From: Pholiota molesta
Taxonomy: Eukaryota; Basidiomycota; Agaricomycetes; Agaricales; Strophariaceae
Direction of reading: 5' to 3'
NCBI GenBank assembly: GCA_014925825.1
Contig: JACGCK010000058.1
Span: 186,001 to 250,000 of the forward strand
DNA: 64,000 nt
How positions within the stretch are numbered: the stretch's first letter is position 1; each line of letters begins with the position of its first letter. Under the pieces are notes generated by a model that was given only the letters and a program-made list of their open reading frames with translations, was not told the DNA's origin and did no database searches. A program made the translations under genes and the position numbers. Of this stretch, positions 1-64,000 are shown one piece after another.

Positions 1-1941
1 CACTACTCGATGCCCGTATACATCAAACATCAATCACTGGCCGTTGACGATGAGGGTTGAATTCGCCTCAGAAGCACATGCGTTCATAGGATTAGAGACA
101 TCGTTCGTTAGCATCGGAGACTATTGGATTTTCCAAGACTACTCGGACGAAAGACGAGTCCAATCATTGGTCCCTGATATTCCATGTCAGCGTTGAAACC
201 ATAAGCGAACAAGCGCCAATTCCTATTTTTCGTTCAAACTTGAAATTTCGGTGAAAATGGTGGCGCGAACACTCACGACGGGCCACGTCGCCAATCGCCA
301 ATTCGCTCTTCTGATCTACCTCTCGCTCGCGCAATCTACGAAGGCGTTCGTGTTAGCACGCCTCGGGCCACACTACCAGATGTCCTCCTCACAGCAGTGA
401 CGTTGACTGCCTCGCCCATGCCACCAGTATCTAACGAGGTATGAGTCCGAAAAGACTTTCCGATAATTAACCAGACTTACGATGGGATCCATAAACTCCT
501 GACATTCCACGACGAATCCACGTAGCGAGTGAACCGGCCGCAGCTCACAGCGCATACCACACCATCTTCTCCACTCAAATCTCCCAAGCCACACGACCAC
601 CCGCCGTGGATCTGCATTTCAAGAGGCATGAATATATAAAGAGCGTTCAGGTCTTCGAGATCCAAGAGGGTGCGCAGACCGGGCCACGGTTGGAAGGCTG
701 CGACTCAAATGAATTCTGCTATATGGAGAGGGCAAGCGTGAAGAAGAAGTAACAGTAAGTCCCTTGTTTTCGATTGCATTCAGCGACATAAAACATACCT
801 GACATAGGCTACATAAAGACCTTCATTCCACGAACGACGTGACGACAAAATACCAGGGGCATGAAATGTCCTAATTTTTGTCAGATTAGGTCTCTTTCCA
901 AGTCAAAAGTGTCGTACCGGGTCCTCGGTTTGACCGCAAGCTCGGCATCGAAACACTCCAAGTTTTACTAAAAGAAGGCGCTGTGCTAAGTACAGGTCGG
1001 GTAGAAGAAAAATAGACACACGCTACGAGATTCTCAAGGTGGACGATGCTTTGCTGTCAATTTCCAGATATCGACGTGTCCAACCCGACTAGACTTCTGT
1101 TTTACGGAGAAGTAAAAGGAGCGGTTATGACGAGTCCTTGATCGTGGGATGCGCGTCTTGTGGAAACCAGGTTCGGGCAGTAAATGTCGATGATGAGCTG
1201 CGTAGGGTCCTCCTTTCGCAAACCCTGTGCAGGGTGCCTTTTCAGAATCACCGTCTCTTACCAAACTGCCGCCACAATCATTCGAAGAAGAAGGGTCGTC
1301 TGCGTCGACAAAGGCAAGCCTCTCATGCTGAAGATAGTATCCTAGAAGGGTGGAAGAGACTAATTATCGTCAGATAGCTCTCTATCGCCGTCAAATGCTT
1401 CGTACCTGGCCCTCATGGCCACAATGCCTAACGTTCAACTCCAAAGGCCAGCACTAGCTCGGTATTCTCCAGGTTTTGAGGAGGTGATGAAAGAATCTTC
1501 GATCGATGCCAGCAGATGCATTGTAAATCGCTGGTTGCGTAGGGGTGTAGAAATGAATGGCGGTGAGAGACAACGCGCTCAGCTCGTGAGGTGTTGGAAA
1601 ATAGCGGCCGCGAATTTAATTTGATGGCATCACTTTCTGTATCAACCCCTCGCATTGACCTGGCAAGCAACTGGCAAGGTCCGGCGCCAGTGATACAACA
1701 CCAATAATAAGTACTGGGAATTCCTGCTGTGAGTCGTGGCATTGTGTTAGGTCTTGTAGCCCTATATGAGGAGTACATACAGAAGAGATCCAGCAAAGGG
1801 TTAGCGGTGAAAATGCTTATCGTTACATGTGGCTACAATGATCTTGCATGATCAGTAATTGGAATAATAAAACCAAATCGTATTTCCAATCTGTATCTTC
1901 GTTCTCTCCTTCAACCGTCACAACCTCAAGGCCTCGTACTC
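1..1941. other. Left-edge intergenic DNA, no supported gene
   Basis: No open frame here shows a recognisable domain or a convincing exon chain. Short stretches around 730-1140 resemble 3440-3730 (both carry a 'cttacggagaagt'-like stretch next to a 'gacgt(a)cg' context), so the F-box gene may be flanked by diverged copies of one sequence. A gene with exons outside the window cannot be excluded. Confidence 0.4.
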
Positions 1942-3241
1942 ATGGCAGCCATAGTAGCTACTGGAATTTCCGATGCGCCTACCGAGATTCTCGAGAAGAT
2001 CTTAGACTTCCTACACGGTGATTCCGCCGCCCTCTGCGCAGCTAGCCTCGTGTGCCGCGAATGGGTCTCTCGAACGCGATATCATCTTTTCAACCCCACC
2101 GTGATCAAGGAATACTCCGTACCAGACCAGTCAGACTTGATCAAAGAAAACGTTCATTCCTTTCTCGCACTCCTCCGGTCGGAGCACTGCACCCTCGTCC
2201 ACGCTCTCCGCCGCCTCATCCTTATGGTCGCCACCCCGGAGTTGATCAAGGACGTGATCGACAGCTTGGTGCTCTCAAAAGCAGCGCCTTCGCAGATCGT
2301 GTATATCCACCACACCAGTTCCCCCTCGATATCCTGGAATGCGCAGGCGTTTCAAAGTGTCCACGACTTCACTTTCAACATGGAATGGCATGCGTTGGAC
2401 GACGAAGCGTGGCAGCTCATCGCGTCCTTTCCACACCTTCGCACTCTCGCTCTATACACCAAACCGAACACCACCGTTACTCTGCCTCCAGATGTATGTG
2501 GCTCGTCTTTTCAGAACCTGCGCACGCTTCGTTTAAGGCTGGTCGCGTCGGAAGAGCTGCTGCACTGGTTGAACAACCTTGATGGATCTCTTTTCGCCTT
2601 GGAGACGTTCGATCTTCGGATGGTCCGATCGTGCCATAGGAGCTGGGGGCCAGTCAAAGCGCTGAACGCATTCCTCAAAAGTGTTTCAGGCACACTGAAG
2701 CACTTGAGTCTTGGCGTAGACGTCGACACCGACCTCTACAGAGAACGGAGGTTGTTGACTACAGGTATGCCGTCCTCATTCCTATACACTGTGCGGGTGA
2801 CTGAGTCGGCTGGCATGTACAGGAGGACCGATAGACCTCAGCCCCCTGGACCATCTCTCCTCGCTTTTTCTTAGGACGCACGACCTGAGTGCCATCTGCG
2901 ACGCTCTTGCATCCCTAAACTCCGAGGTTGAATTGGATGTTCTGACTATACACGCGGTATCGTGGACTGTAGACAGGTTCAACGAGGTCAGAGAATGTGG
3001 TTGCAACCAGACCGTGCTCTTCAAGAGGTTCACCACCATCATGGAGGAAAAACCGTTGGTCGCGATCGAGACCCTGGAGCTAAATCTAAATCTTGACGAA
3101 GACATAGACATCGGCGTTGTAATACACGAATTGGAGGATTGTACCCGATATCCCATATCGTTCACAGGCAACTGGGGCGACCATTTTCAACACAATTCGC
3201 TAGGGTCGGTCAAAGACCTCGTGTATACTCATGAACAATAA
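1942..3241 (+). CDS. F-box/LRR-like protein
   Basis: Predicted 413-residue F-box protein, the substrate-recognition subunit of an SCF-type ubiquitin ligase. Exons are 1942-2764 and 2823-3241; the 58 bp intron (GTATGC...CAG) is phase 1 and splicing restores a long open frame. The F-box lies at about residues 10-50 (APTEILEKILDFL, then AASLVCREW). The rest has leucine-rich segments such as FPHLRTLAL, FQNLRTLRLRL and LKHLSLGVDVD, typical of the degenerate LRR-like tails of large basidiomycete F-box families. The start codon follows a pyrimidine-rich leader and places the F-box at the N terminus, as expected. Substrate unknown. Confidence 0.88.
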
Positions 3242-4182
3242 CGAGCTCGAAACTTGCCACCTGTATAGTAATCATATTACATCGTTTCATATACCGGTCA
3301 TTGTGCGATACGTCGCTTGAACTGCTCAGTTTCAAGGCGCAGTAGCCAATTGAAGGATGCCTCGCCAATTGACGACGTGAAGGACGACTCCGTGTCCGAG
3401 TCGAATCCAGCCGATTCCAAGTGTCCTTCGACGCCGTCGATGTAGACACGTCCTGTCTTACGGAGAAGTCAAGGATGACAGAAAAGTAACAATGAGGCCT
3501 TGATCGACGAATACACGCAGTGACATGAATTACAGCTGGAGCACGAACTGCATAGCGATCTTCTTTCCCCGAAGAACAATCGGAGAAAGAGAAACCACGT
3601 CATGGAAGGTACTATTTTTCATCAGAAATATATATTTAGGGTCAAAAAGTGACGTACGTATTCCTCGATCCAACCCTAAATGCGATATCTCCCGTATTCG
3701 AGAAGATACATGTCATCGTGCCAGCTGCTAATCGCTTCAGAGGCAAATGAACGCATAGCGCCGAGAATGAACGCATAGCACCGAGACGGCGACAGCGAAG
3801 CAGTGCACCCCAGCGTCCAGCCATCGATGCGCCTAACCTGACTCAAGGGACTTCTGTTTGCAGAGAGGGAGACCGAGGCGTGGAACGGCCATAGAGGGGC
3901 CTCCTGAGCCTTTGCTCAAACTCCATGTACGCTAGAGTGTCCGTCGCTAAGTTGCCACCACCACCTTAGAGACGAAGGGCCGTTCGCATTGACAACGGCA
4001 AGTCCAGTGGCCCAGACCAGTCATCTCGTTTAATACATCGGAGGGTTGATGGTCATCACTGTGCAGGTATCGATCACTTTGGATTGATTTATTTTCTACT
4101 TTGGTTGCATTTCTTTAGGGAACGCTACAAGGGGCGAACACCGTAAAGTCCATTGACATAAAGTTACATGAAATAGGTGGGA
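3242..4182. other. Intergenic region between convergent genes
   Basis: Lies between the 3' ends of the F-box gene and EFM7. Part of it (about 3440-3730) resembles 730-1140. I see no coding exon chain. A short direct repeat ('gaacgcatagc(g/a)ccgaga') occurs twice at about 3748-3786. Confidence 0.4.
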
Positions 4183-5267
4183 TCAACGTCGTCTCGTCAT
4201 CCTCCATCCATGCACGGTGGATCGGATGGATTCCTCTCCCGAATCCTCAGGAAACATGGGCTACCCAAGTCGAACATAGTCAGCGCAAAACCAGTTTTAT
4301 CGAGGAGGAACACGCACCGGAAACGTCTTCGTATAGATCTCTTCACAAACCCAACCGCGCTGCGCCGCCTTCTCGAAAAACTGCATGTCTCGATGGGCAA
4401 GGTGGGGGCGGTGGTGCGAGTAGAACACGAGAACCTGGGGGACCGCGGAACCGCCTGGCTGTGATGGAGCGAGCGCTAATTCGCAGGTTTTGAGCATCGC
4501 ATCATGCTGAAAAAAAAAAAAAAACGATTAGGAATTACAACAAAAGGAACCTAAATTCATTTTCGTACCTGCGAGTGATTGAAGATCAGATCGGAGAGGA
4601 TGATGATATCGAACAGTTTGGGATCGGCGGTGGCGGGTAAAGCATCGAGAAGGGGGGTCACTGAATGTCCCCAGATATACCCTTGAACGTCGACACGGCT
4701 TGATTCACCTTTCGCCGTGTTTTCCGAAACGTTGAAGCGCATGTTGTCCACCAGAGAGGCATCAGGATAGTCAGTCACGACCACCTAAACGCATACGCGT
4801 GAATGCCGAAAACAAGAAAGACGAGAGTAGAACCAACTAAACGTACCTTGCGCGCGCCCAGTTTCGCTGCCACAATGCTAGGCAGAGCCCCGCCAGCCCC
4901 GAGCTCCAAAACACAACGATCTTTGAACAAATTGACGTTCGAGTCCAGGAACGACGCCAGAGCTAGAGCCGCGTTCCATCTAAATGGCGATCAGTCAAAC
5001 AACGATTCAAGCACGGTAAGATGTTGGGCATTTACAGATAATGCGCCCAGAGTGGATGTGATCCGACGAGTCGTATATCGATCTTGCGCCAGTCAGCTGG
5101 GGATAACACCTTGCTTTCATCGCGCGTGTAGGTGGAGATTGTCGGTTCCGGCGTGGGTGGCCTGGGTGGTTCCTTCTCAGTTTAGAGATTCAGATCATGG
5201 GAGGCGTGGGAGGGAAACTGACTGTAAAGATGCCGCCTAGGCCTAGGTTTTCATCGTCTGAAGCCAT
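4183..5267 (-). CDS. EFM7: Protein N-terminal and lysine N-methyltransferase EFM7 (Nnt1 family)
   Basis: Class I SAM-dependent methyltransferase; in yeast EFM7 methylates the N terminus and adjacent lysine of translation elongation factor eEF1A. I reconstruct six exons on the minus strand: 5267-5223, 5174-5037 (last base 5036), 4979-4847, 4784-4569, 4506-4318 and 4260-4183, with GT-AG introns of about 42-70 bp. The translation has PPTPEPTISTYTRDES near the N terminus, the SAM-binding stretch VLELGAGGALPSIVAA, the family motif VTDYPDASLVDNMRFN, the post-I stretch IILSDLIFNHSQ, and ends in PMFPEDSGEESIRSTVHGWR. Order and spacing match the fungal Nnt1 family through to its characteristic C terminus. 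The start gives MASDDENLGLGGIFT, like family members. No sign of damage. Confidence 0.92.
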
Positions 5268-5861
5268 CGTTACAGAGTGGTAAAGGAAAAGACGTTGTGT
5301 TGACGTTGTGTTTGGAAATTTCGACATTGAGAGTTTGTTTGGCAAGAAAGTTGATGGCAAACATATACGCCTGCGAAGCGCTCAACGCGCTCAGCGCTCG
5401 CTCGGTCAACGCTCGGTTAAAGCAAAAGCAAGGTTTAGGGATGCTAGTAAGTATCATTGCGATGAAGTACGCTGCGACAAGTTTGAAATGCCTTGTCCCA
5501 TAATAAGTATCAGTGCTAAAGATCATTACAACACTCGCTTTGATAATGCCGGATAATTTGGGGATAATTTCGAATCTTTTCACTATTTTAGAGCGAACTG
5601 TGCGGATTCGCCGGACAGTGTCATGATTCTTCTGCTCGTACCTGATATGATGATGTCAGTGACGGGCGCTAATCGAGCGCTAATCAACGTATCAGGTACG
5701 ATTGTCACTTGTCAAGGCCTTTACTCCCGAACTCCTTTGAGTTCAGCGTGCGTTGTTCTTCGCACGCTTTAATAATTTAATATCGCATCTGAATCTTTTA
5801 AAATTTTCGACACTGGTACACGTTTTTCTGCATGCGACATACACTGCCTAGAAGAAAAAAA
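5268..5861. other. Intergenic region upstream of EFM7
   Basis: No gene seen. It contains GCGCTC-rich short repeats near 5385-5420 and the 12 bp inverted repeat listed separately. The EFM7 promoter is expected in its left end. Confidence 0.5.
5636..5701. repeat. Perfect 12 bp inverted repeat, potential hairpin
   Basis: Arm TCGTACCTGATA at 5636-5647 pairs perfectly with TATCAGGTACGA at 5690-5701. The 42 bp loop holds two copies of 'gcgctaatc'. It could be a small terminal-inverted-repeat relic or simply a hairpin. No coding capacity. Confidence 0.6.
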
Positions 5862-5941
5862 TTCGGGTACGGGGAATCGAACCCCGAGCTGCCGCGACAC
5901 TCCTTGAGAGGCGGCAATGTTAGCCGTTACACCATACCCGA
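5862..5941 (-). tRNA. tRNA-Glu (CTC) with an 8 nt intron
   Basis: On the minus strand the 7 bp acceptor stem TCGGGTA/TACCCGA closes perfectly, the T arm is CGGGG-TTCGATT-CCCCG, and the anticodon stem is GCCGC/GCGGC. The anticodon loop region is 15 nt, so an 8 nt intron after position 37 is inferred, leaving CTC as anticodon. Coordinates include the discriminator base (5862). It is a close paralog of the copies at 17488 and 19705. Confidence 0.93.
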
Positions 5942-6299
5942 TGGAGGGACCCTTTTCTGCTCTGCGTTCGTTCGAGTAGAATAAGCGCTCGGCGCTCGAC
6001 GGCCTATAAAGAAGATTGTCTGAGTAGCATAAGGCAAAAGAAAAGATGTTATATATCGCCATTCACGACTAGTCACGAACCAATACACCGGTGAGAGTAC
6101 TATATACAACACATTGAAGAAGGAGCCAATCTCTAGCTACTGTTATACGATAAATACTTGGGTAATCCGAATCCTATTATGGCTACAAAGAGTTGACGAA
6201 GAGATTCTGTCGAGCTATTAGAGGATTTAATCGTTTAATGGAAATTATCTAGCACATAGCAAATGTTCGACACGTACATAACAACGTGCGAATCAGGAC

Positions 6300-6593
6300 T
6301 CAGTAAGTGTAGCCCGGATACTGCTGATGCATTTCAGTGAGCGCGACTGTAGCAGCAGTTTCCTTGGCAGCGTTCTTAGAGCTGGCGTCGCCGCATCCGT
6401 ACTGCAACTGATTGACTAGAGCGACGTCAGTGCCATGCAAACAAGGTTAGATTTCGAATGTAAGAGACGCACTGAACACTTTGACCGAGTGCACGGTCTG
6501 ATTAGCAGGACCGGATGTGCTGGACTCGTAGACAGGGACCGGCAAACGGAGGGCCTGGCAAAAATTGTGAAGCCTGTTAACTGCAGAGGCCAT
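6300..6593 (-). CDS. Small single-domain dsRNA-binding-motif protein
   Basis: A short two-exon gene: exon 1 is 6593-6473, the intron 6472-6416 (57 bp, GTGCGT...CTAG), exon 2 6415-6300, giving 78 residues. The whole protein fits one double-stranded RNA-binding motif: helix 1 (AVNRLHNFCQALRLPVPVYES), the loop SGPAN, strand VHSVKVFINQLQYGCGDA, then SSKNAAKETAATVALTEM, which matches the conserved basic/alanine helix 2 of dsRBDs. Fungi encode similar one-domain proteins, but the partner and role are unknown. There is no signal peptide or membrane segment. Confidence 0.8.
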
Positions 6594-8547
6594 GTGTATT
6601 GATATTCGGCGACTGTAATTCGAGAATGAATAATTGATAGGTGGAGTTGATAGCTTCAGTCGAGTGAGCAGTGGGCGGAGGAGTTGATACCTCTCACAGC
6701 TCGCCCTGTACTGGTTAAATACTTTGGAATTTGGAGTACCGCACAGGGATATCTAGCTTCCATGTATCTCAGTACTCGTTCTGCTTCAACGGCGAGGAGT
6801 TTTCAATCGACATCTACGGGTAGTGCACTCTACATCACATATCTAAGCCCGTAGAATGCAGGTATTCAGGGATAGATCTCTAACACCCGACCATGGAGGC
6901 TGGTACTGTGCAAGTTTTACGCCAAGGAGTATGGGTTCGGGAGGAAGGTGTTTATTACGCAACGTCTAGGGCTAGATATTGCCCACACTTGCCGTAAGTT
7001 TATGTTCCTCCTTCCGAAAATTCTGAACATCATGTCTACTTGCACGCTTCACCATGCTCCGACGATGCTGACGCCAAGTTCGTGTTTTGGATTCCAGCAT
7101 AAGACACACGGACGAGAGTCTTGGATATTCGGCGTCAAACCGTTACCCTATAGGCTTGATTGAACCCTTAAGCGCTGATGTCACGTGCAGGCGCTAATTT
7201 CGGGACCGCGCCCCGACGGTCCTGTGTACAATGCCCTGGCTCACAGCTAACGGATACTGGTTGGATGTAGGGCAAATTTCTGGCCGTTGCATGCGGATCA
7301 ACTATTAAAGCCGTTACCCAGTGAATATTCCTGCGGTGACTTACCGGTAACCGAAGATATACTTATTGCTGTGGACATAGCGGTGCGTCATGATCTGCGT
7401 TTGAAGCCGGTGGGTAGAAACATGTAACTAGATATAAGTATATTAGTATGAGCTACTAGCTACTATATAATTAACGGGTAAAGCTGAGTTCTGCGCTTGT
7501 ACCGACGGTCTGACGATGTTGTTCTACTGGTTTGGTCACAGAAATGTTTTACCACATGAAATGATACTGAACGTAACTTGAGGTATAACTATAGAGAGAA
7601 CTAGATGTTTCTAATTACACTGCTTATGATCTCCAATATTCAATGCTCAGCCTGCACGGAAACTGGAAGTACGTTCTTATGTAAGATCGATATCTCCAGT
7701 CGTAGGTTGGTTCCAGCGACATCATGAACTAAGATATTTGGAATGGGTTTCGGCCGGCTAAGCCAAATCGAGACATACATGTAGGTCCAATATATGACGT
7801 TTTGATCACTTAGAAATTGCTGTACTCTGACTATCTGCCGGCGGATCGAAACGTCGATTTTAAAGTTCAAGCTTTACATTCCAGATATCGATGTGTTATT
7901 GGGGCATTTTTATAATACACGTATCACCGGAGTCGCAAGGGATTGCCGCTCCAGATATTTCCTGCAAGACCTCTAATTGACGCCTGATATTAGGATCTTT
8001 AAGATCGGCTTTAAAATCCGTGAAACTCTGAATTATTTGCAAATCAACATCGTCTGTCAAAACGATATGCCAAAGATAAAACCGAGATAAGACTCTATCG
8101 GAACCAAATAAATCGAAAGCTCTCCAAATGCAAGCCAAGGAATTTGTTTCTGATCGCACCTCGCTTTTGTGCAGCAGGAACAAGCCGAGACGAAAATTAC
8201 TTGATTGAGTAATCTCGGATAGCTAACCGGATCACCTCACTTGCTGTCATCATCGACACCTTGAGACGCGCCATTTCTCAACATTCTGGTTAGTACCACT
8301 CTCTTGTGCATTATCTACACAAAGGTCTCTATCATCTGACCCATTTTCTTCAACAGGTAGCGCTTTATGATATCGGATAGCCTTCCAGGACTCTTGGTTT
8401 GCAGGATGGCGTCGTCAATGAACCATACTGCTTCGTGATGACGTTCATCTTTCACAAGGCCCTTATTCATTCAGAGAATGGCTATAAGTCAGAGCTTCAT
8501 GCTGTGAAAAAGCACAACTCTTCGTCCTCAAGGAAGCTTCGCACCAA
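6594..8547. other. Intergenic region, no supported gene
   Basis: Nearly 2 kb with open frames no longer than about 95 residues and no recognisable domain. A short hairpin (GGACCG...CGGTCC) lies near 7202-7221. The AT-rich stretch 7420-7480 contains several 'actagata'/'gctacta' words. The frame at 7896-8183 (minus) is open but matches nothing I know. Confidence 0.45.
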
Positions 8548-10027
8548 ATGGCTCCTTCCGTCGCTGAGATCCAAACTACGCCCTCCGTCCAGCCGATAGA
8601 AGCTGCAAAGGAGGCATTGAAGACGAGAGAACCAGCTTTCCATGACAATGTAAGGATTCTAGGACCAACTTTATGACGCGTCGTCTAATGTCCAGCTACA
8701 GGGACCCAAATATCCCTTCTATCTTCCGTATTACGATCTCGAGGAGAAGTTTCCTCCAACAGAGCTCTTTGGTACGACCATTCAGTTACACCGCCTCTAC
8801 TCAATCCCTCACTAAGCATTTAGATTTCGTCGATCCTGGCAGCCGCGCGGACCCAAAGAAGCCCCACTTACTGAACCCAAACACGACAACGAAGAACGTC
8901 AGCCCTTACCTCGGCACCGAGATTACTGGGGTGCAGATCTCTGAGTTGAGTCCAGCGGGTCTCGACGAGCTCGCGCTTTTTGCTGCGGAGCGAAAGGTCC
9001 TCGTGTTCCGAGACCAGAACTTCAAGGATCTCTCGCCTGAGCGGCAGATTGAGATCGCCAGGTCAGTTGCTTGCCTTTACATCGCGTCCATGCTGAGCTG
9101 ACGTTTACACCCTCCAGGCATTTTGGTCCGATCCAGAGGCACCCAACGTCGGGCAATGTTAAAGGGTTCCCCGAGTTCCACATTGGTGAGTATCCCAAGT
9201 ACCAGTGCACCGGAATATACAAATTGATATTGTTCGTAGTTTATCGTGATCCCGACCACGATCTTGGGCGCACACCACGCCGAGCGAATCGTATCAGCCC
9301 CGTCCAATGGCACTCAGATATCTCGTACGAGCTTCAACCTCCTGGTACCACTATATTCGTGTCTCTGGAACAGGTACGCTGAGCGGCCTTATACCTTGAA
9401 ATACAACGTTGATCCTGTTCGAACCCAGCCTGCGTCCGATGGTGGAGACACCCTCTTCGCCTCCCAAGTAGAGGCGTACAATCGCCTCTCTCCAGAGTTC
9501 AAAAAGCGCCTCGAGGGCCTTCGCGCAGTCCACTCGGCTGTCAGACAGGCTGAGGATTCCAAGGAGAGGAATGGTCCCGTTCGCCGCGAGCCCGTTGAGA
9601 CAGAGGTGAAGTCCTCGCTCTCGGTCCTATTTCAACGTTTACTTACGCCCATGACTACAGCACCCCGTCGTCCGCGTCCACCCTGTCACCGGTGAGAAGG
9701 CGCTCTATGTCAACGAGGGCTTCACGCGCTACATCGTCGGCTTCCGCCAGGAAGAATCCGACGCGCTCCTCGGCTTCTTGTACAACCACATCGCCAAAGC
9801 GGCCGACTTCCAGATCAGAGGAACGTACCAGCCTGGGACCGTCGTTATCTGGGTAAATCATATGCCTCTCAGCGTGGTCGATGTGCAGATGCTAATGCAC
9901 GTTTACTTTATTGTAGGATAACAGACTTACGGTCCATTCCATTACCAGCGATTACGACCGGTCGAACCGCAGGCACAATTTCCGCCTTACTCCCCAGGCC
10001 GAGGTGCCCATCCCAGCTACGGCGTAA
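8548..10027 (+). CDS. TauD/TfdA-family 2OG-Fe(II) dioxygenase (sulfonate/taurine dioxygenase-like)
   Basis: Predicted oxygenase that couples 2-oxoglutarate decarboxylation to oxidation of a small substrate; fungal relatives act on sulfonates, but the substrate cannot be read here. Eight exons: 8548-8649, 8696-8771, 8824-9061, 9118-9185, 9240-9373, 9429-9605, 9661-9852 and 9917-10027. N terminus MAPSVAEIQTTPSVQP, then GPKYPFYLPYYDLEEKFPP, YLGTEITGVQIS, and RKVLVFRDQ before HFGPIQRHP. The iron-binding HxD is in QWHSDISYE, substrate-side motif GGDTLFAS follows, and the distal iron histidine is in NRLTVHS near the C terminus, followed by the arginine-rich NRRHNFRLT. All active-site elements are present, so it looks intact. 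Cytosolic, no targeting signal. Confidence 0.9.
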
Positions 10028-10494
10028 ATTAAACTGTGCTGTATGATAAGCGGTCGTATTTCATTAAATGTATATGGTATTCAACATCGCAGAGAAGAAT
10101 TTAACTTCATTATATGAATTTTGTAAACATTCCCTACCTTGATAACCACACCTTTTCCTGCATGCTATCAAGTTGGCATATCATTTGCTTAGCATGCACT
10201 TAAATTGGCACGAACCTGGTGGCAAGCGTGACATTACCTCTAAAATTTTGTCGTAACCCAAACCCGTAACCCGTAAGATTTCCGTCACGTTCACGATTGA
10301 AGCTGGAAGGCTGAAGGTCGTAGAGCTGGAGGTCAAGGGAGCGGGGCAACTTGAACGTGTGCTAAGTAGAGGTACGCGGCCCGACACATCATTCCGACGC
10401 GTGACCAAAAGTTATGTAAGAAACACTCGTGTTTCGCGTGGTGCGGTGGTTATATTTTCGCGAAGGCTCCGTCTTTCAAACATACTATGCCACC

Positions 10495-11300
10495 ATGAAG
10501 GCTCCTTCTCCTTCCTGTAAGTCAGAGATCTTTTCTTACTTGTTTGTTTTTTGCTGATTATTTTAGCGACTAAACCCCCTTTGAAACGCCGCAAGTTACA
10601 CCGGAGCTCGAGCACCACAGCACTGCCAATCTCAAATCCAATCACCGTAAAGTCTCCAGTGGCGACAGAGAACACGAACGCGAACAAAGGGATACCAATT
10701 TGTGCAACATGCCATAGGGCACTGCAGAATACGACTGCTGGGAGCATCATTCAATGTGCGATGTGCGTTCCAATTATATTTTTAGGCGCTTCTACATGTC
10801 CTGTCAAAGCCGCATTGCCACTGATTTCTGTATGCTAATACTGTTTCCTAGATGTTTATCTACCACCTGTGCTGTGTGCTCTCGTACCTGTACACATTCC
10901 GCTGCATCCCAGCCGCCAACGCCGCACCTGACCTGGTCCCCTACGCCCTCGCCCTCACCTGCACCTTCGCCGCGGCGTTCCGTGCTCTCGCTTAATTCAT
11001 CCAACGTCAATCTGCCACTGGCCGACTCGCCACTGATGCCGACGCAGAATTTCGTGCCCGGGAAACGACGCAAACACGCGGATGAGGACGATCCGCCGTA
11101 TCAGGATATGAATCAGAAGAGCACGACGTACGTTGAGGACCAAGGGGAGTTTGGGCCGGGATGCACTAGATTTATCTGCCGAAATTGCTGCTATGAGGAT
11201 ACACATAAGTGCGTTATCTCTTGTTGGTCTACGCGCTCTCTCTAAAAATTTCGTCAGTAATACAACCACTTGTCTCGACTGCTACGGTTCCCGAACTTAA
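10495..11300 (+). CDS. Conserved fungal cysteine-rich (zinc-finger-like) protein
   Basis: Four exons (10495-10516, 10567-10762, 10852-11208, 11258-11300) give 205 residues in a consistent frame. After a basic N terminus (KPPLKRRKLHR, a possible nuclear signal) come two cysteine clusters: ICATCHRAL...IIQCAICLSTTCAVCSRTC near residues 50-90, and GCTRFICRNCCYED...TTTCLDCYGSRT at the very C terminus. Between them is a Ser/Pro-rich linker and GKRRKHADEDD. The spacing suggests paired zinc-binding knuckles with the two halves folding together. I recognise the pattern as one found in other fungi but know no function. An ATG nine bases upstream is out of frame and closes at once, so 10495 is the best start. 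Confidence 0.75.
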
Positions 11301-11998
11301 CATACACCATCCAGTTATTTCTCCCTCGCTCCATTTTATTGTATTCACAATCTTATCACCCATCGCTTCAGCTATCGCATTTGTCATTATTTCATTCATT
11401 TCCCCTTGTCCTTATATTGCCCTCATTTCAACATGCTATGTACCTCTGAATCGTACTCTGCTACACCTTTAACCCATTGTATTATTAACCCTCCTTTATG
11501 CCGCACCCATGTCCACGAGGCGAACACGTCGTATCCCCTGGACGCTCACACTCCCCGGATCCCAGCCAAGCCGCTGTTGTTCTACGACGACCTAGAAAAG
11601 TACGGAGTGATCGCCCTTAACATATGAAGCATCGTACTTGACAGTTCGGCACGACCTGGTCCTGAAGGCCTGAAGCTTTGTGTAACAGAGTGACTATTAT
11701 TTTTCCATCACTTTCTTTTTTCTTATCACATCATTCGTCATCCCCACCGATCCTTTATTTTTCTTTGCCTCTCGTTTATATTTGTTTTTATTTCCTTTTA
11801 TATTTTCTAAGACTCTCTACTCCTTGACTATAAAAGCTGTAGTTACTCACAGATAGTCCCCAAGCGAATCTTTAGTGTTCGCTATCCCTTGTGGCGAAAC
11901 TCCATCACTGTCGCTTGATACTCACAGTTGTCACTTTCGTCACGCTTTATTAATAAATGTCCGGCGTGACATGCTCGTGACGCAATTACCTCTGATCA
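11301..11998. other. Intergenic region with a gene relic at about 11505-11600
   Basis: The stretch around 11505-11585 (encoding roughly HEANTSYPLDAHTPRIPAKP) is clearly related to 14025-14100 (HEANAAYPVDARTLRIPAK). Both are preceded by a similar 'taacycattgtatt' context. These look like two decayed copies of one exon. The rest (11640-11990) is T-rich and holds the probable promoter of the next gene. Confidence 0.45.
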
Positions 11999-13249
11999 AT
12001 GCCACCACCGAAACGAAAACGCCAGTCCGGTTTAACTGGCGTAGAACTAGCCGTCGCCCTGGAAGCCCTCAAGAATCTGGGTGTTAAAGCTCGCTTCGAG
12101 TTGATTTCGAAGGAGGAGGGGGAACCGGAGTTGGGATTGGATGATGATGAGGATGAAGGAACGGTTATTGCACTGATCGACAAACTGACGGCAATGCTAC
12201 AAGCAAGGGCTGGTGGTCCACAGGTATGTGGTATTGACACTCTGGTTGCATCTGACTGACTCAGTGGGCTAGACTTACTCCTTCTCGGGGATGACCAATG
12301 ATCTTCTTGACACCTTGAAGATCCGATTTAGTGGCGTACTGAAATTGAAGGACGATGCTGCTGGCTCTGCGATCTTGAGTGACAACCTTGGAAATGATCA
12401 GCTCTGGTCTGCAACCACTCTCCTAACCCATCTTCGTTTCCTTGAAAATTTTGTTCCGCGTCATGTTCGTTTCGATTTTTCATCGCTTGATATGCTGGTT
12501 ATAAGCTCACTGTATTTTCCTTTAGAATGAGTCCGCGACACGTCTATGGATCAACGCATTTTTTTTCCGGGTCTCTACCATGATTCCGAATGACCTTAAG
12601 ATGGCTCTAAGCATCGAACAAGTTGTTCCCGCTGTCACTGACTCGAGCAGCAGCCTGCATACAGTGTCAGGATTCATTGATTTTACGGCCGCGGTGATGG
12701 ACCCGGCGAAGTTGAGTGCGTTCTCCTCTTCCATGTACGCTTTGTTCTTAATTTTCTGCAGACCTTTTCCTAGAGCGGCCTGTTTTGCAGCCTGACGATT
12801 CGGTGTTGTTTGTCTCGGAAGCCAAGGATGTAAGAGTGGAACTTACGAAGCACATTCCTCAGACCATTGCGGAGATGCTTGCGTGCGCCAGACGTACGAA
12901 GTATAGTAGTATTCCCTCCAATTATGCCCTCACGTTTCTCACTGCTGATTTCTAGGAAGAAGATAGTGAGGGGCGTTCTCACTGATGGACGAGAGTGGGT
13001 ATTCCTCATCCTTACCCTGCGGGATGACGATGGAACCGCCACTTATGTACGATCTAACGAGATCAACATCAGTGGGGGTTTTACGACACGTGAAACCTCC
13101 AAAGTAGGGGTCTCCTTGATTTCTGCCATCCTTGCTCATTGGGTACGCCGAGTGGCTCTTCGGCTCAAAGAGTTGAACTAATCGTTGATTGCCAGATTCT
13201 CCATAGTCACCAGCCGTTGGACGAAACCACTGATTTCTTTGAGTCGTGA
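11999..13249 (+). CDS. Basidiomycete hypothetical protein with nuclease-like E-x-K motif
   Basis: An exon chain can be followed from MPPPKRKRQSG to ILHSHQPLDETTDFFES and a TGA at 13247. The main exons begin near 11999, 12272, 12528, about 12793, 12957 and about 13195, joined by short GT-AG introns. The core reads PDDSVLFVSEAKDVRVELTKHIPQTIAEMLACARR, then VRGVLTDGREWVFLILTL. This pattern recurs in many agaricomycete proteins of unknown function. The hydrophobic strand ending in E-A-K followed by a helix resembles the PD-(D/E)XK nuclease half-motif, which is only an inference. The acidic N-terminal helix region (ELGLDDDEDEG) is less conserved in type. Function unknown. Confidence 0.65.
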
Positions 13250-14667
13250 GATGCCCCCTGCCGCCCATTTTATTATGCGAGAGTGCCGAGAATGTGTGGC
13301 AACTTTTGAAATATGTACCTTTGTTCGTGAATCTCGTTCCACTCGAGTCGAGATCTGTGAATAGTCGAGTGTTAGGGATTGCCACCTTGATGGACAATGA
13401 TCTTTGCCATGCAGCGCTTGTCAACTTTCCGCGTGCCATGACGTTACGCTCCCTCTAAACATCCTTCATACTCAATGTTTGTCCGCCTTTTAATCATCCA
13501 CATGCTTACTTGGTGATTAGATACGCGTTCTTTCGTTACTATTCATATGACCTTCTGTCTTATTCTTGAATTTACCTCCCTCATGGACAATTCAATTCAA
13601 CTTGTTCATGATGAGCTGGAAATCACCGAAATCATATTCTCGATTCTACCCATCAGGTCAGGGATTGCTGGGGATTGCTCGTTCGAAACGGCGCCGGCTT
13701 GTAAGTCCTTTATCGGGGTTTATGTTTTGTCCTTATCCTTCTCTTGTCTTTTGGCGCACCCATTTCTGGTTTTCTACGAGTTTGCGCATTGTCCCAACAA
13801 CGCTTGCGCCTTTTTAAAAATCATCTGTAGCATGTATATTTTTCCGCACGTTTTGACTGTCGTGTTCCTCCTAGACCTTTCTTCCACATCTCTCTTGCTG
13901 TTAGCGGCTACTTCCTTTCTCGTCTTGCTACGTTGCTACGTTGGGGGCCGAATGGTGTACGAATACTCTTTAACTCATTGTATTCTTCACTCGCATCTTC
14001 TCTTAATTTATCCCCGCAACTATCCACGAGGCGAACGCGGCTTATCCTGTGGATGCTCGCACTCTCCGAATCCCTGCCAAGGCGCCGTTTTCCCGCGAGA
14101 ATACAGAAAGTTTATATGGGAAGAGCAAGACGATCGCCTTTCATATTTCAGACATGATACTTGTCTTCGGCTGACGTGTGGGATATACACCGCAAATATC
14201 GATACTGCGCAGACTGAGACAGAGTGGTGACCCACCGCAGACCGCGCGTTACGATCGAAGTTCGAACTGGTGGCGCACTGAGAATGGTGGCGTCCGAGAG
14301 GGAACGCTCGACTACACAATCCGCCACGCTAATAAAAGCATCCCACTTGATCCCACCACCGAACTTGACAGCCTGCGAGGCCGCCATAGACGATTGATCA
14401 TGAGTGACGGGCGCTGAGAAGGAGCGCCTGGACGTGATGCCGACGCAGTGCGTATTCACTTTTCACATGCTTCGAGCTACGTGCACTCGCATTTTTGGAG
14501 ATAGACTTGAGGGTCCTTGCGCAGATTCCTATTTTATTGTATACAACATGTCGTAGTGTTCATTATTCCGACGTTTTACTGGTAAATCTCTGGGTGCAAC
14601 GATAGATAGCGAAATATAATTTTGAATCAGCGTCTGTCACCCGCCTCTTATACCGTGCGTCTCAGTC
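13250..14667. other. Intergenic region with a second gene relic
   Basis: Contains the 14025-14100 copy of the relic also seen at 11505-11585. The open frame at 13547-14230 (+) is hydrophobic, crosses several intron-like GT...AG signals, and shows no known domain. I regard it as chance plus relic, not a gene. The 3' flank of the membrane-protein gene occupies its right end. Confidence 0.4.
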
Positions 14668-16543
14668 TCACGGCTTCTCTTCTTCGGGCTCGGGGGATGC
14701 AAGATCAGATTCAGCGGTGTTGTGGAATAGCAGCATGCTGGAGAGCCGCAGCTCTGTCGTCGCTTGCATCCGTTTTTGCAGTCGTGCTTTGGAGTTGAAC
14801 CTATGGCCCAAGTCGAGCGTCAGCAGGGAGTTCGGGGATCGAGCAGAGCGTTGTGGGAGCTTACATTGCGAGAATGGAATTTGCGTATACTATCGAGGGA
14901 AGAGATATTTTAGCGTGATGATTAATTGTTGGTATTGATTTAGTAGACTCACGTCTTGGTACGGCGAACTCGATGGAAAGATACAAGACTGTTGATGGCC
15001 TCGTAGCGTACTATGATAATACTGAAATCAGAACATTCTATGATGCACAATTGACAAAATTCTCACCACAGCAATCGTTGTAATCGCCATGATGCTATCA
15101 CGACGTTCAGAAAGGTACGAAATTAGAACAGAGAGTGGAACTCACGCTGTTAACAGCCCCGTTCCAATGAAGAACAATACCAGGAATTTGATCACATTTC
15201 TACTCCTGTAATATGATATCGTCAGAGATATCACACTTCATGATAGACAGCTTGTTCGACGTACTTCGCTCGTCCTCCAGGACTGGTGTTCCAGAGCAGG
15301 AACGATAGCGTTCCGGCTATCGTACTGTCAATAACTGCTGTCGATCCAAATGCCACGTAGATCATGGTCTGCGCAGATGTTTATCATAACTCGAAAGCGT
15401 AGATAATCCAAAGAAAGACGGACCTGAAATGTGTCTGAGAAGTTGAAGAATCGGCCGTCTTGTTCTCTTGGAAAGACGCAAAATCAGAAAGCGCTCATGT
15501 AATGCAGTGGACACTCACAGATACACCAAGAAGGCTTGATCCAACGTCTGCTCAGTATGTGACGGAATTTTAGGATCGAGCATCGCGACTCACCGATTCC
15601 CGTTCCTGCAAGTTTCAGAAATCGGTAAGTTTATTTCCAAAAGAGGAATAGTGGCAAGGTACCAATCGCGTAGATAAACAGTACGACCGAAACGCCCTGA
15701 GCAGAACGATTTAGTTAGAGTGACGAAAAGAGAGCGAGGCACGTACCTGGATGACATTCGACATGAATATACTCAGCGGTATACTTCGAGCGACTATCCA
15801 CGGGGATGGAATCAGAGAAAGCTCAGCGCTAGCGAAAGGGATCGAGTATACATTGCCAGATGATGCTGAGGTAGTAACTGCTTATCCGGTAAACAAAGAA
15901 GCGATAGATGGAAAGAAGAGACACTTGCCTTTGAACGAGCACTATCAGCAACGCCTTGATTGTTGCAAATCCCTAACAAGAGACCAATTCAGTTGAGTTG
16001 CGAATCCGATCTAGACCGTTCTTTGTGCTGCCGACCTTCAACGTCCTACGATTCAAAGCAATACAGGTTAGATAACGTTTGTGAGACAGCTAATACGGTG
16101 ATGGGCGCTGACCACAGAAGACTATCGTCCATAAAGCTCAGCGGTTTTAAGATGGACATGTACATCATGATCGCTGAGAATATGAGGTGTAGCGTGTCAA
16201 GGATGCTGTGCGGATGGATTAGGATGAGCGCGATTGAATTGAGGTACGGGGTAGGTACGGGGTTAAGGCGGGGAGCTCACAGAACAGCTACGATCTAACG
16301 CGAATCGCGAGTGTCAGAACCTTTTTCATGGGATACGGGTAGAATGATCGCCTCACTAACCATGATCTTTCTATGTTTTGAGTCTCTCGTATACGTCATA
16401 AAGTACTGGTATGTTTGCAGTAGAGCAGCGCCGAAAAGTCTGAGCTATCTGTGAGCGAGTCGTATTCGAATAGGCTGTGGCCGATCTTACATTGCTCCTA
16501 CGGAGAACCCAAGGAATAATGCGCCAATATTTTCTTCTTCCAT
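14668..16543 (-). CDS. DUF6534-like seven-transmembrane protein
   Basis: A multi-exon minus-strand gene starting MEEENIGALFLGFSVGA. Splicing across 16491-16436 leads into ILFGAALLQTYQYFMTYTRDS, the usual first-helix layout of this large basidiomycete family. A downstream exon (about 15300) reads TMIYVAFGSTAVIDSTIAGTLSFLLWNTSPGGRAK, matching the family's helix-6 region. The cytosolic tail ends SDLASPEPEEEKP before TGA at 14670-14668. About eight or nine short exons separated by ~50 bp introns lie between, some only a few codons long, so exact boundaries in 15400-16300 are uncertain. Ligand and signalling role unknown. Predicted plasma or internal membrane. Confidence 0.7.
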
Positions 16544-17487
16544 GATCGAGGGCGTAACCGTAGTCATCTCGTCAACGAAACAGGAGAACAGAAGGCAGAT
16601 AGTTCGTTCGTGGAAGAATAGAGCAAGAGTGTCAGTGCGTGTCTTCTTCGAATCCGAGCCCTTAAATTGGCCCGCTCTTGAAGCAGTGCTTCGACAAAAA
16701 TAGATTTCCGATTGAAATGGAAGATGATGCTGGCTGGTGGGCATCTGAGAAGCTTGCACGTCCAAGTATGATGTACATGAATACAACTGGGGATATATCC
16801 TCTTTGTATACATAGTGGCAGGTGCATACGTACCTGTGCAGATCTTTAGCGCGGTCATTGTAAGCCACCAACATATTTCAAGATTTGGGATACTATTACT
16901 TACGCTTAAAACTTCGAGCATCATCAGGCTTCAAAAGGTCAATCGATAATTCTTTAGCAAGGCAGTTTCCTATTTACAAGCAGAAACATGTATCTTATAA
17001 AATATTGAATGACCGTTATAAGGACAACGTGGAAGGTCCTCGGACTCACTGTAGATCACCAACATTGCGAGGTGCAAGCATCAGAAAAAGACACTCCCAA
17101 TCTTCGGATCCGTGAGTGAATGAAACCAATGGGAAGTGCACTTCTTGACTTTACAATCGTTGTATGCTTTCAGATGCACATTACTTACTGTTGAACGTAT
17201 ATTATATGGCGGTGAAGAACTGCCGAACTAATAAGTACCTCGTTCGAATCGTCACGACACTCGGTCTGAGTCGGTCATCGCACCACCGCAAAGTATGCAT
17301 TTTAGATGGGACAAGCTTTTCTTAAACAGGAATGAATATCTAATGCAATGTGAATGGATTTTTGTTTGCGAATCCTGGACCAGTGGACCTGGAGGCTGGT
17401 AATCGGGATACTTACTGTGGGCTGCTGGGTTGTTTCTCGAGTGTCGATGGGTAGGGGAAAAAAATTAGACTCACTAACCAAACCTAA
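16544..17487. other. Intergenic region, nothing recognised
   Basis: AT-rich between the membrane-protein start and tRNA-Glu. Open frames on the minus strand (16564-16924) overlap the gene's likely 5' leader and show no domain. Confidence 0.45.
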
Positions 17488-17565
17488 TTCGGGTACGGGG
17501 AATCGAACCCCGAGCTGCCGCGATCGCATGAGAGGCGGCAATGTTAGCCGTTACACCATACCCGA
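17488..17565 (-). tRNA. tRNA-Glu (CTC) with a 6 nt intron
   Basis: Same acceptor stem, D arm and T arm as the copy at 5862. The anticodon stem is GCCGC/GCGGC with 13 nt between, so a 6 nt intron is inferred; anticodon CTC. The intron differs in length and sequence from the first copy, while the mature parts are identical. Confidence 0.92.
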
Positions 17566-17876
17566 TTACAAGAGGTGTATTTCAGAGAATCTCGGATTGT
17601 GCGTGATACATATTCAACGCTTGTCCACCAACAATCTACTGCAGCAGTCGCACCAATTATAACATGACCCAAGTACTTTGTCGCCTGGTTCAAGTCAGCT
17701 TAAATGTCATCAACTTTTCTTAATATTTAGACAAGAGAATAGTCAAATAATATCGTCGAGTATGATTACGACGATGAGTATATTACAATACTAGTAGTAC
17801 AGGTAGAGCATCAACGAAATGTCGAAGAAAAACTACCGCGCAACTACTGCGAGCTGATCGACTTCATATCCATACA
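17566..17876. other. Short intergenic region
   Basis: AT-rich and non-coding by eye; holds the 3' flank of the next minus-strand gene. Confidence 0.4.
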
Positions 17877-18924
17877 TCATCGACTCTGTGCCTCGACCCA
17901 AACCCAATCACTATCTTCCCTCCGTACCAGCTTCCCTATGCCTAGAAACCCTTTGAACAGTCGTGTTCGCGCCAGAATTTGCGTGCAGTGACTATGGGCT
18001 GGAGGCGAATGTTCCTTAGCAGGGGGCGCGTGGAATTCGCTCGGTCTGCGTTTCTTCAATCGCCTCCCCGTACGGGACCTGTGCGCGTCGAAAGGGTTCC
18101 CCATGGACTCCAACTCTTCCGTCGTCGGCGATTCGATGGTGGACCAGCTGTCCGCCTCCGCGCGGCACGCTGGGCTGTCGCACATCTGAAGTCAACGTCA
18201 ATATGAGAACGTCTACGGGTAAAGTGGAGCGTACGAACGGCGGTCAGTTGGAGGACGCTCCTCCGGAGCACGTAGGTACCCTCTGGGCGCCCGTCGACCA
18301 CGCCTACGGAGCTGGCGTCGAACTGGAAGTCCGTGCTGAAATCGAGCACGGAGTAGACCGGCTGGTGGCGGTGGGTAAGGGCGAGTGCCGCGCCTTTCAG
18401 GTAGACGTCCAAACCGCCTAGCGTCGACGACGTTTGCGTCATACCGCGTAACGAGCGCTGCTCCAAGGTCATGGTTGAGAATAACGGCCCGTGGTCTTCG
18501 CGTACACTCTGATAACAGACCGAAGACCGCGATGAGGAAGCGACGCTGGGGTTGTTCAGCGATTGAAGTTCAGAGATGGGGTCGGAAGGGTAGAGCCCAG
18601 GCTTTGCCGTGAGGAAGGAGCCTCGGTCGGAGTTGGGATGTGAGAGGAAGAGGACGTCGTCTGCGGGATCCCATACAGCCACGAAAGCGAGGGATTTAAT
18701 GGTTTCGGCGTCCACTCCAGTGTCGTCTTCAAATGATTCGTCCTCTAACGTGATGTCGCTGTCGGTTATATAGATGTCGTAGCCACCTTCCTGTCGAGAT
18801 AAGGAAATGAAATTGAGAATTCGGGAAAGGTAATGTCCGAGCGTACCGAAGACCCTGAGCCCGTTTCCACCATATCCTGACGCATTTCCCCATCGTAATT
18901 CTGGAGCGGACGAGTTGAAAACAT
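17877..18924 (-). CDS. Hypothetical acidic/serine-rich protein
   Basis: Start MFSTRPLQNYDGEMRQDMVETGSGSS at 18924. A 56 bp intron (GTACGCTCGG...CGACAG) then leads into EGGYDIYITDSDITLEDESFEDDTGVDAETIKSLAFVAVWDPADD... and a long open exon to about 18240. A second intron with the same GTACGCTC donor is likely near 18230-18180. The final exon frame is uncertain: one option ends in VWVEAQSR at 17877, another stops earlier near 18016. Features are an acidic N-terminal third, FVAVWDPADDVLFLSHP, and Ser-rich linkers. I do not recognise the family. GC content is higher than in the flanking DNA, which supports coding. Confidence 0.5.
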
Positions 18925-19704
18925 GGGCAGTGAGGGCGAAGTGCTAAACAAGGCGACCTGTCGATTCGTTCGTGCCGTTCTTATAGCTGATTCTGTCGGC
19001 CAAATTACATTCTGTGAGAATACATGGTGGGTATGCTGGCATCGACGAAGCCATACCTTATCATTTCCGGGTGCAAATGATGAGCCCAGATGCCAACGCG
19101 TCATGCCTCGTGCGCAGTCGTGCCAGTAACCAAGGGTGTTTTCGCGCCAGATGGGATTCGGCGTGTCTACAACGTGTTCGCGATGTTATATTAGAGCTCT
19201 GGGGTTCCAACACGAGGTTATACATTCAGAGCGAGGGGTCGGGTATTGATCATGCTACAAGCAGATGTTAGGCACTTTATAACGGCAAGTACACAAGATA
19301 CTCACCATACGTCCTGGTCAATCATTAGCATTGCTGACGAAGAGCAACAAAACGCGGACTTCCACCGGCGTAGCATGGGAATTTACACCTTCCAGTGAGC
19401 AATAGAACCTGAGGTATGTGGATTCAACGCGTTTTTCACTTGCAGGAGATGTCAGCGAAAACGGAATATGCTGGTGAATGGACAGGTGCAAGTTGCGACG
19501 CGTCGTCTCGTCGTTGTTGCGCTTACATAAGGAAACTCGATGTCGGACCATTGCAAGAAAGACTTAGAATGTAGGTTCTTTGAATGGTAAGGAAAGTCCG
19601 AGAGATAACTAAACATTGTCAAGGAAATAAGCACTCTCTACCTAGTTCCAGACGAGGTTGATAGCTCACGGACTCCGGAGGCTTTCAGCTGGACGCAAAA
19701 AAAG
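18925..19704. other. Intergenic region, nothing recognised
   Basis: No open frame with a recognisable domain. It includes the upstream region of the acidic protein gene and ends at tRNA-Glu. Confidence 0.4.
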
Positions 19705-19776
19705 TTCCGGTACGGGGAATCGAACCCCGAGCTACCGCGTGAAAGGCGGTAATGTTAGCCGTTACACCATACCGGA
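19705..19776 (-). tRNA. tRNA-Glu (TTC), intronless
   Basis: 72 nt including discriminator. Acceptor stem TCCGGTA/TACCGGA, D arm and T arm as in the two CTC copies, anticodon stem ACCGC/GCGGT, loop CTTTCAC, so the anticodon is TTC. This isoacceptor lacks the short intron found in the two CTC genes. Confidence 0.94.
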
Positions 19777-20142
19777 TTGAAGCCTCGATTCACTTGTGAA
19801 ATACACATCTTTCTGCGGCATTTACCAAAGGTCCCTGGGCGAAAGTTTGCTGGCTTGCGCTGCGAAGTCGTGTATAAATCAGGGCGTTGAGGGGACGTTC
19901 ATGGTTCAATAATTGCTAACACAAGTGTATTAGAGGACACAGAAAGTTCTGAAAGGTCGCTCAATCATATAAATTCCGAGCGGCGAGCATATTGGGCGTC
20001 TAATGTCGGCCTGTGAGACTAGGCAGAAAACATATCTCGGTACCCTTCGAAATGAATAAAATATATGGAAATTGCTGTAACGACAGGCATTAGAGAGTTA
20101 TATTGACTTGTAACGGAAAGGGAAGCTCGAGTTCGACATTAC
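19777..20142. other. Intergenic region
   Basis: 3' flank of the membrane-protein gene that follows; no gene seen. Confidence 0.4.
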
Positions 20143-21232
20143 TTAGGCGACCGCGTTCTTGGTCAACTTCTCGTCATGTTCATCGCGCTTTACGACTCCG
20201 AGGCGACGTGTTAGGCGTTTGCGAACGTAAATAAGCCCATTCACGAGTGAAAAGACGACGCATTGGCCGATGGCAATCCCAACAATATATATGGCGAGTT
20301 TCTTAGAGCCTTTGCTCGGGTCGAGGAATGAATAAGCTTGATTGAATGGAAAATGAGTGGCATATATTCGTAAGAGAAAGTCGTGACGTACTGTAAAATC
20401 CCTGCGTAGCATGGGTAACATACACGAGACCTAGATATCCTCCTAAGATTACCAAAGTTGTAATCAAATGCTTCCAAGGGTTCGGCTCGATGTTAGTGAA
20501 GCATATTTCGAACAACGCGAAGGCGGTATTGAGAGCGTGTTTCGAGATATTTGACCATGCTAGAAGGACATATAAGACTCGGTCTTCAGCGAGAGAGGAG
20601 ATGGAGTGTGTGACATACAGAAGTAGGGTGTAGCAAAGGTCGAAGACGACGACAGCAGAACCCAGTACACAATAGTTACCAGAATAGCTATGTACGACGG
20701 AGGCCAATTAGTAAACGAAGCGCTCCGCGTTGGTTCGATGTACTCACGAAACGTAGTAACGGTGGCCAATAGGAAGATATGGAGACAACGTAGAACTTGT
20801 GGCCAACTTTGCAAGGGGTATCGTTGTTCGCCGTTTTTGTAAATTTTAACGTATAGGATCGTTTGAGTCCCAGAAGCGAAAAAGTACGCGCAGATGCCAA
20901 TATACGTCAAGTTCGTAAAATAAGAGAAAAATCTGGGTAGTCGGATATGTAGAAATTAGCTGGGTACTCTAAGAGACGGATGTTGCTTGAAATGCCACGT
21001 ACGAGTTGATATCCTTTGTTTTCGTCCCTTCCCAAACCAATATAAAGACCAGAGTTACGAGAACATAAACAGCGATGACAGATCTCACGAACGCGAGTTG
21101 GACGGGCGAGAGAAGGTAGGAGGTCACCAGATGCAACTTAGCGTCGAATTCTGTGCTGCCCATTTTTGCAGTTGGAGCGACGGGATGGAAGGAGCGAGCC
21201 GGCATATTACTTAGTGGACACTGTGTATACAT
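20143..21232 (-). CDS. FAR-17a/AIG1-like (ADTRP family) multi-pass membrane protein
   Basis: Exons on the minus strand join into a hydrophobic protein of about 290 residues: N-terminal ...VTSYLLSPVQLAFVRSVIAVYVLVTLVF, then FFSYFTNLTYIGICAYFFASGTQTILYV, YPLQSWPQVLRCLHIFLLATVTTF, ILVTIVYWVLLSS, WSNISKHALNTAFALFEICFTNI, HLITTLVILGGYLGLVYVTHATQGF and KKLAIYIVGIAIGQCVVFSLVNGLIYV, ending in a basic tail. Six or seven membrane segments, the 'F(T)NLTYIG' stretch and the 'SNISKHALNT' stretch agree with the AIG1/ADTRP family, whose animal members are threonine hydrolases of fatty-acid esters of hydroxy fatty acids. Introns are 50-60 bp with GT-AG ends. Start is either 21232 (MYTQCPLS) or 21205 (MPARSFHP). 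Hydrolase activity is an inference from the family. Confidence 0.65.
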
Positions 21233-24164
21233 GCTTTGGCAGGTGAGTTGCGGCGCGTGCCTGAAATTCTATTGACGTATGTACGAATAACCGCTTGCTC
21301 CTACCCGAAAGGGCTTAAGCTGAAAAGCTGGACGTTTTCAGACACCAATACTTATTCGACTACTGTTGAAAAATAAGTCAACTTGTGGAGGAGACAAGAG
21401 ACCTACATTCATAGAGTCCACTACATTCATAATGCTATGCATTCATATTTCAATAATTTAATATTGAACACGAGCGATTTAAATTTGAATGAGGAACCTG
21501 TGTTAGTAGCGTCGCACAACTATTGTCACTCCTATCAGCGCTATCATTTCAATGTTCTTAATGTTACATTCTGGACGTGGTACGCTTCGAATGTTCCAAC
21601 AAGCGCCCACGCGCCCACCAGCTACAGGCGCCGGAGCTTGGACTTGGTCAACGAGGTAGAACTGAACGAGGTGCCGGTTCGGCCTTCCGCCGTGCCGCTG
21701 CGTCATGAGGCGAGAGGCAATGGAAAGTTCAACCGAGCATGACGCGAATGTATTCTTCATCTTCAACGTTGGATTTGTTCTTTCTCCATTTTATCCTCCC
21801 TCTACCTTCTTCAATGCTTAGATTCCTTATTTGATAATCGTACAGGCGCCTCTGTATCGTATTCAACACTGAATTCATTCAATGACCCTCCATTTTTATC
21901 CAGCTCTAATGGCCATGGCCGAGAAGCAGTCGCACGAGAAACGATTGAGGGAGATAGTCCATCGTCAAGAACGTCAATGACTCAAGTCGGTGCCTGAAAA
22001 AATATCTCCTTCAAGGTCTATTTCTCCTGCTCTCGCTCCTTCCTTGACGGTGAGCGCTAACTAGTGCTAACTACCTACCCAATGCACAGATGTTCAACAT
22101 CTCTTCCCTCTTCATAGAGCCTTTCGAGTTGCGCTACGCGACGCTCCGAAAGCGGTTCGGCCTGGGGTAACGCACACTCAAGAACAGATCGTGGTCTTCG
22201 AACGTGAATTTGCGAAAGGACACGCGCACGTCCTCGCGAGGCGGAGGGCGTCGGGCAGAGGTCGGGACGCTCTGATGCATTGATTCGTGAGTGTCCTGTA
22301 TCGTCGCTTTCCCTCCTTACCACCTTATAGTTTGGTCCCGGCGCGGTTTGGCCTTCATCGTATTTCCGTGCTAATGTTCGTACAGGATGCACGAATGCCC
22401 CCGCTCGAGCTCGCTGTTGAAGATCAAGACCTTCGACGATTGTTGCGGGGTACGCACCAGGGAAAGGACGTAAGTCACAAGGGCAGCATTGGGCCCTCTT
22501 ATGCAGGATGCAGTCAGGAAAGGTGCGTGCGCGTTGTGTCAGGCTTCCACTCTCTGTGCGCTTCTTTCTTGTCATGAGCGTTCGCTCATATGATCCTTGT
22601 TTTTTCTTGTACATGCGTTTTCTTCATTCCATTTAGGTCATCAACTCAGTAAAATTCGCAAGGTGTCGCCTCAATTGGGCTCATCATAACGTACTGTTTC
22701 CAAGGCCTAACTCGGGACGAGGTGCCTATGTTCGGGTGTTGTGCTCGTCCGAAGAAGCTCGTGGTATTTACTTGTTTTACGCGCAGGTTCCCTTCATACG
22801 TCGGTGTCGGCGTCGACAACGGTGTCCTTGAGGACGCCGAGGTCCTGGACCATCACAAGGTGGGCGCAACCAAGGCGCGGCATCTGCTCGTCTGTCTGCT
22901 TCTGCTGGGGAAGCGTAACACCGCACGCGTTTCCATATTCAATTGAATGACCTTCTCTTGCTATCCGATTATTTACTAGTAATTCGTTAACCCTTTACCT
23001 TTGTAATATATTCTGATTTTCTGCTCGACCATGGTCCATTAATGCTTTTGCCTCTTTTCCGCGAGGATCAGGACATCGTTTAAATTTATTTACCTTACAG
23101 TCTACTTTATGTTGAATCGCAATTCGCGAGCAACTCGCCTCCAGCTCATGTAGTTGTAGTATACATTGTAATCTAGGTATCGGCTTGGCCCGCGTTCAGC
23201 GCACGATGGTGCATGCTGATATATCAAGCGTGCACGCTTGACACACGCAAATGCACACTATTGCGTGTTTGGTAGATACCTGTCCCGCTTGTCTTGTGTA
23301 GAGCGGTAAACTTTGTTCTGGAATGTTGTCGGAATGACCTCGTAAATGCCAATTACATAGTGGAGTCATACTCTATGATAGTATGAAATATGGGACAAAC
23401 CACGATGGCCTTGATTGCAGACGGCCTCAAGACGTCAAGCTTTCAAGCCTGAATTCTGCTATGGAACAACGTCTGGGTACAACGAGAAAAATGGAGAGAG
23501 GACCAACGGAGACGTTCACGGTGAGACAGGCTCGCCAGTCATATCAAAATTGTCGCAGAAAATCCATGGCCCATTAACGGGCAGGGCGTTGAATACTCCA
23601 ATTAACACCATTAGTTGCCCATCTCTGACCTCGTTCCCGATGTCCCTACCAAATGTTAGCCCTTTGCATAAATCGATGTAGCATGTTTGAGCTCTTGCAA
23701 TGAATGCACGAAGACGCCGCCCCAGGAAGGACCGCCATTGGCCAAACAATGGGGGCGTGCATACTTCGAAGCGGTAACAAGTGTGAGAAATGTCGAATTT
23801 GGGGAGAGCGTGTCTGATTCATGCATTGCTGAAGGCCTTTTATCCCATCCTCCTTTTCCCTGCAGGCTTTTATAGGTTCCCCATTATCCAATAGTGGACG
23901 ACTGATATCCGGATATGTACTTCATCGGCTCAAAAATCGTCGCCTTCAAGGCGTGGAGATCTCCGAAAGGTTCAAGTTCGTCCTTGTGAAACGAGGAGGT
24001 GGCGAGAATACTTTTGGGGTGCGGAATCATTAATCATCCCTCTTTGCATAACAGAATACGACGTACCCCCCACAGATATATGCCGCCGTATTGTCATCCA
24101 ACCCAAGGATCAGCGCTCAACACTCCACTCCAAAACACTGCCGCCGACATCTCCATTACTTCCA
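21233..24164. other. Long intergenic region, possible decayed gene at 22080-22950
   Basis: Nearly 3 kb without a convincing gene. On the plus strand 22110-22270 reads roughly THTQEQIVVFEREFAKGHAHVLARRRASG, and 22722-22946 reads PMFGCCARPKKLVVFTCFTRRF..., with GT...AG signals between. These could be exons of a decayed or very divergent gene, but no known domain emerges. The minus-strand frame 22075-22614 overlaps it and is Arg-rich, probably a shadow. Confidence 0.35.
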
Positions 24165-25640
24165 ATGACCTCTACCAACTTCCTGAATTTTCCAGACGCC
24201 GTTCTTGTCGCTGTATTTACATTTTTCTGTGGTGACGAACCTGTGTTCCTCCCACGGAGAACGACAGACAGGCGGGGCATTCTCAGTCATGTGGACGAAA
24301 GATGGAATACGATTCTGCAATCTACGAGCACGCTATGGGACAACATTCTGTTTACATCCCCTCCTTCTTTCTTCATCCCACCAGACACCATTTTGAACGA
24401 ATTCGACACGTGCACGATGAGGAGCGGGAACAACCTATTGACTGTCGCGTTTGACATGGGCCGCCATGACTGGGTATTCAGCATTGTTCACGCCGTCGTC
24501 CTCCCAAATGTCGGTCGCATACGGAAGTTAACCTGTCCTATCCACACCAACATTGACATCTCCGCATTCCTCAAAATTCGTGAAGGCAGATTCAGTGCTC
24601 TAGAGTCACTTGATATTGCTTTCGTCAACACGTGGACCGAGCCCATTTCCTGGTTCAATTTGGACACCTGCCTCCAATTTAACGCGTTACGAACAGCACC
24701 ACAATTGCGCAATGTTACAGTGCACCTTTTCAACGGATTACATCCAATCGACCTTCACCTCCCTTGGGATCAACTGACTTCTCTTGACCTAGCATCTACG
24801 GCAATGACACCGGAGGTCTTCGTCAAGATTCTTCGCTATGGAGCACATCGGCTCGAGGACGGCTACTTCCAGGTTCGATTCAGCAAGCTCCTGTGCCCGC
24901 AGCGAGTGCTATCTCGGACCACAATTATCATGGACAGATTGGAAACGCTCAAACTGCGCCTCATGTACCCAAGCAACGACACTCGACTCTTCTCGACCCT
25001 TCGGTTTCCCGTGCTTCGTAGTCTTTCGATTAAAATGTTTGATCGACGCCAGCAATGGGATATGTCACTTTACACCAACCTCCTCCGCGCATCTAAAAAC
25101 ACTCTGCAACAGCTGCACCTATCTGATTTCCAACCCCCTGGTTTGCGCATTTTCAGAACCGGTCAAAACATTCAAGGCTACGGTTACCCACCTGTCAGTA
25201 GACAATATTGCCACACGACATATCGTACCCTTGAGAAACTGTTCAAAATCATACCCAACGCGGAATCCTTAATTCTTCCGCTCGGTTTACCGATTCACGT
25301 CTACACAGCCGAGAAACTGGCAACGTGTCATCTTCTGCCGCGGCTTCGCGCACTGAAGCTCGGGGCGACCATCGATAGCGCCAGGCATATCATTATGCTG
25401 TCTGTGCTCAACAGTCGACACCACTACATATCGCTTGGAGTGGGGGGCTCTGCCGAAGTTCGTTATGCTCCAGATGGGCCTCGACTGACCGTTATTAGTT
25501 CGCTGGGAGTTTGGATTCCGTATCACCAGTATACATTCAACACGGCCCTGGCACTGGATGCACAGTGCCAGATGCTTGCGTCGCTCGGGATCATGGTGGA
25601 TATCTATCCTACGACTGCTCTGCCACTGCCAATCAGGTAG
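24165..25640 (+). CDS. Intronless F-box-like protein
   Basis: A single 491-residue frame with no internal introns, unusual for this window. The N terminus MTSTNFLNFPDAVLVAVFTFFCGDEP... followed by VDERWNTILQSTSTLWDNILF fits the F-box-like pattern (PxxVLxxIFxxL ... VCxxWxxIAxxxPxLW) of basidiomycete families, with weak conservation. The remainder is LRR-like: ALESLDIAF, QLRNVTVHL, QLTSLDLASTAMTPE, RLETLKLRLMYPS, VLRSLSIKMFD, RLRALKLGA. It probably acts as an SCF adaptor; target unknown. Intact, with no stop or frameshift. Confidence 0.82.
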   Translation: MTSTNFLNFPDAVLVAVFTFFCGDEPVFLPRRTTDRRGILSHVDERWNTILQSTSTLWDNILFTSPPSFFIPPDTILNEFDTCTMRSGNNLLTVAFDMGRHDWVFSIVHAVVLPNVGRIRKLTCPIHTNIDISAFLKIREGRFSALESLDIAFVNTWTEPISWFNLDTCLQFNALRTAPQLRNVTVHLFNGLHPIDLHLPWDQLTSLDLASTAMTPEVFVKILRYGAHRLEDGYFQVRFSKLLCPQRVLSRTTIIMDRLETLKLRLMYPSNDTRLFSTLRFPVLRSLSIKMFDRRQQWDMSLYTNLLRASKNTLQQLHLSDFQPPGLRIFRTGQNIQGYGYPPVSRQYCHTTYRTLEKLFKIIPNAESLILPLGLPIHVYTAEKLATCHLLPRLRALKLGATIDSARHIIMLSVLNSRHHYISLGVGGSAEVRYAPDGPRLTVISSLGVWIPYHQYTFNTALALDAQCQMLASLGIMVDIYPTTALPLPIR

Positions 25641-28379
25641 AACAGACTATGTAGGACGTTCGCGTTGGTTCTGTTCACTTCGTCAATCCAATTTTGGTAT
25701 AAGATACGTTCGCAGAAGTTATGTTTTATTGTGTTCGGAGAATTTCGTAGTAAGTATTTGGTGTACTGTGTCATAGCTTTTTGGAATGCAGTAATTTACT
25801 AAGTATGATCGTAAACTTGTCCAATGTCAATGCTACAAACTGTTAAAGGCATGCTGGGTACGAAAATGTTTTCCAATTTGACCTTCGCCAATCGACGGTA
25901 TTTTCATTATACCCCGCGATGGAAAGTATCTACTTTCAAATGGCAGCGGGTGGATGAACAGATAAATAGAGGTATCTACGTACATGTGCGATCGCGTACT
26001 GGCTACGTCATCGAACAGACGGCGCTGCTGATACAAGAAAGAAGCGAACGAATTTTTATAAATCGCCGGTTCGTCGAACAGAAGATTCAGCAGGAGTTCC
26101 TACGCAGTTGCCGCGGCATCTGCGTCCACTTAGAGAGCATCGATGTCAAAGGTGCTAGCGCTCCGCTTGTCATCATCGTACTGCTCTGTCTATCCCGTCA
26201 CGACTTATCTTCCACCAGGCTGCGCCTCTATCTATGCCACGTAGATATTGCGCGTGGCCATAACCATATTTCGTTCAATTGCTGACAAGGCACTGAGTTC
26301 AGATTTCACCAAGTCGATCTCGCCGGTATTGAACAAGTTTCTTGACGGTGTTGATGGCGATGAAGTGTGATGAGTTGTGAAGCGTGATGGGCAAGAGGTC
26401 GGCGAAGCGGCAGACTCTCCGCATGTCGCATACCTGGGAAGGGAATGTCTTGATAGAGGAACATTGCGGTATTCCCGTAGAACTGAGCAGAGTAACCGTC
26501 AAAATATGAATGACGGAGACGAAGTTGGACAGAACGCACGAATTGTAGTTCTGACGTAGGTTTGCGGTGTTACATGCGGACAGAGTAACGATCGAAAATG
26601 CAGCCAAGGTAGGCGGTGTGCATTTTGGTGAAGATGCGGAGGTAGTTGGGGAGTGAAATACCTGCCGTGGGTTCGGATGCTTGCGTCTTGTTGGATCAAG
26701 CGTGGAAACTGGGGTCGATAGAAAGGCAACTGAAAGGAATGAGAATTTAGAAGATGAATGAGAGAGACAGAGAATCACTCGCTAATTTCTAGGTCCTGCC
26801 TAGCATTGACGCGAACGCTGTCGTATTTCTGCTTCCACGATCATTCTGAATGAACTGTCGTCTTGCTGTCGTCCAATCGAGTCAGTATCAAGCAACTGTA
26901 TGAACACACGTAAGAAATTCAACGGCTTACTTACCTTATTGAAGTTTCAAAGGCATTGAATCAATCACTCGAGACTTATGAGAAATCAAGGACTGGTGTC
27001 GCGTCGCGGATGCAAGGGGTTCTGGAGACGAGCATTGGGCTGGAGATCGGCTGTTGGCCAACTGTTGGCGCACAATTTGAGCAGTCGCCGCCCCTCAAAT
27101 AAAGTTCCTCTTGAAGCAGGAGAATAATGTGTGCGACGCGGCCGGGTTGTGCTGTCACACCGCTGTCTGTTGACTTCCAATGATGCGTTCGAGAGAGTTG
27201 GTACTATGTAGAAAGCAGATTTGGAGCAGATGCAACTCATGCAAGCGAATGCCATCAATCACAACATGTGACTGTGACATATGACCAGCGCTTACCTTCC
27301 TTGAATCCTTCAACCACTCCAGCATCGTCAGTTGATCGTCAGCCTGTGGCAGAACAACGCCATACTAGTGAGTTTCTCTTTTTCTTCTGTTTTAGCTTCT
27401 AACGAGCTCTAACCTTGGTATAGCAGACATCTGTTCCTACACGTATTCAGTTCGTCTTCTCGATGGCGCCTTTTCATGCTGCTCGCGCTCGATTCAGATG
27501 AGTCGACGATGACGCCGACTTGCCCTCGGACGGCGCCTTATCTGTCACTACAAGCAAGGCTTGTAACCATCTACAGTGCGATCCCAATGGCGCCCCATTC
27601 TACACGCCTAGGTACACCGCGTATCTAGTGCAAACACCGTCACGCACCAGCACGTTTGGACACCACGGTGTTACGAGCCCCACAAAGATCTCCAATAGTT
27701 GCACGATCCTAGGTACGTTGCTCGTTTGTTTCTCTCACCCTCCTCTCACCTCCTCTCTCTAGCAGTTCTTCAAGTTGTGTCGCTGCTCAGCACTCATCAA
27801 TGAATCTATCAGGTATGTCACTTGTTCGTCTTTCCGCTATCTTTGACCCACTCATCGTCCCCTTCACAAGATGTCCATCTGACTATCAGCCTCTTACGAG
27901 TCCTCTCAACCTAGCCCGTTCTCTCGGTTATGCCGCCTTTCCGTCGCGCTCGAACTATATCGATATTCTCCACCTCGAAGCCTGCTCGTATACCTCCGCG
28001 AGCCACAAATACTCCGGCTCGGCACTATCCATATTAAACCTGCATTCGACGTCAAATGCACCCCCGAAATTTTCAACCCCGGCACAAACGCCCAGTTTTC
28101 ATCCGATCACCCCCATTTTTTTTTGTGCCGGGGCACACGCCCAGGCACACGCGGCACACAAAAAAATTTCAGCGGCACACGTGACGGAAGGGTGAAATTT
28201 TCACTTGGCCCCCCTGTTTTAGGGGCCATTTTGATCCCACCTCTTCTCCTGCTCCCCCCTTCCACTTTTCCAACACTTTCCGGTGGCTACAATCTCCTTA
28301 GGATGGGCACACAGAGCACACGAACTTTCCGGGGGGCACACATGCTGTAGCGCCTGCAATATGGGGGGGGAGGAGGTGT
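25641..28379. other. Intergenic transition region
   Basis: No supported gene. Minus-strand fragments at 26300-26780 (for example FDGYSAQFYGNTAMFLYQDIPFP and NTVKKLVQYRRDRLGEI) could be exons of an unknown gene but do not assemble convincingly. From about 28,030 the sequence becomes C/G-rich with repeated 'ggcacacg' words (28,120-28,190). I take this as the edge of the repeat- and element-rich half of the window. Confidence 0.35.
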
Positions 28380-29640
28380 GGGGCGGGGGCGGAGACGGGG
28401 ACCACCACCCGGAGTTGAGTCGATGTGGTGTGCCCGGCTCGTGTCCGCCTCGCTGGTGGGGGGCACCTGTCCAAGGGATGACAAAATTTTTTTGGTTCGA
28501 GTCACTGTTCATGGAATCGATGAGAAATTTTTTTTACCTACCTGACGATTCGACTCGTGGCACCTGTAGGAGGTGGGGACCACCACTCAGAGTCGAGTCG
28601 ATGTCGTGTGCCCGGCTCGTGTCCGCCTCGCTGGCGGGCACCTGTCCAAGGGATGAAAATTTTTTTTGGTTCGAGTCGATGCGAAGGGTACTGTTCATGG
28701 AATCGATGAGAAGTTTCTTTACCTACCTGACAATTCGACTCGTGGCACCTGTAGGAGGTGGGGACCACCACTCAGAGTCGAGTCGATGTGGTGTGCCCGG
28801 CTCGTGTCCGCCTCGCTAGCGGGCACCTGTAAGGGATGACAAAATTTTTTTTGGTTCGAGTCGATGCAAAGGGTACTGTGTTCATGGAATCGATGAGAAA
28901 TTTTTTTTACCTACCTGACGATTCGACTCGTGGCACCTGTAGGAGGTGGGGGGGAGCAGGGGACCACCACCCGGAGTCGAGTCGATGTCGTGTGCCCGGC
29001 TCGTGTCCGCCTCGCTAGCGGGCACCTGCAAGGGATGACAAAATTTTTTTTGGTTCGAGTCGATGCAAAGGGTACTGTGTTCATGGAATCGATGAGAAAT
29101 TTTTTGTACCTACCTGACGATTCGACTCGTGGCACCTGTAGGAGGTGGGGGGAGAAGGGGACCACCACCCGGAGTCGAGTCGATGTCGTGTGCTCGGCTC
29201 GTGTCCGCCTCGCTAGCGGGCACCTGTAAGGGATGACAAAATTTTTTTTGGTTCGAGTCGATGCAAAGGGTACTGTGTTCATGGAATCGATGAGAAAAAT
29301 TTTACCTACCTGACGATTCGACTCGTGGCGCCTGGACTTGTGTCTGTGTGCCCGGCTCGCAGTGGAATCAATATTTACCTGCCTGACTGTTCGACTCGTG
29401 AATGTGCCCGGCGCTTCGATGAACAGAATCGATGAAAATATCTTACCTGCCTGACTGTTCGACTCAAGGCGTGTGCCCGGCTCCCAGCCATGACTCGTGA
29501 ATGGGTGTGCCCAGCTCGCAGTGGTGAGTTGTGAGGGATAACTCGATGAACAGAATCAATGAAAATATTTTACCTGCCTGTTCGACTTGTGGGCCCCTGC
29601 TCCCAGGCACGAGTCGTGCCGATGGGACAGTGTGACTTGT
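28380..29640. repeat. Minisatellite with ~175-200 bp unit, plus degenerate tail
   Basis: Five units can be followed by the marker 'ttggttcgagtc' at about 28,492, 28,666, 28,851, 29,050 and 29,248 (spacings about 174, 185, 199, 198). Each unit carries 'tacctacctgac', 'attcgactcgtggc', 'cctgtaggaggtgggg', 'accaccac' and 'gtgtgcccggctcg'. The pieces 'cgagtcga' and 'tcgactcg' are mutual inverted repeats within the unit. From 29,336 to 29,640 shorter, diverged units continue with 'ttacctgcctg' and 'gtgcccggc'. Open frames run through the array on both strands but look like a by-product of the repeat. Confidence 0.88.
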
Positions 29641-29842
29641 CAATTAGCTTGTCTATCTAACCTGAGTGTGCACGACCCAATTTGCAATTCTGAATCCGCT
29701 CTGGCCCGGCTCCCATTATACAGGCTCTGCAAACTTACCCCTTTGCCCCTCTGTTTGCGTTCTGCTCCCAATCCCCCACCCCATCCTTTCCCGACTCCCA
29801 TGTTTGCTAATATATACCATACTGTACCAGTATTTATCCTAT

Positions 29843-31296
29843 ATGTTCTCTTCCTCCCCCGGTGGCTGGTTTTGCATCTTGTCCTCGTACCTTTACCATC
29901 TCACCCGATGCTGTCGGTGGTGCCCTTCTCTTGTCTATTGTTTTGCTGACTCTCTCCTTGTAGTTGCCCCACCTGTACTCTTGAATTTACAACCAAAAGA
30001 GCGTATGACCTTCATGTCAAACGTTTTCATTTTCGTGAAGCACGTTTTTTGACTGAACCTGATGGTCAGTTTGGTGTTCCTCTTGCCATGTGTTGTCTCT
30101 CACCACCCGGCCCAGGCCCCGTTGTTGTCAAATATCAACGCGAGCTTCCGAATGCGCTGTCGCACTGCGGTATCAATGGGTGTACCTTTGAGTTTAGGGG
30201 ATTCCACATTCAAAAAACTCACCTTGGCACGGTTCATGGTTTCCACGGCTTAGTGGTCAAAGTTCGCCTGTTCCCCCCGATGTTAACGCATCCAGATGCC
30301 ACACCTTCTCCGGCTGCGACACCCTCTCCGGATCCCGCGCCTGCTGCGCCTGCTGCCACTCCTGAGCCTGCCCCGGCTCCCGCCCCGCCTGGTCTGTCTC
30401 GACAGGGTTCGGTCCCACGCATCCACCCGGGCCCGCACCCTTATGCCCGGGTTGGTCCCCCTTCGCGCAGTAGCTCATTGACACTGGTGGGTGCTCCAGA
30501 GGGCCGCAGTAGCTCATTGACACCAGTGGATGCCCCAGAGGGCCCGCCTCCCAGCTCTCCCCAAGCCGTCCCCCTTGTCCCTCAGGTGTCGACCGCGAGT
30601 GAACATGGCGGCCTTTCCCAGCCGGACCCTATCTTGTCTCCTTTGACGACCCACCACAGTCTGTTCTCGGATGTGGAAGAGGATGGACCAGACACGGTGG
30701 GTTCGCCTGGCTTTGAACCCCACCCAGACTTGGCTTCCTCGATCCCCACTGGGCTTGTCGAACCTCACCCGGACTTGGCTTCCTCCGTCCCCACCGAGCT
30801 TGTCCCAGAAGAAACGATTGAAACACTGATGGCCCGGGCATCGTTGACCATTATTGCGCTGCCCCAACTGCGCATTTCCCCCATTCCTCAGTTCTTGGCC
30901 TGTGTCGAGTGCGAAGTGGGCATATCGCCGCTCACGGTTACGGACCATCCTCAAAAGAAGCATCACATTCCCCTCACGGCTCATGCTGCACGCGAGCTCA
31001 AGGCATTTGTGCAAGGCCTGGCACTGGCCCAGGACTCCAGTGCTGTTCCAGTTCCCCCACCCAAGCAGGCGCCCATTCCTGGCTTGGCGGTACGCCAGGG
31101 TTTTGCGTGCGTGGACTGTGACTATTGTGGCACCAGTCCCGGGACGGTTCGCAACCATTATGCGTCGGCGCATACGACCCTGTCTCCTCTGGAGCCCAAG
31201 ATGAAGTCGGCCATTAGTAGTAGCTGTAAAGTAGTAGGTAGTTTTGGTCGGAAGAAATTTTTCAGTTTTGACCATTTGGATCGATTAGGGATGTGA
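29843..31296 (+). CDS. OrsD-like C2H2 zinc-finger protein (stand-alone, possibly truncated)
   Basis: Exons 29843-29886 and 29964-31296 (phase 2 intron, GTACCT...TTGTAG) give 458 residues. The N-terminal finger reads CPTCTLEFTTKRAYDLHVKRFH, with CxxC then HxxxxH. It is followed by CGINGCTFEF...HIQKTHLGTVH, a long Pro/Ala/Ser-rich linker containing two imperfect 18-codon repeats (SSSLTLVGAPEG / SSSLTPVDAPEG and EPHPDLASS twice), then FLACVECEVGISPLTVTDHPQKKH and FACVDCDYCGTSPGTVRNHYASAH. The last pair matches the OrsD-type domain that also opens the helicase gene at 43750. The C terminus ends soon after it (SFDHLDRLGM), so it may be a truncated or separated relative lacking the recombinase and helicase parts. 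DNA binding is inferred. Confidence 0.7.
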
Positions 31297-31646
31297 TAAG
31301 GATGTCCCATGCCAAAAATGAGCGAGATCGGCGGTCCCGTTCTCGAGATATGGCAGGGGGTGGGGGAGGAGGAGGGGTATATGCAAGATATTCAGGAATG
31401 GGCCGTCAATGTAAAATTTGGTATCAACAGACTTGTATGACCTCGTAGACTAAGGAAAAGTAGGTTTTGTGGGTGAGGAGGCCACCCTGAATATCTTTGG
31501 GTGGGGGGGCGGAGGGTGTGTACTGATCTAGTCTAAAGATATTCAGGAAGCATGTTGGGGGTTCCAAAACTGGTTTTCCATGACCAGGTATATTGGGGGA
31601 ACCTATTGGTATCTGTTTTGGAGCACCCTGATGTGTCCTGAGTATT
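31297..31646. other. Intergenic, G-rich with repeated 'agatattcagga'
   Basis: The word 'agatattcagga' occurs at 31,386 and 31,536, in similar G-rich surroundings ('gggggtgggggaggagg', 'gggtgggggggcggaggg'). No gene. It separates the convergent OrsD-like and protease genes. Confidence 0.5.
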
Positions 31647-34600
31647 CTAGGGCAGGGGGAGGAGACGACCTGGCGGGAGAGTTGTCAGGAACGTCGGCGA
31701 GTGGTTTGTATGCTGAATAATGATTATATTATAATCAACTAGATTAGGGGAACTCACTCCATTCTTATTTGGGTCACTGGATGTAGTCCCGACAAGGAGA
31801 AGGTAGCGGGCGCGCCGGGAAAGCGGCGAAATGAGGTGGTGGGCGTTCCCCGCTTTGAAGCCGGCCTTTGCGAATGATTCCTCCAAGTAATCCATTCTCC
31901 ACAAACCGGTGAGTCCAGAGGTGGTTGAGTCGTCCATCTTTCGTCGCTGAGGTTGGTATGTGAAACCGACGTCCATGTGGACTTCACCGTTTCGGCGGTC
32001 GAGAACATAATCCCAGTCCATCTGAGGTACGTTATGTTTTAGATTATTCATGACCGATGGACCGTTATGGGAAATGACGTTGAGTTTGAAGCCCTTGCAT
32101 TCGACCACGAAGAAGAAGGATTTGAAGCGGTCCATTTTCTGAGTGTCGTCGAAGGAGTCGAGAATGTCGCGCATCTTTTTCTGCAATGCGTCAAAGGTAT
32201 TGGGATCGACCTGTTTTGAAAAACCAGAGTAGAGGGAATCGTTCTTCCCTGCCTTCTTGCCTGCGCGTTTTCGGATGTACTCCTCCACTGTGTATTCGTA
32301 GAAGGGGTCGCAGGACGTCAAGTTGACGACGGTATGGAGTGCGGGCAAGACGACGTTGTTCCAGAACCAGATAAGGACCTCCATCGGCAGATCTGTTTGC
32401 CGCCTTCCCGTGTACTCGTTCCGGTGAATCATCCTCGGAAAGAATATGTAGCAGTAAATTGGGCTATTCCCCTCGGTGATTTTGGTGAATAGGGTATGAG
32501 GAATATTGGACAAGGGGATTCGGCGTTCCATCCACTCTTTTTTGGAAGGAAACAGGACCTCGTAGTCGTAGGGGGGTTCGAGAATTTCGGCGTAGACATG
32601 GTTATGTTTTTTGATACCCGAGTTGTTTCGCAGAGAAGGAGTGACCATCAGACCCACGGGGGCTGCGACATGGACCTTGTCCGTTACCCAGACGAAGCTG
32701 TCGATGTCCATGGCCATGTGAATTTCGAATTCGGAGCTGTCTACGGCGTCGCGTTCGAGGTCGAGGCAGATGTAATCCCCTGCCTCATTTTTACCACGCA
32801 AGAAGTAGGAGATGAGTGTGTTGGGATTGGGATCTTGTCCCTCGGAGGCCGGTTCCACACGCTGTAGCATTTCTGTTGCTCCCAGAATTTCGACGTCGGT
32901 AGAGGACACCATGCGGAGCTGAGGAATTCCTGTTCGCCCCATAGGCCTAGGGTCAAGATGCATCTTTCGAAAGTGAACTTTGGAATTTTCGATGGAGAAT
33001 TCGGGAACGAGCGGCATGATATGGTTCTCCAAGAGCATAGGAGGCCCCATGTAATAGGCATGGCCGAACCTGCGCAAGAGACGGTGTCCATAGTCGCGAA
33101 AATATGTCCATGGACTTTTGATATAGATGGAGGAAAGGAGAGGGTCATAGAGGGGGAAAGCGTGTTGGGGATCTTCAAAGGCATGCAAATCCTCTTGGGT
33201 TGGTCCCCCATAGTATGAGTCGTACGTGGGATCGTGACTAGGCCAAAGAGGCCTGGAGGGAATGGGCAGATCGCAAGGCCTTGCGGTACGTCTTCTACGC
33301 TCTATGCTCATCTTGTTCCAATTGATCTTGACCATGTGAAGTCTCCTGGTATGCGCCAAGTCCAAGTTGGCCGCCATTTCCACCGCCTCATCGACCATAT
33401 GAGACCCATCTACTTCGTCATTTTCGGTGATGTCTCCATGAGTGTTTCGGGATACAGGCTGATCTTCCGGTGCCTCATCGGGATGAAGTGGCGGAATTGG
33501 GGAAGGTTGCAGCGGCCACGCAGAGGCGGCAGGCGGCGTCGCCAGAGCGCGGGTGATTTTCATGCATCTAGAACATGCCGACATCTCGGTGTTGAGATTT
33601 TCGAGGAGGGTTGACTGTTGGGATTGTAAGTCTCTGTGCTCCTGCAAAAGAGTGGCACTGAGCGGTGCAAAATTCATGTCGACGGCGCCCATCGCCAACG
33701 CGCGCCATTCGTCGGGAGGTGTGTCGCGAAGATAGGTGTAGTTTTCGATGGAATCGCGTATCCAAGTCCTGAGAGAATTAAAAAGACGGAGACGGGTGAT
33801 GTGATGACAAGATTCCGCCTGATAGCGCAAGGTGTGAGGTGCGGCTTGTGTGAAGCCTTCTGCGAGGAGGTACTGTCCCACCAGAATGGCTATGGGACCG
33901 CAATCGACCCCGTTCATCTTCCAAGGGATAGAGACGACATTGACGTCTTCTGGAGGAACCAAAGTCCAGTCATGGAGCAGACAAATGTGGTGGTATATCT
34001 GGGGCCCGTTCCAATCCTCCCATTGATCTCATCCTTGACGGCTGGTTCTCCCAAAGACTGTGACGGACTTGTGTTCATGATCCATATAGACGGTGAAAAA
34101 GTGATTTTCGTTTTCACGGATGACGAAGAACTTGGGTTGGAGAGGACAAGGACCTTCTAGCGGTAAAAAATACCTTTTCCTGAAGTGAGGGATAGCATAG
34201 GTGTTAATACGCCAGCGCATCTGGGGCTCGATGTCCCAGAGCTGAAGTGCGTAAGTGTCCAGATAGGTGACAGAGACATTGGGATAGCGACAGTAGTAGG
34301 TCTTCATGAGAATGAAGTTGACCACCGAGTAATCCAGCCAAGTATTGGGAGCGAGTGAGTCGTAGTGGGTGAGTACTGGCATCCATATTTCGAATATAGA
34401 CATAATTTTTCCTATGATACCAAGTTAAATGGGAACAAGTTGATTTCGGGAGCCACTCACGATCCATGTCGTCTGGTGTCACCATTTCTTGTTCGACCAT
34501 AGGAAGCTCCACTTCCAAAGGAGGGAGTGGAGGAATGATGTCGGGCTCACGCTGGAATGGAACATACTCATCTTCGCTTCCCTCTGGTTCGTCACTTTCT

Positions 34601-35742
34601 GGTATGTCGACTATCTTGTCCTCTATGTCTTCCAAGTCATCTGGATGAACCATGGCCCGGATGAAATCCTTTATCTACTCGGCGGCATTGAGGCAGATTT
34701 TTAAGACAAACTGAAGGCCTTGCTTACCTCTTTGGACGGGCACCACACTCCCTCCATTGGACTTCTCCCTTTGATCGGAGAGGAAAAGTTGAAGTCATGT
34801 AAATCGTTGACGAAATTATCACTCTGAAGATATGTGAGTTATTTTCTGAGGGGTTATGTAATGAGACCTACTTCTTGGGATGCACTTGCTGGTGGGGAAC
34901 TTTTTTTTGAATGCTGTGTAACCCACGCATTGAAATCGTGGATCTAAAAATGATAAGTTGAAATATACGCATGTCATCTGAAACGAACTTTACCTCTTCC
35001 AAAGGTGTTGGGCGAGGCAGTTGGCTCTGGGAGCCAGTGTTTAGTTTGGAAGTCGCATTAAAGACGTCATCAATCTAGAACCAGGTCAGTTCACATATGA
35101 ATACTGAAGATAACTATGATCATGCCTCTTCGGCAGGTTTTAATTTTGGCGGCCATGCGGGGGGCTGTGGCGAAGGCAGCGGCGACATCGGCGCTGTCGG
35201 CGAGGTCGGAGGTGTGACGAAATTATCCATCTGAAGATATCTGAGTTATTTTCTGAGGGGTTATGTAGCGAGACCTACTTCTTGGGATGCACTTGGTGGG
35301 GGGGAACTTTTTTTTGCATGCTGTGTAACCCACACATTGAAATCGTGGATCTAAAAATGATAAGTTGAAATATACGCATGTCATCTGAAACGAACTTTAC
35401 CTCTTCCAAAGGTGTTGGGCGAGGCAGTTGGCTCTGGGAGCCAGTGTTTAGTTTGGAAGTCGCATTAAAGACGTCGTCGATCTAGAACCAGGTCAGTTCA
35501 CATATGAATACTGAAGATAACTATGATCATGCCTCTTCGGCAGGTTTTAATTTTGGCGGCCATGCGGGGGGCGGTGGCGAAGGTAGCGGCGATGGCGGCG
35601 CCATCCGCAAGGAAGGAGGTGGGATGGCCTGCGGCCGCATTTCCGGAGTTGCGGAAACGCTTTCTCCCCTGGGCACGGACAACGTACGCATTCTCTTGTT
35701 GCTGTTCACGGTGGGGGATGTCATCGTTAGGCAAAGGGGCAC
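31647..35742 (-). pseudogene. Ulp1-like C48 cysteine protease gene with an in-frame stop
   Basis: A long minus-strand exon chain starts near 35742 (MPLCLTMTSPTVNSNKRM), crosses two tandem-duplicated exon sets, continues as MVHPDDLEDIEDKIVDIPESDEP (34653), and via a GTGAGT...CATAG intron into MSIFEIWMPVLTHYDSLAPNTWLDYSVVN. The protease core follows: NENHFFTVYMD (catalytic His region), SVTVFG, and IPWKMNGVDCGPIAILV (catalytic Cys). The usual oxyanion Gln before NG.DCG appears to be Lys. A TGA at 34031-34029 interrupts the same frame between the His and Cys motifs, and no intron can remove it. The 700-residue C-terminal part (with FFFVVECKGFKL, HMDVGFTYQPQ and GLWRMDYLEESFAKAGF) is an extension I do not recognise. 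Ulp1 proteases of this kind are common passengers of KDZ and other DNA transposons. As written the gene is broken. Confidence 0.7.
34809..35620. repeat. Tandem direct duplication of ~407 bp carrying coding exons
   Basis: Copy 1 starts at 34,809 and copy 2 at 35,216 ('gacgaaattatc'). They remain about 95% alike by eye, including 'gggttatgta', 'cttgggatgcacttg', 'gttgggcgaggcagttggc' and 'ttttaattttggcggccatgcgggg'. Each copy contains the same three minus-strand exons (NFVT..., IHDFNVWVTQH..., IDDVFNATSKLNTGSQ...) of the protease gene with their splice sites. High similarity indicates a recent event. Confidence 0.9.
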
Positions 35743-35829
35743 GGCGCGAACTCAATGTTCATATGCAGAAACAGACTCATTACAAATATGATCGATCGAG
35801 AAGAAAAAAACAAACAAAAAACTTTCATC

Positions 35830-36852
35830 TCAAATTTCCTGTTCCGCGTATCTCCTGTACTCCTCCCAAACTGAATCATGCGAGTAATAGACTAAAGTCA
35901 TCCTGATTTGGCCCTCCCATACCTTGATTTCGTGGAAGAGGTCGCGGGCCTTGAGGACAATTGCATCTCCACTACGGAACCGGGTGACGACCTCCTTTTT
36001 CCCATCCAAGCTGAGGACGACCTCGCCTCCCTCAAAGTTTCCAAAAACAAACATCACGGACCAACATTCTTTCGCATCCCTGGTATCTTTGTGCCGGCCG
36101 CTCCGCCGATTGACGATGATGCCGAGAGTGGTATGGAGGGCGGGGCTCACTGCGCAAATGGCTTGGACATGTGCTGACCGCCTAATCATTTGTTTTCGGA
36201 GTTCCCCCATCCTCCAGTGGCAGTCCTTATCAACGGTCTCGATCAGAAAATTGGCGCATATGGAAAGTGGAGCCAAAGCTCTCAACACGTCCATCCCTTC
36301 CACAAAATTCGCGCACCCTCTGACCAGTGAGGCGGAGGGAGTCGAACGTTCGTGCTATGAGTGAATATGAGTCAGAAGGCGGTTGAAGAGAATAACATAG
36401 AAAACTCACTGGATGCCCAGTGGCGTGGTTAGAATGCGAAAGGTAGAGGCATCCAAATAATTTAGTGTTGGTCGCATAATTGCCCTTGGTATGATCCGCG
36501 CTCTCATCTAAAAATCCTTTCCCCACATAATTGAGAACCGTGTTGGTAACCCATTCCTGTGATCGTTCGGTAAGGTCGGTCGGCAAGGAATCGGCATATG
36601 ATAAACTACTTGCCCTTGCGTCCGTGTTCAGGACGGAAGGAAAAACCACGGCGTGCTGAATACCGCCGCTCTCCAAAATGAGGGTGTCATTGGAGGATGC
36701 CAGATCGGCCGCAGTATTGAGGTCTGTGGGGGAAAATCCATTAAATTAACAATCATGCTCAACCACAAGACCTTTCACCCACTAATTCGCGTTGCGTTTT
36801 CCAAATTCATCACGACACGGGTTTCATAGTCTACGCCGCGTAGGGTGTCCAT
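35830..36852 (-). CDS. TET/JBP-like 2OG-Fe(II) dioxygenase
   Basis: Starts MDTLRGVDYETRVVMNLENATR at 36852, then exons joined by GT-AG introns at about 36,788-36,723 and 36,411-36,345, giving roughly 300 residues. The double-stranded beta-helix core reads LHTTLGIIVNRRSGRHKDTRD (iron-binding HxD, His near 36,092), VMFVFGNFEGGEVVL, FRSGDAIVLKARDLFHEI (distal iron His) and VWEGQIRMTLVYYS (the Arg that holds 2-oxoglutarate). All ligands are present. The pattern GxFxGGE...GDxxxLxxxxxxH...WxGxR is that of fungal TET/JBP enzymes, which oxidise 5-methylcytosine in DNA and are amplified together with KDZ transposons in basidiomycetes. It is divergent with the protein gene at 37032. DNA-base oxidation here is inferred. 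Confidence 0.75.
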
Positions 36853-37031
36853 GATGATGATGATAGACGCAAAGTTGAAACCACAAGCGTTGGGGAAGGG
36901 AGAGGGGGGATGTTATCTGATGATCTCGATCGCCAACCCAAAATAGATTATTGTGAGAAAATTTGATTGATCGCAGATTTGGCCCATCTTCTCCTTTACC
37001 GTTGCACCATCACCCCGTTCTCATCTCAGCC

Positions 37032-38676
37032 ATGTCGTCCTGCTATCTTGAAGCCTATGACTGGACTCATGCACCTCTGAAGGAAAGGGTGTGGGCTGAG
37101 ACCCTCGACAATGCCTCCACACCGTACCGCGTGGACGCCGATGGCAACATCATTGCTTTTCATCTCGGGACTGACCGTGATGCGGCTGAGACGCCCTCGT
37201 TCTCGACGGGTGAAATTTCCACTGAGCGCATGAGGATCTTCCTCGCGAAATATCTCGCCCTCTGTTGGCTCTTTACTCTAAAGGGACGCAAAGAGTTCGG
37301 TGTTCTTCCCTTCCGACGCCTCGTTCGCTATTTGCGATATTACCAGGCCATCTTGGGTGATCTTCGCTCTTCCCAATCCGCATCCTTCGAATTCTGGTGG
37401 CACAACGAGTCCCACATGGCCCATATGCAACATTCCAGTGCACGAGAACCTCGCTCGGAGGGTCCCCTCACTGTTGAAGGGGTGACCGAGGAAAACGACA
37501 TCGAGTGGGAATTGAACGTTCTCTTGGCGCAAGACAACTTTGCACTGGTCTCCCAGGCCGACTTGAACCAGACTGCGGGATTTGTCGAGGATTGGATCGA
37601 GGCCGAGGTGGATAGGGAGCTTGGGCCTGATAGGGAGGCCATGGAGGAAATGGTGACGGACGGTAAGCATGATTCAGCGTGTACTGAAATACTCGCTGAT
37701 AATCTACTTTCAGATCTATATGGTTCCAGTGACTACGACAGTGACGAGGGGAGCGAAGACGACCAAGTCGCACCGGAGGAGCACCTGGGAGCGAGTGCGC
37801 CGACGCCTGCCACAGGAGTCACGTCAGCGGGTAGGTCGCCAACGTCGGCGACAGTAGCGGGGGCATCGCCAAGCGCGGGAACGTCTTTGGGGGTAGTTCC
37901 AGTTGATGTACCAATGATGCAGGAAGAGGGGGGTGAAGGAGATGATGAGGCGGATCCTGGTGCGTACTTTTGGTTATCATGTCTTAGGGTTTCTATTAAC
38001 GTCGGCGACACTAGTGGTAGCATTGCCGAGGGCCCCAGATGAAGAACCAATGCAGGACGAGGGGAGCGAAGGAGACGATGAGGAGGAGCCTGGTGCGTTC
38101 CTTCAGTTTCAATGCCATGGTTTTTCTATTTATCATCGCTGTCTGCCATTCAGTTGCCCCTGCGCCCAAGCCCAAAAAGAAAGCGGCACGTCCGGCGAAA
38201 GGCGGTAAGTGCCGCCATCAAAATAACATCTTTCATCCCCTGAAATAGATGATATTATTATAGGGAAGGGAAAAGGAACGCCAAACCCAAGGCACCCGCG
38301 AAAGCGTTCAAGGACCAAGGTACTGGATACGTTCCCACTGGCGATCATAAGGCTATTTTGGCTTTTGAGAAGCTCGCACGTATGCGCGGTTTTTAATACC
38401 ATACCCCCTCCTTCCTCTCGCCCACGGTTTCGTTTTCCTATTTTTTTTTTTGACACAATTGGACTCAGCATTTTGTTTACATGATACTTAATAGAACGTG
38501 ATCATGACCCATACGCATCATCGACTGAACGCACCGACACCGAGGGAGAACAAGTGGGTAAGTGTCCAGGAAATCATCTAATGAAACCCTCTAGGCCAAC
38601 GGCTTCACTTGCAGCACCCCCTCCTTCCCACTTTCCTGCCGCTATGGAACGCCCGGTGTCCAAAAATCCAAGTTAG
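37032..38676 (+). CDS. Acidic protein of unknown function with repeated exon module
   Basis: Starts MSSCYLEAYDWTHAPLKERVWAETLD, an exon of about 210 residues with Trp/Phe-rich stretches (YLALCWLFTLKGRKEFGVLPFRRLVRYLRYYQAILGDL, SFEFWWHNESHMAHMQ). After introns at 37,663-37,711, 37,961-38,029 and 38,094-38,151, acidic modules alternate: MMQEEGGEGDDEADP and PMQDEGSEGDDEEEP are near copies, each ending at a GTGCGT donor. A basic stretch follows (KPKKKAARPAKGG), and later short exons lead to MERPVSKNPS and TAG at 38674. Exons between 38,260 and 38,600 are tentative. No known domain. It shares the divergent promoter region with the dioxygenase. Confidence 0.55.
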
Positions 38677-38748
38677 TGACGACTCTAAAAGTATTCCGAA
38701 AGTTGTATTCACGCAAATGCCTTCAGTTGTCGCGTTGACCTTCGTCAA

Positions 38749-40080
38749 ATGCTTCAGCATCGAAAGATGACCGATGAATTTGAATTGAGCAAGATGCCAT
38801 ATTTACGTTCCAAGCACACGCCCACAGTATCCTCCAGTGAGACGGAAGACAAGCCTCTGAGCGACATCAAAAAAAGGCTTTGGGACCGAAGGAAGCCTTC
38901 CCTTCCCAAACTTCAAAATAATCCAATTCTCCCTCGGCGTAAAGGTCAAACTTGTTGTCTCTACGTTTTTTGCATTGACGCTGACGATGCCTCAGTTAAC
39001 AAGGATTCTCTTTCCAAAGAGAACATTCCCAGAGGTCGTGGCGATGTGATGAGAACCATTCCAGACGTGTCTCTTCCTCCCGATGAGATGCCAGAGGAAA
39101 ACCCCCTTCCTCACATCGACGACGACGAGGTTGAGATGCTAGAGGAAGACCACGTAGAAAATATGCTTTCACAAACCACTCCCCCTCCTCTAGGCGAAAG
39201 ATCTGACTCTCCTGACACGGATAGAGCTCTTCGTGAGCTGGCAACTTATGATAGGGAGATCGCTTTGGATCGCATGGAAGACATGTTTGCTCATGTGGCT
39301 CTGCCGCAGATAGACAGTTTACCGGATGGGTCAGCAGTCGCATCATCATCGGTCGGAGATACCGAGGTGGATGAGTTGGATGATGATGGAGAATCTGAAG
39401 TCGACGATGGTGATGCCGAATGGGAGGAAGCGCCGGTTCCCCTCCAGCGCACCCGTCAAAACCCCACTCGGGCTGTACGGGGAAGACCACAGGGAGTCAA
39501 GAACAAACCCAAGAAAAAATCAACCCCCCCTGCCAGACCGAACAGACGTGGCCAAAAACGCACGCGAGAAGCGGTATCGCCGTCGCCGACGCGGGAAGAC
39601 TTTGATATGCCCACCCCGATTGTCGTTCAAGTCCACAAAAACATCTCTAAACCGACTCCGTCCCCCTCCAAAAAGGCCAGAAAGGCTGTATCTCCAGCCC
39701 GTCGAGATTCCAAGCCGCTCAAGATGGGAACTCGAGAACGATCCCGTGTTATTCTCACTCATTTGCGGGCCGATCTTCGAGAATTTCTTTACCACTTGAA
39801 TAACCCCAAGATTGTGAGTTTCTCGTTGTTAAGTTATGTTTTCCCGACTTACTTTCGTTTGTAGAAGAAGGCCGAAGGAGACAAATTTTTCGCTGACTGG
39901 CTCGACGAAGTGATAGAGGTGTTGCAACGGGCAGATGTCGACAAGCCGACCGTTTTCGGCACCCATTTGCAGTTATTCAGTAAAGTGGCCCTCAAAATCG
40001 AGGAGCGCCGCCCTGATGATCCGCTCCTCATCAAATTCGCCACTGTCGCTTTCATTTTTAGGAAACATCGAGAAATGTAA
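38749..40080 (+). CDS. AT-hook-like acidic/basic nuclear protein
   Basis: MLQHRKMTDEFELSKMPYLRSK..., a likely intron at 38,945-38,995, a long acidic region (DDDEVEMLEEDH; GDTEVDELDDDGESEVDDGDAEWEE), then a basic region with RAVRGRPQGVKNKPKKK (an AT-hook-like RGRP core) and PARPNRRGQKRTRE. After the 39,814-39,865 intron comes a helical C terminus (KKAEGDKFFADWLDEVIEVLQRA...LLIKFATVAFIFRKHREM). The stop TAA is at 40078. About 415 residues. It may bind AT-rich DNA or nucleosomes, as an inference. It starts only 72 bp after the preceding gene, on the same strand. Confidence 0.6.
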
Positions 40081-40137
40081 TGTTCCTGATCGAGTAGAGT
40101 AGATCTCGATCTCCGGCAGAATCTAATTCCGTTTTCA

Positions 40138-41517
40138 ATGTGTTATAAAAACCCGGGTGCGACGAAAGCTCCCCCACCCAAAATGACTCCTCATGTACCT
40201 CTGGAAGACTTCCGTACTTTATACTCTACATCGCGTGAAATGCTGCGTGAGGTCACTTTCATTTTCTTGTTTTCTTTCATTTTTAACACTTCATTCAGTT
40301 CAGGGAGAGGACGGAACGTCTCTTGAAATTCGAGTGGGGGACTCGTGCGTATTCCTAACTCTTGCATGACTGAACGATGGAATAACACTGACCCCCTAGC
40401 GTTTTTATTCAACCGCCCCCTGGTGTATACAATCACGACGCCCAATACAAGAAACGACGCAAGATTCCTGGTCACTTGTACTGGCAAGGTAAAATCATTC
40501 ACCTTGGCCAACGAAAAGAGGAACTGGGTTCGGATGATGGAGAAGATGATGAGACGGTTCCCCCTGTGAGTTTTATCTTTCTATGTGATGTTTTCTTGGA
40601 TTTATATTCGTCCCATGTCAGGCGGCCGTCGTGATTGAGTGGTATTATACATACTACGATGTCAAGGACACCCGGGCAAGCCTCATTAAATCGTTGTAAG
40701 CTCCTATTCATTATGTCTGATGTCCACTTTTAAATTTATTCTTCAGAGGAATGGGGAACGTCGGTCATCTCGAAAGACTTCACAGCAACCATAAACAGGT
40801 TATTTTTCCCGATGCGATTGAAGGTCTGTCGCTTCTCGCCTTGTCCTTTTCTGTGTTCATGGACAAGATCTCCAGACGTCTTTCACCCCAAGGTCTTTCA
40901 AGACACCACCGTGTCTATGCCACTTATGGATCGCGACGATTACTTTGTACGACAAGGAAAATTAATTTGGGATAAGGGAAAGGTGGTCCTACGAGTGCGT
41001 CTCCCATTGTTCTACTTTCCAAATCCTTTCTGACGTTCTTTCTCCAGAGAAATGGGTCTATTTGTCACGAAGATTGCATCAAGGACTCCGTGTATGACCC
41101 TTCGGACGTGGACTGTGAACTTCGTTGGTGTGGACCTTGTCATAGGTGGTTTCACTCCTCCTGTGTCGAAGTCGAGAACACCTTGGAGTTGGGGGAGGAT
41201 GACGATCAGCTCTACCTTTTGGAGAAAGGTACAGACTTATTTTCTAGGTTGATATCTCGCCCAGTCAGGAGATATTCGAGGAAACACGGGGCGCCCCTCA
41301 GCCTTGAAAAAATTCAGACACACCTGATTTCCAAGTGGAGACTTCTCAAAGGGGGTGTCTATGATGCCGAGCGTTTGAGTCATGACGTTGAAGAGTGTGA
41401 TTTGTTTGCGGGGGGGTGAAGGAGGACAAATGGGAGCAGGCCATCGAGAGTGCTTTGAAGGTGATGGGTGATTGGGAATGGATGAAGTGCCCATCCTGCC
41501 TGAGTAGTTACATATGA
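40138..41517 (+). pseudogene. BAH-PHD protein interrupted by a one-base frameshift
   Basis: Start MCYKNPGATKAPPPKM at 40138. The exon chain yields PGHLYWQGKIIHLGQ, AAVVIEWYYTYYDVKDTRASL, HLERLHSNHKQVIFPDAIE and DVFHPKVFQDTTVSMPLMDRDDYFVRQGK, the layout of a BAH (bromo-adjacent homology) domain. A PHD-type zinc finger follows: CHEDC, CELRWCGPCHRWFHSSC, and a closing pair MKCPSC. Between the middle and last zinc ligands a run of seven G (41410-41416) puts a TGA directly after FAGG; one more G would join the frame to VKEDKWEQAIESALKVMGDWEWMKCPSC. It could be a real disruption or a homopolymer sequencing error. BAH-PHD proteins read chromatin marks. The gene follows the AT-hook gene by 57 bp. Confidence 0.65.
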
Positions 41518-41939
41518 TGTTCTACCTTGATGTTATAAACTGATTCCATTTGACTGCGAAAACAACTTGCAATTACAGCGGTAAACGTGTGTGGCGACCG
41601 TCGCCAAGGCGCAATGTGATCGGAATAACTTGGGGAAGAATTAGTGGTCAACTTGGTCGCCGAGCGTCGGCAAGAAGCAAGGCAAGCGTTACATTCGCTG
41701 TGGTCGGCGCCATGGAAAATACACGTCGGATTAGAGGCCTTGGGAGGGGCCGGCCATTCCCGAGCAAGCAAATGTTGGAAAACATTTTAATAGCGTATGA
41801 AGACCGTCGAAAATCTCACTAAATCATCAAAGTTGTGTTTGTGAGCTCAGCGTGAACGCGGTCTTTAGATCGTTCGTGAGGCATAAACAACAGCAAACAA
41901 CACCCTTGACGCCATCCACCATTGATCGTCGTGTATACA
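41518..41939. other. Intergenic, nothing recognised
   Basis: No exon chain on either strand; a short frame at 41550-41822 is Arg/Lys-rich without a domain. Confidence 0.4.
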
Positions 41940-42193
41940 ATGGCCTCCTCGTCATCGCACGCATCCACCTCTGGTAAGGCCACCCTAAAACATCCTCCAA
42001 AACATCGATTGATGTTGTACAGCTCCAGATCCATCCTTTGGTTACCATCGCGACGCGATTGAAACCCTGCTAGAGGCATGGAACAATGAATTCCAACCAT
42101 GGCCTAGGGTCCTCGAAGGAAAGGCTGTCCTCGAAACCCTTCTCGCGAGGAAGGCGCCCTTCTATTTCAGCGATGGCTTTTTTGACAACCCAA
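41940..42193 (+). pseudogene. Gene 5' fragment (two exons only)
   Basis: ATG at 41940 gives MASSSSHASTS, then a 47 bp intron (GTAAGG...TACAG) and a second exon reading PDPSFGYHRDAIETLLEAWNNEFQPWPRVLEGKAVLETLLARKAPFYFSDGFFDNP, followed by a good donor (GTAAGT) at 42194. No downstream exon is found before the palindrome-rich region. This is probably the 5' remnant of a gene cut off where the right-hand block begins. Confidence 0.5.
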
Positions 42194-42569
42194 GTAAGTT
42201 CCATTCTTCCACACTTTCATCATGTCGCGTTAAAAATAGGTTAGATCACCCGGTCAAGATTTTACCATATCCGAAGGGACACCCCGTCCCCCAACCTATA
42301 GATGCATTTAATGATATCATCAAACTTCCCCAAGGGTATGGGGGCCTAATAATCTTATCCCCCGGATTTAACTTGAATCTGATATTCCCACGGCCTATTT
42401 TTAGTCTACTTTTGCTTACCCACACTTGTTTTGTAATGCTCTATGATGGAATGTATCTCAATATAATCCTCTAAGCACAGCTATTTCTGTTTTATCCTCC
42501 TTTTTTGTTACATTAATTGGTTCTATTCTGCGGATTTTGGGTCACGGGACTGCCACCTTCCTTATATAG

Positions 42570-43607
42570 ACTTTGGCCTCCAAAAACCCAAATGGGGACA
42601 GTGGCTTACATAAACATAAATTGCTGTGTCCGCGCACATTACAATTGTTTATTTGTCTGTGTTCTGCAGAGTTTCGTGTCACAAGACTGCCACCTTCCTT
42701 ATATAGATTTTGGCATCCAAAATCCAAATGGGGACAGTGGCTTACATAAACATAAATTGTTGTGTACGCCGCATGTTACAATTAATTATTTCTTTGTTCC
42801 AACTCATTTTGTTACCTTGACTTGCCAATGCACATTCTTTTCCTGTATTTTAGTCACCTTGTTTTTGGGTTAGGTGACTTTGTTGTTCAATTCCTTGGTC
42901 CATATGTATTGTGGACATCCACAACCTAAATAGAGAAAGTGGATTACATAATCTGGAAATTGTACCGTACGCCGTATGGTGCAATTACCCATGCCCGTGT
43001 ATCTGTTTCTTTGGGTATGTTGCATGTGACTTTGGTCCATCTTACACTTTTTTTTTGGACATTTTTTTTGATGTGGAACTTCTGCGTTTTTTGGGGTCCA
43101 GGGACGTTGTGCTTGGCATTGCTGTCCTTATTGGGCTGTGGACGTCCACAACCTAAAAGGGAAAGTGCATTACATAAACAAAAATTGTACTGTCCGCCGT
43201 ATGCTACAATCACTGATGTCATTCATACAGGCATGTTGGGGTGACAGTGATCCATTCTCATGCTGATGAGCCAGGGAGGATGTGCACACTTTTTTTTTGT
43301 TAGCTTTGCCGCAAGAATCCTGAAGGTTTGGTTTGGTAAGTAGTAGGCGTTGATTTTAAGAAGTTCTGTTTGTGCTGTGGAGTCGACTCCCTTCATGTAA
43401 AATCTGCCCTACATCAACCAAAAATTGTACTGTACACTGTATGCTACAATTACTTTTGTAATGTCTATATTGTGTTGGTTGCCAGCTTTAGGGAATGTTG
43501 TGCTGTTCTCTGTACGTTTATTGATACAATGCCTCTGCTCTATTTCGACTTGGTGCTTGGTGGTTTTCCCCATTTGGGTTTTTGGCGTCCACAACCTAAA
43601 TGGAGAA
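42570..43607. repeat. Cluster of palindromic elements A (x5) and B (x5)
   Basis: Element A copies at 42619-42646, 42755-42783, 42958-42986, 43183-43211 and 43423-43451: 28-29 bp, ends AATTG...CAATT (one ends CAATC), centre typically GTACGCCGTA. The third copy is an almost perfect palindrome. Element B-like copies at about 42570-42597, 42705-42733, 42908-42934, 43133-43160 and 43568-43607, with TTTGG or TGTGG, centre 'gacgtc' or variant, CCA(A/C)AA, CCTAAA, then G-rich. The first four B copies precede an A copy by about 20 bp ('acagtggcttacataaacat'-like). The composite B-A unit therefore repeats four times, about 135-225 bp apart. No coding exons lie between them. AT-rich spacer. Confidence 0.88.
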
Positions 43608-43668
43608 ATTTGTTTGTTTTAAACTGCAAATGTGCTGCTGACATCGCATAAGTCCCTGCCTTCTGATG

Positions 43669-43676
43669 TATAAATA
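43669..43676 (+). promoter_or_regulatory. TATA box (TATAAATA) of the recombinase-helicase gene
   Basis: Lies 74 bp before the ATG at 43750, followed by a pyrimidine-rich leader (C-run at 43,718-43,735). Confidence 0.6.
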
Positions 43677-43749
43677 CTGGATGCCTTTTTACTCAACTCT
43701 CTGTTCACCCTTTTCCTCCCCCCCCCCTCCCCCCAACCTTTTCCTCGTT

Positions 43750-46700
43750 ATGGCTTCCTCAACATTTCCCACCTTTACCACCGTCTTGGACGATATAACA
43801 TACAAAGTGGACTCCGATGACCAAGGTTATTATCGTTGTCCCTGCCGCAAACATCAGAATTCGCAACCTCCCCAAATGTACGATTGGGAAGGTATCAATG
43901 CCCATTTCACAAGCTGGCTCAATATATCTGTGCAGAAGGTAACTTCAGCACTTTTGCTGGCTTTTCTTTATCTCATATTCGTTTGTTCATACAGCCCTAC
44001 AACGTTCGGGTACATCTCCTTCTTTCTGTCACTCAGGGTGGACACTTATCTTGCCACTCTAGATCCCATTTGAGATTCTTTCTGATCACCTCATTGACAC
44101 CGCCTTGCTCAAGCGCTTGGGGTTGGTTGTGAATCGGACTGCCAAGGTGATGATTTGCACCCACTGCCGCATAGTATTGGCCAAGACGTACTGTGGTTTC
44201 CATATGCGCAAACAACACGAGTTGTCCATCAGCTCGTCCGATGCAGTCGAGCTTCTGTCGACCTTCCATCAATTTGCACTCTATGACAAGCTCTCCTTGG
44301 CACCAAATACCGTCGTTCCTGCTATAGAAGGCCTCGAACCGATGCTCGTCTATACTTGCCTGTTGTGCCCAGCCGCATATGCCAAATTGGATTCTATGCA
44401 GAAGCATCATCGCACACACCATCCCAAAGATCCTCGTCCAGAGACATGGCCACAGAGTATGGGGCAGCAACAGAATCGCAGCACCGCAAATTCCTGGTTT
44501 CGTGTGTCTACCATGGAATTTCGCCCCCCCCGCACCCCATCTGCGGAACTCGTGGCCCAAATAGAGAATTCTATGCAGGCGACTCTCCCCATAGACATTG
44601 GTGCATTGGACGCTCGCAATGTCACTCCATGGCTTAGGGTTACACAATGGCACCTGCACACCAAAGGTTACGCTGCCGCTGATTTGCAGAAAATGGTTGC
44701 TTATCCTACCGTGGGGGAGCTTCCGCATTTGAAGATGGCCGTGCAAGCGTTTTGGGAATCTGCTTCTCAACTGATCGATGCAACGTCTGTGTTGGTTTTG
44801 CAAAAGTTGAATTCGCCCTACATTGAAAAAACGTATGTGATATTTTATTTTAATTGTAGCGTACGGCGGACAGTGCAATTAATCTTCTTTCTTCCAGTGG
44901 AATCACCAACACTCCCTTCCATCACCTTCAAGATCATGATCGAGGGAGAGATTCCTATATTTCCCCCGTTGTTGGATTAGTGGCCATGCTTCTCCGTCCC
45001 TGGGGCGTGTATCCGCTCCATCTTCCTGTTACAGTTTTGACTGCGAGGGATACGCTCGTCGAAGACCTTCACAATCCTGATTCTGCTACGTGGTCCCAAT
45101 CTGTGTTTGGCCTACTCTTTGCGCTCTGGTCCGTCAAGTGGATACCCTTGCCAGATTCTCCTGTCACGGATCCTACCCTCGTTTACTTTATGCTCTCTTC
45201 AATTCAAAAGGATGGCGGGTTTATGGAGCCCAAGCTGATTACCAATATCATTGCACGCTTTCAATACCTGATGCGCCTCGTCTTTCTGCAGGCCATGCAC
45301 GACAACGGGAATATTGAAATGGCAGCAGAGCAGCTTTCGGTCTGGTTCCAAGAAAAGCACGACTCCACCTTCAATTCCCTGCGCTCTCTTCAACACGTTG
45401 CGTCTTCCATTTCGTATTCCACGATCAGTCTTCCCAAAATTTGGTGGATTGACCGTGAACACCACCGATCCCTCCTGTACAAAGGCTATCCGATTCAGTT
45501 CTCCGCATTTCCCGCCATGTTTGCAGCCATTGAGGACGAGATGGTCCACCTATGGCAAGAGGAGCTTCTTTGTGGGCTCCCCCTCAAAGTCCAGTATGGA
45601 AGACTTTATGACGACCTTCAGAATACCAGGCCGGGTTATTCTTTTGTCACTGATGAGCGCAACACGTGTTTTGGCAATCGGATGCAACTCTTGCAGGCCA
45701 TCCTCGACACCCCAGATTTGTATAAACGTTTTGTGGCATACAATTCTGGTGGTGTTATTCGGTGGAATGTTATTGCCTTCCGACGATGGTTGGCCGCCTA
45801 TGCGTCTTTCCAGCGCCTGCAGCTTATGCTGGTGATGATGGCAACGGGCTCTCCCAGTCGCGCAACAGAAATCACTGCACTCCTCTTAGCCAATACCGCC
45901 ACCAATCCTATGCGAAATGTTACCGTGTTCGATACATTTGTGACCATCCTTTGCACGTATCAAAAGACGAGCGCCCTTACTGGAACGGACAAATGTATCC
46001 CCCATGCCTTGAATGGCTTTAGCGCAGACTTGCTTGTTCAAGACCTTGCGATTACCCGTCCTTTTGCTGAAGTCGCCGCTCACCTCAGCTACCCCGACAC
46101 CTCTAATGTTATTCAACTCTACCGCACCCATGTCTTTGTCAACCAAAACCGGCTTTTCGATACCGATGATCTCACAGCGGGTCTTCAAGAATTTACATTA
46201 AAGTATCTGGGCGTCAAGTTGGGTGTTAACGGGTGGCGACATGTCAGTACCGCCTTTCGGCGCAAGATCTGCACGCGCATGGAGGATCTGTACGAAGAGG
46301 ATGAAATGGACAACGTGCAAGCCCTCCAAAGTGGGCACAATCGTCAAACGGAGAATAGTGTCTATGCACTTAGCGCTGATTCGGCTATGGGTGCCCCCGA
46401 AGATCTCCTTCCTAGGTTTCTGGATGCCAGCAAGGACTGGCAGCTCGCCTGTCGTCTTGTCCCAGGTGGGCTCGGGCGCTCCTATATTGATTGCAGAGCA
46501 TCCTCTTTCCAAGTCCTCCTCGATGCTGGCACCATTGATCTTGTACGTGGCCCTTCCCAAAATAGCCATCAGGATGTGCTTGCTGCCATCCATGGTCTCC
46601 GGGCCCATTTCGACCATGCAATGGCCAAACTCCTGGCGCACTTTCCTCAAACACCTCAAGGTAAGGATTTCTCTGCCTATTGCAATTTTATGCCTTATAT

Positions 46701-48543
46701 TGTCGAGTCTCAGTGCCTGTTGCTCCCGAAGTGCCTTTGCCCTCGGCAGACTCAATGGAAGCCAAAGCACTTGGCGTTCTACGTCGGCTGGTGGGCAATC
46801 CAACAGCAGACTGGTCTTGTCCAGAGCAAAAGACGGGTGTTCTGGCCGCCCTTTCCCTGCAAAGGGACGTTATTGCAGTGTTGGCCACGGGATTAGGCAA
46901 GACGATGCTGGCGATCCTTCCTTCCCTTCTCGAGCACCAAAAAATGACCGTGGTGCTTTTGCCACTGCGGTCGTTAATGGCGGATTATGAACACAAGCTC
47001 ACGCGCTTGCAAGTGCCTTTTGAAGTCTTTACTGGCGGTCGTATCCACGGTGAAGCCAATTTACTTTTGGTATCGGCTGATATCTCCAAAGCGGACAGTT
47101 GGCGCCACGAAGCCGCTATTTTAAACGAACGCAAACCAATTGTGCGCATAGTTTTCGATGAAGCCCATATTCCCTTACTGTCTGCGAACTACCGACCTGC
47201 TCTCCGCGACATGTTCCTTCTCCATTCCCTTCCTGCTGGTGTCCAGATTATTCTACTATCGGCAACCCTTTCCCACGCATTGGTTCCCACTCTGATTCGC
47301 GAGTTCGGCCTTTCTGGTTCCCCTCTTGTTCTGCGCACCAACACCAACCGCCCGGAGCTGCAGTATATCTGGCGTGCACCCAGTTCAAGCCAGAAAATTA
47401 TCGAACAAGCCGTCAAGATCGCCCAAGATTATCAATGGTCCCATGAACGGGAGCGCGGCCTCGTTTTTGTTCCTTTTTACGACATGGGTCAGCGCATCGC
47501 GACCCAACTGAATTGTGACTTTTACAGTGGCAACGAGAATACTACTAATGAAGAGCGCCATGCCATGTACAATCGCTGGAACACGGGCGCCGCGCGCGTT
47601 ATGGTTTGCACCTCTGCATTTGGGACTGGTAACGACTACTCCCATACTCGCTTTGTTGTTCACGCAGGCAGACCCTATGAAATGGTCAACTACATTCAAG
47701 AGATCTCACGGGCTGGACGGGATAAGGTCCCTTCGATGTGTATCTTGCTCCCGCAGGTCAAAGACGCCCCAGGCGAGTTTCCTACACCAGACTTTGGCGG
47801 CTTTAAGGCTATGCACGAGGCTCTTCAAGCCCCCGACGGATGTGTTCGGTTTAAAATCACCAGCCACACCGATGCGGTTGGCACCGCATGTGCGGATAAC
47901 GCAGGCAATCAGTTGTGTAATTTCTGCCAGACGCGGTACGCTGCGTCTATCGACGGTGTGGGGTTTCTGGCTAATATTTTTACTATAGCCAAAAGCGTGG
48001 TAATGACGTTTTCGCAGAGGCGTATAATGCTTCCAAAAGAAGGCGCATTGACTCCGACTCCAAGGAAATAGCCTATGTCACACTGTTTCTGAAGCATATG
48101 GATCAACTCGTTGCGGGGTGCGTGGTTTGCCTGGTGAGCAATGAAGTGGTGGACCGCCATTCCCTTCCGCAGTGCTACCATCTTCGCTGTATGCACGCCG
48201 ATGGAACCAGTGCTTTCTTTGCTTGGCGGAAGAAGATCAAATACCCGCCCTCGATCAAGGCATGCTTTAAGTGCCACGTCCCGCAGGGCCCCAATGATAG
48301 CCTCCATCCCACCTTCAGTTCCAAAAGAACGCTTGCAAGTATCACGACGTATTGGCGCCACTTGCGTATGCCCTTTACCATACCCAGCCTTACCGAGAAG
48401 CCGCGCAACGTCATTTCAATACGATGTGGGATAGCGCGGAGGCCTTTGTCACGTGGATCAATGGTCCTATCCAAGCAGGCCATTACACCAATCTCTCTGC
48501 CGTCATGATGTGGTTTGCGGGCCTGGAGAAAGGTCTGGCTTAG
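43750..48543 (+). CDS. OrsD zinc-finger / tyrosine-recombinase-like / RecQ-type helicase fusion
   Basis: About 1,500 residues. Exons: 43750-43938, a 15 nt microexon 43995-44009, 44063-44832, 44898-46660, 46714-47935, 47989 onward. N-terminal OrsD-like fingers: MICTHCRIVLAKTYCGFHMRKQH and YTCLLCPAAYAKLDSMQKHHRTHH. Middle domain (about residues 640-820) has the tyrosine-recombinase order: Arg in TGSPSRATEITAL (near 45,859), Lys in TYQKTSAL, box II-like GWRHVSTAFRRK (46,230-46,265), and GHNRQTENSVYAL with the candidate nucleophile Tyr near 46,366. The helicase has ATGLGKT (Walker A), VFDEAH, LLSATLS, MVCTSAFGTGND and QEISRAGRD, all intact. Zinc-type C terminus: CVVCL, CFKCHVPQ, CKYHDVLAPLAYALYH. 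Near 48,320 the frame must shift by one base, through a short intron or a lesion. The intron at 44833-44897 contains a palindromic element A. Likely the mobilising enzyme of the region. Confidence 0.8.
44852..44880 (-). repeat. Element A inside an intron of the helicase gene
   Basis: 29 bp copy in inverted orientation (AATTGTAGCGTACGG...GTGCAATT), filling almost half of the 65 bp intron and ending 17 nt before its 3' splice site. Confidence 0.88.
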
Positions 48544-48786
48544 TAGATGTCCACGTATTAGACACTCTCTTGCAATGTAGTTGATGTGATCATTTTTTCT
48601 TTGCCATGTCTTTTTGCTCTCTACGTCGGTATGCCAACCTCGTCCATCTGGAGGCCTCCTGAGGAGATAGGCCCCCTATATTCCTTCGCTTGCCATAAAC
48701 TTGAACCGCTCCGTAGCTCCGGCACCCCCACCTATTTAAGTCAATGGCGACGTGCATTTCCAGTTCCATAGCATCCTCTTGACGCC

Positions 48787-49315
48787 ATGCCTTTCTCCAC
48801 ACGCGCCTCTGTTCGTGACATGTTCATAGAGAAAGTCCGCGATTTTGATCGCGTTTATGGCATCGCTGCAACAGAAGAGTCACTGGAAGCTATTGATTCA
48901 CTGGTCGAATATGCGGTACGTGCTTAGGGTTGGTGTGGATACCTTTCTGTATGTTGATCCAGCTATATGTAGTTTCTGCTTGATTTCAAGCCCCAGGAGC
49001 TTGTTGCAGACAGGGACCTTCAATATTGGATAGGTGATCTGATCGGGGCACACTCTGCGGTATATGCTCACCATGCTGAAATCACGGGGCAACCGATGCA
49101 AGACCTCGGCCCTTTCCATGCTGGGTTACAGAAACTGTTGTTCAATGCATCGGATTGGATCTCCCAGACCATAATCGCCTTTGGGGTTCATTCTTTTTCT
49201 TCACTCTTTAGCGTCTATGCTGATGTTCCCTTAGGCAGAAAACTTCTTCGTTCTTGAGGATGAGGAAGAGCCGGGAGTCGATGTTGCTGAGGAAAAGCAT
49301 GTCTCCCAGCAGTAA
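48787..49315 (+). CDS. Small protein of unknown function
   Basis: MPFSTRASVRDMFIEKVRDFDRVYGIAATEESLEAIDSLVEYA, an intron from GTACGTGC to CCCCAG, then ELVADRDLQYWIGDLIGAHSAVYAHHAEITGQPMQDLGPFHAGLQKLLF, a second less certain intron ending CCTTAG at 49234, and AENFFVLEDEEEPGVDVAEEKHVSQQ with TAA at 49313. About 130 residues, mostly helical, acidic tail. A TATA-like 'tatttaag' sits about 50 bp before the ATG. The last exon is partly duplicated just downstream. Unrecognised family. Confidence 0.5.
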
Positions 49316-49601
49316 TTCATCTATTTGCTAGTGCTCACTCGTATTGCATATGTTGGCAAGCTATCCACCGAGCGTATGGTTAATTGCTGTGTCCGGCGGT
49401 CAATACAATTACATTGCCTTTCCAGGGTAGAAACCTTTTCGTTCTTGAGGATGGGGAAGAGCCAGGAGTCAATGTCACTTAGGAAAAGCCTGTCTCCCAG
49501 CAGTAATTCATCTATTCCTAGTGCTCACTCGTATTGCATTTGTTGGGAGGTAGGGTTAATTGCTGTGTCCGGCGGCCAATACAATTAAATCGCCTTTCCA
49601 G
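49235..49601. repeat. Tandem duplication: last exon plus element A, two units
   Basis: Unit 1 (49235-49425) and unit 2 (49426-49601) share 'cgttcttgaggatg', 'gaagagcc', 'gtctcccagcagtaattcat', 'gtgctcactcgtattgca', then element A (49382-49410 and 49558-49586) and 'cctttccag'. The second copy has an in-frame stop in its exon part (GTCACTTAG), so it is decaying. The unit ends exactly at an AG 15 nt after element A. Confidence 0.9.
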
Positions 49602-49654
49602 CACTCCCACGCCGGTGGCTGGGTTTGTTGGCGTCTCAGACAACACTCCCGTGC

Positions 49655-50395
49655 CACGCGTGCAGTGTGCATGCATGCGTGCACGCACCAGGCGTATCTT
49701 GCACGCTCTTTGCACGCAAGTTCAGAAATACTCACGCACAACTCACGCCGCCGAAGTCGGCATCGCCATGTTCCCACGTAGACACTGAGTACTGAACGCA
49801 CATCAAAGCAGTTGTTCTGCATCTTCGCGCGCCGGAATTGCTGGGCACTGTCAGTGGGGCTTAGATGAAGGTGACCACCAGCTCTGGAATCCGTATGATG
49901 GGATTTCTGAGCACTGGATCCATCGAGACCGAGTTGACAGCGATGGTGAACTGGAGGTGAGTTGAGTTCTATGCCTACTTATCAGATGCTGGATGTTTTC
50001 TCAAATTAGGAAGGTCCCAATTACAAGAAAATGAAGAGGGCTACTCCGCCTGTCGATTTGCGACCTCGCCCACGACCTCAGCCGAAGACCAAACGCACAC
50101 GTAAAACAGGACAGTCTTGATCTTTTTCAGGTGGACTTGTCGATTTTTATATTCATAGTCTATGTACATGTTCATTACAAGGCGACTATGTGATTTTATT
50201 TGGTTATAATACAATTTTACAGCCTCCTAAGGCCGTATATCTATTTGATTGGTGCACGCCTACGTGCACGCAACATGTCAATATGTCACGCTCAGCGCAC
50301 GCATCTCAGATAACTATGTGCGCACAAACATGCGCGCACCTTGATTAAAGTTGCACGCACACGCCCGAACTGCACGCTCATGGCACGGCAAAATA
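49655..50395. repeat. Two TGCACG-rich stretches around a small gene
   Basis: 49,655-49,745 and 50,245-50,395 are made of short words such as 'gtgcatgcatgcgtgcacg', 'tgcacgc', 'cgcacgca' and 'tgcgcgcac'. They flank the small coding segment at 49852-50120 about 500 bp apart. Alternating purine-pyrimidine tracts could adopt Z-DNA or serve as protein-binding arrays; both are guesses. Confidence 0.6.
49852..50120 (+). CDS. Partial gene: two 3' exons of a small basic-tailed protein
   Basis: Frame GHCQWGLDEGDHQLWNPYDGISEHW...DSDGELE, a GTGAGT...ATTAG intron (49,956-50,009), then EGPNYKKMKRATPPVDLRPRPRPQPKTKRTRKTGQS and TGA at 50118. The basic Pro/Arg tail suggests nuclear or nucleic-acid contact. 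No start codon is found in frame before an upstream TGA, so a 5' exon is missing or lies further left. It may once have been the 3' end of the preceding gene, before the element A duplication. Confidence 0.45.
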
Positions 50396-50465
50396 CCTGC
50401 GCCCCCTATGCTCGTGCGGGGTTTTAGTGTGTTATCCTATTTACCTATATTTGCACCTTGGTGGG

Positions 50466-50472
50466 TATAAAA
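50466..50472 (+). promoter_or_regulatory. TATA box (TATAAAA)
   Basis: 42 bp before the ATG at 50514, in 'gggtataaaaggcgcc'. Confidence 0.65.
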
Positions 50473-50513
50473 GGCGCCTTTCCCCATCGCTGACATTTGC
50501 TCCATCCCCAAAA

Positions 50514-51175
50514 ATGTCTCTCAAAGACGTGGTGAATAAGTTTAATCGTCAAGCGGCTGGGCGTCCTGTGAGTGACAGAGAAAGCTGTTTTTTTTTTTTT
50601 TGATGCTAAAGAGGTGTTGTAGTCCCACGTTACACCCTTCAAGCAACCCTATTGCGAAGACGACTTTGCAAAGTTGACGTCTGAAGAGGTCATGTTGTTG
50701 TGCCAGGATATTGACGAATGCCATCTGGGATGGGGCTATCTCAAAATTGGACCCAATAGTGTTGTGGGACCTCCTGGCGTTCATGTGCAACCTTGGTTTC
50801 CCAAAGAATATTCCCTTTCTGCCGTCGACCAGTTTTGGGAGCAAACACTTGGATGTGGTTATTATGTGGACAATACTAGCATTGAACATGCAGTCGACAT
50901 TGCTGTTCCCCCAGGGCTTATCAAGCGCGCCAGTCTGGTGCTGGATGCTCAGTCCAAGAACGACTTCAAAATGGTAGAGTACCACTGTCAGTCCAAAGAA
51001 CCCCTTATCTTGGTCGATGGTTTTTCCCGCCTTCACGCCGCCCAGTTGTTGCTATTGGATCTGCAACAAAAATTCGGTGAACAGGAAATTGATTACATGA
51101 TTTGGCTTGCACGCTTCTATGATAAAGGTAGTCTTCTATTCCGAGTTGCCCTCCGATGTACTCATAGCCGCCTAG
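50514..51175 (+). CDS. Small protein with a ParB-like 'VDGFSRLHAA' motif
   Basis: MSLKDVVNKFNRQAAGRP, a GTGAGT...TTGTAG intron to 50619, then SHVTPFKQPYCEDDFAKLTSEEVMLLCQDIDECHLGWGYLKIGP... and ...FKMVEYHCQSKEPLILVDGFSRLHAAQLLLLDLQQKFGEQEIDYMIWLARFYDK, and a final tiny exon ending TAG at 51173. About 195 residues. The stretch L(V)DGFSRLHAA resembles the DGxxR core of ParB/sulfiredoxin-like folds (DGxHRxxAA) with Phe-Ser in place of the usual residues. Activity is not claimed. The larger DGQHR protein at 58580 is a possible functional relative. Confidence 0.55.
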
Positions 51176-51224
51176 ATTCTATCAATAGCCACTCAAGGGC
51201 ACACGAAATGAAGTATATCATGGT

Positions 51225-51917
51225 TTATAAAGTGTAGTTGAGATGGTATGCGTTATTAATAGTAAAGTAACGAAGCATGTCGTACAGCGTTTCTTTGTCT
51301 ATATCTTGCGTTGATGCCATGTGGCGTAGGACATCCACCATGGATGGAATCACAGAGACGAGATCCTCGCGTTTGGGGTTGATCTATCGTACACGTGTGT
51401 GAGAATCATAGTAGGAGCGTCGCACGCAGGTAAGATACCTGTGCTAGATATGCTTCTACGTGGCTTCCATAAAAGGAGGCTTCACCCCACCAGGGCTTGT
51501 GGTACTTGGCGAGGATATGGGTGAGGTGGCAGCAATGGAGACAGGGGTTCATGTTCAAGCAATGTGTCAGTGTCCCTTCGTATTTGAGATCCAGATGAAG
51601 GGCATCGCTCAAAAGAATGTAAAAGCGGGGCACATGCAGAGGCCAACCCTTCAGTCTCGCCATTCCGATCAGATCCAAGCCATCACACTAGTAATTGCCG
51701 GGGTTGGCTAAATAAAATGCAACAAGTGGTGATTACTTACCAATTCGTTGAGCAGTTGCCGCGCCCAGTCTCGCTGTCGAGGTTGTTGTTGAATTGCAGC
51801 CAAACCCATACGGGCACGGGACACTAACATGTAGACGAGAAGCTGCGCATCTTCATGGGTGGTCGCTGCAGTTCCAAGTAGTTGAATGGCAGGCATGGGT
51901 GGGGTGGAGGGATACAC
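51225..51917 (-). CDS. Unknown protein, minus strand
   Basis: MYPSTPPMPAIQLLGTAATTHEDAQLLVYMLVSRARMGLAAIQQQPRQRDWARQLLNEL, intron GTAAGT...TTTAG, then DLIGMARLKGWPLHVPRFYILLSDALHLDLKYEG...CLHCCHLTHILAKYH...GSHVEAYLAQ, another intron, and INPKREDLVSVIPSMVDVLRHMASTQDIDKETLYDMLRYFTINNAYHLNYTL. Around 195 residues, helical, no known domain. A 'tatatagt' TATA-like box lies about 20-45 bp upstream. First of three tandem minus-strand genes (51225-53104). Confidence 0.55.
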
Positions 51918-51975
51918 TATCGTCGTATTACAATACTATATACCCTTTTCGCGACGCCAAATAATGGCAAATAGG

Positions 51976-52678
51976 CTAGGCAATACGGGTATTGGCCATG
52001 CCCACTGCTAATTCTTCTATCTGCTCCAGTACGTTCTTGTAATCTGGGGTTGCCTGATTCCTTTCCCCTAGCAGGTCGTGGACGATATCTTCCATCTTGT
52101 CAAAAAAAGCCGATGGCCGCGGATACTCGGCTTTTGCCACCTGGAAAACCAGGGTGTCAGTTTGGCTTCTATCGTCATCTATCCAGAATGTTACCTGTTG
52201 GCGATATATACCAAGTGCTGTTTCCACAGACCACGTTTGGTTGCTTCCCAATTTTGCTTGTTGCCTGGAGGCACTCCACCACTGATCATAGTAGTGTTCC
52301 AGAACGCGACTCTGATCGTCTTCGGTCGTGGTAAGGTCAATGGATGTGAGGTCCATCGGCGACCTTTCGTTCTCAGCGACGTAGAATGCCAAGAATCCAT
52401 CTACAAGCAGGTGAGGAATAGTGACAGGCCAGGTACGCAAGTGACAAATCGCAATGATCCTTGTGGTGATGTTCTAAAACAATGTCAGCTCGTTGTCCAT
52501 CTCCTCTCTCACAGTGCTGTCTTACCATATCCTTCATCAACCGATACATGAAGAGAGCAGATGTATAGCCATCTAAACCTATGCTCTGTTGCCGATAGGT
52601 CAATGCTGCGCGGAGTCGCGATGCAAAGAGGAAGAGGAGGTCTTGTGCATCGCTGTGGTTTTTGAGATCAAACTCCAT
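51976..52678 (-). CDS. Unknown protein, minus strand
   Basis: Two exons: MEFDLKNHSDAQDLLFLFASRLRAALTYRQQSIGLDGYTSALFMYRLMKDM, a 51 bp intron (GTAAGAC...TTTTAG) in phase 0, then NITTRIIAICHLRTWPVTIPHLLVDGFLAFYVAENERSP...KVLEQIEELAVGMANTRIA. About 210 residues. It contains 'LLVDGFLAFYVAE', loosely recalling the DG core seen in the gene at 50514, but without an Arg. Family not recognised. Only 58 bp from the next minus-strand gene start. Confidence 0.6.
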
Positions 52679-52738
52679 TGATTGCAAGAACGGCGCAGGG
52701 GGAGGGAGAGCAAGGATGGATGTGGGCTATGTACGCTG

Positions 52739-52746
52739 TATTTATA
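52739..52746 (-). promoter_or_regulatory. TATA box (TATAAATA) overlapping the upstream gene's stop codon
   Basis: About 61 bp before the ATG at 52678. It overlaps the TAA of the chromodomain gene, showing how tightly the block is packed. Confidence 0.5.
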
Positions 52747-53104
52747 CCCAAATCTTGTTGTCTGCACACGCATCTAAGCCGACAAGATGCTGCACGTGTT
52801 TGTAAGGCTCCCAAGTGCTCTCCCCGAAAGAGTACCCTTTCCATTTCACCAAGTAATATGTCGTGTTTTCTTCGGGGAGATACATGCAAGAGTAGACAAA
52901 GTCCACGAAGAAAATCCCTTTGGCATTCAACTTCCTTTCGTATGCGGCCCACGCTTTGCCTTCGTTGATTTGGTGTTCGTGTTTGATAGTATTATGTTCG
53001 GGACCCCATCCCACCCAGGACACCAGGTATTGGGCTTTGCGTCCTGGTTTGGTAGCGAGGGGCTTTATCTTCGACACGGTGTGTTTCCGGCTTAAACAGC
53101 GCAC
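52742..53104 (-). CDS. Protein with two chromodomain-like segments
   Basis: C-terminal segment YYLVKWKGYSFGESTWEPYKHVQHL is a textbook chromodomain core (aromatic cage residues Y, W, W/Y in the usual places). An N-terminal segment VSKIKPLATKPGRKAQYLVSWVGWGPEHNTIKHEHQI has the same V..I...YLV.W.GW...xNT layout, so two chromodomains seem to lie in tandem. About 120 residues are visible. The true start is upstream: the frame is open through ASRRWGRVRCLSRKHTVSKI to an intron acceptor near 53,150. Chromodomains bind methylated histone tails, and in mobile elements they can direct insertion to heterochromatin. Element-specific role inferred. Confidence 0.75.
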   Translation of the reverse strand: MRCLSRKHTVSKIKPLATKPGRKAQYLVSWVGWGPEHNTIKHEHQINEGKAWAAYERKLNAKGIFFVDFVYSCMYLPEENTTYYLVKWKGYSFGESTWEPYKHVQHLVGLDACADNKIWV

Positions 53105-53368
53105 CCGTCCCCAGCGTCGGGAGGCATAATGACGGGGGGCTGCAATCTACACTGCGCATCAGCCGAGGTGTCTATGAGGCGAGCAGCAACATACCATAGG
53201 ATACGGGAGAAGGTGGGCAAGAGATAGGCTAAGATAGACCCCATAGACGCAGTTATATAGTATTCAGATGTTTTCATATGTTTGCTCTGCATAAATTGTA
53301 ACAATGCAATACGACAGGGGGATTCTTGGTGTTGTGGAGATACCGCAGGCGCGCACAATAAATTACTG

Positions 53369-54100
53369 CATTTAGGTTCTGGACGTCCAAAACCTAAATG
53401 GGGATTCTGCATGTTCTGGAGACACCGGCAACGCTGCCAATCATTCCGACCTACTATCCAAGTCTGTGTTAATTGCACTGACCGCCGTACGTAGCAATTA
53501 ATGAATTACCCCGTTTAGTTTTTGAACGTCCAAAATCTAAATGGGGATGCTGTGTTTTCTCTATTTCTTCTGTGTTAATTGCACTGTCCGCCGTCCGTTG
53601 CAATTAATTGATTACCCCATTTAGCTTTTAGAGAGCCAAAACCTAAATGGGGACAGCTAGGCGCTCAGTGATGTAGCCCAGGATCGTGACCTTGTACGTC
53701 GCATTTGTGTAAGAAAGTCGTCCTCATTCGACATAGGGCACGTTGGTTGGGGACATCCACCCTCCATCTGCTGAAGCTATCCCTGAGTGCTCCAACCGTC
53801 CGCCTTTGTATGGGGAACCTCTCTCTTCCATGGCATTGTAATTGCACTGTCCGCCGTACGTAGCAATTCATCAATTACCCCATTTAGGATTTCGACAGCC
53901 CACAACCTAAAATGACAGCACAACCTAAATGGGGACAGCTAGGCGCCTAGTAATGTAGCCCATAATCGTGACCTGGTACGTCGCATTTGTGTAAGAATGT
54001 CGTCCTCGCTCGACATAGGGCATGTTGGTTGGGGACATCCACCCACCACCTCCTGAAGCAACCCCTGAGTGCTTCAATCCTCCACCTTTGCTCTCTCTTC
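53369..54100. repeat. Element A/B cluster with tandem duplicated units
   Basis: Element A at 53471-53499, 53577-53605 and 53840-53868. Element B at 53369-53403, 53509-53546, 53615-53652 and 53878-53934 (the last carries an internal 15 bp repetition of one arm). In this cluster A precedes B by about 10 bp, the opposite order to 42.6-43.2 kb. Units 53577-53839 and 53840-54100 are a tandem duplication: after B both continue 'cagctaggcgc', 'cgtcgcatttgtgtaaga', 'ttggttggggacatccacc'. The best B copy (53369-53403) is nearly perfectly symmetric around GGACGTCC. Confidence 0.9.
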
Positions 54101-54140
54101 AACGACATATATTTGCTTGTATTTGCACCTTTCCAATATT

Positions 54141-54148
54141 TATATAAA
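54141..54148 (+). promoter_or_regulatory. TATA box (TATATAAA)
   Basis: 59 bp before the ATG at 54207. Confidence 0.6.
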
Positions 54149-54206
54149 GGGCCTCTGGTTTGCCCATCTTTCTTCAGTTCCCCCCGCCCCCACGGCTCCT
54201 TCCCTC

Positions 54207-57200
54207 ATGGCGAACAAAAAGGTGTGTCCGTGCCCGTTGGACATTGGCAACGCCCAGCTCACAGTGCTTTGCCTCCAGAAAACCGCTGTTGCCCAGGTGT
54301 TTTTGATCCCATAGTTTGCATGTTTGGCAGAGTGCTGACCTCCCATGTGCAGCATGTTTCTTCCGATATCGAACTTGTCGTCGATCCCAAAGGGTTTACC
54401 GACGACATCAAGAGCGACACCCGAAAAGCCTTTATGGGCTTAGCCAAGTCCAACTTCGCCACCGACGATGACCTGCGTCGTGGACCCACGCTTTCCACGC
54501 GTTCCATCAACGGCAGGCCCATGACCAATAAACGCCGGGCAGACTTCATTCGCGTTTGTGGAGGTGATGCTCAAGATTTCACCAAGCCTCTGACCGATCT
54601 CTCTCGCTTTGATCCTGCCCATGCCATCGTAGTGCTGGTGGAGCCTCGCTTTGTGTCTCGAGAGTCGCTTGTCCAGAACCCTTTGGACGTTCACGACCTC
54701 AAGACATTGCGCCACGTCGTCTGGGCCGACAAGGAAAATTTCTCTCTGTCGAAGGCCACCGTTGCCAATGGGAATGGCCGCATTGATATCTGCCGGACTG
54801 TTCTTGCATCCAAGCTCAACACACGGCGCGTTGAGATTGAGAAGGCTATCGCCAATGAGCCCTCCTCCAGCCCTACGGCTGCTCGCCTCAAGAAACAGCT
54901 CGACGAAGTCTATAGCAGCCTTGAACGTCCGGCGTCCTGGCTGGTGGCCTTTTACGATCTTGGTATGTGCTTACCCTTCTTTCTCACCAGCTGGACTAAC
55001 TCTGCGCTTATTTTTAGAAATGATTGAACAAAGCCCCAATGCCTTGCAGATCAAGCTTGGACTTGCTGCCAATTCACCGGTCTACCAAGTGCCTGACAAT
55101 GAAGACGAAGCACTCGACCTCATCCTCAACAACATCGGGGATCTCCCAGCCGATGAGCGACTGCAACAGCTGAAAAGCCATACGAGCCTCAGTTTGGTTG
55201 CCTGTGGTCCCAAGCGTTTAACGCGCGTTGTCAACAACACCTCTATGATCCTTCAGGTGATCGATCTTTATCGCTACAGCAAGTGCTGGTCTGGAAAAGG
55301 GTTTTGCGCCAACCAACTCTATGATTGGCGTACTGGGGTTTCGCCCGTGAGTCGGTCATAATGCCCATAGGCAACACGTTGTACTGACCACGTGCCTCCC
55401 TAGTTCTTCGAAGCCATTGTAAACCAAGGCCTCCAGCTGTTGGACTATCTCTCGTCCAGCAGTCAACCTCCGAAAAAGGCGAAGTGGAGCATTCCTGCAG
55501 GTGTGCTAGACCCGCGCCCTCCCCGTGATGGTATCTTGGACGCCGAGTTTTTCACCATAGTGTCTGAATGCTACGTGGAATTCCTCTATCCTTGCCGGGA
55601 TGGCTATGGTCTCCCATCCGAGTTTTTGGAGACTGGAAAACCATTGTATTCCTCTGCCTATGCTGCCTATACGCAAAAGCTCTTAGCGTCGGTGGGGACG
55701 TGGTGTGAGCAGCGGTGCCAAGCGGCATCTGATGACCCCGAGACCGCCGGGATTTTCGCGACTTTGCCATTCCGCTTGGAGTATGCCTTGACCGTCGGTC
55801 TCTTTAATTCTGTCGAATACGGCCTTCAACTTCCAACCCATCCTCCCGTCCTCTGCAAATTCTTTGTCATCGACTCCTGTGACTATTTGGCGAAAAATCG
55901 TCCGTTCCTCATGGAAATCTTCCGAATGTTGGACCCCTCTTTTCCCCTGTTCTTGTTGTGGCGCGAAGCGCAGAGTTCAAAGATCGACCCACAGACATGC
56001 TATGTGAATGGATACAAAAGCAAGACCCTGGCATACCTGCAGTTTTTGTGCTGAACAAGGTATGGCCTTGACTAGTTGTCTTCACATTTGTGTACTAACA
56101 TATGCGTAGTGTCTCTCGATCATCTTCAAACATCGCAGCTTGGCATTTACCAAGATGGCCACAGTGGGGAAAGTACCGGACATCCCTAAACCCCATGCTT
56201 TGTATGGCAAACCCAAGAACGGGGAAGATACCGCTAGTACAACCGCAGCGCCTATGTGGAGCGCTCAATACTTGGCCTTGCTTGATGTTATGAGAGAATG
56301 GCGCGACCAAGAGGTCAAAGGCACTCGCATAAAAGTTCTGACCAGCCATCCCAGGTTTTTGCATCGACCCCAGGATTTCGTGTCTCTGCTTCAGAAGTTG
56401 GAATATGGTCCTGAGCTCTTCGACATGCTGCGGACGACCGCCGTTCACTGGTCGGCATTCTCGCCATCCCAACTTACCGCTCATCATCGCACCCTGGCTG
56501 GGTATCTCCTAAACTCGCTCTATGTGTATCATAGGATTGGTCGCGCCTATCTTGCGACCAACGAAGTGTGGTCTCTACGACAAGAACTCGAAGACTACTT
56601 GGAGCAGGTTATAGATGGCTTCCATGGCTTGTGGGATGGGCTGGTTGAGCAGCTGGGCGGTCTCAAAGAACCTTTGTCCCAAACGGCCGGATCTGTCCCC
56701 CGCAAGCTTGTGTTGGAGAGCGTGGGCAAGAGGATGGAAGGCAAGATGCATGAAGTCGTCACACACATTGCCCAGCAACTTCTCAGCCGGGACGTGGGTG
56801 CTATACCACTCGAAGATGGCGGGCTTGGGTTGCCACGGCGGCTCTATTCAGCTGCCATGGTCTTGTTTGAGGTAGGCTTCCACTGTGTTGCCCCACGTGC
56901 GGTCGTTGATCACGGGTTATTAGGAGATGGCAGTGGCATCCTGGAAGGCGCAGACGATGTATACGGATACAGACCTCAATCGGATGGCCAAAGTCTCTAG
57001 CGAACGCAGATCCAACCTCGTTGAGCGCCTACCCCTCCCAGCTTCTTTCCAGCTCGCCCCCCGGGAGGATATAGAGGCGTATTATGACTCCTTATCACCA
57101 GACGACCTAAAGCGAATTCCGGTGTCTGGGGCTGGTTCCAAACGTGAACAGGCCAAGATCTTGCGCGCCCAGAATCTGCTCAAGAAACGAGTGAACAGGA

Positions 57201-58472
57201 TGAATCTTGCCTTGGGGAGATCGTCCGAACGCGTCGGTCTTCAGCATCTTTTGGACGAAGAACATCTTGAAAAAATTGGTAATATCATATTCATCCTTAT
57301 TACACACAGTACACACTAACAATGTCTTCTATGCAGAGGAGGTGGAATACGACGATCAAACCCATCCTGGCTATTTTATCAAGAGGCTTCCAGGCACACC
57401 ACCTGGAACCCAGCAGTTCATTGTACCCGATGATGAGGAACGCCAACAATCCTTTTCGGAGAGTGAGGACGACGAGGGTTACCGCGCATCACAGGAGCAA
57501 GGGGACCGCGGCGACGATGATGAAGGCGAGCACGCATCCCAGGCGCACAGCGACGACGACGCGCAGGCATACGGCGATGACGACGAAGGCGAGCGTGCAT
57601 CCCACGACGAAGGCGAGCGCGCATCCCAGGCGCACAGCGACCATGACGGCGATGGCGACGACGGCGATGACGAAGGCGATGACGAAGGCGAGCGCGCATC
57701 CCAGGTGCACATCGACGACGACGACGACGACGACGACAACGACGACGACGATGACGATGACGGCGACGATGACAGCGGCGACAATGACGAAGGCGAGCGC
57801 TCATCCCAGGCGCACAGCGACGACGACGCAGTGGCCCGCGCATCGCAGGAAGCTTTGGCCGGTGACCAATCCGAACACGACACTGAGCAGCAAAGTGAGG
57901 AGGACAATGCTTCGCAGTGTGAAGCAGACGGTGTTAGCGTGGGCACCACAGTGACCAGTAAGTCCACGCTGATCTGTGATCCTTGTCCATTGGCTGACCG
58001 TGGCCGACAAGGTCTTAAACGCAAACGCGCCCTCTCCAGCAGTTCTGGACACTCTGCTCAACGCAGGCGGGTGGAGGGTTCTGATTGTGGTGACCGCCGT
58101 ACGCAGCAATTAACCCAGGCACGCAGTGCCGTGGTCACTCCGGTGGAAGCGGATATGGCAGTGTCGGTCGCTCCAGATGCCCCCAAAGGACGGAAGATAG
58201 GACATGCGGAGGCGGGTACGCCTCCATCCACCTTTCCCAATGCGGCTACCCGGGACTCCAGTCCGGATTTTACTTTTGATGGCTACGATGATACCACGTT
58301 GGTCGAAATGGCCAGTTATACGGACAATTTACCAGCCAGTCTCTTCAAAGGTGTTGTTCCCGCCGGGGTTGCCGAAATGCGTTGGACGTCGTCCCCTCAA
58401 GCAGGTCCCTCGTCCTCCACTCCACTCGCAGCGCCAACCTCGCGGGCACTCAGGCCACGCCATCATAAGTAG
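54207..58472 (+). CDS. Giant multi-exon protein with acidic repeat tail; probable frameshift
   Basis: MANKKVCPCPLDIGNAQ...KTAVAQ (54207-54296), a phase-0 intron, then HVSSDIELVVDPKGFTDDIKS...; further introns at about 54,961-55,018, 55,347-55,403, 56,060-56,109, 56,874-56,923 and 57,281-57,336. More than 1,200 residues. Between about 55,930 and 55,990 the frame that leads into the next exon (ARSAEFKDRPTDMLCEWIQKQDPGIPAVFVLNK, then CLSIIFKHRSLAFTKMATVGK) is shifted relative to the exon start (FRMLDPSFPL), which itself runs into TGA at 56,052. This is a one-base lesion, or two adjacent genes. The tail (57,480-57,840) repeats GERASQAHSDDD with long Asp runs. Exon 58,083-58,111 is element A read as coding sequence. 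No known enzyme domain. Confidence 0.55.
58083..58111 (+). repeat. Element A inside a coding exon
   Basis: GATTGTGGTGACC...CGCAGCAATT, 29 bp, one mismatch in the left arm. It is translated as roughly DCGDRRTQQL in the acidic protein tail. Confidence 0.85.
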
Positions 58473-58530
58473 TATTTTGTCATATCTCTAATTAATGCAA
58501 GCGCTTCCTATTTGAAAATATGAGATTGGT

Positions 58531-58537
58531 TATAAAA
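58531..58537 (+). promoter_or_regulatory. TATA box (TATAAAA)
   Basis: 43 bp before the chosen ATG at 58580, which helps choose that start over the upstream ATG at 58520. Confidence 0.6.
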
Positions 58538-58579
58538 CACGATAGGCAAACCCAATGTTCCGTTGCAAATTTTCCCAAC

Positions 58580-61500
58580 ATGCCCCACAGATCTTCCGAC
58601 GATCTTGCCAACTTTCTCTCCCATTATGCACAGCTCCCCGCTCCCACCTCCCTGGCGGACTCAGTCGCGAGCCGACCCCTTGCCCCTGAAATTGTGCGGG
58701 CTCTCGCTTCCGCCAGCAGCATCGATTCGATTGAATTCTGGGTTGATCAGTCGGTTATCGCCTACTACATAGGCTCACTTCATCAGCTCGTGCCCTCTGA
58801 GCATCAACGTGCTTTGGACATCGAGGCAGTGCACAGTCTCAAGCTGAGCTTGGGCGATGAGCCCACCTCCTTCATGCTCTCATCGCCGATGACTGTAGTG
58901 TGCCTCCAGCCTGAGCGCACTAGCCATCAGACCAACGCCAGAACTGCCAGCCGGGCCATGGTCGTCATGGACAAGTCAGTCCAGTTTTCAATCCTGGACG
59001 GACAGCACCGTACCCGTGCCATGCTCGAGTGGTGTTTGGAGCGACAGATTCCGGAAGAATATCAGTTTTGGCTGTTACGGGTACTTCACCCCGGTGCGTT
59101 GTTGACTTCCTTCGCATACTGCAGTTGTGCCCATCTTGTCTCTTTGGTCAGGCTTCCTGGATGCGAACCCACTTCTGTTGAAGCACTTCATTAATCACCA
59201 AAACACCCAGCTATTCCAAAAGCCGACACACCCCGTAGACGACCTCTTCACTCGCGCGAATCTCCTGGTCAACTCAGGCCAACAACACCAACCCCGTTTC
59301 TCCAACTACTCTCCCCACGATCAGTCTTCTTCTGTTGTGGAAACCGACGCCAGACGGGCTGTCACTTCCATTCTCCACTGCGGTTATGTCGTGGAGGCGA
59401 TCGTCAAGTCCGACATATTCCACAAAGACGACCGCCTATGGCGCCAGCCCGACAGTGCTGGAGCAGAGGGGAGGGAAACGATCGAGTTTCTGAGAACATT
59501 GGTGTCGTATCACGTCCCAGAGGCACGCTTCCACTATTTTGTTTTCTGCGCCTCATCTGACCTTGGTGTGTCAGATCGCCCAACTTGTCATATTGGCTGC
59601 GGCAGAGATGACGGCGCGTCTGACCGACCTCTTCGGCAAGCCTTTCATGCTGTCGGATGTGATAAATCTCGCGGAGACTCAGGGTCGTCGTTTTCAAGAA
59701 AGCGGTTCACTTGAGTGGTTGCATAAAGCGGCGCAAGCGGGAAATCATCCAATCGATCTTGACATGTTTGCCAGCATCGAGAGCATTGTCAAGAACGTTG
59801 CGCTCAAGCACAATGTTTGTCCTGTGGTATGCCCCCTTGCGCCTTGATCTCCCAGTAACCGTTTTTCTCATTCTTACGTCTAGCTTTTTCATCCTGGGCT
59901 TGTTATCGTTCCCCTGTCGTCTTCAACGAAGAAAAAATTAGCTCTGCCTGTCTGGTTGAACGTTCACAGGGACGTTTTGAGAGCGGTAAGTGCATTGTAT
60001 CTTTCCCTTGTTGTCAACTCAACATGCGGTTAGATTCTCATCATCGTCTGGGGCGTTGACCATGCGCAAACCCTGATGCAACCCATGTCTGCGAGCGTTA
60101 CTGCGCCATTACAAGCCCTTCGCAATGAAGCGCACCTTCGCAATCCCACTCTAAACATGGAGCATTGGTTTGACCGAGTACGTGTTCGTTATCTTCAGCG
60201 CCATGCTTCAGCGCTCACCTATTGTAGGTCATGAATCTCATTACCTTCCCACGGACCACTGCTCTTTATCAGTCATGGCGTGCGCTCAAGGAAGCGTTTG
60301 CAACGGAGGCGGGGGTCACTCCAAGCTCTTTGGGTTCAGCGTTCAGGGGTGTGGTTGGAAATTCCAATAAGGTGAACTTGTTGTGCGCCCAGGTTGTCCG
60401 TCTAATGGAAACCAACAACGCATGGTATAACCTCATCCACGCTGTCGGCATCATTCATCCGGGGGACCAGCTTGGCTGTTCCGCTGGCGCCACCAAATCC
60501 TATCACATGCCCCCCGTCTCTCCGCACGATGCAGAGCTGGCTGCGCTTCAGATGGAACGCAACCGCGTCGAACGTCAGGACGCGAACCAGATGAGGGCCG
60601 AGGGTCGGCAACAACCCCAGACGGCGGCCGCCGAGCATGCTGCCGAACTCGCCAAGGCAGAGCTGGAGCGCGTCCGTCGAGAGACGGAGATAGGCGAAGA
60701 AGACGCGAAGGTGAAGAGGGACACACTGGACGCTCTCCAACGTCGACACGAGGAAGACACCGCCGCCGCCGCCGAACAGTTGGTCGCGGCTCAACTCGCA
60801 CGCGATCAAGCCAGATCGACCGTGGCCGCCGAGTTGCGCGACCTCCAGGACGCACACGAGGCGCGTCAAACCCAGATCACCGAAATTCTTCGGAAGGTGA
60901 ACGACCAGGAGAAGCTTGCTCTGTACTTTCGAGGTGGGAACGACTATAGCAGCGACCCCGACTTTGCTGAACTAAGCGCTGAGCTGGTGCACATTGACGC
61001 CCAGATCGCAGCACTTCGCAACCGCGCCCGCTCGGCGGAGCCTGTCGTCGATCTGGACGAGATCGATATCACTAGCTTGGAGGATCCCGATGCCCCTATC
61101 GCATTTCCGCTTCCGGCCCAGACCATTCTCAACCTCTCCGTTCTCAGATCCTTCGACCGCTCTCCGGAACCTGCTTTTCGCCTCCTAAACGCCTATTTAG
61201 CACTTCCAAGTTCTCTCAAGAAGGCATTCCTGTTGGACGGACTGAACGAACGTCTGGCAGAATGGGCCCAGTTGCTTCTTTCAGGTGGGCGGGAGGCACC
61301 CAACGTGTCTCGAGCAACAAAGCGCAAACGAGCTACCCCCTCTTCTGATGAGGATGGATCGATGTCTCCACAAGCCACCGATGCCTACAACCAACCATCT
61401 TCCTCCCAGCTTGGGAATGACCAGCAACCATCTTCCCAGCAGACCAGAGTTGAGAAGGACCCGCCATCCTCCTCTCGCACTTCTGCCCATCCCCGACGTA

Positions 61501-61607
61501 CGACAGGCATACTTTCGTATAAACCCACTTATGTTCCTCCTAGTGATATGTATGGGGCCCCCGCCGCGGATGACGCTGACCATGATCTTGCCAATTACAA
61601 TCGTTAA
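58580..61607 (+). CDS. DGQHR (ParB/DndB-like) protein with long coiled coil
   Basis: MPHRSSDDLANFLSHYAQLPAP...; motif VQFSILDGQHRTRAMLEW (58,980-59,035) is the DGQHR signature of ParB/DndB-like proteins. Introns at about 59,095-59,150, 59,511-59,570, 59,827-59,882, 59,990-60,034 and 60,178-60,225 join into one frame ...DVINLAETQGRRFQES, ALPVWLNVHRDVLRA, ILIIVWGVDHAQ, VMNLITFPRTTALYQSWRALKEAF. A charged, Ala-rich coiled coil follows (EHAAELAKAELERVRRETEIGEEDAKVKRDT, 60,540-60,900), and a Ser/Pro-rich tail. Length about 890 residues. Stop TAA at 61605-61607 lies inside an element A copy. DndB/DGQHR proteins in bacteria belong to DNA phosphorothioation systems; here only the fold is suggested. 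Nuclear role likely. Confidence 0.65.
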
Positions 61608-62622
61608 TTGCAGCTTACGGCGTACGTAGCAATCAGCTTAGGTCGTGTGGCGTATGTAGCAATGAATAGTCTGCAGTTCACCCAATAAATCACTCCTTCT
61701 TTCACGCTCGCTAAGGCTGGACACGAGTCAAGCTAACTCGCAGGTACTTGTGGGTTGAACTGTGAGAATACCTGCGGGTAAGCTGACCCGCGAGTCCGGG
61801 TCACTCGTTCCTACGGGTAGACGCGGTTTCAGGTTTTGGATTTTCAATTCTACGGGTACCCGCGCAAGTACTCGCAATTTTTATTTATTTATTTGCCAGC
61901 CAGGAGCCCAACATTTAGTATATCCTCGAGAAATGCGAAACAACCGGCAAGAGTCGCTTGGTAAGCTGGTTCCAGAACCAGCTTACCAAGCAATCAAACT
62001 CCGCATGAATACCAGAACAATCGCTGTACGTATGGATCATACCGTATCCCCCGTAGACAAATTGTATTCATTACTTTATATAATACATTCAATTCTGTTC
62101 ATGTGTTCTCAAAGATGGCACCTCCTCGAGAGGTGGCATCTCATTGTTATCAAACTCAGAACAAGTACTTACTCGCAGGTATACCTAATTCCCACGCCGA
62201 AGATGCTGCCCGCTCTTGTCCATTACAAGAATAATTGCAGCTTACGGCGTACGTAGCAATCAGCATTAAGTATTAGGTCTCTTTTCTTGTGTTGTGATGT
62301 ATGTAGCAATGAATAGTCTACAGTTTACCCAATAAATTGCTCCTTCTTTCACGTTCGCATGTTTGACATGTACGCTGTTCATAGTCATAGACTACAGCGC
62401 GCCTTCCGCTAGCAGGTCCCTACTCGCTTACGAATTGCCACGGCGAACAACGAACTTCCCCATCTTCTCATCTGATGATGAGGATGCATTCTTGTCCCCA
62501 CAAACTGTAGTTGCCAACTACTAGCCATCTTTCTCCCACGCTGCGAATGACGAGCGTCGAAGATGCTGCCCACTCTTGTCCATTCCGAAGAATAATTGCA
62601 GCTTACGGCGTACGTAACAATT
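61606..62622. repeat. Element A (x3) and decayed copies of the gene's 3' end
   Basis: Element A at 61606-61634, 62233-62261 and 62594-62622, all of the 'agcttacggcgtacgta' subtype, plus two half copies ('gtatgtagcaatgaat' near 61,650 and 62,305). The DNA before copies 2 and 3 ('gaagatgctgccc(g/a)ctcttgtccatt') is a diverged version of the last codons of the DGQHR gene ('gacgctgaccatgatcttgcc'). 62,455-62,560 also resembles 61,330-61,420. After copies 1 and 2 both continue 'caatgaatagtct(g/a)cagtt(c/t)acccaataaat'. Three successive, decaying duplicates of one gene end plus element A. Confidence 0.85.
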
Positions 62623-62807
62623 AGAGTACTCTTAATGGCTGATTGCAGTGTATATAGTATGACCAATTGATTTGCTACTTCGAGTGCATGGTTCACCCTC
62701 GCATATACACCTGTGATTGACCGCAGTTCATGCTCACTTAGACGGACGCAGTGATGTACCACTGCATGCACGGAAAAATAATATATGATTAAACTACCTC
62801 TTTATAT

Positions 62808-64000
62808 CTAGTGACGTTCTAGGATCTTCCACAGCTTGGCAAGGTTGCAAAGCGAATGCTCCAGAGTTATGTCATCAAAAACAATTTTTTCAGTGGGCAC
62901 TGCCGCCTGCACCAAACCCATAGCTGTTCTGAGGCCTTCTTCACAATCCTCCTCTGTCGGTTTCGCGTTCTTAAGACGCGTGGGAAGGAGGCCGAGGAGG
63001 TCCAATCCTTTGACAGCGCCCTTGTTGATCTCGCATACATTCCGGACCATCTGGGTGGCCGTAAACGGATTGACGACGGCCCCATAGATCAGATCGCACA
63101 CTAAAAGATAGCTGGTCTGAACGCCCAATTGAGGGAAGCGCTTGTGAACGTTGTGTGCGCCGGTCTGAGGATCGATGTCCACGTCCGACGCACGGAAAAA
63201 TTCAAGTGCGGCTACCGGATCCCAGTTGTCCGAGGGGACTTCATCCCAGTGTTGTTTCAAGCTGGTCCAGTATGTATCAGCCAACTCGATGCACCGACCA
63301 GGTTCGAGCGTCCCATAAGTCTCAGGGTTGCCAAAGCAAGCGTGCGCAAAGTCATCAACAGAGGTGAAGTACATCCGTCCAGTGCGGGAGAATTCAGTAT
63401 TGAATGTGATCCCCCGGCACACCAGGGCACTGAAGATGCCTGATTGACGGTCGCGGTCTGCGTTTAAAGGCCCGTCCGGGCCCCTCATGCGGACCCGTGT
63501 GGGTGCGTCTTCTCGAAATGGATTGTAGCAGTCTCCCTCGATGGTCAGTGCGGTCTGAAGATGGATATCGGGAAGGGTCCCGTTCTCGTGGATGACGTGG
63601 TGGGATTTCTCCATGAACCATTGGTACGTTTCCTGGCGAGCATTCGTAATGGGGGCCAAGATGGCATCTGTCACCTCATAGCCGGGATGGCCGTCCTCCC
63701 TTGCAAATTGGGTCACGATTTCACTGATCTGGCACAGCTGACGCCGCAATCGCGTTTCGTTGTCGTAGAGGGGGTGGTTTGGCAAAGCGTCGGTGATTTT
63801 GTCCTCAGACCAGTCGGTGGCGCCTAGAATACCTTGACATGACCTTTGTGTGGCGCTGAGGAACGTTTTCCACACGTGAGGTAGGAACAACACGCCTTCA
63901 TCGGTATCGCGCAGTAATGCATGAATGAACTGCGCCTGCACCAGTCCGATACTAGGAGGAGGGTAGTTCAACCATTGGCGGATAATAGAACATGTACCTA
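62808..64000 (-). CDS. Unknown protein, 5' end beyond the window
   Basis: An open minus-strand frame to the window edge, at least 395 residues: ...RQWLNYPPPSIGLVQAQFIHALLRDTDEGVLFLPHVWKTFLSATQRSCQGILGATDWSEDKITDALPNHPLYDNETRLRRQLCQ...ending ...ITLEHSLCNLAKLWKILERH with TAG at 62808-62810. Intact over 1.19 kb, no introns visible. Contains GPDGPLNADRDRQSGIFSALVCRG and SRTGRMYFTSVDDFAHACFG; no family recognised. Codon use and size suggest a full-length gene of the right-hand block that continues past the window. Confidence 0.65.
   Translation of the reverse strand, partial: GTCSIIRQWLNYPPPSIGLVQAQFIHALLRDTDEGVLFLPHVWKTFLSATQRSCQGILGATDWSEDKITDALPNHPLYDNETRLRRQLCQISEIVTQFAREDGHPGYEVTDAILAPITNARQETYQWFMEKSHHVIHENGTLPDIHLQTALTIEGDCYNPFREDAPTRVRMRGPDGPLNADRDRQSGIFSALVCRGITFNTEFSRTGRMYFTSVDDFAHACFGNPETYGTLEPGRCIELADTYWTSLKQHWDEVPSDNWDPVAALEFFRASDVDIDPQTGAHNVHKRFPQLGVQTSYLLVCDLIYGAVVNPFTATQMVRNVCEINKGAVKGLDLLGLLPTRLKNAKPTEEDCEEGLRTAMGLVQAAVPTEKIVFDDITLEHSLCNLAKLWKILERH

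Follow-up and report, generated by a model that had tools for sequence, protein, structure and literature searches.

In Pholiota molesta, a 29-bp dyad (motif A) is dispersed through the non-coding spacers of a multi-gene unit of ~40.6 kb, here called element family A, which carries 24 motif A sites per unit, one of them decayed. From the sequence analysis we predict that motif A may be an element-specific operator or silencer site, putatively bound by an element-encoded protein and repressing or organising the element; the chances of this role appear evenly balanced. The window is a stretch of 64,000 nt (GCA_014925825.1, contig JACGCK010000058.1, 186,001-250,000 of the forward strand).

A preliminary description had listed 15 copies of motif A in the window, and all of them lie where it placed them. 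They are real and far above chance: a pattern made of the arms only, with at most one mismatch, matches 15 window places against 3.19 expected (maximum of 8 over 100 shuffles). Fourteen of these places are copies noted earlier, and the remaining one, at 13569, is unrelated and has no core. The copy at 42619..42646 (plus strand) is missing from the arms-only matches because it is 28 bp long, although copies C90 and C505 have a 29-bp form of this site; the other 14 window copies are 29 bp, as had been described. Eight sites on the plus strand have a central C: 42755..42783, 42958..42986, 43183..43211, 43423..43451 (with the core CACTG), 53471..53499, 53577..53605, 53840..53868, and 58083..58111, whose C363 counterpart is decayed and lacks 3 bp. 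Only one copy had been called inverted, but by the central base 6 of the 15 are, with a central G on the minus strand (44852..44880, 49382..49410, 49558..49586, 61606..61634, 62233..62261, and 62594..62622). The 44852 site is in the gap that separates the first two coding parts of the helicase gene, probably within an intron. The 49558 site is inside a 385-bp segment that is duplicated in C479 and C580, and the sites at 62233 and 62594 are between converging genes. A second, longer palindrome adjoins several A sites.

The array does not end at 62622, as first described, but extends to the end of the unit, which lies outside the window. No copy had been noticed left of 42.5 kb, and there is none, because the element itself begins at 42345. 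Motif A keeps to the spacers between element genes, away from coding-like sequence. The mean coding-like score at A sites is -0.78 against 2.10 +- 0.64, and only the unshifted arrangement among 1097 circular shifts gave a value so low. We used this score comparison because a coding map with a strict threshold called just 5% of the unit coding.

Motif A is sharply bounded at 29 bp, with 1.46 bits per column inside and 0.15 in the flanks. It consists of two half-sites (consensus AATTGYANYGTMCG) flanking one central base, and a conserved AA then follows on one side. Between 8 and 13 of the 14 arm positions are complementary in each site. Changes in one arm were thought to be mirrored in the other, but the 20 distinct sites have 201 arm matches, compared with 201.5 +- 4.9 when halves are randomly re-paired. 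With no covariation between the arms, the symmetry is that of two like half-sites for a protein and not that of a hairpin, as would follow if each half-site were contacted independently. The overall plan is of the dif/lox type, inverted arms of ~11-13 bp around a core of 6-8 bp, and the core is asymmetric (position 12 is C in 14/20 and position 18 is T in 14/20). Among neighbouring pairs that look duplicated, 12 of 14 have motif A 0.79-1.00 identical and flanks 0.45-0.62 identical, where random flank pairs give 0.44 +- 0.04. Flank likeness is somewhat above this baseline in most duplicated pairs, so part of the likeness between neighbouring sites is due to recent descent.

Exact motif A occurs at 51 places in the genome, on eight contigs, and all 51 are within copies of element family A. 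By its own criterion, the preliminary description would be contradicted by copies with no link to these genes or by a match to a MITE family; the exact matches provide neither. A scan with a CGNCG core and at most one mismatch found 80 places per strand, compared with 0 for a reversed control pattern, and at least five one-mismatch places are on other contigs among the matches listed. Motif A thus forms a set of many related, largely non-coding sites restricted to one element family, as stoperators and SPBRE do. Exact matches to viral contigs (62 stretches, one match apiece) were taken as chance, and no relative of the tyrosine recombinase (YR) protein described below was confirmed in the viral contigs.

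The part of element family A in the window (42345..64000, plus strand, by blastn) extends beyond the window as far as the contig end and is ~99.2-99.9% identical to sequence on seven other contigs. Its left end, CCTAATAATCTTATCC (42345..42360, plus strand), is where all seven genome copies start. The first C is common to 6 of the 7, and the seven left ends join unrelated flanks at CT/CCT. The nearest A site is 274 bp away, and an array of five module copies adjoins the left end, ahead of the first gene. The element sits at contig ends. Two partial copies run into telomere repeats (TTAGGG); both are without the helicase part, one (C411) stopping at 43706 and the other (C363) starting at the equivalent of 57913. 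Neither a second end nor a target duplication was found, and the distal target flank was missing for both insertions into a related family (family B, below) in this assembly of 625 contigs, which may lack such a flank. Element family A appears to be a telomere-linked-helicase-like locus that behaves as a mobile element attaching to chromosome ends.

The first gene encodes an OrsD zinc finger (44105..44980; PF12013, E 4.3e-07, above cut-off), a tyrosine recombinase part (44980..46896; assigned by catalytic residues and predicted fold), and a RecQ-type helicase part (46680..48071; DEAD 1.7e-14, Helicase_C 1.2e-13), all on the plus strand. A YR-helicase had been guessed at, and the gene does join these two parts in one protein. 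The YR part has the R..E/D..K..HxxR..H/W..Y pattern together with the predicted fold, and R294, K329, K338, H453, and Y462 are present in 19/19 rows of the alignment and R420 in 18/19. Fold comparison with VIA-align placed it nearest the Xer/Cre recombinases. It matches no Pfam family at E <= 1, and a missing match is not proof of absence. The helicase part matches the RecQ family model at 1.8e-37, though under the curated cut-off, and its best solved relatives (PDB) are BLM, RecQ1, and WRN. The first gene therefore has the RecQ-type helicase of the telomere-linked helicases.

Downstream is a DGQHR/DndB-like gene (58520..61607, plus strand), for which we made by hand a six-exon model of 934 codons including the stop. 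The first two bases of the A site at 61606 finish its TAA stop codon. Similarity to DndB (E about 4e-06 to 1.3e-05) is under the cut-off, and the protein carries a long tail. A search with the first exon gave no relatives at E 0.001, and the spliced part matches only the window's own record.

The preliminary description had proposed that motif A is a recombination or binding site of an element protein. Putative binding fits, given the confinement of exact matches to one family, the dyad of two half-sites, and the encoded YR-helicase. Protein binding, the identity of the binder, and a repressing or silencing effect are what we infer from these features. The putative binder is probably some protein of the element, perhaps the first-gene YR-helicase. 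A tyrosine recombinase fold normally binds palindromes of about the size of motif A. Under the operator or silencer reading, an element-encoded protein, for which the OrsD/tyrosine recombinase/RecQ-helicase protein would be the best candidate, would bind motif A as two subunits, one per half-site. The ~24 sites would be occupied throughout the non-coding spacers, and this occupancy would repress or organise the element as a unit, in the manner of mycobacteriophage stoperators and of SPBRE in phage SPbeta. Some features count against an operator. Converging genes flank three of the A sites (61.6-62.6 kb), a position that does not call for a plain promoter operator, and each A site holds ~42 bits (29 x 1.456), which exceeds what one dimer needs for specificity in this genome. 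Nor is a role as repressor alone implied, since the YR part still has the catalytic residues that are gone from the repressor MrpR.

The recombination half of that proposal would make motif A a crossover site of the element's own tyrosine recombinase, with two 11-bp arms and a 7-bp core (this 11-7-11 division is our own, and the sites are compatible with it). In length and dyad plan motif A is similar to dif/lox sites, the core is asymmetric, and R, K, R, H, and Y are in place in the encoded enzyme. Breakpoints are also closer to motif A than random positions are (0.0064 with nine breakpoints, 0.011 with eight), although this weakens against non-coding-like positions (0.045 and 0.09). None of the nine breakpoints falls inside motif A, where the preliminary description had advised looking for insertion junctions, and all 50 intervals between sites in other copies have unchanged order and orientation, with no inversion or deletion; together these argue against a recombination site. 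The distance of 274 bp between the left end and the nearest site points the same way, and 24 active sites of mixed orientation would be expected to tear the element apart. We consider a crossover role improbable. Somewhat less doubtful, but still unlikely, is an iteron-like or centromere-like site for replication, partition, or stability of a partly extrachromosomal element. The five-copy array beside the left end, the sites between converging genes, and the nearby DGQHR/DndB-like protein with its long tail would suit such a site, whereas sites dispersed across a whole unit would be unusual for a replication origin. No extrachromosomal form was seen, with methods that would not reveal one, and no ParB or replication-initiator family was among the matches of the scanned ORFs; the ParB/parS-type check gave only the sub-threshold DndB/DGQHR match.

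A host factor (a transcription factor, an insulator protein, or a telomere-position silencer) whose site was multiplied by the element could explain the non-coding placement. Such a factor should have sites elsewhere in the genome, yet every exact match is in the element and 10 of the 12 contigs carrying telomere repeats have no exact motif A. Weaker sites elsewhere are possible, as the one-mismatch places on other contigs indicate, but we think a host site improbable as well. The inverted arms could also fold into a hairpin, either in RNA or in single-stranded DNA. This reading was rejected as very improbable, since compensatory changes are absent, complementarity is incomplete, and there is no Rfam match within 27000-64000. 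A tiny MITE-like mobile palindrome would account for a multi-copy palindrome of fixed length. It was likewise discarded and is the most remote of these readings: among exact matches no copies lie outside the element, and inspection of the listed flanks by eye found no duplicated flank of constant length.

Several known systems resemble parts of this one. Phage L5 has 24 dispersed stoperators, so that both it and element family A have ~24 related, mostly intergenic sites across one mobile genome, and the stoperator consensus differs between phage groups (PMC5712189). L5 stoperators are asymmetric 13-bp sites in one direction, bound by a phage repressor in bacteria, whereas motif A is a 29-bp dyad of mixed orientation in a fungal element and its binder is only putative. 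SPBRE of phage SPbeta are also intergenic repeats, bound by MrpR, a repressor with the YR fold (PMC10516654). The SPBRE motif is 15 bp, and MrpR is without the catalytic residues, while the fungal YR retains R, K, R, H, and Y. Sites of the dif/loxP type are alike in length (about 28-34 bp), inverted arms, and asymmetric core; they differ from the 24 motif A copies in mixed orientation, for which no exchange was seen. Starships and Cryptons have a YR gene near one end, as here, and Starships also have large multi-gene cargo. The captain of Starships is DUF3435. The helicase fusion and the chromosome-end position set element family A apart from both, as does the failure to find a second end or target duplication.

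Fungi have been known since the 1990s to carry telomere-linked helicases, and we know of no clear reason for the position of these genes at chromosome ends. Element family A shares the RecQ-type helicase, the chromosome-end position, and truncated copies with UTASa/UTASb of U. maydis, the TLH regions of Fusarium, and TLH of Magnaporthe, and the OrsD domain with the U. maydis telomere-linked helicases, as far as the available portions of these papers describe them (PMC10532341, PMC12857005, PMC8381367). It differs in its ~40-kb unit, constant left end, YR part, and 29-bp sites, and those portions mention no recombinase part. A literature search, with preprints outside its scope and one query too broad to exclude a paper, found no recombinase part in telomere-linked helicases and no dispersed dyads in such loci. 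Both the constant left end at many sites and the fusion of a recombinase part with the helicase suggest that these are, at least here, mobile elements colonising broken or short chromosome ends. More speculatively, fungal TLH loci might be giant DNA elements that move when a recombinase-helicase attaches their constant left end (CTAA...) to a chromosome end, with head-to-tail addition, and a family might carry its own dispersed dyad code by which the recombinase-helicase recognises, silences, or shelters its element, much as stoperator immunity works in phages but in a eukaryote; we hold this general scheme only tentatively. Family-specific dispersed dyads give a direct handle on the putative binding by an element protein and on a possible role in silencing or attachment.

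The window also contains a truncated copy of family B (28025..31214, plus strand), which has the same plan as family A, from which it has diverged, and no A sites. Its left end is at 28025, and seven family B left ends have six distinct flanks. Four family B stretches contain no 26-32 bp dyads at 85%. At 80% there are 4 over 16.2 kb of family B, none resembling motif A, compared with 31 over 40.6 kb of family A. With the same type of gene and no such sites in the stretches covered, family B indicates that even here, within one genome, the dyad system is not a general feature. The family B gene in contig C411 lies ~30 kb from the telomere repeats of that contig.

All 15 copies of A, the 29-bp dyad-symmetric motif, reported between 42619 and 62622 are present at their coordinates. 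A pattern of the arms only, with at most one mismatch, matches the window 15 times (3.19 expected; maximum 8 in 100 shuffles). Across the genome (65.6 Mb in 625 contigs), the arms with a CGNCG core occur with at most one mismatch at 80 places per strand, and the reversed control pattern at 0. The exact form AATTG-N7-CGCCG-N7-CAATT is found at 51 places (contigs C90, C363, C411, C479, C505, C533, C580, and C598). The tie to one gene block noted in the preliminary description extends to the genome at this level: all 51 lie inside copies of the family A block, a multi-gene mobile element, and no exact match is unrelated to these genes. At least five one-mismatch places are on other contigs among the matches listed (C24, C103, C109, C124, C223). 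At two mismatches the motif gives 117 and 139 matches versus 26 and 28 for the reversed control, so there is a chance background at that level.

The unit contains 24 A sites, one decayed in C363. Our detailed table holds 23 sites, 20 of them distinct (the 30-bp form at 38925 is left out, the 42619 site comes from the C90 copy and the 58083 site from the window), and the column profile uses 21, leaving out 42619, 58083, and 38925. The half-site consensus is AATTGYANYGTMCG. Columns within the 29 bp carry 1.46 bits versus 0.15 in the flanks (21 sites), by multiplication about 42 bits per site, and two extra A bases stand to the right in the centre-C orientation (19/21 and 16/21). Left and right halves re-paired at random give 201.5 ± 4.9 arm matches versus 201 in the real pairs, so the symmetry comes from two half-sites of the same consensus, as for a dimeric protein. 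The earlier impression that changes in one arm are matched in the other is not borne out, and the equal symmetry of re-paired halves rules out base pairing as its source.

A stays conserved as the sequence around it drifts. In 12 of 14 duplicated-looking pairs of neighbouring sites, flank identity is 0.45–0.62 and A identity 0.79–1.00; flank identity in the other two is 0.98 and 0.70. Random flank pairs reach 0.44 ± 0.04, so most flanks keep some likeness, far below that of A. The sites lie in DNA of low coding score (mean −0.78 versus 2.10 ± 0.64), a value as low in the unshifted placement only (1/1097 circular shifts), using a score whose training set was four ORF stretches from within the unit. 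Five sites are upstream of the first gene, in modules with a second, longer palindrome; one is probably in an intron, and others are in intergenic gaps, one such gap lying between converging genes. The longer palindrome (approximately CCCCATTTAGG..TGGACGTCCA..CCTAAATGGGG) adjoins several A sites at 42551-43606 and 53357-53916.

On its left the family A block is sharply bounded at 42345. This position is the start of seven copies in the genome (in one, a single base further on), whose left flanks are unrelated; the join reads CCT-AATAATC in six and TCT-AATAATC in one. The uninterrupted target is readable for four junctions (window 30224, 30063, and 49908; C363:23663), with CT at the join in 4/4 and CCT in 3/4. 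Family B, a second, diverged element family, holds two of these targets, and their distal parts were not found joined to anything (2/2, in this assembly of 625 contigs); as far as such an assembly can show, the element therefore seems to take the place of the chromosome end and not to lie inside it. C598 has a truncated unit (42345-49908) immediately followed by a new left end, and C505 has the distal part of another unit, then a new left end. TTAGGG-type repeats directly follow position 43706 at the contig end in C411, and telomere-type repeats run from 25022 to the contig end in C363; both copies are partial, without the helicase part. The unit, as read from window 42345-57912 plus C363 1-25021, is 40,589 bp. 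A 9.2-kb insertion in the C533 copy of the unit (C533:253300-262537, beyond the window) has 1.06-kb direct repeats 99.25% alike, is absent from C363, and is probably a young LTR retrotransposon. The unit also has a short ORF with a chromodomain (52742-53104, minus strand; E 1.3e-13) and a gene with a DGQHR/DndB-like N-terminal part and a long, probably coiled-coil tail (58520-61607), for which no relatives were found beyond its own record. TTAGGG appears on the plus strand only (40 forward versus 0 reverse matches, 12 contigs of the genome), perhaps an assembly habit.

The preliminary description read A as a recombination or binding site of an element-encoded protein; of these, a crossover site of the element's tyrosine recombinase (YR) now appears unlikely. 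None of nine breakpoints falls inside an A site, and order and orientation are kept in all 50 comparable site-to-site intervals (C411 4, C479 10, C505 4+2, C90 5, C598 4+7, C580 5, C533/C363 9), one holding the LTR insertion; this collinearity test is fair, not strong, among copies about 99.2–99.9% alike, which have had little time to rearrange. There are two local duplications (49549-49933 in C479 and C580; C363:23288-23663 in C505). Breakpoints are nearer to A than random positions (mean 378 versus 868 bp, p = 0.0064, nine breakpoints; 391 versus 871 bp, p = 0.011, with eight), but this fades to 0.045 and 0.09 against non-coding-like positions. Breakage may be loosely linked with A-rich spacers, which counts against an operator reading.

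The simplest guess, by analogy, is that A is bound by the element's own YR-fold protein, since the element encodes one. In mycobacteriophage L5 a repressor binds about 24 dispersed stoperators (PMC5712189), and in SPbeta SPBRE is bound by MrpR, a repressor with a tyrosine-recombinase fold (PMC10516654); both resemble A in having many related sites, in spacers, in one element family. Binding may bring about silencing, self-recognition or protection of chromosome ends, and the sites between converging genes suggest a role broader than promoter control. With lower probability, A may instead be a replication, partition or stability site of the element. Telomere-linked helicases are known, as are dispersed operators; in the literature searched, with preprints and most subscription journals outside it, we found no report of a chromosome-end element that combines a YR part with a fixed attachment end and a dyad specific to its family.

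Family B, the second family of chromosome-end elements, has its left end at 28025 (stretch 28025-31214). Seven copies start CTATCCATATT, with six distinct flanks; those of C598 and C411 (264 kb) share a flank and may be a single insertion. The C411 copy is preceded by CTAATAAT and thus starts CTAATAATCTATCC, close to the CTAATAATCTTATCC of family A; the left end of B reads CTATCC or CTAATAATCTATCC. The left end is followed by 199-bp tandem repeats, then, in longer copies (C411, C334), by an OrsD-like zinc-finger/YR/helicase gene; the YR-type genes of the two families are 22–28% identical. A-like dyads are absent from 16.2 kb of family B in C411 and from the other B stretches scanned, a comparison of two families in one genome and a small sample. 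B is cut at 31214, where a third sequence begins (ATTAGTAGTAGCTG..., 31212-31300). This sequence also precedes B on the left side in C598 and C411, and may be a further element that has an end of its own. Elsewhere in the window, three closely similar short sequences at 5855, 17481, and 19698 look by eye like tRNA genes.
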